DNA from: Undaria pinnatifida
Taxonomy: Eukaryota; Sar; Phaeophyceae; Laminariales; Alariaceae
DNA length: 64,000 nucleotides
NCBI GenBank assembly: GCA_012845835.1
Contig: JABAKD010000016.1
Span: 18,198,125 to 18,262,124, forward strand
Reading direction: 5' to 3'
The notes under the pieces were generated by a model. It ran no database searches and was not told where the DNA came from. It was given only the letters and a program-made list of their open reading frames with translations. This document shows, piece after piece, positions 1 to 64,000 of this stretch. The stretch's first letter is position 1. The number at the start of each line of letters is the position of its first letter. The translations under genes and the position numbers were made by a program.

Positions 1-59
1 GAGTGTGCTGTCGCTATTTTCCGGATGGAGCTCACCAAAAGCAGCGTTTTGGCAAGAAG
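1..59 (+). CDS. Possible end of an internal exon, gene entering from the left
   Basis: Frame 1 is open from the window edge and reads a plausible 19-residue stretch (it includes FRMELTKSSVLARR) that ends at an AG|GTGCCC donor-like junction. The exon would end in phase 2, while the next good exon (666-719) starts in phase 0. If both belong to one gene, another exon must lie between them, and I could not find it. No domain is recognisable in so short a piece. Treat it as a weak hint only. Confidence 0.2.
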
Positions 60-292
60 GTGCCCCGGTCTTCTTAATGTTTGTTGCGCTTTAATTTTTC
101 TTACACGCACTCGTACTCCTCCCCCTCCTCATCGTTCACGCCCCCCCCCCTCCTCGCCCCGCTGACGTTCTGCTCTCGCGCGATGTCCCCGAATAGATTC
201 CTTCCTCCGAGCTACCGAGCGCGGGCCCCCTGTACACGTGGCGAGCGTTACGCCTCCTTGGGAAGGAAAACCCTGCTAACCTCGCGGGATGC

Positions 293-532
293 TACGACGG
301 CGACCTTGTGGGGGTGAGAAAAATGGAACATGTGTACGCGTTATTTTTTTGCTTCTGTTTTGTGTTGAAGCAATGACGTCGATCTTGTGGCGGTGAGAAA
401 ATTAAGCTCCTGCTCCGTATTGGGTATTTTTACTCGTTTTGCGTTGAATCAACGACGGTGACTTTGTGGCGATGAGAAAATGTATTACCGCCATTTTGTT
501 GTATTTGTATTTTTTTGTTTGGAAGCCAAACG
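293..532 (+). repeat. Three imperfect tandem units of about 80 bp
   Basis: Three successive units each carry a block like GACGGCGACCTTGTGG followed by a GGTGAGAAAA-like run and a T-rich stretch ending near TGTTGAAGCA. Copies start near 293, 372 and 452. The array lies in the probable intron before the exon at 666. It is followed at about 540-650 by a degenerate TCGG/TTGG run. Confidence 0.55.
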
Positions 533-665
533 GTTACCGGTCGCTCGCTCGGTCGCTCGGTCCCTCGGTCGGTTGGTCGATCAGTTGGTCAGGGCGGTCT
601 GTGGGTTGGTTTGTCGCTGGTTCGTCCAGTCGTTGGTTTGTTCGTTCGAGTTAGTTCATGAGCAG

Positions 666-1695
666 ATCATTGTTGATCTGAAGCGGAAACGAGCGCGCGC
701 AAGCAACTACGTCGTCGAGGTACAAAACGGGAAGGATTAGTGTCCCTCCCCTTGGTTGTTTAGACCACTCTTCCTTTGCCCCTAACGCCGACTGTGCCAG
801 CGACTATTTCTTATCCCGTAACAAACCCCGTTCCCCCCCCCCCTGTTTTTCTTCGTTTTTTATTACGATCGACACATGTCAATATTAGGCCATGTACCGA
901 TTAGACAAGGCAAAAAACGCGGAAGACGCCGCCGCCGCCGCTGTAGCTACCGCAGCCGCGGCCGCAAGTGAAAGCGTTGCGGCGGCAGCGGCAGAAAAAA
1001 CAACGGGCGGCAAACCGCACCCTCCATCGGTGGTGTCGACGGAGGGACAAATTGACGACGCAGACGTGGTCGTGGCCATGGCTGTCGAGGATGAAGGAGA
1101 AGCTGGAGAATGGGGAGAAGATGGAGAAGATGGAAAAGGGGGAGGAGATGGAGAAGATGAAGAGGAGGGAGAAGATGGGGAAGAAGGTGAGGTGGAGCTA
1201 CAGGTCGCCCCGGAGGGCGCAGAGGGTTCTGGAGATGAGGGAGCGGATGGATCCAAGGTGAATGGGAGCGCGGCGGGAGAGGGTAGCGACGATGGTGGTG
1301 AGGGCGACAAGAAGGCGACGGTGGCGGCGGGGGGGACTTCTCTGTCCTCGCCTCGTCCTACCGCTGCTGCTGCTGCTGCTGCTGCTGGTTCCGGCTCCAA
1401 CAAGTCGAACCCCGGTAATGTCACCGTCGATGTCCCAGATAGCGCAGCGACGGGGTTGCGTGAAGTTGTAGCTGATGCTGCTGGTGTTTCAACTGGAACC
1501 GATCAGCCATTGGCGACAGCGGAAGAAGGCAGCGGCAGACGGAAGGTCGGCAAGAACGCTGAAGAGTCGCCGTCAGCGGCAGCAGCAGCCGTGGCGGCGG
1601 CAACGACAGCCAAAGCTGCGGCGTCCCCCAGGTCCCCTAGGTTGACGAGGAGGAGGTCGAAAATTGAGGGAAACGGAAGCGGGGACAAGAACTGA
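666..1695 (+). CDS. Low-complexity Ala/Glu/Gly-rich protein, last two exons
   Basis: I read two exons in matching phase 0. Exon 666-719 (18 codons, basic helix with KRKRARASNY) follows GAGCAG and ends at GAG|GTACAA. Exon 889-1695 follows a T-rich tract and TATTAG and runs to TGA at 1693-1695. The junction reads NYVVE|AMYRLDKAKNAEDAAAA, a smooth helical passage. After it come alanine runs, a Glu/Gly/Asp-rich acidic stretch from about 1090 to 1200, further Ala/Ser runs and a basic end (RSPRLTRRRSK). Third codon positions are mostly G or C. An ATG at 892 could be the start if exon 666-719 is false, since TAG lies in frame just before it. No known domain is visible, so the function is unknown. 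The acidic and basic tails would suit a nuclear protein, but that is a guess. Confidence 0.5.
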
Positions 1696-3240
1696 CCAGT
1701 TTTGTGTGACTGGGGAGAGGGGTTTTGTGGTTGTGTCGGGGGGGAGGAGGGGTTGAAAATGCAGGCGGGGGGGGGCAAGAACTGCCCACTTGTTTTGGTG
1801 GCTAGTGTGGTGCGATCGGGTTCGAAGGCTAAATTCGGGCGTAGCATTTGTTATCCTCACACCAAGGAAAGGGGTTTCGTTGTTTGGTCGGGGATGGGGT
1901 AGTCTGGCGGGGGGGGGGGGGGGGGGGGCGACGAGAAGGGGGGCAGTGGCGATCGCGAGGGCGTTGTGCGTTACGGGTATGGCGGGTTTATTTTGGAACA
2001 TCGTATCCATCTGACGTCTGGAAAACGTATTCGAACATAGTTCCAAGTACTGTGTCTGGAAATGTGGGCGCAGTCCACGGCTGTCTAGGTTCGAATTTTC
2101 GTGCCGGGAAGAGAATCGCGTTTCGCGTTGATACTCATGCTAGCTTGGCTCGTCGTTTGATTTATTTCACTCGTCATGTGAAGCCTTTTCATAGCTAGTG
2201 CTGCAACATATGGTGGTGTTGCCCCCCCCTCCTCTGTTCGTTTTGCCGTTCGATCGGTGTAGCACCCAGCGTGGTGGCGCGGCTCTCCGCTGCGCTGGGC
2301 GGCAACGGTTAACCGTCGTCCTGAAACTAGTTTGGCGGCAGCAGCAGCCAGCAGGAGGGGACAAAGGACTGCGAGCAGAGTAACAGTGACTGACGTGTGT
2401 TCTGTTATTTCCAATAGGGAGCCATCATGTCCTGAAAATGGTGGTAGGGGGGGGCGATTGCTGCTGTGGCCTGCTTGCTTGCCCGTCTGTTGTAGCCATC
2501 GGAAAAGGTGCCGGCAGCTGATCGCTGTGTGTTTTGCTTTATTTTTTGCCGAGAGAAGAAACTGTTGAATTTGAAGCTGCTCAACATCAATTATTGTTTT
2601 TGTTCAGAGCCCGGCTTTTGACCTTTTCGAACTATATTATTAGTGCCGCAAAGTATGTCCAACCAACCCTGATCCAACTACATAACTACAGCAGTTCGTT
2701 GTCCAAAAAGCGCGGATGGTGCAATTACAGCAGTAAAGGGGTTAAACAGAGAGCGTGATGGAGGCCGCTGATGTTGGGTGTGGGATGAAGTGCTCGAACT
2801 CTTACAAACATTGCGCAGAACGATGCTGCGATGTTGCCCGCTCGTGGCGTGCGATCCGATCGCCAGGAGGAGAGACTTTGGGTTTGAAACGTCGTTGTTC
2901 CGTGGTTTCGCCCATCCCAGTGCTGCTCAAAATTGCGGCAAAGCACGCAAATTCGTTTGGTGCCGCACAGGTGGCGCCGCTGATGTTTATGTTCTACGTC
3001 TTACTCTCGAGAACACGCGCTTCGTTTCGTGTTTTTGTTTTTGCAGTGTGTGTAATACTGCTACTACTGCTGGCTAGTGATGTGTAGGACAGCACAATGT
3101 CACCAGCAACTGACTATAACTGCTGCTTGCTGTGCTTCCGTGCTTGTTTCTCATTATGTATATGACGGTATTTTGTGCAGCAAGTCGAAAGCGAATGGTT
3201 CGGTTTTGCTACCGTGTCAAACACGCGGACGATAAGATAA
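1696..3240. other. Gene-free stretch
   Basis: I see no supported gene here. The stretch begins as the 3' flank of the gene ending at 1695 and contains G runs (for example 1909-1928) and short C runs. Several short open frames lack third-position bias and splice context. Confidence 0.5.
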
Positions 3241-3800
3241 CCCCCCCCCCCCCCCGGGATGAAGTTCCAATCCGATTTTCTCCCAAACAAGCAAAACAAG
3301 AAAAGGGGAGCACGCGCAGCGGGCGAAACGATGGCGTCGAAAAAGTGTCCCGTCGAGGTATTTTGCGCTTTTGAAATATATCTTTGATGAGGTCTTGCAT
3401 TTTGGAAAGATATGGTCGAGATCTTGCCGTTTGAAAAAAAATGGCCGATATCTTTTCGGATGAAACATGTTAATAATATTTCCCTTCACATTGGAAGTAT
3501 CTCGTCGATATATTCACCTTTACACCTCGCTCGACCCCTGTTTGCACTCTCCCCTTTGTCGAGGAAACCAGACTGAAACTTTATCCGAGAGAGTGTTCGA
3601 TTTTCTCCTAATAATAAACAAAGGAGGGAGAGCATAGAGCACACACAACGAAAAGGGTGTCATGTACGGAATTTTCTCGTCAAAATATCTCATCAAGATT
3701 TTTCAGCCTTACTTAGCACTCTCCTCCCCGTTGTCGTGACCATCAGATAGTTATTGGAAACTTGTCCGAGGGGCTGTCTGTCTTCATGGAGACTGTGCTC
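3241..3800. repeat. Dispersed repeat family A, two adjoining diverged copies
   Basis: The stretch carries a run of C's, then blocks like GATGAAGTTCCAATCCGATTTTCTCCC, repeated ATATCT/GTCGAGAT motifs, CACTCTCC..CGTTGTCG and GAAACTTGTCCGAGGG. Related text recurs at 23,256-23,430 and 24,700-24,890 (CAACGAGAATGACG, CATCGAGGTCTTTCC, ACTCTCCTCGTTG, TCGTCCGAGGG). The family is not recognised and no coding frame is kept between copies. Confidence 0.45.
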
Positions 3801-5485
3801 CGTCATCTTTGTGCTCTCGACCGCCCGCAGGTAAGAGGGGACACACAACCTACGACCTGGTATCTGACAGCACATGTCAGATGCCGTGTACGCATGCCTG
3901 CGGGGATATTTATACGTACCCCCGGGGTAAGAAGCCATCGACAATGCCTTCCTGCTCATTATGTAGAATATCAAAACGTAGACGACAGACGACCTCATAA
4001 CTTCGCACAACGGGAGCCAGAGCTACAAGGGGGTCGGTCATGGACAGGGCACATAGTTCAGATGACGATCGACCGAAATGCCGATCTAGCTTACCACATG
4101 CACGTGGCGCGTGCGGGTAGGTATCCACAGAAAAGTTGTGCCCAATCGTTGGAAGGCATACGAACGGCGCCTTCTTCCAACCAAGCCTTCTGCATGTCTG
4201 CGCATCATGGACGGTCTGAAGAGCATGGATAGGCAGCGACCAGTTAGTTCCTCTCTCGCTTCTGGGTTCAGTTCGCTGTTCGCGCCGTGAGGGAGCGGCG
4301 GCAGCAGAATACTGACCGGTGGTATGATCATAAGAAAGCTGTTGTGGGGACCTGTCCAGCCCATCAGTTTTCGTTTTCGCTTGCTGTTCGCAGTTTGCAA
4401 TAATGCGCGATGATGATGAGGAGCATGTGGAATCCACTGCGTGTACGATATATAAGGGTCTCGAGATTCCAGGTGGCGAACTGCGTAGAGACTTAGATTC
4501 CTTCCGATGATGGCGGACTCGGCGCTCCGGCTTCTCGGCTGTTCTTTCCTCATCTTGCTATTCTCCTTTCTACTTCTTGGTCTTCTTGCTTCTTTGGTTC
4601 CGATTAGGAATTGATTCCAAAACGGACAGCTCAAAGGCCACATCATGGATGTGAATCAGATCAGAGCCCAAAGCAGGTCCGTATAATATCACAGGATCAC
4701 ATGGTGCTCTAATGATTTATCACGTGTGGTAGTCGGGATGATTTCGAAAGAAAAAGTAACAAGCTCACCACACTTACTTCCGCATATTTCATACATTTCG
4801 TGCGTTAATCTATCTGCATTGATTGTATTATAGTAACAAAATTAGGTATGTCACGCAGCTATCGACGCTAAATTTCAATTTGCTAAATTTTACGAGAACG
4901 AGCTCACATCTGACGTGTTTAGACATTTTGTTTCAAAATATCACAGGCCACCGCCACCACTACTTACTGCTGCATGCAGCAGCGAACAGTGAGTGGTGAC
5001 GCTGCACAATCATCACACCTGGTCCATCATCCCGGCAAAGAAAAACGCCAAGATCACCACCAACCACCGAAAGAACACCAGCGCAGCAATAATAGCACAA
5101 GGCCACAACAACGACAACAACAGCCGTATCCAGCAGAACAAAACAACATGCTTTTCTCACGAGATAAGCCCAACCAAGGTGAGCACCGCCACGTGGGTGT
5201 GGGGAGGTGGGTGTTCTATTAATACCAGCCTGTGACCTGTTGTATACATGGTTGATATTTATAGTAAGCTGGAAGCCTATAAGCTTCGTAGAACGCACTC
5301 ACTCACGCAATGCAAGCAAGAAGAAGATATGAGCTTGGTTTGGTTCTGGTCTCTGCTCTACGTAGGAGAGGCTACGAATGGGTGGTCGGTGTGGTGTTGG
5401 GCTATCTATCATATGCGGGCTCATGCATGCTCATGCATGCATAATATGCATACCAGGTACATTTTTCAAGGTTATGTTCTGTAGG
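3801..5485. other. Gene-free stretch
   Basis: I find no gene. Open frames on both strands near 3,760-4,650 overlap each other and show no codon bias. A short piece at about 4,765 (GCTCACCACACTTACTTCC) resembles text at about 39,425 and 55,180, so a worn dispersed repeat probably lies here. Confidence 0.4.
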
Positions 5486-5880
5486 GTTTGTGGATTCCGG
5501 GTAAGGGTATGGGAGTCTTACAGAACTTACAGAAGTTTCAGGTACGGGTATGAAAGTGTTACAGAACTCCCAGAAGTTCCGGGTATTGTGGCATGGGCGT
5601 ACAGCACTCACAGAAGTTCCGGGCGGGTACAAAAGGTGCTGTACCCGTACCCCGGGTATTGTGGCACGGGGTGTACAGAACTCACTGAGGTTCCGGGTAC
5701 GGGTACGAATGTCCTACATAACTAACAGAAGTTCCGGGTACGGGTATGAAAGTCTTACATAACTTCCAGAAGTTCCGGGTATTGTGGCACGGGCGTACAG
5801 AACTTACAGAAATTCCGGGTATGGGTATGAATGTCCTACAGAACTGACAAAAGTTCCGGGTACGGGTAATACCCGGGTAT
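5486..5880 (+). repeat. Minisatellite block 1, units about 55-60 bp
   Basis: About seven units share the pattern GAAGTTCCGGGTACGGGTATG, then TTACAGAACT or CTACAGAACT, alternating with GGGTATTGTGGCACGGGCGTACAGAACTC. The units are diverged but in one orientation. The palindromic words CCCGGGTA and TACCCGGGTA are common in them. Confidence 0.8.
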
Positions 5881-6667
5881 ATGCACACCCCCTCGGGGGG
5901 AAAGTTCGATTTGAAGTGGAGGATTTAATCCAACTTGCATGGCATGTTCTCACTTTCTGGGCCAATGTCCCCGAGGCAATCTGTCGTAGCTTTAGGGAAT
6001 TATGAATTATCGACAAAACCATCACCGAGAGATGCGATAAATCGTAAACCTCAATGAGTGGTGACCGGGGCAACAGCCGTGCTCACGGCTATTCTGCGCT
6101 GTAACAGATCATACCATAGCGTACCCCGGCTGTGGCGCTTCAAATACAATAATGGCGGTCGCAATCCCAAATTTTTTCCGCGACAAAGAATTCTGAAGCG
6201 AAACTACCGAAAACACAGAGGATAATTCAAGACGTCGACGGTAGCTGCATCGCCGTCACGGCAGATCTATCTATGTATTATTTATTCCGATCGGAAAAAA
6301 CGTTGACAATACGCAATGCGTGGTTTCCCGATAGGAGCCAAATTCGTATGTTTCCACCAAATCGAATCGCATTCAATTCCATTCGTAAAAAATGAATAGT
6401 TTCGATCCAAAAGTGTCCTTCGTCAATATTATACGTGTCCACGGGTTAGAAACGGAAGAAACATAAACAGGACCTACAGCAGTAGTAGTAGTAGGTGCCA
6501 CTATTAATATCATCACTATCATAGTATACGACAGGTGACTGCTACATACAGCCGTACAGCAGTACTTTCGGTGTTCGATTGGTGTCACTGACACAATATG
6601 ACATCATAATAATGTGCATAACACGAAGTACACTTTTTGGGTTATTAAACCTGAACTAATGCATGTG
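5881..6667. other. Gene-free spacer between minisatellite blocks
   Basis: No coding exon or known repeat was recognised here. Confidence 0.4.
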
Positions 6668-7045
6668 GGCTTCCCGGGTATTGTAACAAAGGTATACCCG
6701 TACCCCGGGTATTGTGCCACAGTCTTACAGAAGTCACAGAAGTTCTGGGTTAGGGTATGGAGCTCTTACAGAACTTACAGAAGTTCCGGGTACGGCACGG
6801 AATTGTTACAGAACTCACAGAATTTCCGGGTATTGTGGCACGGGCGTACAGAACTCAGAAGTTATAAAAGTGATACACCCGTACCCCGGGTATTTGTGGC
6901 ACTGGCGTACGAACTTCCAGAAGTTCCGGGTACGAGTATGACTGTCGTACAGAACTTCCAGAAGTTCCTGGTACGGGTATGAATGTCCTACAAAACTTAC
7001 AGAAGTTCTTTGTAGGGTAATACCTGGGGTAAATACCCCGGGTAT
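6668..7045 (+). repeat. Minisatellite block 2, same family as 5486-5880
   Basis: The same GAAGTTCCGGGTACGGGTATG and TTACAGAACTCACA units return in the same orientation after a spacer of about 790 bp. CCCCGGGTATTG junctions sit at the start and near the end. Confidence 0.8.
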
Positions 7046-7149
7046 GGTTTGTGCGTACCGTACAGAACACGACCTTGCATTTTTTCTTTTCTCTTATTTT
7101 TTCCTTCTTGTCTCTTTTTTTCACGGTTTGGCTTGTTTTGTTGTGTATT

Positions 7150-7342
7150 CGTACCTCGTACCCGGTACGCTAGCACTTCACTCGCTTTTTACCTTGATGA
7201 ATTGCGACCGACTTCTGTTTGGTTTGCTCTGTTTCACAGTCGTCTGTAACCACAGATTTTGTATCTCTCTTGGATTAATCAGCATGGACTCTGAGTGTAC
7301 TGATGATGTCGTTGAGTAGAAAGAACGGTTGAATGTGAAGAC
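7150..7342 (+). repeat. Old copy of dispersed repeat B
   Basis: Its right part (TGTACTGATGATGTCG..GAGTAGAAAGAACGG, then TGAATGTGAAG) matches the end of the copy at 7995-8262. The left part is more diverged (GTACCCGGTACG against GTACCCAGTACT). Confidence 0.5.
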
Positions 7343-7375
7343 AACAACGTACTACGTAGTACCTGGTAGATAGTA

Positions 7376-7485
7376 AGAAAAAATTGGTAGGTGGTAAAGT
7401 TCCCTCTTCTTACCGTCATAGAAAAAAGTGGTACCTGGTAGGTGGTGAGAAAAAAGTTCCCTTTTCTTACCGTCATAGCCCGCCG
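7376..7485 (+). repeat. Tandem duplication of about 55 bp
   Basis: GGTAGGTGGTAAAGTTCCCTC..TTCTTACCGTCATAG is followed directly by a second copy that reads GTACCTGGTAGGTGGTGAG..TTCCC..TTCTTACCGTCATAG. A TACCTGGTA word sits in the second copy. Confidence 0.6.
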
Positions 7486-7754
7486 TATGTATGTAGGTGT
7501 TGGGTTCGATAAAATAATGGATACCCGGTAGCTTTCCCTTCGGGATGTGGTTTGCTTGAGATCCCGAGGGTGTCGCAAGCTGAGAAGGAGGGGGGAAAGT
7601 TTTTAAGAAACAAAGAAAAAGGTATTTTAAAACAAGGTATTGAGTCACCGCGCAGAAGTAACCCAGGGCATGTATTACCGATCAGCCCAAACGAGTTTGT
7701 TTGCCAGGTATCGTAGGTAGTTTAGTTAGCTTCTCGTATGCTTCTTGTTAACAG

Positions 7755-7925
7755 TCCCAAACTACTGTTGTTATTGTTGTTATTGTTGTTGTCGTTGCTA
7801 TTGTTGTTGTTGTTGTTGTTGGTGGTGGTGTTGGTGTTGTTGTTCTTGTTCTCGTTCTTGTTGTCGTTGTTGTTGGTGGTGGTGGTGTTGTTGTTGTTGT
7901 TGTTGTTGTTATTGTTGTTGTTGTG
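7755..7925 (+). repeat. (TTG)n microsatellite
   Basis: A long TTG/GTT run with CTT and GGT variants. The long frames across it (poly-Leu, poly-Cys, or poly-Thr on the other strand) are products of the repeat and not genes. Confidence 0.85.
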
Positions 7926-7994
7926 CCAATAATAACACCAGTAGTGGTCAGTACAAACACTCTTCTAACTCTTATGACTCTTCCCCTCGTGTCT

Positions 7995-8262
7995 TATTTT
8001 GTTTTTTGTTTTTTGTTTTTGTTTTTGTTTTTGTTTTTGTTTATTTCGTATTTCTCTCTTCCAATGTATTTCTGTTGCTGACGTATGTATGTTGTGCCTG
8101 TCGTACCCAGTACTAGGGCATGACATTGCGTTGTCGAATCCATTACGATGCATTATCTCTGTGTCGTGGCTTGTGACCACAGAGCTGATCTTTCTAGGGT
8201 GAAGAATCAGTACGGACACTGGGTGTGCTGGATGTCGACGAGTAGAAGAACGGTTTAATGTG
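7995..8262 (+). repeat. Dispersed repeat B, copy 1
   Basis: This stretch is the near-identical reverse complement of 12,655-12,925. It begins with (GTTTTT)n and ends with GTCGACGAGTAGAAGAACGG, close to a (CA)n run at about 8,268-8,281. The few differences suggest a recent duplication or transposition. No coding frame is evident. Confidence 0.75.
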
Positions 8263-9242
8263 AAGAACACACACACACACACCAGGGGTATGCCCATACA
8301 GATGTGTCTGGATGTTGCTTGTTACCTGTGTCAAGAGAGCTTGTGCGACGCGTATTATGCGTGGCTTGTGGGACGAAACAAACAGACAGCAAGCAACCAA
8401 TCGTTCGCAAAATGGTAGGAGGGCTGTGAGTTGGCAGAAGTGATACACATGATTACAGTATTTTACATTTCTAACCATTTTATTACCCCTATGATGTCAT
8501 TAGGGTCACTTCGACCGTAGTTCGTACCTGGTACGAACGTTGTATGGGTTAGGGTTCGGGTGGGGGTTCGGGTTAGTTGCATGGTTGAACAAACGCAATA
8601 ACGATGTAAGACACCCTGACTGAGTTGGTTGTAACTGTAAGCTGCCGACTACGAAGTACCAGGTATTATCGTGGTTATTGTTTGGCTTTCCAGCAAGTTT
8701 TTTTTTGTTTCTTTAATCCTCCGGCGGATGGGGAAAACTATTTTTTCCATCTCATACACACCTCGTGTATCAATTTAACTCAGCTGTATTCGCAATCCAG
8801 CGCTGCCAGCTGGCGTGTCTTTCAGTTCCCGTGGTATCGACAGCGCGAGCTGTCCCTGTACCGGCGGTCCCCGTGACTACTCCTGCAGCGCACGCTGCCG
8901 TTGTATACGGATGCGTGAGTGTGTCGACCCGACCTGGATCAGGTGCGCAGTAAGTAGTACCTGTCCGACGTGGTTACGGTTACTAATGATGGTTCCCGCA
9001 GTTTGCTAACTATCCGAATATTTTGGGGCTCTTCGTTTGTTTGTAGGAAGGCTTGTTTGGTTCATCATACTTGTACGTGTAAAATTAAACCGAATGCCGT
9101 AATTTTTTCCCCCGGCGGCATCTTCAATGGGGTCCTCCGGAGGCCCCTCCGGCGGGCTTTCCGCCCCCCCCCCTCGGCCGGGGGGGACTATTTGGGCTCG
9201 CGGCGCTCGCCTGTTAATTAGTCGGCCAATTAGTTGAAGTCA
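8263..9242. other. Gene-free stretch with telomere-like and dispersed pieces
   Basis: At 8,520-8,538 lies a 19 bp palindrome centred on TACCTGGTA. At about 8,545-8,578 are GGGTTAGGGTTCGGG-type telomere-like units. At about 8,715-8,800 is a piece sharing TCCTCCGGCGGATGGGGAAA and GATTTAACTCAG-like text with 55,145-55,225. I find no gene. Confidence 0.5.
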
Positions 9243-9835
9243 ATTAGCTGGCTATCTTCTGTTATTAGGCTTAGTTTGGGTAAGCTATCGGTTCACCTTT
9301 TGCAAGTGGTCAAACGGATTAATACCCCACTAATACCTCAACAAATGGCGTCGTTGACAGACCATCGGTTTATGGGTCGTGGGTTCGAGTCGCACATCTA
9401 CCTGTAAGCTTTTTCAGACTTTCCCCATGTCGAACTTGAAAAATACTCTCCCCGCTATCCCCAGGAAATGAAACCGGTTGGATATTGACAGGTCCACCCG
9501 TATATCCGGCCAACCTGCTATCCCGCCGTTTCAGGGGGGGGGAGTGTTATTTTGGCTTAGTTTGGGTAGCATGCTACCTGGTATAGGTTAACCTTTTGCA
9601 AGTGGTCAAACGGACTAACACCCCCACTAATTCCTTAACAAATGGCGTCGTCGACAGCAATGGGTTTTTTGGCTCGTGGGTTCGATTCCCACCATCCGCC
9701 CGTACATCCGGCCGACCTGCTATCCCGCCGTTTCAGGGGGGGGGTGTTATAAGGCTTAGTTTGGGTAAGCTATCGGTTAACCTTTTGCAAGTGGTCAACA
9801 AACGGACTAATACCCCACTAATACCTTGACACTTC
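9243..9835 (+). repeat. Cluster of the tRNA-like SINE/TRIM-like element
   Basis: A block of about 75 bp (GCTTAGTTTGGGTAAGCTAT, then TTTTGCAAGTGGTCAAACGG and CCCCACTAAT) occurs three times, near 9,265, 9,554 and 9,755. Between copies lies an internal part with a perfect tRNA-like T arm (GGGTTCGAGTC or GGGTTCGATTC), TTTCAGACTTTCCCCATGTC and CCCAGGAAATGAAACCGG. The middle unit is shorter. The same architecture is at 15,357-15,734 and 18,640-19,016. It could be a SINE joined head to tail, or a small element with terminal direct repeats. There is no coding part. Confidence 0.65.
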
Positions 9836-10159
9836 GCCACCCAACTAGTAACTATTGCTACTACTACAGGTAACTGTGAAGTGCACCCCAGTATCAGCTC
9901 TTAAGACTTACTCTACTATCATCTAGTTATTTTATTTTTATGCTGGTCTTACCATAGACCAGCGACAGGAGCAACAACAACAACACCATCGTTCGGTTCG
10001 GTGCACCGTATCATTTTGTGAGTTATATCGTGTGATAATGATGTGTTCATACACCTCCCCTTCATTATTTACGGGTTGGCTTCTTGTATCCTGGCGACGT
10101 GAACATACATGACCAGAGACCATTGCGATTCTGCAAACTTGCTTCACGTCGGGTGCATT

Positions 10160-10194
<35 letters not shown>

Positions 10195-12370
10195 GCTACT
10201 ACTACTACTACTACTCCTACTCCTCCTAGTCCTACTCCTGCTCCTACCACCACGTCTACTACTACTACTACTACTACCACAACAGCCATCACTCACTGCT
10301 GTTTGTTTGGCTTATTTTATGGTGTTTTGCCACCACCCCCCTTTGGTCCGCAATCCGTTTATACTTTTACATAACAATATGTACCTGGTACCTTTTACGA
10401 GACCTCCGACCTACGAAGTACTACGAAGTAGCATTTTTGCGTGGTAATTGTATATCTGACCCGAACCGCCATGTGAGTGTGAACTGTCACATTTCGATCA
10501 GATTTTAAGCTCCCCCCCTCTTTTACCCCTTCGTTGGCTCGTATCTGTGTATTGTAGCTGCGATCTCGTCTGAAGGCGGATGTTGAGGTTTATCGGTCCC
10601 GTTTGATGCATTCCTACGTAATTACACTATTAATAGCATGCCACGTAGCGCGTTCTTGGTGCATGGGTCCTTTTCCCTCTGCTAGCAGCTGTCTCTGAGT
10701 GTGCTCTCCTTCCCCCCCACACTCACTGTGTGTAATGATTGGCTCGTCACAATCCGCCCGTTGCTGACCTCTCCCCCCTCCTCCTCCTTTCGAAAGGGCG
10801 CTCTGCGACCGAGGGTGGGGGCGGCATATCATTGCTGTGGCTCAAACAAAATGGTCCGGCAGCCTGCCCCCGACGCTCTCCCTGTTGTCCTCTATCTAGT
10901 CCCTCGCTTCGTTCCGTCGTGTGTCCTTGCAATCTTTCCCGAAAATATATACATCCTCTGCCCCGTAAGTCTACTTGATTATTGGCGTTTGATTGTTTGG
11001 GTATGACGCGGTTGATGATCCAATAGTTGGGTTCGTTAAAAAAATGAAGTGCAGATGAAGTTCAGTCTAGGGAGATGAAGAAAAAACGAAAGAAGTTTCA
11101 ATTCTAAAATCATGTCAAAATATACCCCATTTTTTTTGGCACTTCTTCAGTTTTTTTTTAGAATTTTTATGAGAATTTTTATGAGAATTCGTGGGTACCG
11201 CCCCAAACCTAGCCCACAGAACCACATTAGAATGGACTTGTCCCCAAATACCCCCCCAACTCGCGGAGGGGCGACGGACTACCGTTGTGTCGCCGTTACG
11301 GAATTGCTGCGCAGTGACAGGACATATACCGCTTACCACATATACCGCTTACCACCCAAGAAAGACTACCATCACGTATATATTACACGAATAGTCGGTT
11401 TTTCCAGGCGCGAGTAGTGAGACGTGTGCACCAGTATGGTCCTGGCACATCGTAGGCTGACTCCCGATTTCACTGTTTATACGTTTCTGGCGGAGGCATG
11501 AATTGCGTCAGCTGTGATATATGCGTGTACCACCTTCGGTTTGGTTGTGTTTTTCTCCGTGGGGTATTCCTCAGCTCCAGAGTGACTGGAGCCTGTCCTG
11601 TGACCACGGATTTGATTATGCGAGTTAATAATATACAACAACAACAATTGCGGTGGAGGACGGTTATTATTTTATTCTTATGTTCCTACACTTTGGTTTT
11701 GACTGATTCTTTTTCGGCCGTTCGGCCGCATGGTTCAATCGAGCTGGAAAATATATATATATTAAAAAAATACTAAAGAACGCATAAAAATATCGAAAAT
11801 CAAATCGGACACGGTTAAGGGCTCGTACAAACATCACCACGCAGACTTATAGGACAGAGGAAGTAGGAAGATAAAAGTTTCCATGCTTGACGATATTATT
11901 AGCGAAACAGTACAGACCTCACCCACCCATGATTACGTCCGCCCGTGCTTTGCGTGAGTGTGGTACGCCATGCCATCATCGTCAGAGACAAACCTGCAAA
12001 CAAGTCGCAGTCGGTTCCCATCTAAATAATAGTATTCGGTGTTATAAGGCTTACCCTGAGTTGGTCATCTTATCTATCCTACAATAGTGGTATTGAGGTT
12101 TTAGAAAGCGTCCCCTCTGTATGCCTCGCAGGCGTTACTGGCTGCCGGAGTGAGGATCTACTCACCCCTTTCTGTCAGATAACATAAGTGCGAGACAAGC
12201 GACTAACCGAGACTAAAAATGATGAGTTCAAGCCACAAGCCAAGCACCATGCAGCTATTTTTCTCGGTCGCCGCCAAATCCGACGACCCGTTTCAATAAT
12301 ATTGGTTTTGTCATCCGACAATCAGTAGCAGATACATGGGAACCGCATATGAAATGACCCTGGCTTTAGC
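9836..12370. other. Gene-free stretch with a (CTA)n array
   Basis: A (CTA)n microsatellite lies at about 10,160-10,280 and a TACCTGGTA word at 10,382. A T-rich run with duplicated GAATTTTTATGA is near 11,160. Open frames at about 10,700-11,000 and 11,100-11,420 have no codon bias or splice context, so I do not call genes. Confidence 0.45.
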
Positions 12371-12660
12371 AGGGGAGTCGCTGACCTGTATCCTTGACGA
12401 GGGTGCACACCCCGTAACACGCGCGATCGAAGTATCACGCAGCGTGCAAACAAAGCTGAGTTTTGATAAATAAATCATTTTTGGCCGATCTCACAGCTGA
12501 AGACGTGTATTTTTCATTTTTTCAAAATATTTCAATCTAATCAATGTTACCAGGTATATCATAAAAATAAAAATACACTCCAGCTGTGAGATCGAACATT
12601 TTGTCGAAACTCATCTTCTTTGCAAGCTGTGTGTGAATTATGATACAGCAGTATCATGTG
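12371..12660. repeat. Dispersed repeat C, two halves in inverted orientation
   Basis: The right half (AAAAATACACTCCAGCTGTG, then GAGATCGAACATTTTGTCG and AAGCTGTGTGTG) runs on +. The left half is the reverse complement of the same unit, with GCGCGATCGAAGTATCACGC and GGTCAGCGACTCC-type text at its outer end. Single plus-strand copies are at about 38,728-38,835 and 56,268-56,405. A TACCAGGTA word sits at the joint (12,548). No coding frame is present. Confidence 0.65.
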
Positions 12661-12925
12661 TGTGTGTTCTTCTTCTACTCGTCGACATCCAGCACACCCA
12701 GTGTCCGTACTGATTCTTCACCCTAGAAAGATCAGCTCTGTGGTCACAAGCTACGACACAGAGATAATGCATCGTAATGCATTCGACAACGCAATGTCAT
12801 GCCCTAGTACTGGGTACGACAGGCACAACATACATACGTCAGCAACAGAAATACATTGGAAGAGAGAAATACGAAATAAACAAAAACAAAAACAAAAACA
12901 AAAACAAAAACAAAATAAGAAAACA
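12655..12925 (-). repeat. Dispersed repeat B, copy 2 (inverted)
   Basis: Near-identical reverse complement of 7,995-8,262. It ends in (CAAAAA)n on + and abuts a TG run at 12,656-12,665. The two copies form a 4.4 kb spaced inverted pair. Confidence 0.75.
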
Positions 12926-13009
12926 AATAAAAACAAAGATAAAAATAAAACAAAAAATGAAACAAACAAAATGAAGGGGAAATCGAAGAAACAACCCAAC
13001 CGGAAAGGA

Positions 13010-13335
13010 GAGCCAAAGCTCGGAAAAGAAACATAATAAAATAAAATAAAATAAAGTAAAGTAAAACCAAAATAAGATAATCCGAACACGAGCCAAAAAC
13101 CTGGACACGCAAGGAGGGAACAAAGGGGAAAAAAAATACCCCAGAAAAAGACGAAAAGTGCTATGTACCTACTAGTCGGCCTGGTACCTTGCTACCCTGT
13201 CTGCCATCTCCTTCCTGCCTTCGTCCACCGCGGTCTCCCTTCTATTCCTCCTGTTGCCCCCCCTGCCCCCATTCCCTTGGACGGCTTTCCTTCTACTCCT
13301 CCTGTTTCCCCCCCTCCCCCCTTTGTGTTCTTCTC
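13010..13335 (-). mobile_element. Second, partial copy of the LINE 3' end
   Basis: Bases 13,163-13,330 closely match 13,730-13,880, which encode the Gly/Arg-rich end of the LINE protein. Flanking text (GAGCCAAAGCTCGG, AATACCCC) at 13,005-13,150 matches 13,420-13,510. So two 3' ends of the same LINE family lie in tandem on -. An (AAAAT)n run at about 13,033-13,060 lies near the outer end. Confidence 0.6.
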
Positions 13336-14880
13336 ATTAAACCAAAATACCTTGTAAAAGAGAGAAACAACGAAAGAAACCAAGACAAAATAAATAAATA
13401 AATAAATAAATAAAAAGGGGAGCCAAAGCTCGGGAGATAGAAACATACCCCGAGCATGAGCCAAAATGGACATGCAAGGGGGAAAGAAAGGGAAAAAATA
13501 CCCCGGAAAAAAGAAACAAGTAAAAGAAGGAAGACTGGGAGGGCCAAATAAAACAGGCTCGTCACCTACCCACCATGCAAGACTCCCTTCATAAGGATAA
13601 GAAGGGGAAAGAAAAAAAAGAAAGAAAAAAAAAAAAAAAAATCACGGAAAAATCAAAGTACCAAGACATCACATTCCGAGCAGCCGCAGCAGTTGGCGGT
13701 ACGAGTGGCATAGATAGAAAGGTTCCACCTACTAGTCGGCCTGGTACCTTGCTACCCTGTCTGCGGTCTCCTTCCTACTTTCATCTACCGCGGTTTCCCT
13801 TCTACTCCTCCTGTCCCCCCCCCTGCCCCCATACCCTTGTGCGGTGTTCCTTCTACCCCTCCTGCTGCCCCCCCTCCCCCCGTTCCCTTCGACACCACCC
13901 ACGGCGGATGCGCGGCGCTGTCTACTCAGCTTTGCCTCATCCTCGTGCCACCTGCCCATGAACCGTTCAGCTGCTTCGAGGACCCCCCGGTACCACTTGC
14001 CCACCTTTTTTGCTGCAGTGGGCCACAGCGCGGTCCCAACTCCAAAAACTAAGGGGGAGTGTTCCGTTGATCCCTCGTTGGCTTTGAACACCCTAAGGTC
14101 CTCAGCTATGGCTCTAGGCCAAGTCTTGAGTTGTCCGCCTGGTTTCGGGTTCTCCCCACCAGCGATCGTCCCGAACATCAACCGACGGGGCAGTCGCCCC
14201 TTGTGTTGTCGCACCAGGGCCCCGGCAAAGAAGAGCCGCCGTTTACGGATGGTCGTTTCGATGCTCTCGCATCGTGTCATCCTGAGGGCCTTCGCGTACG
14301 AGAGGGTGGTGTGGTCGGTGCGTAATCGGCGCTGGAAGCCAATGACTCGCAAAAGGACTTTGTGGTGGGCTGATCGGAGCTTGGCGAAGTGGTCCGCATT
14401 GAGGGTCCACGTCACACACCCGTACAGCAGGGTCTCAATGACCTCGGCCTTCAGCATGCGGACTTTCAGACTAAGCGGGGCGGTCGTCCTATCATACAAT
14501 TCCGGGCCAAACCGTTTGAGGCATGCCCGCATGAGACGGATCCGTCGTTCGATTTCGAGCGAGAGGTCAGCGCTTTCGTGGATAATGCCGCCTAGGTATA
14601 AAAACTGGGTCGTCTGTTTATACCTCTGGCCTGATGCTTCGATCGCGAGCGGTGGGGCGAGGGATGTCTGGTCCGGTGTTCGTAGCAGCATCGTCTCTGT
14701 CTTCTTTTCCGATACCGTGAGGCCTGCTGCTTCGAAGACAGTCACGATGACTGTCATCATTTTAGCAAGGCCTTCCGCCGACTTCGAAACAATTCCTGCG
14801 TCATCTGCGTACAACATGCCCCACACAGCCCTTTGCACGCATGCCAACGGTTCCTCTTTTCCGACTACACTGCCCTATCA
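13336..14880 (-). mobile_element. 5'-truncated non-LTR retrotransposon (LINE), reverse transcriptase end
   Basis: The frame at 13,732-14,847 encodes the C-terminal half of a LINE reverse transcriptase. It opens with the catalytic YADD box (MLYADDAGIVSKS). Next come GLTVSEKKTETM, FLYLGGII, a thumb-like stretch with SLKVRMLKAEVIETLLYG, and the common C-terminal part with KLRSAHHKVLLRVIG and RKRRLFFAGALVR. A Gly/Arg/Glu-rich tail ends at the stop near 13,732. Fingers, early palm and the endonuclease are absent, so the copy is cut at its 5' end near 14,860-14,880, the usual result of incomplete target-primed reverse transcription. The frame is open over about 370 codons, which suggests a fairly young copy. 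The 3' untranslated part extends to about 13,340, where another copy of the 3' end follows. Confidence 0.85.
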
Positions 14881-14954
14881 TAGTACGTGACAGCTTCGGA
14901 GCTACTTGGTAAGAAATTTGTCGTGCCGTTTGCACGGATTATTGTACAACCATT

Positions 14955-16165
14955 TGTTTTTAATGTCATCGTGTAGGACACACCCTGCCCTGCGTAAGGA
15001 TTTTTGAGTCTGACCCAAAGTACGAGTCCCTTCAGTGGAGTCGCACAGCAGTGTTACGGTATTCCCCTGGAAGCCCAACAAGGCGTAAGATGGGATACGG
15101 CGGGATATAAAAGGGTTTCATATGCCTTTGAAGGCATGTGCGTATAGGAAAAAAGGGATGATGCTTTTCCCTCGCGGAATTGAACGCTATTCAGTTCGTC
15201 CGTGGCGAGTGTGGAACTAATACAAGAGCTTATCTAGTATAAGTGAGTGACCAACGTGGAACCTTCCTAGTAGAGAAACCTGCAAAGGGTGGCCTGTGCC
15301 TGTAACAGCCCCTTAATCATATTATACATGGCGTCGTCGGCAAGACACAGCAGTGTTATAAGGCTTAGTTTAGGTTAGCTATTGGTTAAGCTTTTGCAAG
15401 TAAGTGGTCAAATGGACAAATACCCCACTAATTCCTTAACAAATGGTGTCGTTGACAGATCATGGGTTTTTCGGGTCGTGGGTTCAAATCCCACCATCCA
15501 CCTTATAATAAACTTTTTCAGACTTTCCCCATGTCGAACTTGAAAATTGCTCTCCCCGGTATCCCCAGGAAATGAAACCGCTTGGATATTGACAGGTTCG
15601 CCCGTATATCCGGCCGAGCTGATATCCCGCCGTTTCGGGGGGGGAAGAGTGTTTATAAGGCTTTGTATGGGTAAGCTATTGGCTAACCTTTTGCAAGTGG
15701 TCAAACGGACTAATACCCCACTAATACCCTAACAACAGCAGTGTATAGTTGATGGCAGGGTGGCTCCTGCCACCAGTCCGATGATGCTCTACATGAGATT
15801 ACCGAGCCGCCTTACGCTTCGTTTGGCGGTATTGGAGAGGAAATTGAAACGCTGAGGATTCTTGTCGTTCGCTGAGCCTTACCCCCCCCCGTGTAGGACA
15901 ATAAATTAAGTCATTCGAAGTTCTCATCTATATGCCAGAAAATACGCGCCAGGTACCGAAATCCGCCTCACCGGCGGTTGTTTGTGGGATGCGGCTCACC
16001 TTTCATGCGACTCGCCAAACTCGTCATCATGGTGCTTCGCGCTCCGTCCACGCAATGCCTACCTGGTCGATGAAAAACTGACTTGTTCTGGCCCGACGTT
16101 GTGGGGACGCGAGGGTCCATGGCCTTAAGGAACACGGCCGTGCAGGATATGATGATTACACCCCA
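14955..16165 (-). repeat. Dispersed repeat D, copy 1, split by an insertion
   Basis: Pieces at about 14,970-15,055 and 15,745-16,165 match the neighbouring copy at 16,140-16,612 in order (GTGTAGGACACAC, CCGATGATGCTCTA, CGCTTCGTTTGG, a CGACTCGCC..CTTCGCGCT block). The SINE/TRIM-like element at 15,357-15,734 sits inside it. The stretch 15,056-15,346 has no match that I can see. Confidence 0.5.
15357..15734 (+). repeat. SINE/TRIM-like element flanked by a 10 bp target duplication
   Basis: The element starts TATAAGGCTTAG and ends ACCCTAACA. The 10 bp ACAGCAGTGT stands directly on both sides (15,347-15,356 and 15,735-15,744). Inside, a block of about 75 bp (GGTTAGCTATTGG..TTTTGCAAG..CCCCACTAAT) is present at both ends. 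The middle has a tRNA-like T arm (GTGGGTTCAAATCCCAC) and TTTCAGACTTTCCCCATGTC. A box-A-like TAGCTATTGGTTAAG begins the first block. There is no coding region. The 10 bp duplication is long for LTR kin and would fit LINE-driven insertion of a SINE. Confidence 0.65.
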
Positions 16166-16612
16166 CCCGTGTAGGACACACGTTGCCTCTCATAAGAATT
16201 GTAGCCTGGCCCTAAACAAGAGTTTCTCAGATGGGGTCGAGTACTGTATGCGATGCTCAATGGCAGGGCGGCCCCTGCAGGCCACCGGTCCGATGATGCT
16301 CTATATGAGATTAACGAACCGCCTGACGCTTCGTTTGGTATTTGAGAGAAAACTGGAACGCTGAGAATGCGATTGGTTGGTGGCTACGCCCTCCCTGCCC
16401 CTGTCTCCGTACTCGTAGTAGAAAGCAGCTCACCCTCAATTCGACTCGCCGAACACCTGACGGCGCTTCGCGCTTGGTGCACGCGATGTCTGCCTGTGTC
16501 TGCCTGGTCAGTGAAAATTCGACATGCTCCGTCCCGGCAGTGTAGGGGTGCGAGGGTCAATAATAATGTTAAGACTACGACTGTGCATGGAATGAGTACT
16601 TACCCCCTCCAT
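16140..16612 (-). repeat. Dispersed repeat D, copy 2
   Basis: On the reverse strand it reads GGGTAAGTACTCATTCCATG, CCTACACTGCCGGGACGG, GGCAGACATCGCGTGCACC and GGTGTTCGGCGAGTCG. It matches 35,390-35,560 and 46,960-47,115, which lie on +, and in part 37,170-37,275. The family is unknown and no coding frame is shared. Confidence 0.6.
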
Positions 16613-17061
16613 CCCCCGCTTGCTTGTTTTGTATCTTTTGTCATTAGAACACAAAAGTACGCAAGCGGATATCATTCAAAAATATGGTGTACCCTTATTC
16701 TGCTTTCCTTCCTGGCTAACATGATACCACCATACTATTACAACATCGATTTTGTTGTGGAGACTGACGAACGCGCCATCATAGATCGCCCTGTGCTATG
16801 GGCGCTGAATTTATGGTGGTATTGCTATCTTCGTCGTTGACGAAAAACGCCATAAAACTACTACAAGAATATCTGCGTTGTTTTTCATATGGTACTCCCG
16901 AAGTTCATGGTGGTGTGGCAACGGCCTTGTATTGTAACACGGGGGTCGTCAAACCTCTGTTATTTTGTTCCACTGAGCTAATCCTACCACACGGGTAAAA
17001 GTTAACCCGTTTAGAAGCCCTCCCACGTTGTTTGGGACACACCACCTGGAAGGAGACTTGC
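16613..17061. other. Gene-free stretch
   Basis: Nothing recognisable was found. Confidence 0.4.
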
Positions 17062-17345
17062 GACGCCGTGCTGGGGCAGGGCGGCACCTAGTTTTTCTCA
17101 GGTTCCTCGCTTGAGGAACTCTATCCCTCACACCAGAACTTACTGGTACCTGCTATATGTTCAGCTCGATACACAATCCGATAGACTATTTAAGTATCTA
17201 ACGAATGACGTTGTAAAATACACATACCATATCCAAAGATACATGGAAAGATACTGGTTACAGTAGCTCCTCACAGTTGAGGAGCCCCGCCGTACCAGCG
17301 AGAAATGGTTGGGCTCGAAAACTCAGCCCCTATCGTAGCACGGCT
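17062..17345. mobile_element. MITE family M, diverged copy
   Basis: The ends read GACGCCGTGCTGGGGCAGGG and, at the right, CCCCTATCGTAGCACGGCTC. Both are recognisable versions of the family end GACGCGTGCTACGAYAGAGG. Inside are TTTTTCTCAGGTTCCTCG, GAGGAACTCTATC and GAGGAGCCCCGCCGTACC, as in better copies. Non-coding. Confidence 0.55.
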
Positions 17346-18325
17346 CTGTCAAGTATTACGCTTTATCATGCTCTCTACATGTGTTGAAGCTCATTGGTTC
17401 AGAGTGCACCCCGTTTTGATTAGGCTGTAACGTATTCTTATGCAACGGATATTTTCGGCCCCTTTTCGATATACCCAGCTGACGACCCAAGAGAAGCCCT
17501 TCCCATTCCATAAAGCAAGTGCAAAGGGAAAAGCTGCCTGGTATTTGTTCATCAGCCCTTCTCATTTCACAATTTTTGTTCGATCAAAAGCGGTGTTGTT
17601 GTCAATCACCATCACCCCCACGCGTGCTCTGTTTCCATATTGACCCCGCCCGCTGGTTCGATGTTGACTCCACATTCCCCCCCGTGCTGTCGCCTCCGGT
17701 GCTGCTTCGCTCCCGCTGCCGCTGCCGCTACTGCTACCGACACCGTCGCCCCTCACGCTTCTTCTCATGGAACGCGGTCGAGGTAGAAGCAGAGGGGGTG
17801 AGGGGAGGGGGTAGAAGCTGAGGGCGAGGTGGGGGGGGGGAGGAGAAGGAGGGGTGACTGCTGTTGTTTGTGTCACCAATGGCTAGCCTACTCTGAGTCG
17901 TGTAAATTGCGACCTTAGGGTGCACATTCGAGGCCGCAACCGGTGCAGTTAGTCCTCTGCCAGGTATACTGTTTTTCGTGTCGGATACTGTTTTTGGAGA
18001 CAGGGGGGGGGTCAGGGCTAGGGCTGGAGCTAGTTTTTGCCAAAGAGCGCCGACAGTCGAGCGTTCTCCCCTAATGTAGGTTGCAGCCTCGAACGTATAT
18101 TCCCTGGTTGTATCTTGCGCGGGCCCCATGCGCAACTGACCTTTATCCCAAACTTGTGTTTAGCGCGCGCCCCATGCGCAACTGACCGATAGGGAGAGGT
18201 GTTCTCAAGAAGGAGCGGGACTAGGGGGCGGGGGGGGGTTGATAGTGTGTGGTGCGTGTGGTGGATCCACTGCCAGTTCGACCGATGCTAGACTCGCAGG
18301 AGGAGGGGGCGGGGGGCACTAATTT
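17346..18325. other. Gene-free stretch with an uncertain open frame on -
   Basis: A reverse-strand frame at 17,734-18,135 (133 codons, Pro/Ser-rich toward its end) and another at 17,562-17,879 overlap each other. Neither has convincing codon bias or splice sites. Two copies of a block containing GCCCCATGCGCAACTGACC lie at about 18,120-18,190. I do not call a gene. Confidence 0.35.
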
Positions 18326-18329
18326 ATTG

Positions 18330-18430
18330 CTTGCCTTAGTTATTTGACCATGGACCATGCGCCCTTTCGAGACGGAGCACCGGTCCTACTTCTATTAGAT
18401 GCACCTCCGACATTTGGGCGGAGGGGGAGA
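18330..18430 (-). repeat. Dispersed repeat E, copy 1
   Basis: The reverse complement matches 53,275-53,400: CGCCCAAATGT..GGAGGTG, GAACGGTGCT-like, TCTCGAAAGGG and ACTAAGGCAAGCAA, next to a run of C's. Both copies keep a short similar reading frame (NVGG, GASSRKG). This could be chance or the trace of an old coding element. Confidence 0.5.
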
Positions 18431-18579
18431 GGGGAGGGTATAAGGACGAAGTATGTCACCCCAGCCGCTGCGTGGATGAGATGGGACAGGGGGGATGAAG
18501 TGTGCAAATAACATGAACGCCGCGACCTAACCCTAATTGTGTGGGGGCAAAGCGTCCGGGGAATGCGATGAAACATCAA

Positions 18580-19202
18580 GACGCGTGCTTCAATAGAGGT
18601 TCACCACTTTTTTTTCTGAGGTTTCTCAATTTAGTGTTATAAGTGTTATAAGGCTTAGTGCTGGTAAGCTATTGGTTAAACCTTTTTTACAAGTGGTCAA
18701 ACGGACTAATACCCCACTAATTCCTTGACAACTGGCTACGTCGACAGACCATGTTTTTTTTGGGTCCTGGGTTCAAAGCCCACCATCCACAATAATAAAC
18801 TTTTTTCAGACTTTCCCCATGTCGAACTTGAAAAATACTCTCCCCGGTATCCCCAGGAAATGAACCCGCTTGGATATTGACAGGTCCGCCCGTATATCTG
18901 GCCGACCTGATGTCCCGCCGTTTCAGGGGGGGGGTGTTACAAGGCTTAGTGTGCGTAAGCTATTGGTTAACCTTTTGCAAGTGGTCAAACGGACTAATAC
19001 CCCACTAATACCTTAGCATTTAGAACTTAAGACGTGTCTTAATCCCAATAACTGATTTGGAGAAACGTAAAATTGTCACGTACGTACCGGATGAATAACG
19101 CAAAACACATAAATTATTTCCGAGAATTTTGTGTTAAGAAGTCCCGTCATTCAGAAACCATTTCAGACGAAAAGTGATACTCGTACCTCTATCGCACGCA
19201 TC
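18580..19202. mobile_element. MITE family M copy split by a SINE/TRIM-like insertion, TSD TCAA
   Basis: The left end is GACGCGTGCTTCAATAGAGG and the right end is CCTCTATCGCACGCATC. TCAA stands directly outside both ends (18,576-18,579 and 19,203-19,206). The right part (TTTTGTGTTAAGAAGTCCC, ACCATTTCAGACGAAAAGTG) matches the reverse complement of the left part of the copy at 32,830-33,112. The middle is occupied by the element at 18,640-19,016, so the MITE was there first. Confidence 0.65.
18640..19016 (+). repeat. SINE/TRIM-like element inserted in a MITE
   Basis: Same structure as 15,357-15,734: terminal blocks of about 75 bp (GGCTTAGTGCTGGTAAGCTA at left, GGCTTAGTGTGCGTAAGCTA at right) around an internal part with GGGTTCAAAGCCCACC and TTTTCAGACTTTCCCCATGT. 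ATTTAG occurs just outside on both sides, but the exact ends are unsure. Non-coding. Confidence 0.6.
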
Positions 19203-19431
19203 TCAACAACAATACTTGTACAACATCTGTTAAAAATATTCTTGTACACCCTGTTCGTCTCGACAACGGAAGCTGAAGACCGCTGTCGGATAGAGAGCTG
19301 ACTGCATACCCAGCCCCACCCGCAGAGAGGGAGGTGTATCTAATTGTTGACCGGCATCTCGGTGGTGCCTTCCGCCTTAAACGAACCCAACGGCAGAAAC
19401 AGCGTGCAATAAATCATCCACACAACAGTCG

Positions 19432-19617
19432 TGGTCCCGCGTTAGTGCGGTATCCTTAAATGCGGGGCTCCAGTTTAGCGCGGTCGGTGAAGATCGCTTG
19501 TTACGACCCCGTTCTTCCTGCGGAGTTTAGCACTCTCATCCTGGAATAGTTCGGGGTCCCACTTTATTGCGGGTATTGGTTGTCTGACAAGGCATCGCAC
19601 TAGTGTGGAACCACGGT
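19432..19617. mobile_element. Short DNA element with terminal inverted repeats
   Basis: The left end GTGGTCCCGCGTTAGTGCGG and right end CGCACTAGTGTGGAACCAC are inverted versions of each other. Inside are TTTAGCGCGGTC and GGGGTCCCACTTTATTGCGG. A relative is at 23,487-23,685. The CCCGCGTTAGTGCGG style recalls pogo/Tigger-like ends, but that is only a resemblance. Non-coding. Confidence 0.5.
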
Positions 19618-21662
19618 AGTTTGTTTAGTAGAATACTCGAACTACTGCAATTACTGTTGATTCGCGCGTCGACACAAAGAAGCGGCCCATAAAGAGGAAG
19701 AGGGAGGTCCTGGGAGGTACAAAGTAGTAGGAGTTGGTGTTTCCGCTTGGCGCCACCCGAAGGAAAAGGAGACCAAAATAGTCGACGTGGATAGCGATGT
19801 TCCGACCTGGTTGGCAGAACGGGCGGGGGGGGGAGGGGGGGGTTGTGGGCAACACGGAGCCCGCCGGGACGACTTGCACTCCTACCCCCAGAAGGGGAAA
19901 ACGAAATAACAGGAGCGCATACTACCCCTGTGAGGGGCTCGAAACACGTTGAATACCAAAGTCACCGCCACATCGACCAGATACCCATGCAACGGGAGGA
20001 GAGGGGGGCATTGACAAGGTGTCTTTCGTGGAAAAGAGCCGCCGGCGGGGGGGGGGGGAGTCGAACAAACATGTATATCTTCGGTTTGAAGACTGGTGGA
20101 GAACACCAAATAAAGAGAGCTATGATACCGCCGCCACATCCCCGGCCAAGGGGGGTCGGCGGGGCGCCCGAAAATGTATAACGCCGAAAAAGGCGGAACA
20201 CGAAAGCTGCATATATATTCTACTCGTCGTATGCCTCAATATGCCCTTTTTGCTACCACTTTACTTAGTACCGTTATAATTAGCTGCCGCGCAGAGGAAG
20301 GTCGCGGCATCGAAAAACAATGGACAAAGACGCGACGCGCGTGTGGCCAAACGGTAAATAAATAATGGCGAAAAGAGTGAGGGGCGGAACACGAGGCAGG
20401 CAATATACTCTACTGGACGCAAAACTATTGGGGGGGGCAGCAATACGAAGAGCACTGCTACCACTTTACTACCTGTATACTCGTAGTACTACATTCTACA
20501 ATAACAACTACAACAACAGCAGTACAGAAATCGGCACGCCAGACGCGATATGCATCAGCCCCTCCTCCTGCAGAAACGTTGTTGATGAAGACACCGATTC
20601 GGGTTCAGAGAAAAAATATCCAAACCCCAGAAAAACGGGAATAAAATAATTTGAACATTTTTTTTCGTTCCGAATAATCAGGAAATTGGAAATTTCGCAA
20701 AAGGTAATGAACTCCCATACCTGTGGTAACTCAGAATTGGCACGGCGTGCAGCAGTAGTATGATCTGTTATACCTGGTAGCTACTACTACTACTACTACT
20801 ACTACTGCTGCTATAATAGTATCATGGTGCCAGGTAGCAACGTAGCAACGGCAGCCACGTCCACAAATAAAACCTTGCGGACAAACGGTAGTATTTTATA
20901 AAAATTATCACCTTTTACTGTACAGCAGCAGTACTAAGCACGAAGAACTGAAAACTATGGGTCAAACTATCATTGTTTTGAACAAGATAAGTACCAGGTA
21001 CAAGTGTATCTTTATCTTCCCTTCCTTGTAATACTTGCTTGTAACAAGGTACGAGTAGACTTACGTAAAACGCCTGACGCTGCACTTGCACCCACGAAAT
21101 TGTCCGAAACTTTAATGACCGTTTATATTTATATTTAAAACGAAAGCGGTCCTAAATTTGCGGACGAAAAGAAAAAGTTACAGGTTGCAGCAGCTTTCAG
21201 GATTTTATGTTGTTTCGCCGGTGTGGTGTCGCTCCTATGATACTATCGCGGGTCTGACTCGACGACTCAACCCTGCTCCACCCCCCACCGCAACCGGGTG
21301 GTTCTATCACTGCACTGTTGCATGACTGTGGTCAGTGCACAACACGATCGCCGACGAGACACTGATCACGGATACCAGGTATCATTTATTATTTCCAGAA
21401 ACTACTTGTACAAGTACGAGAAACAAAGAGCCAGCAACATCATGTCATACCCTTCTCTCCAAGACACATGAACAACTGGCCGCAGTGCTGAACAGCAGTG
21501 AAATAGAATCTCCGAAATCCTGTTTCTACAATCTACCAGGTAGAAGCGCAACAACAACCAACACATCAAGCAGAAGGAGCAGCAAACCCAATTGAGAACA
21601 GAGCCCCCCCGCCTCGTGTTTCGAGAGCGAGGTAAAGCCGAGCAACGTAGAGGGGAACCCCA
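19618..21662. other. Gene-free stretch with a partial internal duplication and (CTA)n
   Basis: Text near 20,190-20,270 (GGCGGAACACGA, ATATTCTACT, GCTACCACTTTACT) recurs near 20,385-20,470, so an old duplication is likely. A (CTA)n run is at about 20,785-20,815. TACCWGGTA words lie at 20,771, 20,992, 21,373 and 21,534. Open frames here lack codon bias. Confidence 0.45.
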
Positions 21663-22526
21663 ATGCTGTCCCGCAAGCAGCAGTGGCGCAAGATATGCGG
21701 CAGATCGGGGAGGAGAAAGTATGGTGGTGGCGGTGATGGACATGGTGATGGGCGTGGGCACACGCCTGCTTCATGTACGCAAGACCACAGCAGCCGCAGC
21801 AGCAGCGGTACGTTCGAGGAGCAACTGCCACCGATCTGTGCCACCTCGACCCTAGCAACGGCAGTGGGAGCCAAGCAGCATGCATCGCAGCCAAGCTCCA
21901 CCAGAAGCCTTGCAGAGGATTCCTTGTGCAGCAGCACTACCAGCGCCAGCAGCAGCAGTAGCAGCATCAACAACAATAACAGAGGAGACGAGGACGACGG
22001 CCGTACAACCAGGAGCGTTTCGTTTGAGCAAAGAACGCGCGTGATCTTGGTGCCGACCCGCCACGAACTGAAAGAAAGGGTCTGCGAGCACGAGGAGGAT
22101 GACCAGCCGCAGCCAGGCACAAGGGGAGAAGGAGGAGGAGGAGAGGGAGGGGATGGTGATGGTGGCGGGGGGGGTGGGGGTGGTGATGATAATAACGGGA
22201 TCTGGTGGACGATGCAGGAGTGCTATGGGTTCAGGATGGCCTACAGGAGGCAGATTTACGCACTGGGTTTGAAGGCTTGCAGGACGTTGCTTTGTCCCGC
22301 TTCGACCGTGTTCCTCGCTGGGGCAGCGGAGGAGCAGGAGGAGGAGGAGGAGGAGGCAAGGCGAGACACCGACCTTGCGATTGCTGCAGAGGCTGCGACT
22401 GCTACCGCTGCTACTGCCGCTACTCCTGCTGCTGCTGTTGGGGGCTGCTACGTGCCTGCTGCTGGTGAGGTGCTGTCGCCACCACCGTCACCGCCGTGCT
22501 TGCCACAGGAGGTGGTGGTCGGGTGA
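21663..22526 (+). CDS. Single-exon protein with a VxLVPTRHEL...WW two-part motif
   Basis: The frame runs 287 codons from ATG 21,663 to TGA 22,524-22,526 with a G/C preference at third positions. Residues 1-117 are Ser/Gly/Asn-rich and disordered. Residues about 118-137 read SVSFEQRTRVILVPTRHELK. Residues 180-197 read IWWTMQECYGFRMAYRRQ. From my memory of such proteins, stramenopile genomes hold many of unknown function with this order: a beta-like S-V-x-F...V-x-x-I/V-P-x-R-x-E/D-L followed by W-[WY]-x-x-x-E/D...F/R. Here the two halves are parted by about 40 Gly/Asp/Glu residues (138-179), an insertion that is usually short or absent. After the motif come a Cys-containing helix, an acidic run (about 222-230), Ala/Thr repeats and a Pro-rich tail. 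I cannot give a function. An upstream exon is possible but not visible. Confidence 0.65.
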   Translation: MLSRKQQWRKICGRSGRRKYGGGGDGHGDGRGHTPASCTQDHSSRSSSGTFEEQLPPICATSTLATAVGAKQHASQPSSTRSLAEDSLCSSTTSASSSSSSINNNNRGDEDDGRTTRSVSFEQRTRVILVPTRHELKERVCEHEEDDQPQPGTRGEGGGGEGGDGDGGGGGGGGDDNNGIWWTMQECYGFRMAYRRQIYALGLKACRTLLCPASTVFLAGAAEEQEEEEEEARRDTDLAIAAEAATATAATAATPAAAVGGCYVPAAGEVLSPPPSPPCLPQEVVVG

Positions 22527-23255
22527 CCGTACGAGTTGAACCCAATTTTCATCGTTTTTTAGTGGTGTTATGCAAATCACCGCCCGTCGTGACCTGCGTG
22601 TGCCCTTGGCACCATGTGAGATGTGACCTTTTGCGATGTTTCAGATGAGTGATGAGTGCGAGCAGCAGTACCAGTTGGTAAAGTAGCCGTGACCGCGTGG
22701 TAAATCTCTTGGAGTGCCCCAATCTCTTGACGTGAAAATAGACCAATTGAAACTGCAGCGCGTTTTAGGTACCTGTTTTTGATACCGTGCCTCCGGACGA
22801 TTCTCGTCCCATTCTGTGAGGAGTGTATGAGTCAGTGACTCGTAGCAGTTACCGGCCCGTGGGAATGCTTGTTTTTTGGGAGGGAGGGGAGAAAAAAAGA
22901 GGAAAAGCAGGGAAATCAGTTCGAGAGGTGGCTTTTCGTGGTGCTGCTGGTGGCTATCAGATGCGTATCATATGATGCCCGTCAAGCTTTCTCGCCCATC
23001 GTGCTGTTGCTATGCTTGCTGCACACAGCAAAGCCAAAGCTTGCGTGTGCTTTCCGCTCATGACACACGACGTTTGTACGCACCGGTGCCTATGCGACGC
23101 ACCTCCTGCTACTGTACGTTGTACCCTGTTCGATATGCAAGGTTTGTTGTCTATTATACGACCTTGTATTTGCATCTGCCATGCAGGACGTGGAATACAC
23201 GCGGCGAGCTTTTTGCGGCAACAACCGTATACGTGGTACCTGGTACGTATGACGC
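22527..23255. other. Gene-free stretch
   Basis: This is the 3' flank of the gene ending at 22,526. I found no supported exon or repeat. A TACCTGGTA word is at 23,237. Confidence 0.4.
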
Positions 23256-23430
23256 ACACTCCCTCTGGGACAAAATTCCCATTTCCGAACTATTTTTCTC
23301 GAAAACGAGGGGGGTGCAAACAATGAAAACGGTCGCTCTGGAAACATCTCGTCGAGACCTGCCCATGCAGAGGCATCGCTCGGTGTTTGTACTCTCCTCG
23401 TTGCTGAGAAAAGCAGTAAGCAATTTCGTC
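23256..23430 (+). repeat. Dispersed repeat A, copy 3
   Basis: It shares CAAAATTCCCATTTCCGA-type text, ACATCTCGTCGAGACCTGCC, CAGAGGCATCGCTC and ACTCTCCTCGTTG with 24,700-24,890 and, more weakly, 3,241-3,800. Confidence 0.45.
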
Positions 23431-23486
23431 CCAAGGCGGTGTGTGATCTTGTGTTATACAGCAGTCAATGGTCCTGCCCCCCTTTA

Positions 23487-23685
23487 GCGCGGTCGTGTTC
23501 CCTCATTAGTGCGGTTGTCGTGATTACTGGGTGCTTTACCAGATGAAGAAACCCGCACTACTGTGGGACCCCGAATTTTCCCGCGATTGTTCGGTAGCTA
23601 TTAATGGTGCATCAAGCGATTTTCACGGCACAAAACTGGGGCACTGAACTAAAGTGTGCTGCGCTAACGCGGGAACACAACTGAC
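23487..23685. mobile_element. Short TIR element, second copy of the 19,432 family
   Basis: The left end GTGTTCCCTCATTAGTGCGG and right end TGCGCTAACGCGGGAACAC are imperfect inverted repeats of the same design as at 19,432-19,617. TTTAGCGCGGTCGTG just outside the left end recalls the internal text of that copy. Non-coding. Confidence 0.5.
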
Positions 23686-24699
23686 TTTGAACCAAACAAA
23701 GCTTGAACGATCTGCGATCGGGGGGAAATCGTTTTTTTTTTTTCTCAGGTTCCATCCCATCCTCAAAGCGTGTGGTGTGGCACGTGACATCATTTTCGTG
23801 TTGAGGGGTTTGGGTTTGACGTTTTGATTGCTTCAGGGAAGGAATTATGCAGTTCCTGGTATGACATACTGCACTGGTAGCAATAACATTGTGCTTTCTC
23901 ATCACAGAACGCCTCGATCATGGGCGGTTGCGACAAACGAGCGGTTGCTGTTGTTGTCCCGCAAGCGCTTGGATACAGCGAACGATAGAAAATAGGCCCC
24001 GGCGTCACAGGGTGTTGTTTTCTGTTTGATTAAGTTGAAGAAGAGACATGCGATCATGCAAATGTTATGCAACGCAATGCAATGCTACGCAGATGCAGTG
24101 GTTAACTGATTCGAGTGCTCGTTTGTACAGTATACGTGCCGCAAACAGTTACCATGGTCTGCATCAGGTATGCGTTGTGTACAGCACTTCGTATATACCG
24201 CTCTGGAAAGAAGTGTAAGGACCGTTTTGTTTTTACATTAATATCAAAACCGCTCCTATATTCACGTCCATCGTGGTATCATATTACAAGAGGTCCTGGC
24301 CTCGTCTCTTTCTCCTGGTGAAAAGCAGGGGGGGGCGGAGGTTTGATTGTGAGTTAGTACCAGGAATGATTGTATGATGCAGCATGTGGAGCACAATTGA
24401 TTGCGACACGCGTATTCTTTTGTACCAGGTATCTGCCAATGGATATCTTCGTTCATAGAACGCGGCGGTGTGGGAGGGTTGTCATTGTGTCTGGCTTGGC
24501 GCTGCAATTTCTCGGTTATTGATTTGTTAGTCCACTTTTTGTTTTTTCTTTTTTGTACCGCGACCCGGACCTGACGTCTCTGTCTGTTTTATATGTTTTT
24601 CATGCTGTTTTTTTTTGCTGTTTTTTTATGTTTTTTTTTTGCTGTTTTTCATGATGTTTCGTTTTGTCTGACGTCGTCTTTACCCTGTAAACTAACACG
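23686..24699. other. Gene-free stretch
   Basis: T-rich runs occur near 23,740 and 24,600-24,650, and a TACCAGGTA word at 24,423. No exon is supported. Confidence 0.4.
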
Positions 24700-24890
24700 C
24701 AAGTTAGCACACCCCCTGCGATCAATTTCGGAGCCGATTTCCTCCCCAACCAGGGAGGCACACACAACGAGAATGACGGCTTTGAGAAGATCATCTCATC
24801 GAGGTCTTTCCATAGACGCATCGCTCCGCGTTTGAACTCTCTCCGTTGGCGATAAAATAATCCAGCTTGGAAATTCGTCCGAGGGTGTCT
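24700..24890 (+). repeat. Dispersed repeat A, copy 4
   Basis: The text includes CACACAACGAGAATGACGGC, CATCGAGGTCTTTCC, GACGCATCGCTCCG, ACTCTCTCCGTTG and TCGTCCGAGGGTGTCTG. The last part matches the end of 3,241-3,800 (TTGTCCGAGGGGCTGTCTG). Confidence 0.5.
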
Positions 24891-27661
24891 GTGGTCTTCG
24901 CGCGTTATGCGGTATTTGATTGTTAGACTGCTTTTGATGTGTGTTCGTTATCGGTGTGATCACCGTTTTCCGAGTCTGGCGTATATCTCTCTTTGTCCAA
25001 TCAAAATGCGTTGTTAGTAGACTTGCTAGACTTGGGGGGGGGGGGAGTTTGTTTTTTGTTGTTGTGTTTGAGGTCTGAATAACAAACGGCCACGCGGTGA
25101 GGTGGGGCCGGGGGGGGGGGGGGGGGGGGGGGGGGGGTAGGAAGTGCTTCAATTTTGTTGGAGAACGGCCGCGCATGACCGACCACCGAAAGCGAGTCAA
25201 CCTCGTGGGTATTCTGGTACAGCAGTCGGTATCATATGAACACGTATGTCTATGCGTCGGGCGGATTTACCATCAGGACGAATGGTCTGTTTGATTTCGT
25301 TCGCGACGAACGCACACGTCGGTTCCCAAATCAAGTCCCGAATCGGTTTCCAATGGTCCCAACTCGGGGTCCCAATTCGGTTCCCAACGTGGCTCTCAAC
25401 TCGGGTTTCAACCCGGGTCCCACATCGGATCCAAAGCCGGATCCCAAACCGCTCTGCTCGTTCTTATTTTGCCCTCCAGCTCGCACTTGCATTTTTTTGC
25501 GTTTCAGAGATGGGGGGCGTTTGTTTTTTTGGTTCCCCTCAGGCCAGCCCCGGAGGTGGCGAAAAGGGGGAGCCGGGGGGGGGGGGATTGTGTCCTGCGA
25601 ACGACGAAAGTTAACGTATTTTATTCCGGTACATATTAATACTAGTGGTATTATTAGTAGTGTCTGAGATGGCGGTCCGTTCACCTGCTGTCCGTCGTAG
25701 ATTTGTCGAAGATCTGTTAGAACATTTGTCGAACATTTGTCGAACATTTGTCGAAGGTTTGTCGAACATTTGCCAAAGGGTTGTCAAACATCTGTCAAAA
25801 GATTGCTCGGGAAACCGCTGTGTCTTGTCCTTACCTTGTCGCTGTCTTGTTCCGCTTTATGAGCACAGCACAGGCATGGGATAGACCAATCAAAACACAG
25901 ACGGTTACTTCTTTTTCGAGTAGCAGTACAAAAAGTATATTTATTGTTTGTGTTGGGGCGGCGGGCGTTCTACTTCTGCTTCTGTCTGTAAGTACTCGTA
26001 ACCGGCAGGCACTGTTATGCTATATGAGCGTTATCATTGCACGGTTCGTACGCTGTTATGATTTACGAGCGGGCACGCAGCGGATGTAGAAATTGCATTT
26101 TACCGGTAACATTTGAGTGGTCACACCTCGTATCATAGGGAATACTAGGGGGTACGATATGGCTGAGTCTGATATCTTAGCTTTTAGTTTTCAGTTTCAA
26201 TAGCAACCGCGCGCGGAATTTATGTCGTCGGAATCAGACACACCAGGTACGAGAGGTTGGTATGTTTTCGTTTTTTGTGTGTTTTGTGTGTTTCTCTTGA
26301 GCCGGAGAGATGAAGAGTACGAACGATTTAGATGGGTTTGGATGTACGTATACTATGGGGGGGTGGGGGGAGAGGGGCCGTAGTAGTTACGCTGCTGCTG
26401 TCGACGAGAGTAGGGAGGGGACATCTGACAGAGCAGAGGAGTTGGAGTGATTCGTTAATTTGGCCCACCACCCGTTCCACGGCGTATTTTTCTTTTTGAG
26501 GTTTGCTGTCGTGCTTCTTGCTGTGCTGCTTTATGGGCGATGTTGAGATGTGTTGTTCATCGTCTTGTTATGGAGGCTGCAGCGGTATCGTAGCTCAGTA
26601 GCAGCCGCCGTGAAGAATCTGCATGCAGCATATAAGCGATGCGGCGGGCACTTTTTCCGTGTCCGGACCTATCCTCTTCTAACTAGGGCAGGCAGTATTT
26701 GCGCGTTCTGCATGCGCCTTTTATTGTGGGGAAGAGTGCGGCGGCGGGTAGAAGCACGAGAAAGAAGAGGAGGGGCGTAGTAGTAGCTGTTTAGACTAGT
26801 GGAATTGCAAGAAGAAAAATATTATAACTTGTTTTGTTTTCGTTTTCTCTCGTCTGCTGGACGGACTAGTGGATGGGCAGGCGGATAATATTGGACGAAC
26901 GGACTTATGGACGGATATGATTGGGCGGAAGGAACGAACATTCGTTGGGGCGGTTTTGCGGTTTACTTTGGAGCGTTTGGCTTGTGCCCGCGACGTTGTA
27001 CTGTACAAAAAAAGGCGGATATTATACATGGTATACGTGTGGACGAATATATCTAATTGTGTACGGATTCCAGCGTAGACGGCGCTCTTTTTGGTTTAGA
27101 ATGGGGCCCCCCTCCCTCTCCCCCTTCCCCCCTCTCCTGTGCTGTGGAGTGTTTCTCGCCTAATCGATCTGCTCTCGTTTGTCGTTTTTGGAGAGTTGGA
27201 CCCTAATGGCATGCGCGCACACACTCAAGTTTTTGCTCGCAAGTGAAAGGTGGGGGGGGCAGGGGGGATGGGGGGGGTATCCCGTTGTGTGGCACACAGA
27301 TGATTTTTACTCGCAGGCGGAAGTTGGGAGGAGGGGTATCACGTTTTGTGAAGCAACGCACTTTGGGCGTGCAGATTGTTGTTGTGTAGAAAGGCACTTC
27401 TTAGCGGCCGCGGCTGCTGCGGTGAATTGGAATGTATGCCTTACGAGAACAGTAAGCATCTATTGACTCGCATGATATGATACCGGTATCATTTTTCAGA
27501 AGGTACTTGTGTGGTCGGGGCCTTCGTGTACCCTTGGAGTATACGTCTGGGAAACCATCGAACGTTGATTTATTCATTAATGACGACAACAAGCTGGTGC
27601 TGAGTGAGAGCGCCCAAAGGGCCCACTTATTTATGCTTTTGGGTTAAGATTGTGTGTCCCT
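24891..27661. other. Gene-free stretch with two 12 bp-type arrays and a long G run
   Basis: A run of 28 G's stands at 25,110-25,137. At about 25,325-25,450 is a degenerate array of GGTCCCAACTCG-like units. At about 25,700-25,812 is an array of about 12 bp units (GTCGAACATTT). No exon is supported on either strand. Confidence 0.5.
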
Positions 27662-27936
27662 GACGCATGCTACGACAGAGGAAGCACGTTTTGGCTACTT
27701 TTTTTTCTATGACGGGGCTCCTTAACCCCCAAATCGTCGGAAAATGAATAAATAATACGCCATCTTTTTTTCATGATTCTCGTTGTGTACCTAGGCCATG
27801 CATGGGATTTTTTATCCGGTGGCGATTTTATTTTCTCCAAATAAATCGGTTTTTGGGAGAGGTCTTGGAGCACCCAAAATTGAGGAACCTCTGAAAGAAA
27901 GGGGTGCACCTCTGCACCTCTGTTGTAGCACGCGTC
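27662..27936. mobile_element. MITE family M
   Basis: The ends GACGCATGCTACGACAGAGG and CCTCTGTTGTAGCACGCGTC are inverted repeats. The body holds GACGGGGCTCCTTAACCC, AAATCGTCGGAAAATG, CTCGTTGTGTACCTAGGCC, TTTTTGGGAGAGGTCTTGG and CACCCAAAATTGAGG. It closely matches 30,862-31,130 and 35,906-36,165. CCCT flanks both sides if the right end is set one base earlier. Non-coding. Confidence 0.75.
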
Positions 27937-28667
27937 CCTCTATTTTACGAAGCAACCATTTCGGATATCTCGGAACACGTTTTTTATTTATTTGGTTGGG
28001 TGCTGCTGTCGAGAGGCACTCACAAGGAAAACCTTTCGCCGATGAAACAATCGTTCGGATCATGTTTTATAAGTCTCCGCTCGTTTCTGCGCATGCTTGT
28101 ACCTGGCCGCGGTAGGCGCGTATCATACCTATATCCGAGAACACGGCAGGTTTACGTTTTATCCTGCATGGAAACGACCGTACCCCCCCATGACATCATT
28201 CGGTTCGTTTATGTTAAGCTCGTTTCTGCGCCCGCCTGCGGTGTTGGAGCAGTTGCGCTGGTTGATCATACCGTAGTATTATCCCAAACGATAGCGGTTT
28301 ACCATTAAAACAGTCGATTCATGTTGTTTATCGTTCTTCTGCGTGTCACCGGGGCAGCTGGGGACTGGGCTACCTAGTTTGCGTGCACACACAGCAGTTT
28401 TGTTTCGCTTGAAAACCATTGACCAATCAAAATAAATCGATCGGTCCACCTGTTGAATCTTTATCTTGGCTCGTTTCTACGTTTCTGGTCTCGTCTCTCA
28501 CCTGTACTACGGCATTACACGTACACCCGCTCACCAATGAGATCAATCGACTCAAAACACGCGATTATATTTGTTCTCGTACCTGCTCGTTGTTACCTCT
28601 ACGCACTTTACAGCAGTTTCATACCACCGCGCGGAAACTGTTCAAGAATACAACGTTTTTTTGCTGC
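27937..28667. other. Gene-free stretch
   Basis: No exon or clear repeat was recognised between the MITE and the SINE. Confidence 0.35.
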
Positions 28668-28984
28668 CTTTTTTTTTTTTTTTTTCTTCACACAGTTCTA
28701 CTTTCCAGCTTCTGGACAAAAGCCGTGGTCACAGATGTCGTCCCTTTCCCCCCCCCCGGTTCTTGCCTTCAACTTTTATCGTGTATAGGATTCAGCAATC
28801 CCACTGCTCGTCGATTTTTCATCGCGTGTTGTTCCTAACTCACGCTCTCGCGCTTTCCGCAAGTCAATTTGTGCACAAGAAAAATTCCCTACGAATTTAT
28901 AGGATTATGCACTCGGCCGGACTCAAACTCACGAAACTGACCTGTACCAGGCTCGAGGATAACCTGATACGCCACCGGGGCTAT
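28668..28984 (-). mobile_element. tRNA-headed SINE, copy 1
   Basis: On - the head begins at 28,984 with CCCCGGTGGCGTATCAGG (box A-like TGGCGTATCAGG) and has a box B-like TGAGTTTGAGTCC. A body common to both copies follows (CTTGCGGAAAGCGCGAGAG, GACATCTGTGACCACGGC, AGAAGCTGGAAAGTAGAA). The end is poly-A, seen as the T run at 28,672-28,688 on +. It matches 62,117-62,423. It is too diverged from a folding tRNA to be a gene. Confidence 0.7.
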
Positions 28985-29108
28985 AGTAGTAGGTACTTGC
29001 CATAGTAGGCACTTGCCTATAGTATTAGTGGGTAGTTGCCTTTAGTATTTGTAGGTAGTTTTGGACCTTTGCAACAAATCGGTGTCACTCGCGCGAGTAT
29101 CTCCCTTG
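28985..29108 (+). repeat. Short tandem units of about 28 bp
   Basis: Four imperfect units share TATAGTAGTAGGTACTTGCC or TAGTATTAGTGGGTAGTTGCC. Confidence 0.5.
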
Positions 29109-29374
29109 GACGCATGCTACGACAGAGATGCACGTATTTTTTTTCTGAGGTTCCCCCACTTTGAAGAGCTCTATTGCTCCCCCCCCAAAAAATGATTTTT
29201 CGAGTGAAATTAAACTACTAGTCTAATAGTGAACAGATTCATGGCCTAGGCATAAAAAACCATAACATACCGAAACAAACAAAAGTGGAAAATTGCGACA
29301 TTTTTGGGTCAAGGAGCCCCGTCGTTCAGATCATGTTCTACGCCGCACGCGCGATCTCTATCGTACCACGCGAC
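29109..29374. mobile_element. MITE family M, TSD CTTG
   Basis: The ends GACGCATGCTACGACAGAG and CTCTATCGTACCACGCGAC are inverted repeats. CTTG stands directly outside both ends (29,105-29,108 and 29,375-29,378). The body contains TTTCTGAGGTTCCCCC at left and GGAGCCCCGTCGTTCAG at right. Non-coding. Confidence 0.7.
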
Positions 29375-30861
29375 CTTGTTCCTTCCTTTGCAGCCTTAAG
29401 ACTCATCCCACGGTAGGGGGTGCAGTTTTTGCGCTAAAACGTCCCCGGCTGGCCCCCAATCGAGCTCCTCATGCGAGGAACTACCGGTTGGTCATTGATC
29501 AAGTAATTTCACGAGTAAATACCTGGTACGTTGTTTTAGGACTACTAAGGCATAGAAGCTTGGCCGGGTTTGTGCGAACGAAGAATGCCTTCGAAGTCGT
29601 TTTTCGGGTGAGATATTGAGTTCCTCACGTGAGGAACTCAGGGAACTTTCTGCTGCAACCTTAACGCAGGATGACTCTTTTGAGCTTTCTTGAAAAAGTG
29701 TTTCGTGTTTTTAAATTCGCCAAGCGAATCCGCAACGGGAAGGTAAGTTCATATGCGTCCCCAAAATATGACCTCTGGAGTTAATTTTCGGAACAAAGTG
29801 CCTAAACAGGTGCCGTCAGCTGTGAGTTCGATAAATTTAGGGTCGATACGCATGCAAGCTTGCGTAATATACCTAATTTTGTGACTGCAATTAATGGGGC
29901 AGTTGAATTGACACACGAAATGTATGAAAACATGCGGAGGTAAGTGTGATGAGCTTAAGCTTTACTTTTTCCTTCGACATCATCCCGACCACCACTCACT
30001 ACTGTTGTGAGCAGCACATTTTGTCCGTGAGGTACAGTCACTCGTGCGAGTGGACTGATTCTACGATAGCCCACCCAAAAATCGGCGATCTTCTTTAACG
30101 GACGTTTCAGTTTCATGGCTGCTTGACACGAGGACGGATGCCATGAAAACAGCACCCTCAAACATTTTCATGTTTGTAAAGGTCTACTACATTATCGAAA
30201 CGATGACGCCAGGGCGGTAAGAGGCACCGTATTTTTTGGATACACAGCCGGGAGCTAGTTTCAAAACCAGCGATTTCGATATATAATATTAATAGGTGGG
30301 GGGGCTACCGTAGAACGACTCAGTGGTGGCATTGAAAATGGAGGTATCCTCCCTACCGTAGCTTGGGTCCTTTCATTTTACGACTTTCGTGGCTCACCAA
30401 CTGAGCACATGGGATACTATATCTGCCGCTAGGACTCCCGCAGCAGGAGTATGTTTGCACGAGTCGTCAACGTGTGTGCGTTGGTGTGTGTCGTGTACTT
30501 CCTGTTTTCTATACCCATCGGCTTCCAGCTTCCAGCTCACCGCCCCCAACCGGTATCCGTACTGATTCTCCATTTTCGTTTTTTTTTTTTTTTCTGTATA
30601 CGGCCCAAAGTCGACGGGACCTCGTAAGGGACCCCTTTCTTTTGGCGCCGTGTAACCTAGAAATTCGCGTCCGCTCGTAACCACAGCATGCGCCCTGTAC
30701 CTCTTACGCTTTTTGTTGATGCTGTGCAGATGCGCACGGCTCATGGGATTAAACGTCGATGGGGATGTACGGGAGATGCACATAGCCCATGGGCTTGAGC
30801 AACTATAGAAACTATAAGCGTTTTAACATCTCCATGCAAAGAGAACCCGAGAAAGAGTCTC
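29375..30861. other. Gene-free stretch with a small dispersed repeat
   Basis: Bases about 29,570-29,660 (GAACGAAGAATGCCTTCGAAG, GTGAGATATTGAGTTCCTC, GAACTCAGGGAACTTTCTGC) match 55,388-55,475. A reverse-strand frame at 30,394-30,783 has no codon bias. I find no gene. Confidence 0.4.
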
Positions 30862-31130
30862 GACGCATGCTACGACAGAGGTACCACGTTTTGGATACGT
30901 TTTTTCCGAGTGACCGGGCACCTTAACCCAAAATCGTCGGAAAATAAATAAATAATACGCCATCTTTTTTTCATGATTCTCGTTGTGTACCTAGGCCATC
31001 TGGGATTTTTCATCCGGTGGTGGCGTTTTTATTTTTCTCCGAATCAGTTTTTGGGAGAGGTTCTTAAAGCACCCAAAATTGAGGGACCTTTGAAAAAAAA
31101 GGGGGTGCACCCTCTGTTGTAGCACGCGTC
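30862..31130. mobile_element. MITE family M, TSD TCTC
   Basis: The ends GACGCATGCTACGACAGAGG and CCTCTGTTGTAGCACGCGTC match the copy at 27,662-27,936. TCTC stands directly outside both (30,858-30,861 and 31,131-31,134). The body is nearly the same as in that copy, so both are probably recent. It lies about 480 bp beyond the 3' end of the coiled-coil gene. Confidence 0.75.
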
Positions 31131-31611
31131 TCTCGCGCTGCCGAAAAAAAATCAACCGCAACTAGACACAGGCAGCGACAAAGGACCTTAGGGTCGCAAA
31201 GGTGTTGAAAATTGGCCAATTGGGGTGGATGTTTGGGTCGCAGGGTGGCTAGGACCGAGAATCGAAACCCCGTAAACAAGAGTTGGAGGAGACGAGAAAC
31301 TAAGACACAACCTAAACGATCGAGCAGATTATATATGTTTCGGGGCTGTGCTCCTGTGAGGAATGCTTGTCACCGAAACATGGGAGCTGGTCCGAGAAGG
31401 GTTTTCCTAATTGTTTTTGTTACGAATCCAACACAACCGTGCCCTTCTCCAACCCGCGCTGTTTTCTACCACCACGCTCTCTATCTAGCCCACGGTTGTC
31501 AGCTGTCAGCCAGCTCACTCTCCCAGCACACGCTCTCCAAGTACGCGATCTCCTGGCACATGAGTCGAGCCGAATAGTCTTCAGCCTGAATACGCCGCTA
31601 ACCGCTCGCGT
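31131..31611. other. 3' flank of the coiled-coil gene
   Basis: No other exon was recognised. On - this is downstream of the stop codon at 31,612-31,614 and probably holds its 3' untranslated region. Confidence 0.4.
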
Positions 31612-34600
31612 TCAATCCTCTTGCACCCTGTCTAGCGCGAGGTCTGCCCGCATCCACGCCGGCGCGCTCTCGTTGTGCCGCGACGGGTCGGGCAATCGGT
31701 CGGCGGAACGCCCCCCCGGGTGCGTCGGCGCTTCGCCGCCGGAGGGACCCCCTCTTCCTCTCCCCCTTCCGCCACCCGCTCCTCCTTCAACTCCCTCTCC
31801 TCCTCCCCTTCCTCCTCCTCCTTCCCCTCCTTCTCCTCCTCGTCTTCCCGCTGATGCTGATGCGGCTGCGGCGGCTCGCCTTCCTGCTCGCGCTGCTGCT
31901 CCTTTTCCTGCTGCCGGTGCTGGTGGTGCTGCTGATCCTATTGATCCTACTGCTGACCCTGCTGTTGCTGATCCTGTTGTCGACGAAGTCTCGCTCGAGA
32001 TACCCCCCCGCCGCCACGGTATCACCGAGGCTGCCGATAGTAGGCCTGCGCCATTGATGTGGTTGCATTGTCAGCATATTGTTGCCATCGTATCCACACT
32101 AAATAGTTAAGGATTTCAAAAACGAGAATCGAGTGCGATTAGATATTTTAATTGCTCCCGATTTTTACGTCCGCGGGAGAGGGAGGGGTGGCGTGAGGGG
32201 GAGGTTGGGGGGGGGGGGGGGGGTCAGCGTATTTGGTTGGCGGTCGGGCGTCCCCCCCGCCCCTCTTGCTACCCCTTCTTCAAAAATACCGGCAATATCA
32301 AGCCTTACGTACACTTGCATATTCTCGCACTCTTGGGAATGTGCGGCGCATGGTTGTCTTCACGACCGACATGGTGGCGAAACATGGTATTATGAGCATG
32401 TTTTATGGTATCATGAGCATGTTTTATGCTGTACACCAAGGCTACGTAGACTTGGGGGACCGCCCCCATTTTTCACTGGATTTTGAGCCACTCGCACGAA
32501 TGACTCTGAACCTCTCTGGGGCAAAAACACTTTCAAGCGAAATTCTTGGCGGGGAGCAGCTTCTAACCATTCCATTGAGGGGTTCATATATCGCAAAAGT
32601 TACAAGAGTCACGAAAGCCTACGGCCGCAAGGAACAGGATGGGGTCACTCGCGCGAGTGACCTCGCAGCCACCGCAAAACAAGGGCTCCAAAAGAACAAC
32701 CCCAACCCCCCCTGCCGTAGCTTTGTGTGTCTATTATACCGATATTCTTGGCACGGTGCTCATGGTTGTCTTCGCAGCTCAACTGCTATTATCAATTTTA
32801 CCACCGCTATGTTTTCGACCGTACCGTTACACGCGTGCTACGATAGAGGTTGCGCTTTTCGTCTGAAATGGTTTTCTTGATGCCGGGGGCTCCTTGACAC
32901 AAAATCGTCGGAAATAGGCCGTTTTTGTTCGTGAGTCTCGTTGTATACGTAGGCCCCATTGGGATTTTTTCATCCGGTAAAAAGCAGTTTTTGTTTTCAT
33001 CCGAAATCAGGATTCAAAATCAGTTTTTGGGGGTTTGAGAAGCGCGTGTCTTGAGCTCCTAAAGCGAGGAATCTCAGGAAAAAAGTGGTGCACCTCTTTC
33101 GTAGCACGCGTCGTTTCTTCGAAATTAACGTTGCACTTCTCACCCGGGACGGCCTTCAGAGCGGAGCGCGAAGTTTCGGAGTTAAGCCCAGGGGCTTGGC
33201 CCGCCACCGACGACGGTGATGAAGTTGACACGGACGTATTAGTGGCACCGCTGCCACCGCTCTGTTCCGAAGCCTTGTTATTTTGCGTCGCTACCCGATA
33301 CTCTAGCTCCATGCACCTCCTGTTGCAGATAGACAGTACGTGTGATGATTACTGTTATTGTCGTGCTTGCCGCCCGACAATGTGCGGCATGAGCTTTAAC
33401 GTCCCGATCACTCATAAACTTCCTCAGGGGCGTCTTACCTTTGCAGCCGGCCAGCCTTGCGCCTGCTTTCCTTCGCGGCCTCTTCGTAGTCCGAACGTGC
33501 TGATCGGAGCTCCTCCTCAAGCCTGTCACCGCAGAAATGTTTATGAGACGGACTCGTATCGTCAGTTACGCACAGTCAACCTTCGTGCCTCTACATTTAT
33601 CATGCATCTAATGCGTTAGACTACTACTCTTATGTGTTGCTACTGCTATAGACTAGGCTATGCTGCTACTGCGAATTCTACTAGTCGTGCTACATGAGTA
33701 CTGCAACTAACTATATGCTACTGCTTCTACTACTACGAAAAAACTACGATTAATGCTAGAATACTGCTACAAGTCGGCGTTACCCGACTGACGAGCATCT
33801 GCTCCGCGGAGTCGGTGAAAGAAATAGCGCCTCAACGCCAGTTGTGTTGGGTTTTCGCAGTCTCGACCAGAAGAGGATGGGTAGGCGGGGGGAGTGAGAC
33901 ACTGTGCGAGTATCATAGCATGCACGCGCGTGCCATCTCGAACGAACAGAAAATAAGACAAGACGAGACCGTGTGGGCATCTGGAAAAGTGACGCGATCT
34001 CTTTTACCGGCTGTGTGGGGAGCGGAGGCTCATTCTACCAGTCGGGTTGCGTTAACTGCGATTTTCTCTCTTTGGAAGGCTGTCTCACATAGCTCAGCTT
34101 TTTTCACCAGCCACATGGGAGTATATCGCCGTGAAGTAGTCAGTCTCGTACTACAATAATAATCCCAAGGGCGCTGCCGGGTCGTCTGCTACATACAGCT
34201 GTATATCAGTGTGCACGAAAAAGGGCCGGCGCGAGTCGTTGGCACATCTAATTTTCCATGATTTCTCGGCTTGCGGGTAGTGGGCGACACACACGCCCAC
34301 ACACACGCGTACATACACTGGTTTGTGCACCGTCCTATCGTAAATAGAACGGGCTACCACGACGGCCTCTGACTATATGAATATTTCGAAACAACGTCGG
34401 GACGGAACGAGGAACCCTCGCACGAGAGACGCAACTTAAGTCATTTAGAGAAGGGAAAAACTAGAAAATAAGAGTGGCTAGCATCAGCCACACGAAGTAT
34501 CGCGGGCAGCTATCATACTGCATCAAAATAGTTTATAGGTGATGGTGATTTTTAGGTCGGAGTACGTACACTGCAGCGAGTTGTACGGCACGCGCGTAGT

Positions 34601-37600
34601 TATGTCGTGATGCGCGCTTGTTCTAACCCTAATCCGAACACTACCCTCTACCCTACTCTACCCCTACCCTACCCTGCCCTGCCCTGCCCTACCCTACCCT
34701 ACCCCACTCTACCCTACCCTGCCCTCTACCCTACGATGCCTTCTGCTTTGCTTTGTACTGCTTTGCCATACCCGCCGTACCAGCCGTATTACCCTGTACC
34801 CCCGTAATCATAAGGATGCCACTGACCTTGCCCTCTCTTGCATCAGGGTGGATTCTAGGTTCTTGATTCGGTCGTCTTTCGCCTGTCGGTTTCACGGGGA
34901 TTTTTTTAGCAAAAAAGCGTCCGCCGGCGAGATATATGTCATATGCGCGGTACCAAAAGCATCTACAAGATGTCCCCACAGGTCATATGGGTTGTCCACA
35001 CAGTGTACGGCACGACTATAATAGACGGCACGCCTTCGTGTAAAAACTTATTTGACCATGGTTTCCTTTGATACACGAAGGAAAAAAAACGTCTTTCACA
35101 AGGAAGTGGGGGTGTCTTTTCCCCCCCCCGTCCCCCACAAGAAAAAAAATATAAACGACATGTCTCGCTTACCTTGCTTTCTGCCATCATGTCCCGGGTA
35201 TCGCCCTGAAGTTGGACGTAGAAGGTAGGCAACATAGAAGGAAACACGCACGGTGACAAGGAAGAACAAAGTTGAGGCGTCACTCGAGGCAATATATACG
35301 GAAGGGAAAGAACCATAAAATTTTGGAAGAGGTGGTACTTCAGTAGGTATATACCACCGACGCGGGGGGGGGGGAGGGGGGTACTGAGTTTGTGCATGGC
35401 CGTAGTCGTATGACCATAGACCCTCGCATCCCTACTGCGCCGGGACGGGAGACGTCGGGTTTTCACCAACCGCAGACATTGCTTGCACCAAGCGCGAGGC
35501 GCCGTGCGGTGTTCGGCGAATTGCATGAAGGGTGAACTGCATCCTTCCAAGAATCGCTAGCAAGACGGACTTCGGCACCTTGTGCCTACTTTCTTGCTTA
35601 TGGATGACAGCGCCAATGTGTGACCTTGTTTTCTGGTGCGGCCTCTCCAGAGACAGCGATGGGTATTTCTATGTAACTGCCTCGTGGGCGCTTTACCATA
35701 TTCACACTACGTGATGCAATCATTCCCCTTGTGCGGAGTTAGGGTTCTCCACCCCGCACAACATGATCTAACTCGATAACCATCATGGTGACAGCCAAAA
35801 GAAAAGAAGAGGGTACCCTGGTTTTGTCTAGCTCACGCAGCGATTGGGGGGGGGGGGGGGGGTTATTTCCACGCTTTGCATTTTTGCTGCCGCGCGCTCT
35901 TCCTAGACACGTGCTACGCTAGAGGTAGCACTTTTTGCCTGAAGCGGTTTCTGCATGACGGGGCTCCTTAGCCCAAAATCGTCGGAAAATGGGTGAATTT
36001 TTTTTTGCATGGCTCTTCTCGTTGTGTACCTAGGCCATGGGGGGGTGTTTTCACCCGATGTGGCGGTTTTATTTTTCTCCCGGCTTAGCTTTCGGGAGAG
36101 GTCTTGAGCTCCCAAATCGAGGAACCCCCCCCCAAAAGTGGTGTCCATCTATCGTGGCACGCGTCTCTTCCTCGCTTGGGGAGGCTCCTAGCCCGAGGAC
36201 CTCTCTGTGCTTCACGCACAACCGCCTTTTGAGTAAACCGAATGTGCAAGCATTGTGATGAACAATCCCATGGAAAAGACAAGAATGACTTACCTTTTCC
36301 AACGGTTTTGGATCAACGAGTCTCGTCATTCAGAAACAGGAAAAAAAAAAAAAAAAGTTGAAAAGTGCTTCGTACCCTGGACGCTTGATAAATCGCAATC
36401 AACCTTCGTTTCTTTACCGCCGTGCATGACCCCCCCACAAATGTTTCGTCTCTTTAGTAGAGTCGCTCTACCGCTGGTTTTGAAACCAGCTCTCCCCTTG
36501 CCGTGCCTCCTGAAATACGGTGCCCCTTTTGCCACCACCCCTTATGTCATCGTTCGATAATCCTTTGAAAACAAGAGCATTTATGAAGGAGCTTTTTTCA
36601 TAACGTCATCCCTCGTACGAGTATCGAGCAGCCATGAAATGTTCGTCACAAAAAAAAAATCGCTGTTGTGGGGTGGGGGACAGCGTGGAAACAGCCAGTA
36701 CTGCCAAAAATGATCCCACGCTAGTTCCAAGTAGTTAGTCAGCGTTGTTTTTTTGTATGGGGCATTTTTGTAAAGGGGTTACTGGTATCCTTTACAGCCG
36801 GTGCCCTAATTGTCAATGGCTCATCGGAGCATTTGCACAAACAAATTAGGTAGATCAAGGAGGTCAAATAGAGGAAGTAGATCTAGTAGATCGAGTGCAT
36901 CCAGCACATCCAGTAGGTCAAGTAGATCAAGCAGATCAAGTAGACCAAGAAGATCGAGGAGACCAAATCATGGCGATCAATATATATAGTATATCAAGTA
37001 CATCAAGTACATCAAATACATCCAGTAGGTTGAGTAAATCAAGTAGATCAACTGGATAACGTAGACCAAGCACATCAAAAGTAGAAGAGCCCTCACCCGC
37101 TTTCGTTGCTGCGCCTTCTCCTTCCGTTCCTGGATAGCCTTCGTTCTGGACGTAAGTTTTTTGGCAACAGGAGATATTCGATGGGGGGAGGGGGGAGTGT
37201 ACTCATATCATGCATACCCGTAGTCTTAAGAGCATAAACCCTGACATCCCTACACTACCGAGAAGGGGGGAGTATTACATATTACGGAGGCAACGGGGAG
37301 GGGGGGCGGGGGGGTTACGGAAACGACGAGAACGGGGGGCGGGGAGGTTTCCAAGTGTGCGTTTTCTTAACGGGTGTGCTATGCTGTTAGTCGACACGTT
37401 AGGACACATGAGCTGTTTCCCGGCACGTCTATCCAACCAACGCAACTCAGAACGGCCTGGCGTATATGTACTATTGGCGTGATCTCCGCACGAGGCGTGA
37501 TCGAGAGTCAAAGGCTTATCAGGTCTTCGGCTGTTAGGCGAGGTAAACAGCACTCACGATCATGGTTGAAATAACTCTTGTTGTATTATTATCATCAGCG

Positions 37601-40600
37601 AGAGAGCAGAGTCTCTCGGATAGGCGACAGTGCAGAGGTGGGCTGTGAGATGGAGCGGAATATGGAGGGAACTGAGCATGTTTTTGTTAGACAGACTGCT
37701 GCTGCTATACGAGTACCTACGCTCTTTATGCCCGATGGAAATGTTTGGACGTGTCACAGCGCAGATATCAACCATATGACAGGAGACCCTGGCGATTAAA
37801 CACGTGCTCAGGGTCTCCTGTCATATGGCTGATATCTGCGCTGTCACACGTTCAAACATTTCTATCAGGCATAGGTACTCGTATAGCAGCAGCAGTCTGT
37901 CTGACAAAAACACGCTCAGCTCCCTCCATATTCCGCCCCATCTCACAACCCACCTCCGCACTGTCGCCTATTCGAGCAGGCTCTGCTCTCTCGCTGACGA
38001 TAATAATACAGCAAGAGTTATTCAACCATGATCATGAGTACTATTTACCTCGCCTGACTGCCGAAGAAATTGATCTACTGTAGGTGGAAGCGGGAGAAAA
38101 TTATTCGCACGCACTCCATTCGACTCTACTCTGTAGGCGTGGGCGTGGAATAATTCTCCTCGCATACAGCAAAATAAATGGATGATGTTGTACGGTCCCT
38201 GAACGTTTTATCCACGGTCTCGCCGGACGTGACGTGGGCGCCACCTCGCACAGAACTGGTGGCGCCGCCGCAGACAGCGGGGGGTGAGGCGACTTTATAC
38301 GCTGTTTCGCCGACGCCACCGGTACCGCCGGATGTGTGGCATGTGTTAGCGCCTGCTATGCCACCGGGGCCGCTGCCAGTGCCACCGTCACCTAAGCCGC
38401 CGCCACAACCTGTTGAGCATTCGCCTGTCGCGATCGCTACCGATCGGCCACCGGCCGAACCCCCCCCGTTCTGGAGGGAGTGATATCGTGCAGAGGGTGA
38501 TAACATTTCGGTTTCACTGCAACTTTGTTATGAACGTGAGTTGGTGTTGATGTTTTGGCTGAAAGGAAATTGAGGTGTAGGTTTGTGTTGATTCAAAACG
38601 GATGAACGTAGATGAAGTGAGAGGGGTAATCATTTAATTGGGGAATGTTTTTGGGTTGCAGGGGAAATGCTAATTGGAAGAGACGATTGTCACGCCCGAG
38701 CGAGAAGTATATAGATATTCCGAGTATTATAAAACTAAAAATACACTCCAGCTGTGAGATCGAAGATTTTGTCGAAACTCATCTTTGCGAGCTGTGTGTG
38801 ATACTCCGATCGCGCGTATTACGGTATTTGGCGTGAATGTGATAGTGTTTGTACAGGTAGCTATTCTTGAGAAAGTTGGCATGCGTCCAGGAGATTTTGT
38901 TTTGGAGTTTGGTTTATTGTTACTGGTTAAATGACCGCCGTTTTACATTGGCAGTTAGTGGGTTATGTTTATGCTGAGTGTATGCGCTGAATAATTGCCG
39001 CTTTACCTGACAATGGTGATGATGCATCGAGGGGCTGTTGTGGTTCATTAATGCTGTTTGATTTTGTTTGATCTTGATTTGTTTTGTTTGTGTGTTGTTG
39101 CAGAAGATATCCCACGATGGCTTTCCCTTCTTTACATGTCAGAGGTTACACTATGGCGTACACCGAGCAGGGGGGCTGTTGAGTATGCTCGGAGCAAGGA
39201 TGTGAGGTGTCGCACAGTCTTGTGCGGTGGAATACGTATAGTAGGTGAAACCACCGCACAAGACTGTGCGACACCTCACAGTCTTAATCCGAGAATACTC
39301 AACAAGGCGTGTGGTGCACGGCTCCCGAGTTTCGCCAGACAGCCCGAAGGGTCGCAAGCACTGCCAGTGGGGGGCAGCCGACTACTTATTTCTTGTCTTC
39401 TGTTGGATGGGTATACATGAAGCTTACGCTCACCACACTTCCACGTAAAGTGTCGTGCGGCAATCTAACGCGGTTACCGAAGCAACAGTGCTTCTGACTG
39501 GTTGTTGCGTAACCTTCCGCTCTGGAGAGTTTATAAAAGAATAACGCTCAACGCTAGGTAGCGATAGCAGAAAACAGTTATGTCGCATCAACAGCTCTAG
39601 ATGATTACGACGACGATCCTTCTGACAGCTCTGTCGATAATCTCCGTTCACAGTGGACGCAGAAGCTCGTGGTCCTCAGGCGTAGTCTCACTCGAGACAT
39701 ATATAACGTAACCAGCAGCATAACAGAATTGCTTACATAAGTCGAGGCTTGTAACCTTTTGGCGTGATCTCCGCGAGAGGAATGTGGTGCACGGCTTCTG
39801 AGTTACACTAGGCAGCCCGCACGAGAAAACCAATTGTTAGTCGGGGCCAGCCGACTTGTTACGGCGTGAGCTTCGGCTTCAGCTTAAGAGAGCTTCTGAA
39901 ACAATGGCCCTCCCTGCCAGTTAGTTGTCTTGATTAGTTTTGTTTTAATTGCCATCCGACATTGTGCAGTGAATAATTAATTATAAACGCACAAATTGGC
40001 ACAATGCACCGAATGCGATCACTCTTATCCACTGCAGAATCGGCCGTGCCCAAGACGACAGGATGAACTGGAGTTACAGAGTGTGTGCGAGTGGCACACC
40101 TGCTGCATCTTGACCGGAAAAACAAAACAAGACGCTAGGACCACAACAAATGACAAAACCCGACCGCTTGCAACCCTTGTTTGTCGGTACGATCTTCTGG
40201 GGTTCCTCCGAGGTTGTGTCGCCACCCATCTATCAATTACTTAGCTGTCAAAACCAACCAATTCACAGTGTCGAATCCAACCAACTAACAGCACCAGCAT
40301 GGGAGTTTAAGTAGTATAAAGTTGTAAACTTGTCCAGTACAATACGCACACTACGTACCTCATGTCTATTTCTTCGACCAGGGCGTGTACCCGCTCTCGT
40401 AAAGCCTTGTTGTCTCGAATCTCGACCTCCAGCTGGCCGGACACTTGTCGAGCCTGGCAGGGCACGCCGAAGAAGACATGATACGATGGGGCACCCATCG
40501 CATCAAGTTGGGGGGGGGGGAGGTTCTAACACACGGGGAGACTATACTTAATTTTGTTTGGGTTGCTGCGCATACCATTTTGATCAAAACCGCATTTTGG

Positions 40601-43600
40601 GTGGGATTATGGAACTCCTTATGTGCGAATCCTGAGAAACATTTGGTACCAGGCACTTGGTACTCCCGTGCCAATAAGATGGTCAAAAATCAATACACCG
40701 AAACCCGTTACACCAACTAGTGTACCAGTGAAACAGAACTCCTTGCGAAGGACGGCAGGGGAAGGGTCTCGCTCTTCTTGCTGTACCTTTCGCTTGGTTG
40801 TTTCGAGACGCTCTTGCGTGGACACCAGCTGGTCTTGCATCGCTTCGTTCCTGGTGGGTCAGCGGTGGGGCGGCGGTGGGTACGTTTTGGGCCCAAGGCA
40901 TGGACGTTCAGTGAATACGGCCTAACAAACCGACCGATGGACGCTCTCGCGACTACCAACGGCATACGTGGGTGTCATGGCTGCTGCTGCAGAAATGTGT
41001 TGTTTCACTTGAATACCGCTCGCCTCTCTCGCTTGGCCTTTGAATCACCGCCCTTGACGTTCAGTCGCTCCGCGAGCGTTCTCACTTCGGTGTCGTGTTT
41101 ACTACTTTGTAGGTACATATGCCTACCCGTTGCAACTACAACAAGTTTTACGCTTTCCGTCCGACAATGTGCGGAATAACGCTTCTCATTGCACTTGCCT
41201 CTCTCGTTCGGCTTTCAAATCGCCGCCCGTATCATCCAGCTGCTCCGCAAACACTCTTAGTTCAGCGTCGCGTTTGCGCAGCTCCTCTCCGAGCAAGTGG
41301 AGTTCCCTCACTAAAACCTCTTTTTTTATAGCGGGTGTCGGGGGTGTGTGGGGGGTGCAGTATAAGTTGGTGTTACTTAAATCGTATTGTTTCAGTGTTT
41401 TCACCTACGTAATGTAGCATGTTTTTATGTTGTGTGCGAGACGAGAGTACAAGTGTCAGACATAGAAGAGGGGGCAGTGACATCGTTACTGTCGCCATCA
41501 TCAGGAGAGGAGGGGAGAAATATAAATATGAGGAGCCAGTAAGAGAACAGGAGAGGAGACGCGTGGTCCAGGTACTTGGTCGGTGAAAACCCAAGCAAGA
41601 GGAGAGGCAGAGAGGTGGGGCTTAGTAAGTACTCGATCGGATAAATTACATCATGTGGGGAAAATATTTGAGAACCAGAGGTTCTTGGGCAGACAAATGG
41701 CTCACCCGCAGTTGGGCTTTCGTCTTCTCCGAGGCTTGGTCCATCCCCTTCGCGATAAATTCCCTTGAGGTACTCCACCACCACGGCATGCTCCTGGCAC
41801 GATGTCGACAGGGAAAGTCATGACAAGCATGGACGGTGAAATCACTTTATCCTTGTGAGCGTCATCACGTTTCCATCCGACTACCCAATGGCCAGGTCGA
41901 ACTACGATAACTATTACTGTTAGTCGGTATGAAGCAGAAAACTGAGGTATTCTTCGACTTCAGAGTTAATTAGACCCTGTCTTGTGCGCACAGGCTCTAG
42001 CATGGTTGTCGTAGTTTTACGCGCAGTTGTAGTTGTATTCAATTTCTGTTTGTTTTGTAAGACTTTGAGATTGATGCTCACGCTGCACATGTTCAGATGG
42101 CAAGAACAATAACAACAGTAATGGCGATGGGTTACTGTGAGAACAATGACCATATCGATGTCTCTCGCTCCACTCACTTACCCGGCTCAAAGCTTCTTCG
42201 GCAGACCTTCGCCGGTTAGACTCCTCCTGACAGTTCAACGACGATCATACACCGTTGAGCGACGCATTTTAATTGTGTGACGCGTGTGGTAGTGTTTTTT
42301 TTTCTGCTTTCGAACGGCGTTGCTTATGGGTATCTTGATGACCTGTTATTGACAAATTCATCTTGATCAGCGCTGTTGCCACCCCACACGTGAACCGCCA
42401 ATTGCAAGGACTGTGAGTTGGTTGACTACAAGCCGCTGACAAACTAATGGTTGGCTATTTGTTATAGGTATTACAGTTCTTTGCGTGCCGTAAATTATTG
42501 AGTTTGTCCCTGAAAAACTGACCGGCGCGTTCGTGGTCGACGCGTGGGTTTCATTAGCATCTAGCCATCAAGTCCAGCCAACTCACAGGCCTACCAATTG
42601 CAAGTCTGCGTGCGTGACGTCGAGGACTATCGTTTTGCTGCGGTACATAGTCTGACGAGACGTAGCGTCTTGGTGCCCTCCTCTCTCGATGACAATGTCC
42701 ATGAGGATATTTCCGTCGGATGAATATTGAAGGCATCGCCACCGGGCACGATTTAATATCACATGTACATGGTGTCCCCCAAAAAATGAGCCCATCATTC
42801 TCAACAGTATTGGGTTGTTGTTTATGGGTTGCATATAACGGTGGGTTACATATAACGGTACGTACCTGGATCCACCCCTTCGAACGTTCTTCTGAGTCTC
42901 TCAGGCTCCTTTGCAGGGCATCCACCTCGTACTCCAAGTGCTCCTTATCCTTCGACGATGACTGTCAACCGCAATGTTGCACATGCAGGGATACTACAAC
43001 AAGGTTTGATTTCCTTTTTTTCGACGATAACTGCGAACCGCATTGTTGGACATGCAGGGATACAACAAGGTTTGATTTCCTCTTTTAAACGACAGCACTA
43101 TCCGTACAAGCGGGCGACTAAGCATAATCAGAGGAGTCCTGCACAACCTTTGTTAGGGCCGTTTCATGCCCCTTATTGTACATAATATTATATAACCACT
43201 CACCGCAACGTGTTCTTCCCGCTGCAACAGTCGTTGCTCCAGGTCCTTCCGCTTAGCGGTTTCTTCTTCGAACGCTCTCTGAATAATTATTGTTCAAAAA
43301 GCATCGACTTAAGCATCAGCCACCGACGACGTTGTAAATAAGACGAACGGAAGCCTATATGCTGTGCGCTAACGTCCCACGGGACTAAGGAACCAAGCAA
43401 CAATCGTGAGGTGGCGAGAATTGTCAACCCGTACTGGTACCTATAACGTACATCATTGTCAAGCAATGCATGCCATCCTTATGGAGCCAAACAAAATTGC
43501 ATTCAATGATCAACCCCATCTATGCAACACCACGTTGTCGGCTCTACGACAAGTTTTCAGGCGGCGACCACTTAGCATTCACACTTGTTACTGAATGTCA

Positions 43601-44109
43601 CCCGGGCCGTTGTACAATGCAAACATGTACACCGCACATTATAAACCGGTGTGTTGGGAGAGAGGTGGGTAGCAGGTATTGGGTAGGACAATCCGATCAC
43701 TGTTTCGTATTAGCCCGGACAGATCATAAGTATGCATTTGTATGTGCCTAACACACGTGAATTACCTGCAGCCTGTCAAGGCGGTCTTCGACTTCTTTTT
43801 TCCCCACCATTACCCGCTCCAACGATGCTCCCAGTGTAGAAGCCTTTTCCGTGAGCATGTCGATCAAACCGTCCTTCGCCGCGCTGGTGTGCCTCTCCAC
43901 GAGCAGTAGCGCATTATCGTTGCTTCGGTTGTTGTTGTTTTGATTGCCGTTGCTTTTGAGGGTCTTGTCGGCAGCTGCGGTAGCAGCATACCGCGAGGAC
44001 TCTCCTGTTGCTGTTGTTCCATTGCTACTTTTGATACTACTACGGCTGACTTGCTGGTGAAATAGTCCGCAGCTTGTGATCGCGGGCGTTCCCAGCACGG
44101 TAGCATCAG
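31612..44109 (-). CDS. Coiled-coil protein, at least 12 exons
   Basis: Reading -, exons with agreeing phases are 44109-43766, 43278-43204, 42961-42866, 42226-42182, 41793-41706, 41317-41199 (or from 41310), 41101-41024, 40850-40787, 40453-40359, 33522-33439, 33319-33144 and 32045-31612 (TGA 31,614-31,612). The first exon shown starts in phase 1, so the true N-terminus lies upstream. The protein part is about 562-564 residues. It has a Ser/Thr/Asn-rich start and then long heptad-like helices rich in Glu, Arg, Lys and Leu (EETAKRKDLEQRLLQREEHV, YEVDALQRSLRDSEERSK, LGEELRKRDAELRVFAEQL, EEELRSARSDYEEAAKESRR). The tail is Ser/Gly/Ala/Pro-rich and ends WMRADLALDRVQED. Exons are strongly G/C-ending in third positions. 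It is likely a scaffold or cytoskeletal coiled-coil protein, but no named family is recognised. Oddities: two duplicated exons with GC donors, an 88 bp exon whose frame seems to slip, and a 6.8 kb intron full of repeats. Confidence 0.75.
32830..33112. mobile_element. MITE family M in the last intron of the coiled-coil gene
   Basis: The ends are ACGCGTGCTACGATAGAGG and CCTCTTTCGTAGCACGCGTC. The flanks are GTTA and GTTT, near-matching 4 bp duplications. The body has AAAATCGTCGGAAATAGG, CTCGTTGTATACGTAGGCCC and TTGAGCTCCTAAAGCGAGG. It lies only about 30 bp inside the donor of exon 33319-33144. Non-coding. Confidence 0.7.
34625..34745 (+). repeat. Degenerate CCCTA(C) array
   Basis: About 20 units such as CCCTACCCTACCCTGCCCTG follow AACCCTAATCC. 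It resembles worn telomere-like sequence or a simple pyrimidine array. Confidence 0.6.
35390..35560 (+). repeat. Dispersed repeat D, copy 3
   Basis: It reads GCATGGCCGTAGTCGTATGA, CCCTCGCATCCCTACTGCGC, GGGTTTTCACCAACCGCAGA and GGTGTTCGGCGAATTGCATG. It matches 46,960-47,115 and, inverted, 16,140-16,612. It lies in the 6.8 kb intron, downstream of a run of G's. Confidence 0.6.
35906..36165. mobile_element. MITE family M in the 6.8 kb intron
   Basis: The ends are GACACGTGCTACGCTAGAGG and CATCTATCGTGGCACGCGTC. TCTTCCT occurs beside both ends (35,898-35,904 and 36,166-36,172). That is longer than the 4 bp seen at other copies and may be chance. The body matches 27,662-27,936 (GACGGGGCTCCTTAGCCC, GTTGTGTACCTAGGCCATG). 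Non-coding. Confidence 0.7.
36840..37085 (+). repeat. Degenerate 9 bp array (AGATCAAGT)n
   Basis: More than twenty imperfect units such as AGTAGATCAAGCAGATCAAG and ACATCAAGTACATCAAATAC. In-frame stops show that it is not an RS-domain exon on +. Confidence 0.65.
37170..37275 (+). repeat. Dispersed repeat D, fragment
   Basis: GTACTCATATCATGCATACC, CGTAGTCTTAAGAGCATAAACC and CCCTACACTACCGAGA match the start of the copies at 35,390 and 46,960. Confidence 0.45.
37525..38066. repeat. Foldback palindrome, arms about 260 bp, loop 17 nt
   Basis: The left arm 37,525-37,791 and right arm 37,809-38,066 are reverse complements over nearly their whole length. By eye they agree at about nine bases in ten, with one 9-base extra piece in the left arm. 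The arms meet at GGAGACCCTG ... CAGGGTCTCC around a 17-nt loop. Outer ends read CTTCGGCTGTTAGGCGAGG and CCTCGCCTGACTGCCGAAG. A transcript would make a perfect-looking long hairpin. It is most like a foldback DNA element or an inverted duplication. It lies in the large intron of the coiled-coil gene. Confidence 0.85.
38178..38483 (+). CDS. Pro-rich open frame of unknown status
   Basis: The frame has ATG at 38,178, 101 codons and a TGA. It begins MDDVVRSLNVLSTVSPDVTW and becomes rich in Pro, Ala and Val (PPKPPPQP-like), ending PPPFWRE. It sits in the large intron of the opposite-strand gene, just right of the foldback palindrome. It has no domain. It may be a real small gene, part of a mobile element, or chance in a GC-rich patch. 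Confidence 0.3.
   Translation: MDDVVRSLNVLSTVSPDVTWAPPRTELVAPPQTAGGEATLYAVSPTPPVPPDVWHVLAPAMPPGPLPVPPSPKPPPQPVEHSPVAIATDRPPAEPPPFWRE
38728..38835 (+). repeat. Dispersed repeat C, single copy
   Basis: AAAATACACTCCAGCTGTGA, GATTTTGTCGAAACTCATC and TACTCCGATCGCGCGTATTA match 56,268-56,405 almost exactly and one half of 12,371-12,660. Confidence 0.7.
39179..39308. repeat. Hairpin, 55 bp arms with about six mismatches, 20 nt loop
   Basis: The arms run from CTGTTGAGTATGCTCGG to GTCTTGTGCGGTGG, then a loop of about 20 nt, then CCACCGCACAAGAC to CCGAGAATACTCAACAA. The inner 29 bp (GTGAGGTGTCGCACAG..GCGGTGG) pair perfectly. The size would suit a small foldback element or a miRNA-like precursor. Nothing here shows which. 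Confidence 0.8.
39558..39740 (+). other. Open fragment with an acidic patch, no start codon
   Basis: This frame of 60 codons ends at TAA 39,738-39,740. It includes LDDYDDDPSDSSVDNLRSQW and a helical end (KLVVLRRSLTRDIYNVTSSI). It looks more protein-like than its surroundings but has no ATG. It could be an exon or a relic of an element's own protein. I do not recognise it. Confidence 0.25.
42950..43085. repeat. Tandem duplication of about 66 bp that includes a splice acceptor
   Basis: CGACGATGACTGTCAACCGC, CATGCAGGGATACTACAAC and AAGGTTTGATTTCCTTTTTT are followed by a second copy with CGACGATAACTGCGAACCGC and CATGCAGGGATACAACAAG. The first copy covers the start and acceptor of exon 42961-42866 of the coiled-coil gene. 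The second gives a decoy acceptor near 43,031. Confidence 0.65.
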
Positions 44110-44263
44110 CTGAGGTAACGGTAGCAGCGTGTACGGCGCCAGGTCGGGTTGGTACGGGTTGCGAAAAACACAGAAACAACACTTCGTACCAGTATGCCAG
44201 GTACGAAACAATATGTCATTCGTATAGCACACAGGGGAATCAGATCGCTGTTCATCTCGTACA

Positions 44264-44512
44264 CCGGATGCATATACTATGATGAAACAGTAAACGACAG
44301 CTGCCGACGTGTAGTCAACAATCTGAAGGTCGTACCATACCACCGACCGGATGCATATACTATGATGAAACAGTAAACGACAGCTGCCGACGTGTAGTCA
44401 ACAATCTGAAGGTCGTACCATACCACCGACCGGATGCATATACTATGATGAAACAGTAAACGACAGCTGCCGACGTGTAGTCAACAATCTGAAGGTCGTA
44501 CCATACCATCGA
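44264..44512. repeat. Three nearly identical 83 bp tandem units
   Basis: Units begin CCGGATGCATATACTATGAT at about 44,264, 44,347 and 44,430, and are almost the same, so the array is young. It lies upstream of the first clear exon of the coiled-coil gene, probably in an intron. Confidence 0.85.
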
Positions 44513-45196
44513 TCGCCCGCAATGGAAGCACACCAGATCTCCGGCCGGGATACCAAAACCAGCATAATAATATAAATACCGACGACGACTCTGTTAATAC
44601 TAGTAGAAGAGTAGTACAAGCAGTTAAGTACAATCATGCGTGGTGTGTGGGAACGAGAGAATAGCCCAGTGCTTCTCGTACAATACCGGCTCGCTCATAA
44701 GGATAAGCCCACAGGGAAGTCAGCCTGAAAATTTGGAAAACTTAAGAAAGCTCGTAAGCGTTGTCACAGTAGTAGTAGTAGTCTACGAACTTGAGCCCTT
44801 GATCCACAGCTGTGGGGGCGGGCGATGATACTCTATTGCATGGCATGGAATAATCACAAACAAAGGGGTAATAAGGCATGCGGGAAAATGCTTGTGCATT
44901 GCTAGGAAAAACGTCTTGTCGGAGACCGTAATACGAAAGTACATCATGAGATGGTGTGTGCTGTCGCGCGCGACCAGAGTAAAAGACAGTCAGCCTGGCC
45001 CGACGTCAGGTTTCTTGTTCGGGGGCTTGTTTTGCTGTAGACTATACCCCTAGTTCGTAAATGCCCTTTTCTGTGTGCATTATGTTGATCACTTCAACAA
45101 TCGCACACACATCAATACGTACGAAAACACATGTGTGAAGAGCTTGCAAATACGTATATGAGGAGGAGAGAGCTGGAGAGAGCGAAACAAACCCAC

Positions 45197-45232
45197 CTCG
45201 GCTAGTCGTGCCCGCAAATCCCTTACCCACAG
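45197..45232 (-). CDS. Candidate 5' exon of the coiled-coil gene
   Basis: On - the 36 bp stretch after CAAAACAG reads LWVRDLRARLAE and ends at GAG|GTGGGT. The helix style fits the gene, but the phase (0) does not match the start of exon 44109-43766 (phase 1). At least one more exon is needed if it belongs. Confidence 0.3.
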
Positions 45233-45594
45233 CTGTTTTGGTTGAGCTCCGACGCATCCTGGCAGATCTCGATCTATGTATCTGCTGCACAGGAGTGCCC
45301 AAATCGCCGAGATCCGGGAGATCCGAGATGCGACATCACTGCTGTGAGAGATTCGAGATCCTGCGATCCGTGATCCCGCCCGTTGCAAAATTATTGCAAA
45401 GCAATAGTTTCGGTTCGACGGCGTTACCATACACCACTTATATCTGGCCGCATAAAAACGCTTTGTGATATTTCGCCGCATAAAAACGCCCTTGTTTCTA
45501 TATAAAACTCTTCGTCAACTATTCACTACTCACTCTCTGCTGTTCAGAGAGGACACAGAGAGGTTTGGGGCTCAAGCTGGGGCTCCACTGGGCC

Positions 45595-46080
45595 ATGCTC
45601 TTGACCCGACGATGCCCCACCGCCGTCGTGCGGCCGGTGACCCTTCGCTGCCTTTCGAGGTGCGCCTCGTCGACACTATCGGGAAACGAAACGCGAAAAC
45701 CATCAGCTTCGAACGCGGAGCTTTTTACGGAAAAGGTGGGAAATGATGAGCGATTGTTTGGTCTGAACCTATATGATCGTGGTACGAACACAACAGCAGC
45801 GACATCAGTTGTACAGCAGGAGTGGGCCGACCTTGACACGGACGCATGCTACCCCATTTTCACACTATTGCCTCGCATGAATCAGAACTCGGTGCACGGT
45901 TTGGGGCACCCTCTAGCTTGACCATCTTCAAGACCAAAATGCTGTTCATGTGTTTGTTGTTGTAACAAACGGTGATTCGTACGGACGGTACGTATTCACA
46001 CTGTTCAAACCAAGCATTACTAATCTTCCTTTTCGTGTCCTTCCCCCACATTCGTCTTTAATTTCCTATTGTTCCCGAGG

Positions 46081-46111
<31 letters not shown>

Positions 46112-49100
46112 ACAACAGCAACAGCAACCAAACAAACGTCAGCATCAGCAGCACCAAGAGCTGCTGCTGCAACAGCAGCAGCACCAAGAGCTGGTGCTGC
46201 AACAGCAGCAGCAGCAGCAACAGCATGAACAGCTCCAGCAGCAGCAGAAGCAGCAGAAACAGCCGACTCCGAGTACGAGTACGAGTAGCGAGAGCAATAG
46301 CAACAGGCACGGACTGGACATGCTGGTCAGCGCGATGAGGGAGGTTGCTCTGGCCCGAAAGGACCTCGGCTGGGGCGCCGACGCCCTGGCGATGCGCATC
46401 ACCATGCTAGCCTTCCTCAGGAGGCGAAACAAAAAGGGCAGGGCTGGTGGCATCCCACGAGAGGTATAATACCTTCAATCATGAACTATTACCCCAACCC
46501 CCACCCCGTTGCCCCTGCCCTTACCCAATGCCGCTACCCTTTCCCCTACCGTTACCCGTTTTACCCGTTTTCAGTACCCTACCCCCCTCCCTTACTACCC
46601 TTGTCCATACCCTTACGCTTATCCTCATCCCAGCCCTTACCCTTACCCTTTATCCTTACCCACTAGCCTTACCTCTTCCCTTTCCCTCACCCTTTACCCA
46701 CTACCCGGTGCTTATTCCCTTACCCTCACGTATTACCCTCACCCTTGAGACCGCCGCACGCACGAACGCACGCACGCACACGCCTCGTTTGTAGGCAACC
46801 CTGGCGGAGGGTGGCAGGGAGTGGTGGGGGAAGCAAGCCTCGGAGTGGGAGAGGTTTTTGCGGTGGGCTCACGCGAGCTATGCCTGGAACGAAAATATCG
46901 CTATGGAGAGAGCCGGTAAGATAAGAAGGAGAACGATTTACGGGGATGGGACCCGGGGGGGGGGTGTACTCATTTCATGCATGGCTGTAGTTCTATGACC
47001 GCAACGCATCACTTTAACGCCGGGACGGCGCACGTCGGTTTTTCACCAGGCAGACAAGGCCTGCACCACGCGCGAGCGCCATGAGGTTTTCGGCGAGTCG
47101 CATGAAGGATTATCTGCATCCGGGCGGGGAGGGGGGGAAGGGCCGGGCGGAGGGCGGAGATCACCCGGAGAGCTTCGATTTTTTCTCGCAAGCAAGGGAA
47201 TCGGGGAGGGGGGGGGTGAGGGGTTCCCCAGAGATTTTTAAATACTTTCGCGAGCGAGGGGGTATACTGCAGTTTTGAGGCATGCTACATCCCCCCCGTC
47301 AGGCTGACGAGGAAACGAAAGCTAATCCGGTGGCAGAAACCAGAAACCGGTGTCCCTTTTGGAGTGAACGTTACTCGAGCATTGCGGCATGTTTACATTT
47401 TTTGTTCAACGCAGCAGTCGGTAGTGGCACCGTTCTGTCTGCCGTTTGAAAGAGCGCACAACGTATATTCGACGGGAAACCCGGTGCATCACCCCTCCTT
47501 CCCTTCCTCCTCCCTCCCCCCCCCCCCCCCCCCGCCATCTGTCTCTCCCCCGCCCCCGCCCCCCCCCCCGCTCATATTTCTCACTCCTTTTCCCCTCCCT
47601 CCTCCCCCCTTCTTCCCCCCCTTCTAACCCCTCTCCACACTCTCCCCCCCTCTCCCCCTCTGAACATTGAATACCTACTCGACTTACGCGAACACATGCA
47701 CATACGCATGCGTGCAATACACCAATGCTCGTTCTCGTGTTTGTTTTCGTTTTTTATTGTTTTTTATTTTTCATTTTAGCTTCCTTTTTTTATTATTGTT
47801 TTCCGCTTTCTGTCTTCGTTTTTCATTTTCATTTCGATATCATAGTCGTTTTCTTTTTATATTCAATTTCGTTCGAATGCCGTTTTAAGTTCCAGAATCC
47901 CATTTTTAGTTGTTTTCCCGATCCCGTTTCTTGCTTTTTGGTTTTGGTTTTGGTTTTGGTTTTGGTTTTCGTAATCATTTCAATTTCCGTTTTCATTTCT
48001 ATTTTTTTTTTAGTTTCTACGTTCATTTTTTTCAATTTTGGTTCTGCGTTTTGCGTGGCAGGTTTTGCGCCAGAGGAAGGAAAAGTCGAGGTGATCGCGC
48101 TTTCTCGCGGCAAATCTCGGAACAGACCCATGGCGCCAACTTACATCTTGGCCGTAGACCACCTACGGCGGGAAGTGGTCCTCGCCGTCAGGGGCACCAA
48201 GGCCTTCGGCGATGCCATCACCATCACGCACTTCCGTCCGGAGCCCTTTCTGGACGGGTACGTTGCGATAAGTTCGATTTGAACGATATAGTTTGATGCA
48301 CGCTTTTCCCTCCTTTTTTTTTCCCTTCTTATCTATCAACTTTGCACCTTTCCTTTGGCTCCTTCCCTTTTGGTAACTTGAAATCCGGGGTCACATAGCA
48401 TGCACTCCGTCTCCACTCGCTGCACACCTTCATTTTTATTTCGAGAACATTCCTCATTTCATACCCTGGTCGATTCGCGTCGAATTGTATACACTAGGCG
48501 CTTTGTGCGTGCCATTTTTTGCACGGGAAAACTCTCGAGCTCGCGAAATCGATCTACCGACTGCACAGCAGTAATGCGTCGCAAAAACAAGGTACGAAAT
48601 CGTACATATTTTGTGTTTGGTGCGTGAGCGTTTTTCGTAATTTGTGTTTTTGTCTTACTTGTATTTTCTAATACGAGTTTCATGTTTCCGTGTTTCTTGT
48701 TTTCTTTTTTGTCGTTGTTTGTACGTGTGTGTTTTTTCTTTCTCTTCTCTTCTCTTGGTTTGACGATTTTGTAACAGCGACGCTCCTCTGAAAATTGGAG
48801 TGCATCCGAAAAGTGGCTTTTGTTGCCTCGCCCATACGCTCACCGCGCATTCCCCCCCCCGCCGCTCCCCCTCTCCCTTTCGCCTCCCCTCCCCGGCTCC
48901 TCCTCCCTCTCCTTCCCCCCCCCCGTTCCCGTCTGAAGGTACGCCCACCGAGGGTTTGCGCAGAGTGCGCACGAGCTAGTGAAGGAAGTGGGACCCCAGC
49001 TGGCCGCCCTTCGAGATCGTCTGCCCGAGTACCGGTGAGAGCTGTCATAGATGTGTAACACTTGGCAGAGAGATCTGCCTGCCTTCGGAAAAGCAGACAA

Positions 49101-52100
49101 CACGATACAGCGAGGGGGGAGGAGCGGTAGAAAAATGGGGTGGGTTGTCTTTTCCCGTGCCCGTTTGCGATCCTGATCACACTCGCGCTCCCGTTCCCGT
49201 TCCCATTCCTATTCCCGTTGTCGTTGTCGTTCCCGTTCCCGTCGCTATCCCGATCCCAGCGTTTGTTTTACGGGGCACAGCATGGGCGGCGGGGTAGCGG
49301 CGATGGCTTCCATGCTTGTTAGGGACAGCGCTAGCCGCCGATGCCAGAAACGGCAGGAACAGCAGAGACAGCAGCAAAAAAAAGAGCCACTGGCAACGTC
49401 TGCGGGCGGCGGCAGCGGAGGCGGTGGCGGCGGCGGCGGCAGTAGCGGCGAGGGCGGGAGCGGGGCGGGGCGAAGTGTGCCGGAGGGACCGGTGGTATTT
49501 TCCTTCGCCACGCCGTCGTGTGTATCTCTCGACCTGGCCCGCAAGTGCCAGCCGTGGGTGAACTCGATAGTCCACGAGGACGACGCAATCCCACGCCTCA
49601 GCACCGTGTCCCTAGAGCTCCTAAAGGAGGATCTTACAGGTGAGACCCGAGAGCAGATAAGTAACAGAACGTGTTAGTGTGAATCGTCGGGAGCACGGAT
49701 ATATCGCCTACCCCCCACCCACTTTCGCGTCTTGTTCCGTCTTGCGCTTGTCTCGTCTCGTTGATTAGTCGTGATGGGTTGTCTTGTCGGTCGGTCGGTC
49801 TTGGCGCGATCCAGATTAGTTCCGATGCCACCCCCTCTCTCCACCCCACCCCACTCCACCCTACCCTACCCCACTTTTCCCCACCCCCGCCCTGACCCAA
49901 TCCTACCCAACCCCCGCCCCGTTAAGCAGCTGAGGAGTGGCGACGAGCCGTGGCCCGCTTGTCGCACCTCAACACCGTGTTTCCATCCACCAAATCGGCC
50001 GCTGCCGCCGCCGCGGCTATTAAGGATGCTTTGTCCGGGATCGGCGCTCTCGGGCGGGCGAATCAACGAGCCGCCGCCGCTGCCGCCACCACCACCAAAG
50101 CCTCCTCCGCCACTACCACTGCTGGCGCCACCACCACTACCGCCGATGATGGACGCGACAATGTAGGACAAGCGACCAAAGTTGGCCACGGTGGTGTTGG
50201 TGGTGGTGTTGGTGATGGTAGAAGTGGTGGTGGTGGCGGCGGCGATAGTGTTGGTGGTGTTGGTGGTGGAGGTGGTGGTGGTGGTGGTAGAGGTAGTGGT
50301 GGTGGCGACGGTGGTGGACGTGGTGGCGGTGGTGATAGTCGCAGCAGCGACGGCGACAGCGTAGCAAAGGACCTCCGGGGAGGCGAGCCGCGCGGGGAAG
50401 GCGAGGGGGCGGAGGCAGGGACGAAGGTGGCAGCTGCGAGTGTGGGTAGGCAGAGGAAGGACCTGGGGAGGTCTATCCGCGACACTGTTCTGACCATGCG
50501 GGGGCTGGCGGAACTCTACCCCCTCTCACGGTCCCTCAGGTAAGGCGTTGGCCTTTATTACAACACACGTCCGTTTCGGTGGATACGAAGTATGTATATG
50601 TGTATTCCGTACGTATAGTGCGGTGTGTATCTGTATATATGCACCCGGTAGGTTGTTTCGGGGCAAGGAGGGCTCGATTATTGAGTGGATGGGCGGAATT
50701 TCCTGCAGCTGTTGAGCCCGTCTTGTCGCTTTCCGATTGGTGCGGAAGCGTGCGATTGTTGCGGCTCATTTCATGACGGAGAAGGGGGGTTTGCTCTGCC
50801 CCCCAGCCACCCAGCCACCCCCGCCGCGCGTGCATGTGCTTGCTAGCTGGCATGTTTTGATGCAAAGGTTGAGCCGAGCGAACGAGCGCGGACAGATGGG
50901 CGGCGGGAACACGCGTCCGAAGTACTAGGCGCAGCAGCAGCCAGCAACCAACGGTTGCCAATGCCCACAGCCGGGGCACTTGCTAGGCCAAACATTTTTT
51001 TTTTTCGTTTGTGTGCTCGCGCCCGCAGGGAGGAAATTGCAACGGTTGTTTTTCAGGTGTTGAAACTCACCGAAGGAGAGACCGGAGGTGGCGATGGCGG
51101 CGGCGGAGGCGAGGGAGTAAAGGGCGCATTAGGACAGGGGGGGTGGAAGAACGGTGTCACCGGGGGGGACGGTCGCGGCCAACCCCCCGGTGTCGTCGAT
51201 GTCCTACCCAAAACAACATCCACCAACTCCACCTCCTCTACTGCCGCCGCTACCACCGCCACTGGCACTGCCGCTTCAGCAACTGCTTCTGCTTCTCCCG
51301 CTGGCGCCGCCGGCGCCGCGGTGGACGGTACGGAGTCTTCCCGACCCATGCTTCTCTCGACGCTCAAAGAAAATTTGGAGAACCTTGGTGCGAGTCGGGC
51401 GGCGCTTTATCATGAGAGCACGGGCAGCGGCAGCAGCAGCGGTGGTGGCAGCAGCAGCCGTAGCAGTGGCGGCGGCGGTAGTGGCGGCGGCGGTAGTGGC
51501 GGTGGCGGTGGTGGTATCGGTGACAGCGGTACTAACGGTGGAAGCAGCGGTAGCGGTGGTGGCGGTGGTGACGAGGGTGACACCAGCTGGAGATGGAAAA
51601 AATCGGGCACGAGAAACGCTGTAGTCCTCCGGAGCGATGCTGCCGCAGCCGCCAGTCAAGGTAGCGACCCGAATTATGCGACGGGAGCGAGGGGTGTAGC
51701 GGAGCGAGAAACCCGGAGAAACATGCCCGCCATATCCAAAACGGACGACAATGATTGGTCGCTGCCGCCCACGGCTTCGTGCGAAAGCGCTGGAAATACT
51801 GACGCCGTCGATAACTCGTCTTTCGGTACCGACTCTCGCTTTAGCGTAGACGGTAGGGGTCGCGATGCTCACACGAGCTTTGTCAGCCATGGTGTTAGCG
51901 GTGGGAGTAACGGCAGCGGCAACAGCGACGACCGCGGTGGCAGCAGCAATATAAACAGCAGCAGCAGCAACGGCGGCGGCAGCGTAAATAGCAGCACCAG
52001 TAGCAGCAGAGACGGCGGTGACAGCAACCAGAACGAAGACAAATGTTCCAAAAAAGCGGCGATAGTGGCGGCGGTGGTAGGAGACGACGACGACGACGAC

Positions 52101-53018
52101 GATAACGACGACGACAACCGATTACACTTCCTCCATGAGATGTACGTGGCCAGACCGGAGCCGTCGCTCTTGCCTCTCTACCCCCCCGGTGACCAATTTC
52201 TAGTGCACAGCAGCTGCCGAAGCGCGGGCCCCAACAGCAACGCCGGTGTTGCGGCAACCGCCGCCGCCGCCTCCGCCGCCGCTAGCACCGTCGTTAACCC
52301 TGTCGCTGCCCACGCCCATCAGAAAATCGCTGACATCGTCAGCAGCTACCGGAGCGGTAGCGTCAGTGATAGCGGCAGCAACGGCAGTACCGCCGGTAAT
52401 AGCGAATTAGGAATCGGTGACAGCGTCGCGCTAACCGGCGCTGATGATAGCAGAGGATGGGAAGGCGGCAGCGGCAGCGGTGGAGGCGGGGCTGTGGTAT
52501 CGACGGCAACCGTCGCGATCGCTACCGCCGCTGCCGCCGCTGGGAACAGAAAAGCAATCCGAAACGGAAACGAAATCGGAAACCAAAACGGAAGCCGAAA
52601 CGAAAACCAAACAGGAAACCAAATCGGAAACCAACTTGGAACCGGTGACGACACCAGTGGCCGTGTCAACGCGCGGAAAGCAATGGCAGATCTCGGCCGG
52701 AATTTGGAGACTAATCGCCATTTGGCGGAGGCAGGTGAAAATGCCTCCCGGGGGGAGAGGCAACGCTCGCGCGTTGCAACGGTAGGGTCGGCGGCGGCGG
52801 ATGCGGAGGTAGAGGGGCTGGGCGAGGCGACGGCCCGAGCGGGAAAGGGGTCGGGGTTGGGGGAAGAAGGTGCCCGAAGCGAGAACAACATGCTGCTGAT
52901 GCGAGTGCCGCACCAGCACTTTTTGCGTATGGCCCTCAGCCCGAACATGCTCGAGGACCACACCATGAGCGCTTACCAGAGGGCACTCCAGGGGCTTCGG
53001 AAGCGAGGGGGGGAATAG
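45595..53018 (+). CDS. Class 3 (diacylglycerol-lipase-like) lipase, eight exons
   Basis: Exons: 45595-45735, 46080-46463, 46795-46915, 48062-48257, 48939-49034, 49260-49639, 49930-50539 (or from 49927), 51029-53018. All phases agree and 3,918 nt gives 1,305 residues. Residues 1-47 are Arg/Ser/Thr-rich without early acids, like a mitochondrial presequence. Then come a Gln-rich tract (CAG repeats) and a helix (DMLVSAMREVALARKDLG). The alpha/beta hydrolase part has YILAVDHLRREVVLAVRGT (243-261), EPFLDGYAHRGF, the nucleophile elbow GHSMGGG (Ser 320), FSFATPSCVS and HEDDAIPRLS (Asp about 421). LYPPG at about 1026-1030 and SPNMLEDHTMSAY near the end (His about 1287) complete the sn-1 diacylglycerol lipase pattern. 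It should hydrolyse acyl-glycerol esters, perhaps in a membrane. About 870 residues, mostly Gly/Ser/Asn/Ala low complexity, part Asp from His, against about 126 in human DAGL-alpha. The first exon is the least certain. Confidence 0.88.
46500..46745 (+). repeat. Degenerate CCCTTA/CCCTAC array in lipase intron 2
   Basis: Runs such as CCCTTACCCTTACCC and TTCCCTCACCCTTTACCC fill most of the intron between 46,463 and 46,795. The array is telomere-like but diverged. It also serves as a long pyrimidine tract before the acceptor at 46,794. Confidence 0.6.
46960..47115 (+). repeat. Dispersed repeat D, copy 4, in lipase intron 3
   Basis: TCATTTCATGCATGGCTGTAG, GCCGGGACGGCGCACGTCGG, CACCAGGCAGACAAGGCCTG and GGTTTTCGGCGAGTCGCATG match 35,390-35,560. 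It is followed by C/T-rich runs up to the acceptor at 48,061. Confidence 0.65.
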
Positions 53019-53274
53019 TGACCGGGAGGATAGATATTTTTTGTAGTGGTGATGGGTCGCTCGCCGCTCGTCTAGAATGTGACACAGGGGCGACGACTGG
53101 CTATAACGCCCCCCCCCCCCCCACCGCCGATCCCTCCTACCCCCTCCCCCCCCCTTCCCAACATTTGATAGACTAGAAAGCAGCGATAAAACGATCGCTA
53201 TCCTGGGAGATAGATGGTGGCCGCAGACGGCGAAACAGGGCGGGGACAGGGTAAGCGAACAGTTTTATGTAATG
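53019..53274. other. 3' flank of the lipase gene
   Basis: C-rich runs occur near 53,107-53,160. The stretch probably holds the 3' untranslated region. No polyadenylation signal was called. Confidence 0.35.
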
Positions 53275-53400
53275 TGTGGAAAAAGCGTAATGAGCGCCCA
53301 AATGTTGGAGGTGTCTCTATTAGGAGTAGGAACGGTGCTTCATCTCGAAAGGGATGCGTGGTCAATGGTCAGATGACTAAGGCAAGCAACAAATGAGTAC
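53275..53400 (+). repeat. Dispersed repeat E, copy 2
   Basis: GCGCCCAAATGTTGGAGGTG, AGGAACGGTGCTTCATCTCG and CTAAGGCAAGCAACAAATGA match the reverse complement of 18,330-18,430. Long C runs follow. Confidence 0.5.
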
Positions 53401-55140
53401 GCCCCCCCCCCCCCCCCCTTTCCCAACCCCCCCCCCCTTCTCACCCCTTCCCCCTTCCCTTCTACCCCCTCCCCCCCCCACTTTCGTCATCACGGGAAAC
53501 GGGCCCGTTTCCTTTGAGTGTAACTCTAGAAGACGTTTAGAGGATTCCTAACTGTTGTTATATTCGTGGCGACTGTTTGTAGAGAGCCGTGAGGATGCCA
53601 CAGTCACTGTCTACCTGTACACTGCACACTTTTGAATGAAGTATATAAATATATGTACCTGGCACCAGGTACGATTCTTGTCATGAATGCAGTGTTGTTT
53701 GTTTTCACAAGCTCGTCAACAAGCAAAAGGAATGCTCATTGAGCGTGTGAAACAGCACTCTATTCACGATCCAACTGACGCCAGAATGTTTTTATGCCTC
53801 GCACAGCAGTGCTTGCAGGTGCTACAATGGATGGTATATGGACGGTACCATGGTTGGTATGTTGAGGGTACAAAGGTTGATATATATAGATGATATATAG
53901 TACAAAGGTTTAGGGTGGGGTGCGCGCACGCGCTACGGCTGTTCATGTTGCATTTGGAACGTTGCATGGTTTGACCTATTGCCCGGTATCGACAACACTT
54001 GTATTTGCCGGTGGTTGGGTTGGTTGCCGTTCGTGGTCTTTAGGCTTTTGTTTAGCGCAAGCGTAACAGGAAGCGTAAATTCCGGTGGTTGGATAGTTCG
54101 CCCCCTTTGGAGACACGAATCCACCTATGTGCTGTTGTACCTGTATAATTACTTCCAGATGTACCACAGTTATTTTTGGAGGGTGTCCCAGGCAGAGTGT
54201 TACCTCGGACTACGTGGGTCGCAAGCACACGGCTTTCGTCTCGTCTTGTCTTATGTCTTCCGTTTTCTGTTTTTTGTGGCGGTCGGTTGCGGAATAGGGT
54301 GTGCCTCTGGGTCATTCGTTGTCGGTGTTGACACTAGTGAGTGTCATCCATCAAACGTGGCTATTACATTGTACACAACGCTTGTTCGAAGCGCTCAAGA
54401 GGCTGCGGTCACGTTTTTGATTATTTCCAACGTGCTGACCTCTCTTTGCTCTTTACCATCAATGACAACATTGCGTCTTACGTGATCTCCCTTACAGTTA
54501 TCTGTTTGTTCAGCTTTACCGATGTGTTTGGAGACGAACCGCTCTCGGAAGATACCTTTGGGCTTCTTTCTGCGACGACGCGCTTCGCTGCGTCGTTTGT
54601 CTTGTTCTCGCCGTAGCCATGTAGAGGAAAAACTGCATGCGCATACTGTTCACGTTTGCGTATATTGTTGTCGATCTGCAGACCTGTCCGGGTGATTTTA
54701 CATGGAAGCGAAACAAGTGACAAATTCAGTGCGGTCGGTATGAAATAGGCCTCCATATCGGATTCAGTAGGGAATGAAGAACAAGGGCGTCCAGGAAAGT
54801 CCCCCTTGAGGAAAACGCCCCTTTTTAGTATCAACAACTATTGTGCGGCGTACCTGGTACGTGCGTGCGGGGGATTTTTCCTGGGCGGGTAGGAAGGGCG
54901 GGTTTTCCTCCCTCGGTTTTGGTTGGTGTATAACTATTAATGTCTTGGGATCCAACGTCTGACGCGAGATACGATAATAGGGATGAGCGCTTTTTTCCTC
55001 CCCTGTTGAACTTTTCTCACTCACGCGGCGCGGCTCCTCAGCTGAGCGACTACCCCCTGTCGTTGGGACGCCTTTTGTGGCTCAAAGTGCTGTTTGTTTT
55101 GCACCCGGGCCGTGACGTTGTCCACCAGGCAGGCTGCACT
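53401..55140. other. Gene-free stretch
   Basis: C/T-rich runs lie at 53,401-53,480. At 53,656-53,671 is TACCTGGCACCAGGTA, two half-words of the common palindrome back to back. A 168-codon frame at 53,979-54,485 has no codon bias. I find no gene. Confidence 0.4.
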
Positions 55141-55475
55141 TTTTTTATCCTCCGGCGGATGGGGAAAAATAAAGCTTTAGCTCACCACACTTCCACGTAT
55201 TTTCATACGCGTCGTGTGTCGATTTAACTCAGTTGCAGGCTGCACATATTTTTCGGGCCAAACGCGTTTCAGACCGGTTTAGAGCCCCTCAGGGGTGGAA
55301 GTCTCGGTTGGTGCGATAGTTTTACTCGAGCATGTGTTTGTTTTGGACTACTGTATTGGTGCGTACAACTGCTGGTCGGGTTAATGTGCGAACGAACTTT
55401 TCTTCGAAGTAATGTTTCCTCGGGTGATGATATTGAGCTCCTCGTGTTCGGAGCTCAGAAACTTACTGCTGTACA
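55141..55475. repeat. Pieces of two dispersed repeats
   Basis: Bases 55,145-55,225 (TCCTCCGGCGGATGGGGAAA, CGATTTAACTCAG) match about 8,715-8,800, and GCTCACCACACTTCCACGTA matches about 39,430. Bases 55,388-55,475 match 29,570-29,660. The following text to about 55,595 (CTCTCCAATCGAGGAGCC, CCCTATCATAGCATATGTCG) may be a worn MITE M end. Confidence 0.5.
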
Positions 55476-55910
55476 CCCGTATGGTAGCGTGGGATGACTC
55501 GAAAGCCAGCTTGTGGGCGAGATATAGAGCTCTCCAATCGAGGAGCCTCAAAAATATGAGGCACTCAACCCCTATCATAGCATATGTCGTGTGGCATATG
55601 GAGAGGTTGGCCTTTCATCCGCCAACCAGCTAGGGGGGATGTTACTACGGTTTTCTACGCTTCTATAGGGGATACAATGCTTCCGGTTACGGCGTGGCAG
55701 ATAGGGTAACGCGGTCAATGGCGTACCCAACACGGGGAAACAAGTATGATAGCCTTCTTGCGTATTCGAGCAGGAAACTAGTCACCCGTCTAGGAAATTC
55801 CTTCCATGCGTGCTGCGGTGCCTTCCTTTTTCCTAGTACCAAGAGCCAGCTACGTGTGGCAAAAGCGCGACTGACTTGAAGCGATAGGAGGGTTCAGACG
55901 CACGGCTCCC

Positions 55911-56088
55911 GAGGCGCTATGGACTACGTTCACCCAGGTTGCAGTCTAGACTAAGCATGATGAGCTCGACCGAGGCGCTATGGACTACGTTCACCCAGGT
56001 TGTAGTCTAGACTAAGCATGATGAGCTCGACCGAGGCGCTATGGACTACGTTCACCCAGGTTGTAGTCTAAACACGATGAACTCGACC
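55911..56088 (+). repeat. Three 61 bp tandem units
   Basis: Units start GAGGCGCTATGGACTACGTT at 55,911, 55,972 and 56,033 and are nearly identical. The last is shortened by several bases. Confidence 0.85.
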
Positions 56089-56267
56089 GGCTTAGGCGTA
56101 GTGGCATTGGAGGGGTGGCTTGCGTAGTATGCAGTTGGTTGCAGTGCTGCACGTGGGAAATTATAATGCATACCTGGTACCAGGTGCCACAGGTATCAGA
56201 TAAAGTGGGAGTACCAGTGTTTTACACAGTGTGGGGCGGGCCATGCTATGCCATGCCTAAACTATAT

Positions 56268-56405
56268 TATAAAAATAAAAATACACTCCAGCTGTGAGAT
56301 CGAAGATTTTGTCGAAAGTCATCTTTGCAAGCTGTGTGTGATACTCCGATCGCGCGTATTACGGGATTTGTGTCCTCATTAAGGATATAGGTCGGCGACT
56401 CCCCT
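56268..56405 (+). repeat. Dispersed repeat C, single copy
   Basis: AAAATACACTCCAGCTGTGA through GATCGCGCGTATTACGGG and on to GGTCGGCGACTCCCC matches 38,728-38,835 and, in its longer right part, the inverted left half of 12,371-12,660. Confidence 0.7.
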
Positions 56406-56456
56406 TGGGACTACGGTGTACCAGGTAGCTATCAGGGTCGACAGGGTGATGTTAGT

Positions 56457-56829
56457 CAGTCTGTGCGCGGAAACTATAAAAAACCCGTTTTTGAGGGGGA
56501 CAAAATCTGACAAGCTGTGGAAGGAAATGCATCAGTTTATCAAGTGTATAATATCCTGTAAGTCGTATAACCGGTGAGGGGAGGGCGGAGTTTTGAAGGG
56601 CGTGGGGGCATGGGTTTGAACAAGAGGTCGCGGGTGGAGGGGGGGGGGGGACGGGCGGGGCAACTCAATCTGTGTGTGGAAACTATAAATCCTGCAAGGG
56701 GATAAATCTGACGGTTTTGGAAGGAATGCACCAGTTTATTATGTATATCCTGTAAGTCGTTCAACCAGTGAGGAGAGGGCGCAGTGTTCGAGGGGGTGGG
56801 TGGGGGGAGGGGGGGGGCGGGTTGGGGCA
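56457..56829 (+). repeat. Tandem duplication, units about 210 and 163 bp
   Basis: Each unit holds TCTGTG..GGAAACTATAAA, AAATCTGAC, GGAAGGAA(A)TGCA.CAGTTTAT, ATATCCTGTAAGTCGT and CCGGTGAGGGGAGGGC-like text, then a G-rich end. Confidence 0.7.
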
Positions 56830-58139
56830 AATGAGTTTTTAACAGCTTTAGGTCGCATAGATGTAGGGGTTTGCTATACGCGTGGTGCTAGGTCTAGGCG
56901 ATGGTGCGGGTGGTGGGGAAGGAGGAAGCCTAAACTGTACCATATGCCATGCCACTTACCATACCAGCGCACGTAACCAAAACCAAAACGCACACGACAG
57001 GTGGTAGACCGTCAAACCTTGCCCGTTTCATGTAACACCCATACCAAGTATCATAACACAACCATGCCGCCGGCGTTTACACCAGTTAGTATCATGGCAC
57101 AACCATACCGGCGTTTATTGGTGCGAAAAAAGGGTCGACCTGTAATAAGTGCCGAGTGCCCCGATCATAACGATCGATCAAGCTTTATCCCCCTCCTGCG
57201 TCGCCGGCGCCACGGCCGCCGGCACACAATCTGCAGACCAAGGGCGAGGACCTTGAAGTATGCATTCGCGCATGAATGCAAGGTCAACGCTTTGCTGCGC
57301 CGCGAATGCAAGGTTGACGCTCTGCTGCGCCGCGAATGCAAGGTTAACGCTCTGCGGCGCCGCGATTACCGCCCAGGAGTGCATGGCTAGCATAATGTAT
57401 GCACAAGCGCTTGCCTTCCGTTCCAACAGCAGCAGCGCGCACTCGTACGTACCAGTACTAAAATGGCGCTTGTCGGCACCATTTGAACAACGCCGGTTAC
57501 AACGGCAATCAAAAATCGTTATCGTATACCCGTACCGGTACCTGGAACATACCAGTACGGTGATCGTCTCGTCGAAAATGACAAAAAACAGTAAAAAAGC
57601 TGGCCCTGCCTATAAGGGCGAGCCACCTAAAAAAAAGTACGAACGCACGCACACACATGCACGCGCATACACAGACGCAACAAAAAGAAACACAAGAAAG
57701 GGAACAAAAAAAAGACAAGGCACTTCATGACACGACACGAGGCAAATGCCGAAGAGTGGCAGGCCTCAACCCAATCACGTCACGACCCACCCGAGGAGCG
57801 GAGATCTCTTCGCAATTTCTCGACGTTTCACTTCCAGCTCCAAGTCTCTGCCGTTGATAGCCCATCCATCCCTGCCCCCGACCCCCTACCTTCTTGCTCA
57901 CTTTACAACGGCTAACTCACGTCTCGGGGACAAACTACTTGAAATCAAAGGAAAGCTTCAACAGTTGTAGGCTACTTGGAATTAGAGTAAGATAAGTTCT
58001 GCAGTTTACGCCAGAGGATCATATAAACTCTTCTCCGTCAACCTTCCAGCCCCCCCCCCCCCCCCCTCCCTTCCCCCCCCCTTCTTTTTTCACCACTTTA
58101 ACAACTGCAACCCACACTTTTCGGGCAAATCTATTTGGA
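56830..58139. other. Gene-free stretch with a 30 bp triple repeat
   Basis: At 57,271-57,366 three 30 bp units contain CGCGAATGCAAGGTTAACGC. They are in frame on - (reverse frame 57,178-57,372, repeating AAQQSVNLAF, G/C-rich third positions), so an exon on - is possible but unsupported by splice sites. A stretch of C's follows at about 58,050. Confidence 0.4.
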
Positions 58140-58397
58140 ACTATATAGCGTGGGACACTGTTTGCAGTGTGGACCATTTCGAATAGGTGTCGGGTCAAAT
58201 GTTTGCCGCGGTGGTCCCTCTGAAGTGCCGGTATGTGCACTATAGAGGGAAACACCGGCATTATAGCAACAAACGGCACTACGCATGCTTGGACACTACT
58301 GCTTGTTTTCATCTGTGCCAAGCGATTTCACAGGCACTATAGCGGGCAACCGGCAGTACTCAACCCGCTCTATAGAGGGACCTCTACTGTACGATAT
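58140..58397. mobile_element. Pogo-like DNA element remnant
   Basis: The right end, read from the reverse strand, is CAGTAGAGGTCCCTCTATAG, a classic style for pogo/Tigger ends, next to TA. Inside are repeated CACTATAGCGGGCAAC and CACTATAGAGGGAAACACCG versions. The left end is worn. No transposase is present. Confidence 0.5.
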
Positions 58398-59505
58398 CAA
58401 CCCAAGCCAGCGTCAGAATCCTCTCCCCTCCACTTTAACCCCTTCAGCAATGCACCCTCGTTGTGGGAGACAAAAAAAAAATACTTGGGAGTTTCTGTAG
58501 TTTGGGCGTATTTTCGCAGTGGTAATTAACTTCCACCACCGTCACCGTCACGGGTGTCACCCCCGAGGACGAGCGAAAATCACGGAGCGAGCGACTCAAC
58601 GCCACACCCACACGCCCGGCACGCAAGCCAACCCATGCAAACAAAACCGCGCACCAACAACCACACGCAAGATTTTCGTGGTGTACCACGTGTACCGGTA
58701 CTGATATACCAGGTAAACCATAATCACTGAGCTAACAGCGTGGTTATGGTGTCTGTATTTTAACAGGTGGTACTACTAACACATACCACAGTCGTTGCTA
58801 TGTCATAAACCGTGAAAACACAAAACACGCGTCCGCGTCAACAGTTCCGGCCGAGCCCGTCGCAGTCAAGAACAGAGGATGGAGACCAAAACACAACAAG
58901 ACGCGCACCCTCGCGCACCCCCCCCTGACCCCATCCCCTCCCTTGCTTTGCCCTCCCCCTCGTCGACCGCACTTCTACCTGAACCTCAACCTCCGGCTGC
59001 GCTAATTATCTCCACAACAGACGAAGAGGTAACAAAAACCAACGCGAATGTATTGCTCTTCCCTCCCTCACCCAAGACGCAGCATTTTCCTCTTCCCCCC
59101 GCCCCCCCTGGCCCCATCCCCTCATTTCCCCCTGCCCCTTCCACGGCAAGCCCTCCGTTTTTTACTCCCGTCACGATCACCGGCACCGTTACTGCAGTCG
59201 TCGTGATCGTGGTACATTTGTTGTCGAACCGGCGTTTCGATTTTCGTATCGCGGCAGAGGCGTTCGTCACAACCACTCTTACCGTTACATTGCAACTGCC
59301 AGTTATCGATTCGGTGTTCGCGTCATCTGTATCGTTGAAGCAGCTATTTATCGATTTGGCGTGTCGAATTTCGCACCGTCACCGTCACCGCCATCATCAC
59401 CACCACTGCCACCGTTTTGGTAATTTTGTAACTGTCATGTTTCGATCCGGCGTTTCCGATTTCCCACCCTGCCTCATCAGAGGTAACCAACCAATCAACA
59501 AAAAT
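58398..59505. other. Gene-free stretch, long pyrimidine-rich + frame
   Basis: A + frame at 58,879-59,763 is open for 294 codons, but its first third is C/T low complexity and its end lies antisense to a better exon (59,506-59,697). I leave it uncalled. Confidence 0.35.
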
Positions 59506-59697
59506 CTAGTACCCCTGAGGCAACACCATCTCAACGCCATCCCGCCCCCCCAGCGACATCATCTCGAACGAGTTCTCTGGTCGCTGGACCTCTTGATAAC
59601 CCATGCCCTCTCGCGCTCGCCGAGCCTTGCACATGCTGTACACCGAGGAAAGGGCCACCATCGACAGCAGGAAGCACACGATCATGATCGCCAGGGC
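59506..59697 (-). CDS. Last exon of a membrane protein gene
   Basis: On - the exon follows TATCCGCAG and gives 63 residues before TAG (59,508-59,506). Length 192 bp, phase 0, third positions almost all G or C. Residues 1-22 form one membrane span (ALAIMIVCFLLSMVALSSVY). KARRARE follows, which by the positive-inside rule puts the tail in the cytoplasm. The tail then reads GMGYQEVQRPENSFEMMSLG and ends LPQGY. YQEV fits the Yxx-hydrophobic sorting motif, though this alone proves nothing. The earlier exons must lie above 59,700 or beyond the window. I found none among the repeats there. The protein family is unknown. Confidence 0.6.
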   Translation of the reverse strand, partial: ALAIMIVCFLLSMVALSSVYSMCKARRAREGMGYQEVQRPENSFEMMSLGGRDGVEMVLPQGY

Positions 59698-59699
59698 CT

Positions 59700-60130
59700 G
59701 CGGATAGTGCAGTACAGTGCAGCGCAGCACAGTGCAGTTAGAGTCGAGCGCAAATCAGTTTAGCGCAGTACAACAGTGCAGTGTAGTACAGGGCAAGCGC
59801 AGTGTCGTGTGAACCCCCCAATGCTTTGGACAAAAATCGGCATGAAAAGCCATCACGGGAGCGTGTTATCTTGGGTTTTCATATGCTAAACGGAACAAAC
59901 ATATCCGAAACTTCAGAAAAATGTTCTTGTAGTGTAGTGCAGTGCAGATCGAAAATGCAGTGCAGTTCAGTTTAGCGCACTTTATAGTGTATTGCAGTGC
60001 ATACAAATCGCTGCGGGGAGGGCGAGACCTGTGGGAGAGGAGAGCGGAACATATCTAAAAAACACGGGGAAATAGTGTAAGGGAGTATATTCCAGTGTGC
60101 AGTTCAGTGCAGTTCAGTGTAGTGCAGACA
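59700..60130 (+). repeat. Degenerate GCAGT array
   Basis: Runs such as AGTGCAGTACAGTGCAGCGC and AGTGCAGTTCAGTGTAGTGC occur in three patches (about 59,705-59,810, 59,935-60,005 and 60,095-60,125). They fill the intron upstream of the exon at 59,506-59,697 on -. Confidence 0.7.
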
Positions 60131-60429
60131 AAGCGCAGGCGAGAAGGGTACTACTGCACTCTTTTTTTTTGTTACCGCACTCTGCGTATGTTCGTCACAT
60201 GAAACAGCCATTTCCACCTATCTACGTTCTGAGCGAAGGGTCCGCGCTGATGCCTCATAGAGACACGGGCTCCGTGGTCACCTGTTTTTCTCTGCTGATT
60301 GTTCCGTTTTCTGGCTACGTTTATATTAAAAAAAACATTCCTTCTATTATCCCTGCATTTTCTTTCTCCTTCTCTCCCCCTAGATGTAACCCAGATCAGG
60401 GGTCACTAGGCAGGCTCTTCCCCGGGAGC

Positions 60430-60731
60430 CCCTATTTGCAGGACGGGCCTGCAACGAATTCTTGCAGGACGTTTTGGCACACTTTTGTCCCAGGTACCTG
60501 CACAGACCCCACCCAACCCCAACCCTAACCCTAACCCTAACCCTAACCCCAACCCCAACCCGACCCCTGACCGTTTGACCGGTACGTGGGGCTAAAAGTG
60601 CCCTCGCGCGGCTTCGCCGCGCGTTCGGCAGGCGTTCGCCAAAAAAAAAACGCGGGCAATAAAAAGCGGCAGGTGGCCAATCAGAGGCACGTCCCGCAAG
60701 AATTCGTTGCAGGGCCGTCCTGCAAATAGGG
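60430..60731. mobile_element. Small inverted-repeat element enclosing telomere-like units
   Basis: The left arm 60,430-60,470 (CCCTATTTGCAGGACGGGCC ... TTGCAGGAC) and right arm 60,691-60,731 are inverted copies, 39 of 41 bases alike. Between them lie about four units of AACCCT at 60,521-60,556 with flanking AACCCC, then a hairpin-prone GCGCGGCTTCGCCGCGC. No coding frame. Confidence 0.7.
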
Positions 60732-61019
60732 TTTTTCCTCTCCCCCCCCCCCCAACTACGTACGGTCCAGTTATGATGCTTGCTTTCAAGGCATTACTAA
60801 TAACGTGCACACAGTAGTACGTTCATTGCAGTTCGAAACTTGTCTGCATAGTTACTCGTTTTTCACTTTCCATACGTTCGAAATCGCATTTTGCCTGTCT
60901 TCATTTTATTTGCCATGTACGTTTTCTGTCTGGTAGAGTGTGACCTCTGCTTGCACTTGTTCTCCGGTATCTCTCTCAATGGATAGCATGAGGCATCAGC
61001 ATCAGGCGTCTCCTGTGTC
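60732..61019. other. Gene-free stretch
   Basis: Nothing recognisable was found. Confidence 0.35.
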
Positions 61020-61300
61020 GAGGAATATTAATAGGTAAATCTCGTCCACAATACTATTAAATAATGAGTAAACGATGCGGGTTCGAATCCTCCCCGCTAA
61101 TAGTGGATACTCGTGCTCGTAGGGACTTTTTAGTGCGAAACTAATGACGAGCGGAAAGCGTGAGAGCGTGAGTCACCAAAACACGATGAAAATCGACGAG
61201 CGTAAAAAGCTGAGAAGTGGGAATGCTGGACCCTATGCGCAATAAAAATGAAGGCATGTACCGGGAGAGACCTATGACCACGGCTTGTCACGGAACGTCG
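61020..61300 (+). mobile_element. Second tRNA-related repeat, copy 1
   Basis: A T-arm-like GCGGGTTCGAATCCTCCCCGC is followed by GATACTCGTGCTCGTAGGGA, AAAATCGACGAGCG and ACCACGGCTTGTC. The order is repeated at 63,822-63,985. A full tRNA cannot be folded, so this is SINE-like. Confidence 0.5.
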
Positions 61301-62116
61301 TACATATCGTATTTCGATGATTCCTGTTCCATTTGCTGTGAGTGGATCGTTTTAGACAGAAGTAATCTTATTTCTAGACAAAATGACATGTATTTTGTAA
61401 CTTGTTAAAGAATAAATATAAACCAGATACTAAACTGTTTGGGGCTGAAAAATCTTCCACATGTTAAAATCCAAACGTTGAGATAAAAAAACTTGGAATT
61501 AGCATATTATATTTCTTGCAGGATGGAATATTAGTACTTGGGGGACTGTTCAACTGACCGACTGGTCCGAGGAACGCCGCTGAATCTGGGAATAATAATT
61601 ATAAATCTAAAAAAATCAACCTCCGAGTCCAAACTCGCTCGTGTTTTACCGATTGACAAAAAAAAAGGCCGTTAGCCTGGAGATAACACCACCATAACTA
61701 ATAGCTCGACCAAAATGACACCAAGAACGCGCTTCCCCGGCCCTAACGACAAAAAGTAAAGGAAAACACAGCACTATCACAGCCAGCAGCTAGCACAATT
61801 GCGCAGCATGCGCAACTATAATAGCGCAGAGTGGATGTATGCGGCAATATAACATTATTTTTGATATCGTCAGCACGTCTGCTTTCGATTTTGAATGTTT
61901 CAACCTTACACATTTGATGTTTGAGCCTCTGTGACGGTCTCACGTTACCTCACCAAAAAAATTATTGGCGCCTTGCTAACACCAGTTTACACTACAAGTT
62001 ACCAGAGGAGCCACCACCAGCCTCGATGTGCGGATTTTTTTTTTCTTCTTTCGTCGACGAGTTCACGCTTTAAATACTTATTCCGTTCACGCTAAACACG
62101 AGTGCGTGTACGTAGT
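61301..62116. other. Gene-free, A/T-rich stretch
   Basis: Nothing recognisable was found. Base composition is richer in A/T than most of the window. Confidence 0.35.
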
Positions 62117-62423
62117 TTTTTTTTTCGTTCACACATATCTACTTTCCAGTTTCTGGACAAGCCGTGGTCACAGATGTCGTCCCTTCTCCCCCCCGGTTCT
62201 TGGTTCAATTTATATCGCGCATAGGGTTCAGCAAACCCACTGCTCGCCGATTTTTCATCGAGTTTTGCTAACTCACGCTTTCGCGCTTTCCGCAAGTAAA
62301 TTGATGCACAAGAAAAAGTCCCCACGAATTTATACGAGTATACACTCGGGGGGATTCGAACCCACGAAACTGACCTATACCAGGCTCGAGGATAATCTGA
62401 TACGCCACCGGGGCGACCGTATA
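62117..62423 (-). mobile_element. tRNA-headed SINE, copy 2
   Basis: On - it begins CGCCCCGGTGGCGTATCAGA and has GTGGGTTCGAATCCCCCCG as box B. A body shared with 28,668-28,984 follows, and it ends in poly-A (T run at about 62,117-62,127 on +). Roughly nine bases in ten agree with copy 1 by eye. Confidence 0.7.
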
Positions 62424-63821
62424 TACTGGTTTTACACTTGCTTCGGCAGCGGACAGATATGTTGTGCTTGTGGCAGACGTATCCTATCTATAACGTATCC
62501 TATCGTCTTTCCTGCTTCTAGACTTGCCGAAATCACAGGTGCCGAGGAACAGCCATATAAGCGTGAAGATAACACACACTTTGTGGCAGCCGCGATTCAA
62601 CAGCAGCCGCACTCCAAGGGCTCCCCTTCGCGACAGCCACGAACGGTGCTTTGGCGTGTGTGCGTGTGCCATGCTGATAAAAAAAATCTGGACAATTTCT
62701 ACCCCCCCCCGACCCCCCGAATTTCAAAAGCACCCGCGCAGCCACAGCAGAAAACCGTCCAACAGCAGTGCTACAACAGCAGCCGGCGCCCAGTGACGGT
62801 AATCATAGTTCTCACTGCCTTAGTCCACAAGCCGGACAGCTTCAAGCTCTTGTCATTGTGAGAGCCACGGTGCATTTGTGTGTGCGGTGCTTAGCAGAAA
62901 GCTAATCACGACCACATTTTCTCGTCCAAGCCAAAAATCAAAGGCACGTCGTCAAACGTCAAATAGGCTCATAGCTCACAGGAGAGCCTGCGTTCCCCCT
63001 TTCAAACTTGCGAGACGCGCTAGACTCGAAATAAATCAAAAACGGAATTTGTAGCATACCTGTGTATGTGATAGCATACCTGTGTACCTGGTATGTGATA
63101 TACCTACAGCTGTACCGGGTATATATACTAAGGGAGTCTGTTTCGTGGCCACGCACTAGTATATACCAGGTATATATTATGGAGTTGAAGGAATGTGACA
63201 ATGTTCACCATACTGTCCACACGTATATTATTATGTAGCTGTCCATAGCTGCCGCGGGGAAATAACACTGTTATATCAGCTACGAATCCATGAGACGTCA
63301 CACCGTTGTGGCGGCACGTCCGCAGGACGTAATGCTCAGCGCAAAACGCCCGCTTTTTTCTAAAAGACAGAATCGCGATCTTCGATATTTCGATCTCGAT
63401 CTCGATTCAGAATGGAGAATCGGGGCGGGGAGGGGGGGCGGGACCCGATTGCCACCTCCAGAGGATCAGGAGAATCGCGATCCAGAATCGGCAACCCGAT
63501 CTGGATCTCCAACACTGATATGAAGGCGCTACTCTCGTACCACTGACACTGGTACAAGCAGCAGTATTGCTATCGGGGGCTGAGGGGTTTCCTTGTGTAA
63601 AGCACTATTCGAAGGTAAAAGCCCCCCCAAGGATTAGATGGAGAATCATAGGGTGGCCCGGTACAAATATCGTCTCAGATCTCAGACCTTACCATCATAC
63701 AACGTAGGCTCTTTTTCATACCGATCTCACTACACCAGTTGGTTTGTAAAGAAGGATTCAAGAAGACACCCCTCCCCAGTTTAGCTGGAGAATCACATAA
63801 TCAGCAGGCGTCGCCTATGGA
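62424..63821. other. Gene-free stretch
   Basis: TACCWGGTA words are at 63,085 and 63,164, the latter in a 17 bp palindrome. A GATCTCGATC-type run is at about 63,375-63,510. No exon is supported. Confidence 0.4.
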
Positions 63822-64000
63822 GTAGTAGTAGTAGTAGTAGGTGAACATCGTCCCTATAGTCGATGCTGCGGGTTTGAATCCTCCGGAGTGCATACTCGTG
63901 CGCTTAGGGACTTTCTATGCGTAAAAATCGACGAAACCACGGCTTAAACCACGGCTTGTCCGAAAGGTCGCCGAGGGTAGACACCTCTTACGGGTTGAGC
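63822..64000 (+). mobile_element. Second tRNA-related repeat, copy 2, running to the window end
   Basis: After a (TAG)n run come GGTGAACATCGTCCCTATAG, GCGGGTTTGAATCCTCCGG, CATACTCGTGCGCTTAGGGA, AAAAATCGACG and ACCACGGCTTGTCCG, as in the copy at 61,020-61,300. Confidence 0.45.

Follow-up and report, generated by a model that had tools for sequence, protein, structure and literature searches.

Why should the nine-base palindrome TACCWGGTA recur so often in this stretch of the Undaria pinnatifida genome, and by what process could it have multiplied? All 21 exact copies claimed in a sequence-only reading of the window (the whole 64-kb stretch that was analysed) were recovered (Table 1), with 20 of the 21 listed starts right and one off by one (8525, not 8524). 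By comparison, 0.34 copies are expected (mean of dinucleotide shuffles), and the largest number per shuffled window was 3 (100 dinucleotide shuffles). The window also holds 28 one-mismatch words; the expectation for these and the exact words combined is 9.8. The over-representation extends to the 511-Mb genome, in which the word occurs 85,263 times and its reversed form, used as the comparison, 3,475 times. Words with C or G at the centre instead of W number 9,212, versus 2,599 for their reversed forms.

Distribution and flanks of the word

The 29.6–54.8 kb region had been described as lacking the word, and a 25.3-kb gap with no exact copy is indeed found between 29.5 and 54.9 kb. Under uniform placement such a gap has P ~0.0006, a value judged after the fact. 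One-mismatch forms occur inside it, at 40647, 43670, 44195 and 53656-53671. Ten frames of the window, among them three at 31.4-33.6 kb and one at 51.0-53.0 kb that lie in the gap, were scanned against Pfam, with no match.

Table 1. Copies of the word and double words in the window.
Position	Sequence	Feature	Basis
5451..5459	TACCAGGTA	Intact word	Exact search
7360..7368	TACCTGGTA	Intact word	Exact search
7432..7440	TACCTGGTA	Intact word	Exact search
8525..8533	TACCTGGTA	Intact word; palindrome extends to 8520-8538	Exact search, flank reading
8657..8665	TACCAGGTA	Intact word	Exact search
9575..9583	TACCTGGTA	Within repeat; aligned copies lack the word	Exact search, alignment
10382..10390	TACCTGGTA	Intact word	Exact search
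12548..12556	TACCAGGTA	Intact word	Exact search
20771..20779	TACCTGGTA	Intact word	Exact search
20992..21000	TACCAGGTA	Intact word	Exact search
21373..21381	TACCAGGTA	Intact word; palindrome 21371-21383	Exact search, flank reading
21534..21542	TACCAGGTA	Intact word; palindrome 21532-21544	Exact search, flank reading
23237..23245	TACCTGGTA	Intact word; first TA common to one-mismatch word at 23230	Exact and one-mismatch search
24423..24431	TACCAGGTA	Intact word	Exact search
29520..29528	TACCTGGTA	Intact word	Exact search
53656..53671	TACCTGGCACCAGGTA	Double word, CA replacing shared TA	One-mismatch search; form counted genome-wide
54851..54859	TACCTGGTA	Intact word	Exact search
56171..56186	TACCTGGTACCAGGTG	Double word with shared TA; last TA changed to TG	Exact and one-mismatch search
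56419..56427	TACCAGGTA	Within repeat; one of 20 copies with CCWGGTA	Alignment, genome count
58707..58715	TACCAGGTA	Intact word	Exact search
63085..63093	TACCTGGTA	Intact word	Exact search
63164..63172	TACCAGGTA	Intact word; palindrome 63160-63176	Exact search, flank reading

The bases around the word are not random. Of the 86 half-sites of 43 sites, 69 have A or G at −1, 60 have A or T at −3, 47 have A at −6, and 68 have T or A at −7. This preference is two-fold symmetric, is alike in a set of 52 sites, and amounts to a symmetric target preference around TA of the kind expected of Tc1/mariner-type footprints. The four extended palindromes quoted in the sequence-only reading have the letters given there; its proposal of “copying by symmetry,” however, is unneeded because single-base preference predicts about the palindromic extension found. 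In the 52 sites, palindromic pairs over the first ten flank positions stay near the independent-base prediction (18 observed and 17.8 predicted at position 1, 18 and 19.5 at position 6), the largest excess being at position 2 (18 and 14.5).

Gain of seven bases at TA

Comparison with sister copies was possible at 3 of 51 word sites, those in repeats alignable within the DNA examined. The sister copies lack the word in all three cases, and in two of them the difference is a clean seven bases, CCWGGTA after TA. In a tandem repeat at locus L009, two units are empty and one carries CCTGGTA, a pattern that precise loss rather than gain of these bases could also produce. The repeat at 56419 is filled in the window and empty in the aligned copies at loci L011 and L019. 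The repeat at 9575 is less clean, with a 10-base gap in nearly all aligned copies and differences in the flanking bases as well. A general indel scan of the alignments returned 66 indel positions of many kinds, with the L009 repeat as the sole clean CCWGGTA case; the 56419 pair is absent from its output.

Across the genome, the 56419 repeat has 8,880 exact copies that are empty at the TA in question and 23 copies with seven extra bases there, the extra bases being CCWGGTA in 20 of the 23, the window copy included. With orientation fixed by the flanks, 14 of these 20 insertions read CCT at the centre and 6 read CCA. Common descent from a small number of already filled repeats may account for part of these copies; from the A/T difference it follows only that the insertion originated twice or more, or that the centre changed afterwards. 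The filled share is ~0.2%, a rate similar to the ~0.3% obtained by dividing 85,263 words by ~27 million TAs (an arithmetic estimate from 0.0527 TA per base in the DNA examined). At the TA of a second repeat, whose empty copies were not counted, 0 matches with a seven-base insertion were found.

Because empty and CCWGGTA-filled copies differ at that TA, the word is a TA turned into TA-CCWGG-TA. It thus starts from one TA and ends with two, as an excision footprint of Tc1/mariner type does. Since each insertion makes two TAs from one, the seven-base unit can stack on itself, and words do stack via a common TA: close pairs of cores number 9,704 versus 145. The double form TACCWGGCACCWGGTA occurs 472 times versus 0 genome-wide, its two centres being TT in 32, AA in 27, AT in 25 and TA in 16 of the 100 listed. 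The seven-base insertion at TA, the presence of both centres at one target, the symmetric flanks, and the doubling and nesting at new TAs are all observed directly.

The CA-centred double word was considered as a terminal repeat and rejected; it fits a double word in which TA has become CA or TG. It would also fit insertion at CA, by analogy with Sleeping Beauty, for which part of one study discusses CA/TG among the non-TA sites (PMC5801840). A second TA-flanked word, TACAGCAGTA, occurs 30,703 times versus 1,084 genome-wide and may be a sister class of TACCWGGTA, with which it can have a TA in common.

Origin of the word

TACCWGGTA is probably an insertion scar, resembling the excision footprint of a cut-and-paste transposon that inserts at TA and whose CCWGG overhangs pair. 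The target of such an element would be a TA, duplicated on insertion, amid loosely palindromic sequence; when the element left, staggered cuts would strand a few of its terminal bases on either side. With CCAGG (or CCTGG) at the start of both ends, the 3′ overhangs would pair by CC/GG around a central A:A or T:T mismatch, and the join would be uniform. Repair would settle the centre as A:T in either orientation, hence the W. Under cut-and-paste movement with end joining, every jump would leave a single footprint while the element's copy number rose little or not at all, so that tens of thousands of scars could come from an element present in few copies. We infer the transposon, its end sequence and the pairing of its overhangs; the putative source would be Tc1/mariner- or pogo-like in kind. 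The scar is classed as footprint-like, rather than as a member of the Tc1/mariner type, because the remnant of five bases exceeds the limit of about four in the published footprints compared. Of the three earlier suggestions (a protein-binding site, a methylation site or a “very small mobile palindrome”), the last comes closest, in that the word is a small insertion at TA and belongs to no one longer repeat family; it is more likely the footprint of a departing transposon than a mobile unit.

The symmetric flanks would be as at transposase targets, by analogy with the symmetric target logo of Sleeping Beauty in part of one study (PMC5801840) and with DDE/D target consensus sequences, described in part of another as usually palindromic (PMC5481204). 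Neither the 194 to 212 kb examined nor the transposase loci read yielded an element with CCWGG termini. Apart from locally duplicated stretches and a small number of repeats, the sequences 3′ of TACCWGG in the DNA examined have nothing in common. DDE_1 transposases give 82 matches genome-wide, many with open frames, and the five of these loci that were read (L023-L027) contain no CCWGG terminal pair. A scan of the DNA examined for TA-flanked terminal repeats gave none starting CCWGG among the matches listed, which are mostly simple repeats in L020. The mariner-type Transposase_1 domain (PF01359) had no match, and the control genomes gave none either. The DDE_3 family at L015-L018 was ruled out as donor because its ends start TGGTCC. 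A further candidate donor, via a four-base-overhang variant, is L009 6632-6943, whose ends read CCAGTCTGRG.

It is possible, if unlikely, that an enzyme or templated repair inserts CCWGGTA directly at TA, with no excised parent element, and that the unit stacks on itself. The lack of a donor despite 85,263 scars, the dominance of a single product, the common doubles and nested forms, and the second word of like build would all suit such insertion, but the symmetric flanks and A/T centre match a transposase dimer and overhang pairing, and we know of no such seven-base mechanism. A slightly more doubtful proposal is that at least two units, CCWGGTA and CAGCAGTA, spread by TA insertion without a parent transposon, each making a fresh TA. 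These would then be, to our knowledge, the smallest self-propagating insertions.

Retention of the word by selection, as the binding site of an abundant DNA-binding protein, is very unlikely. A palindrome with symmetric flank preference and a 25-kb stretch of the window with no exact copy could be read in this way, but there is a seven-base gain at TA relative to sister copies (in ~0.2% of interspersed-repeat copies), decayed forms, the 28 one-mismatch sites, are abundant, and 85,263 copies are very many for selection. The counts can be explained without invoking selection on a binding or methylation site. It is more improbable still that longer repeats, or simple tandem repetition, carry the copies along, their number being that of the repeat: 3 of 51 sites do align to other copies in the DNA examined and some doubles may be local duplications, but the word is missing from sister copies in all three alignable cases and flanks differ among the 41 sites compared. 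A longer repeat family is thereby largely refuted, in agreement with the initial view that the words are “not copies of one longer repeat.” Scarcely credible is a methylation or restriction mark, for although the CCWGG core is a known bacterial methylation site, methylation does not insert the seven bases gained at TA.

If the words are excision footprints, one genome can hold tens of thousands of uniform, dateable cut-and-paste scars and may preserve a readable record of past jumps, and scar counts would gauge how often DNA transposons leave rather than stay, a quantity difficult to measure by other means. Nine-base scars could easily be overlooked by repeat annotation, and seven-base indels throughout the genome bear on variant calling and on how genes evolve in this lineage. 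Literature searches gave no title related to the word itself, and no recognised description of it under footprints, target sites or brown-algal elements, among the matches listed; the terms “footprint” and “excision” are absent from the main text of an Ectocarpus element survey.

Comparison with known systems

Sleeping Beauty and other Tc1/mariner footprints read TAC(A/T)GTA. The scars described here share with them insertion at a duplicated TA, a short remnant, an A/T centre and a symmetric target preference. They differ in their remnant of five bases instead of three, in being nearly self-complementary, and in occurring as ~85,000 copies of a single form within a genome where the donor was not found. 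In part of one account, end joining after Sleeping Beauty excision leaves three-base overhang footprints (PMC7827188). The pogo-type (DDE_1) Passer also targets TA, and open-frame DDE_1 genes are present in this genome; Passer, however, leaves 0 to 4 bp according to part of its description (PMC9976928), whereas here a five-base product dominates and no CCWGG-ended element was found in the DNA examined. The DDE_3 family of this genome (~1.75 kb, ~99% alike) resembles the expected donor in its Tc1/mariner-like domain, flanking TA and terminal repeats, and differs in its ends, TGGTCC. Excision sites of rice DNA transposons, mariner included, likewise carry small scars, with TA elements among them; these are mostly irregular, with deletions or filler, in part of the study describing them (PMC4423477), whereas the Undaria scars are uniform.

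Abundance of TACCWGGTA and its gain at TA

The window contains 21 copies of TACCWGGTA, where 0.34 would be expected from dinucleotide shuffles (0 of 100 shuffles reached 21) and 0.48 under a second-order Markov background. Across the genome searched (511,146,479 bases in 68 contigs, the window included at C22:18198125-18262124), the word was counted 85,263 times and the reversed control word 3,475 times, bearing out the over-representation first described in the sequence-only reading. The form centred on C or G numbers 9,212 genome-wide, compared with 2,599 for its control. The centre of the word is therefore A:T, and part of the S-centred copies may be decayed W-centred words.

It had also been claimed that the copies are not one longer repeat, and the 41 word sites first collected agree, as their flanks are unlike one another. 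Within 194,522 bases, 3 of 51 word sites lie inside repeats with alignable copies. In L009, a locus read beside the window, there are three closely similar tandem units, the first two reading GTGCGTACGTTGG and the third GTGCGTACCTGGTACGTTGG, which suggests, from the sequence, at least one insertion younger than the tandem duplication. The repeat around window position 56419 has copies lacking the seven bases CCWGGTA in two further loci, L011 and L019, while relatives of greater divergence, one in L021 and one in L009, show different gaps when aligned. The case at 9575 is less clean: the word is missing from its sister copies, in almost every one by a ten-base gap, and neighbouring bases differ as well. 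An indel scan across the aligned repeats in the DNA read returned 66 positions of many kinds, including the L009 gain but not the 56419 one.

Genome-wide, the empty form of the TA in the 56419 repeat, ACTACRGTGTA-KCTATCAGGG, has 8,880 matches (4,424 + 4,456); allowing seven arbitrary bases to follow the TA gives 23. The insertion is CCTGGTA in 14 copies, CCAGGTA in 6, and CACAGCA, CTGTGTA or TACAGTA in a single copy apiece. The 20 CCWGGTA-filled copies are a tally of copies rather than of independent insertions; since the flanks set the orientation, the A form and the T form represent different outcomes. By our own arithmetic the filled share of about 0.2% is near the roughly 0.3% of all genome TAs that bear the word. 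A similar test at the TA of another repeat, counting the filled form alone, gave no seven-base insertion. TACCWGGTA is a real and frequent word, acquired through insertion at TA.

Age, target preference and stacking

Allowing one mismatch raises the window sites to 49, 28 of them with one mismatch, where 9.8 are expected in all. The similar numbers of decayed and intact words suggest that, very roughly, the words average about 0.1 substitution per site in age. Gaps between words that are shorter than 500 bases number seven in the window, where 3.0 would be expected (P 0.014). The reported absence of the word from 29.6–54.8 kb stands for the exact word (25.3 kb, P about 0.0006, assessed post hoc) but not for one-mismatch forms, which occur inside that stretch. 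Among the first 100 genome places there are 16 short gaps against 10.0 expected (P 0.034), and their spread as a whole falls short of significance (P 0.08). The clustering may stem from how accessible targets are, from local hopping, or from words being lost in coding sequence.

Read from both sides, 43 sites give 86 half-sites. Immediately before the TA, 69 of these have A or G; 47 have A at position -6, and 68 have T or A at position -7. A set of 52 sites shows a similar preference. With the two sides pooled, the symmetry is one of the pooled preference. The proposal that flanks extend the palindrome by symmetry was not supported, as palindromic pairs at flank positions 1 to 10 are about as frequent as single-base preferences predict (biggest excess 18 vs 14.5, at position 2).

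Pairs of CCWGG cores 1 to 30 bases apart occur at 9,704 genome places (145 for the control). Among the core-pair matches listed, 20 of 50, counted by eye, are TACCWGGTACCWGGTA, two words with one common TA, and the remainder include nested forms. Double words with CA for the common TA number 472, against 0 control copies. In 100 such matches listed the centres are TT 32, AA 27, AT 25 and TA 16 (association: P 0.15 by chi-square, P 0.07 by Fisher), which points to near independence of the two centres. Every word adds a fresh TA that can serve as a target again. By a rough estimate, double words seem several times commoner than random TA use would yield; local duplication and good target context may both contribute to the excess. 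Heptamer arrays (TACCNGG)n with a varying centre occur in some bacterial contigs (e.g. L065, L078, L087), a sample biased by retrieval with the double word.

A second TA-flanked word

Another TA-flanked word, TACAGCAGTA, is found at 30,703 places (15,444 + 15,259), against 1,084 (598 + 486) for its reversed control. No empty site for it showed up in the sister copies read, where the three alignments found have a one-base difference. A second element may have left it as a scar, or it may have some other origin.

Coordinates of the second word and of other features (C1, genome contig; L009 and L021, loci read beside the window)
Feature	Location	Remarks
TACAGCAGTA	window 2726, 6475, 6555, 12644, 55464	
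TACAGCAGTA stacked with itself	C1:415903 and 415911	common TA
TACAGCAGTA with TACCWGGTA	C1:550501 / C1:550509; L009:3874 / 3881	one common TA
2.4-kb element	L021 826-3227	exact 16-base terminal repeats after TA, ACTCGCATAATCAAGT
End like that of the L021 element	window 11540-11650	seems present, by eye
Near-perfect inverted repeat	window 8042-8227 and 12693-12878	span about 4.8 kb
83-base tandem repeat	window 44263-44512	three copies, 99% matches

Probable excision footprints and the search for a donor

We consider it probable that TACCWGGTA is the excision footprint of a putative TA transposon. The boldest reading, a self-standing seven-base insertion, appears improbable. No donor for the CCWGG scars was found in the sequence after TACCWGG, at the DDE_3 and DDE_1 loci read, or in a PF01359 profile search. 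In the DNA read, local duplications and a small number of repeats apart, no terminal repeat is shared after TACCWGG, and many TACCWGG half-words run on into CA or TG, as expected of decayed words. DDE_3 has 8 genome matches; the four copies read (L015-L018) are a common 1.75-kb element, about 99% alike, TA-flanked, with ends TGGTCCGTGCACAAC. DDE_1 has 82, many with open frames, and at the five loci read, the 1.5 to 1.8 kb around the match held no CCWGG ends. For PF01359 there were 0 matches, though its control genomes gave none either.

For the footprint of a TA transposon, we infer the cutting, overhang-joining and copy-number steps as follows. Element ends starting CCAGG, cut five bases in, could leave TA-CCWGG-TA with the centre resolved to A or T; alternatively, CCAG ends could be joined with one base of fill-in, to the same result. 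Four G:C pairs would favour a uniform join. Cut-and-paste with end joining would leave one scar per jump with little net copy gain, and would account for scars being numerous while elements are few.

A symmetric, usually palindromic target preference is described as typical of DDE/D transposases in a passage of PMC5481204, and a symmetric one is shown for Sleeping Beauty at two million sites in PMC5801840. Staggered cuts by Sleeping Beauty leave three-base 3' overhangs that end joining keeps as a footprint, according to a section of PMC7827188. In rice, excision scars are mostly irregular, as an extract of PMC4423477 describes, whereas a uniform join is proposed for TACCWGGTA here.
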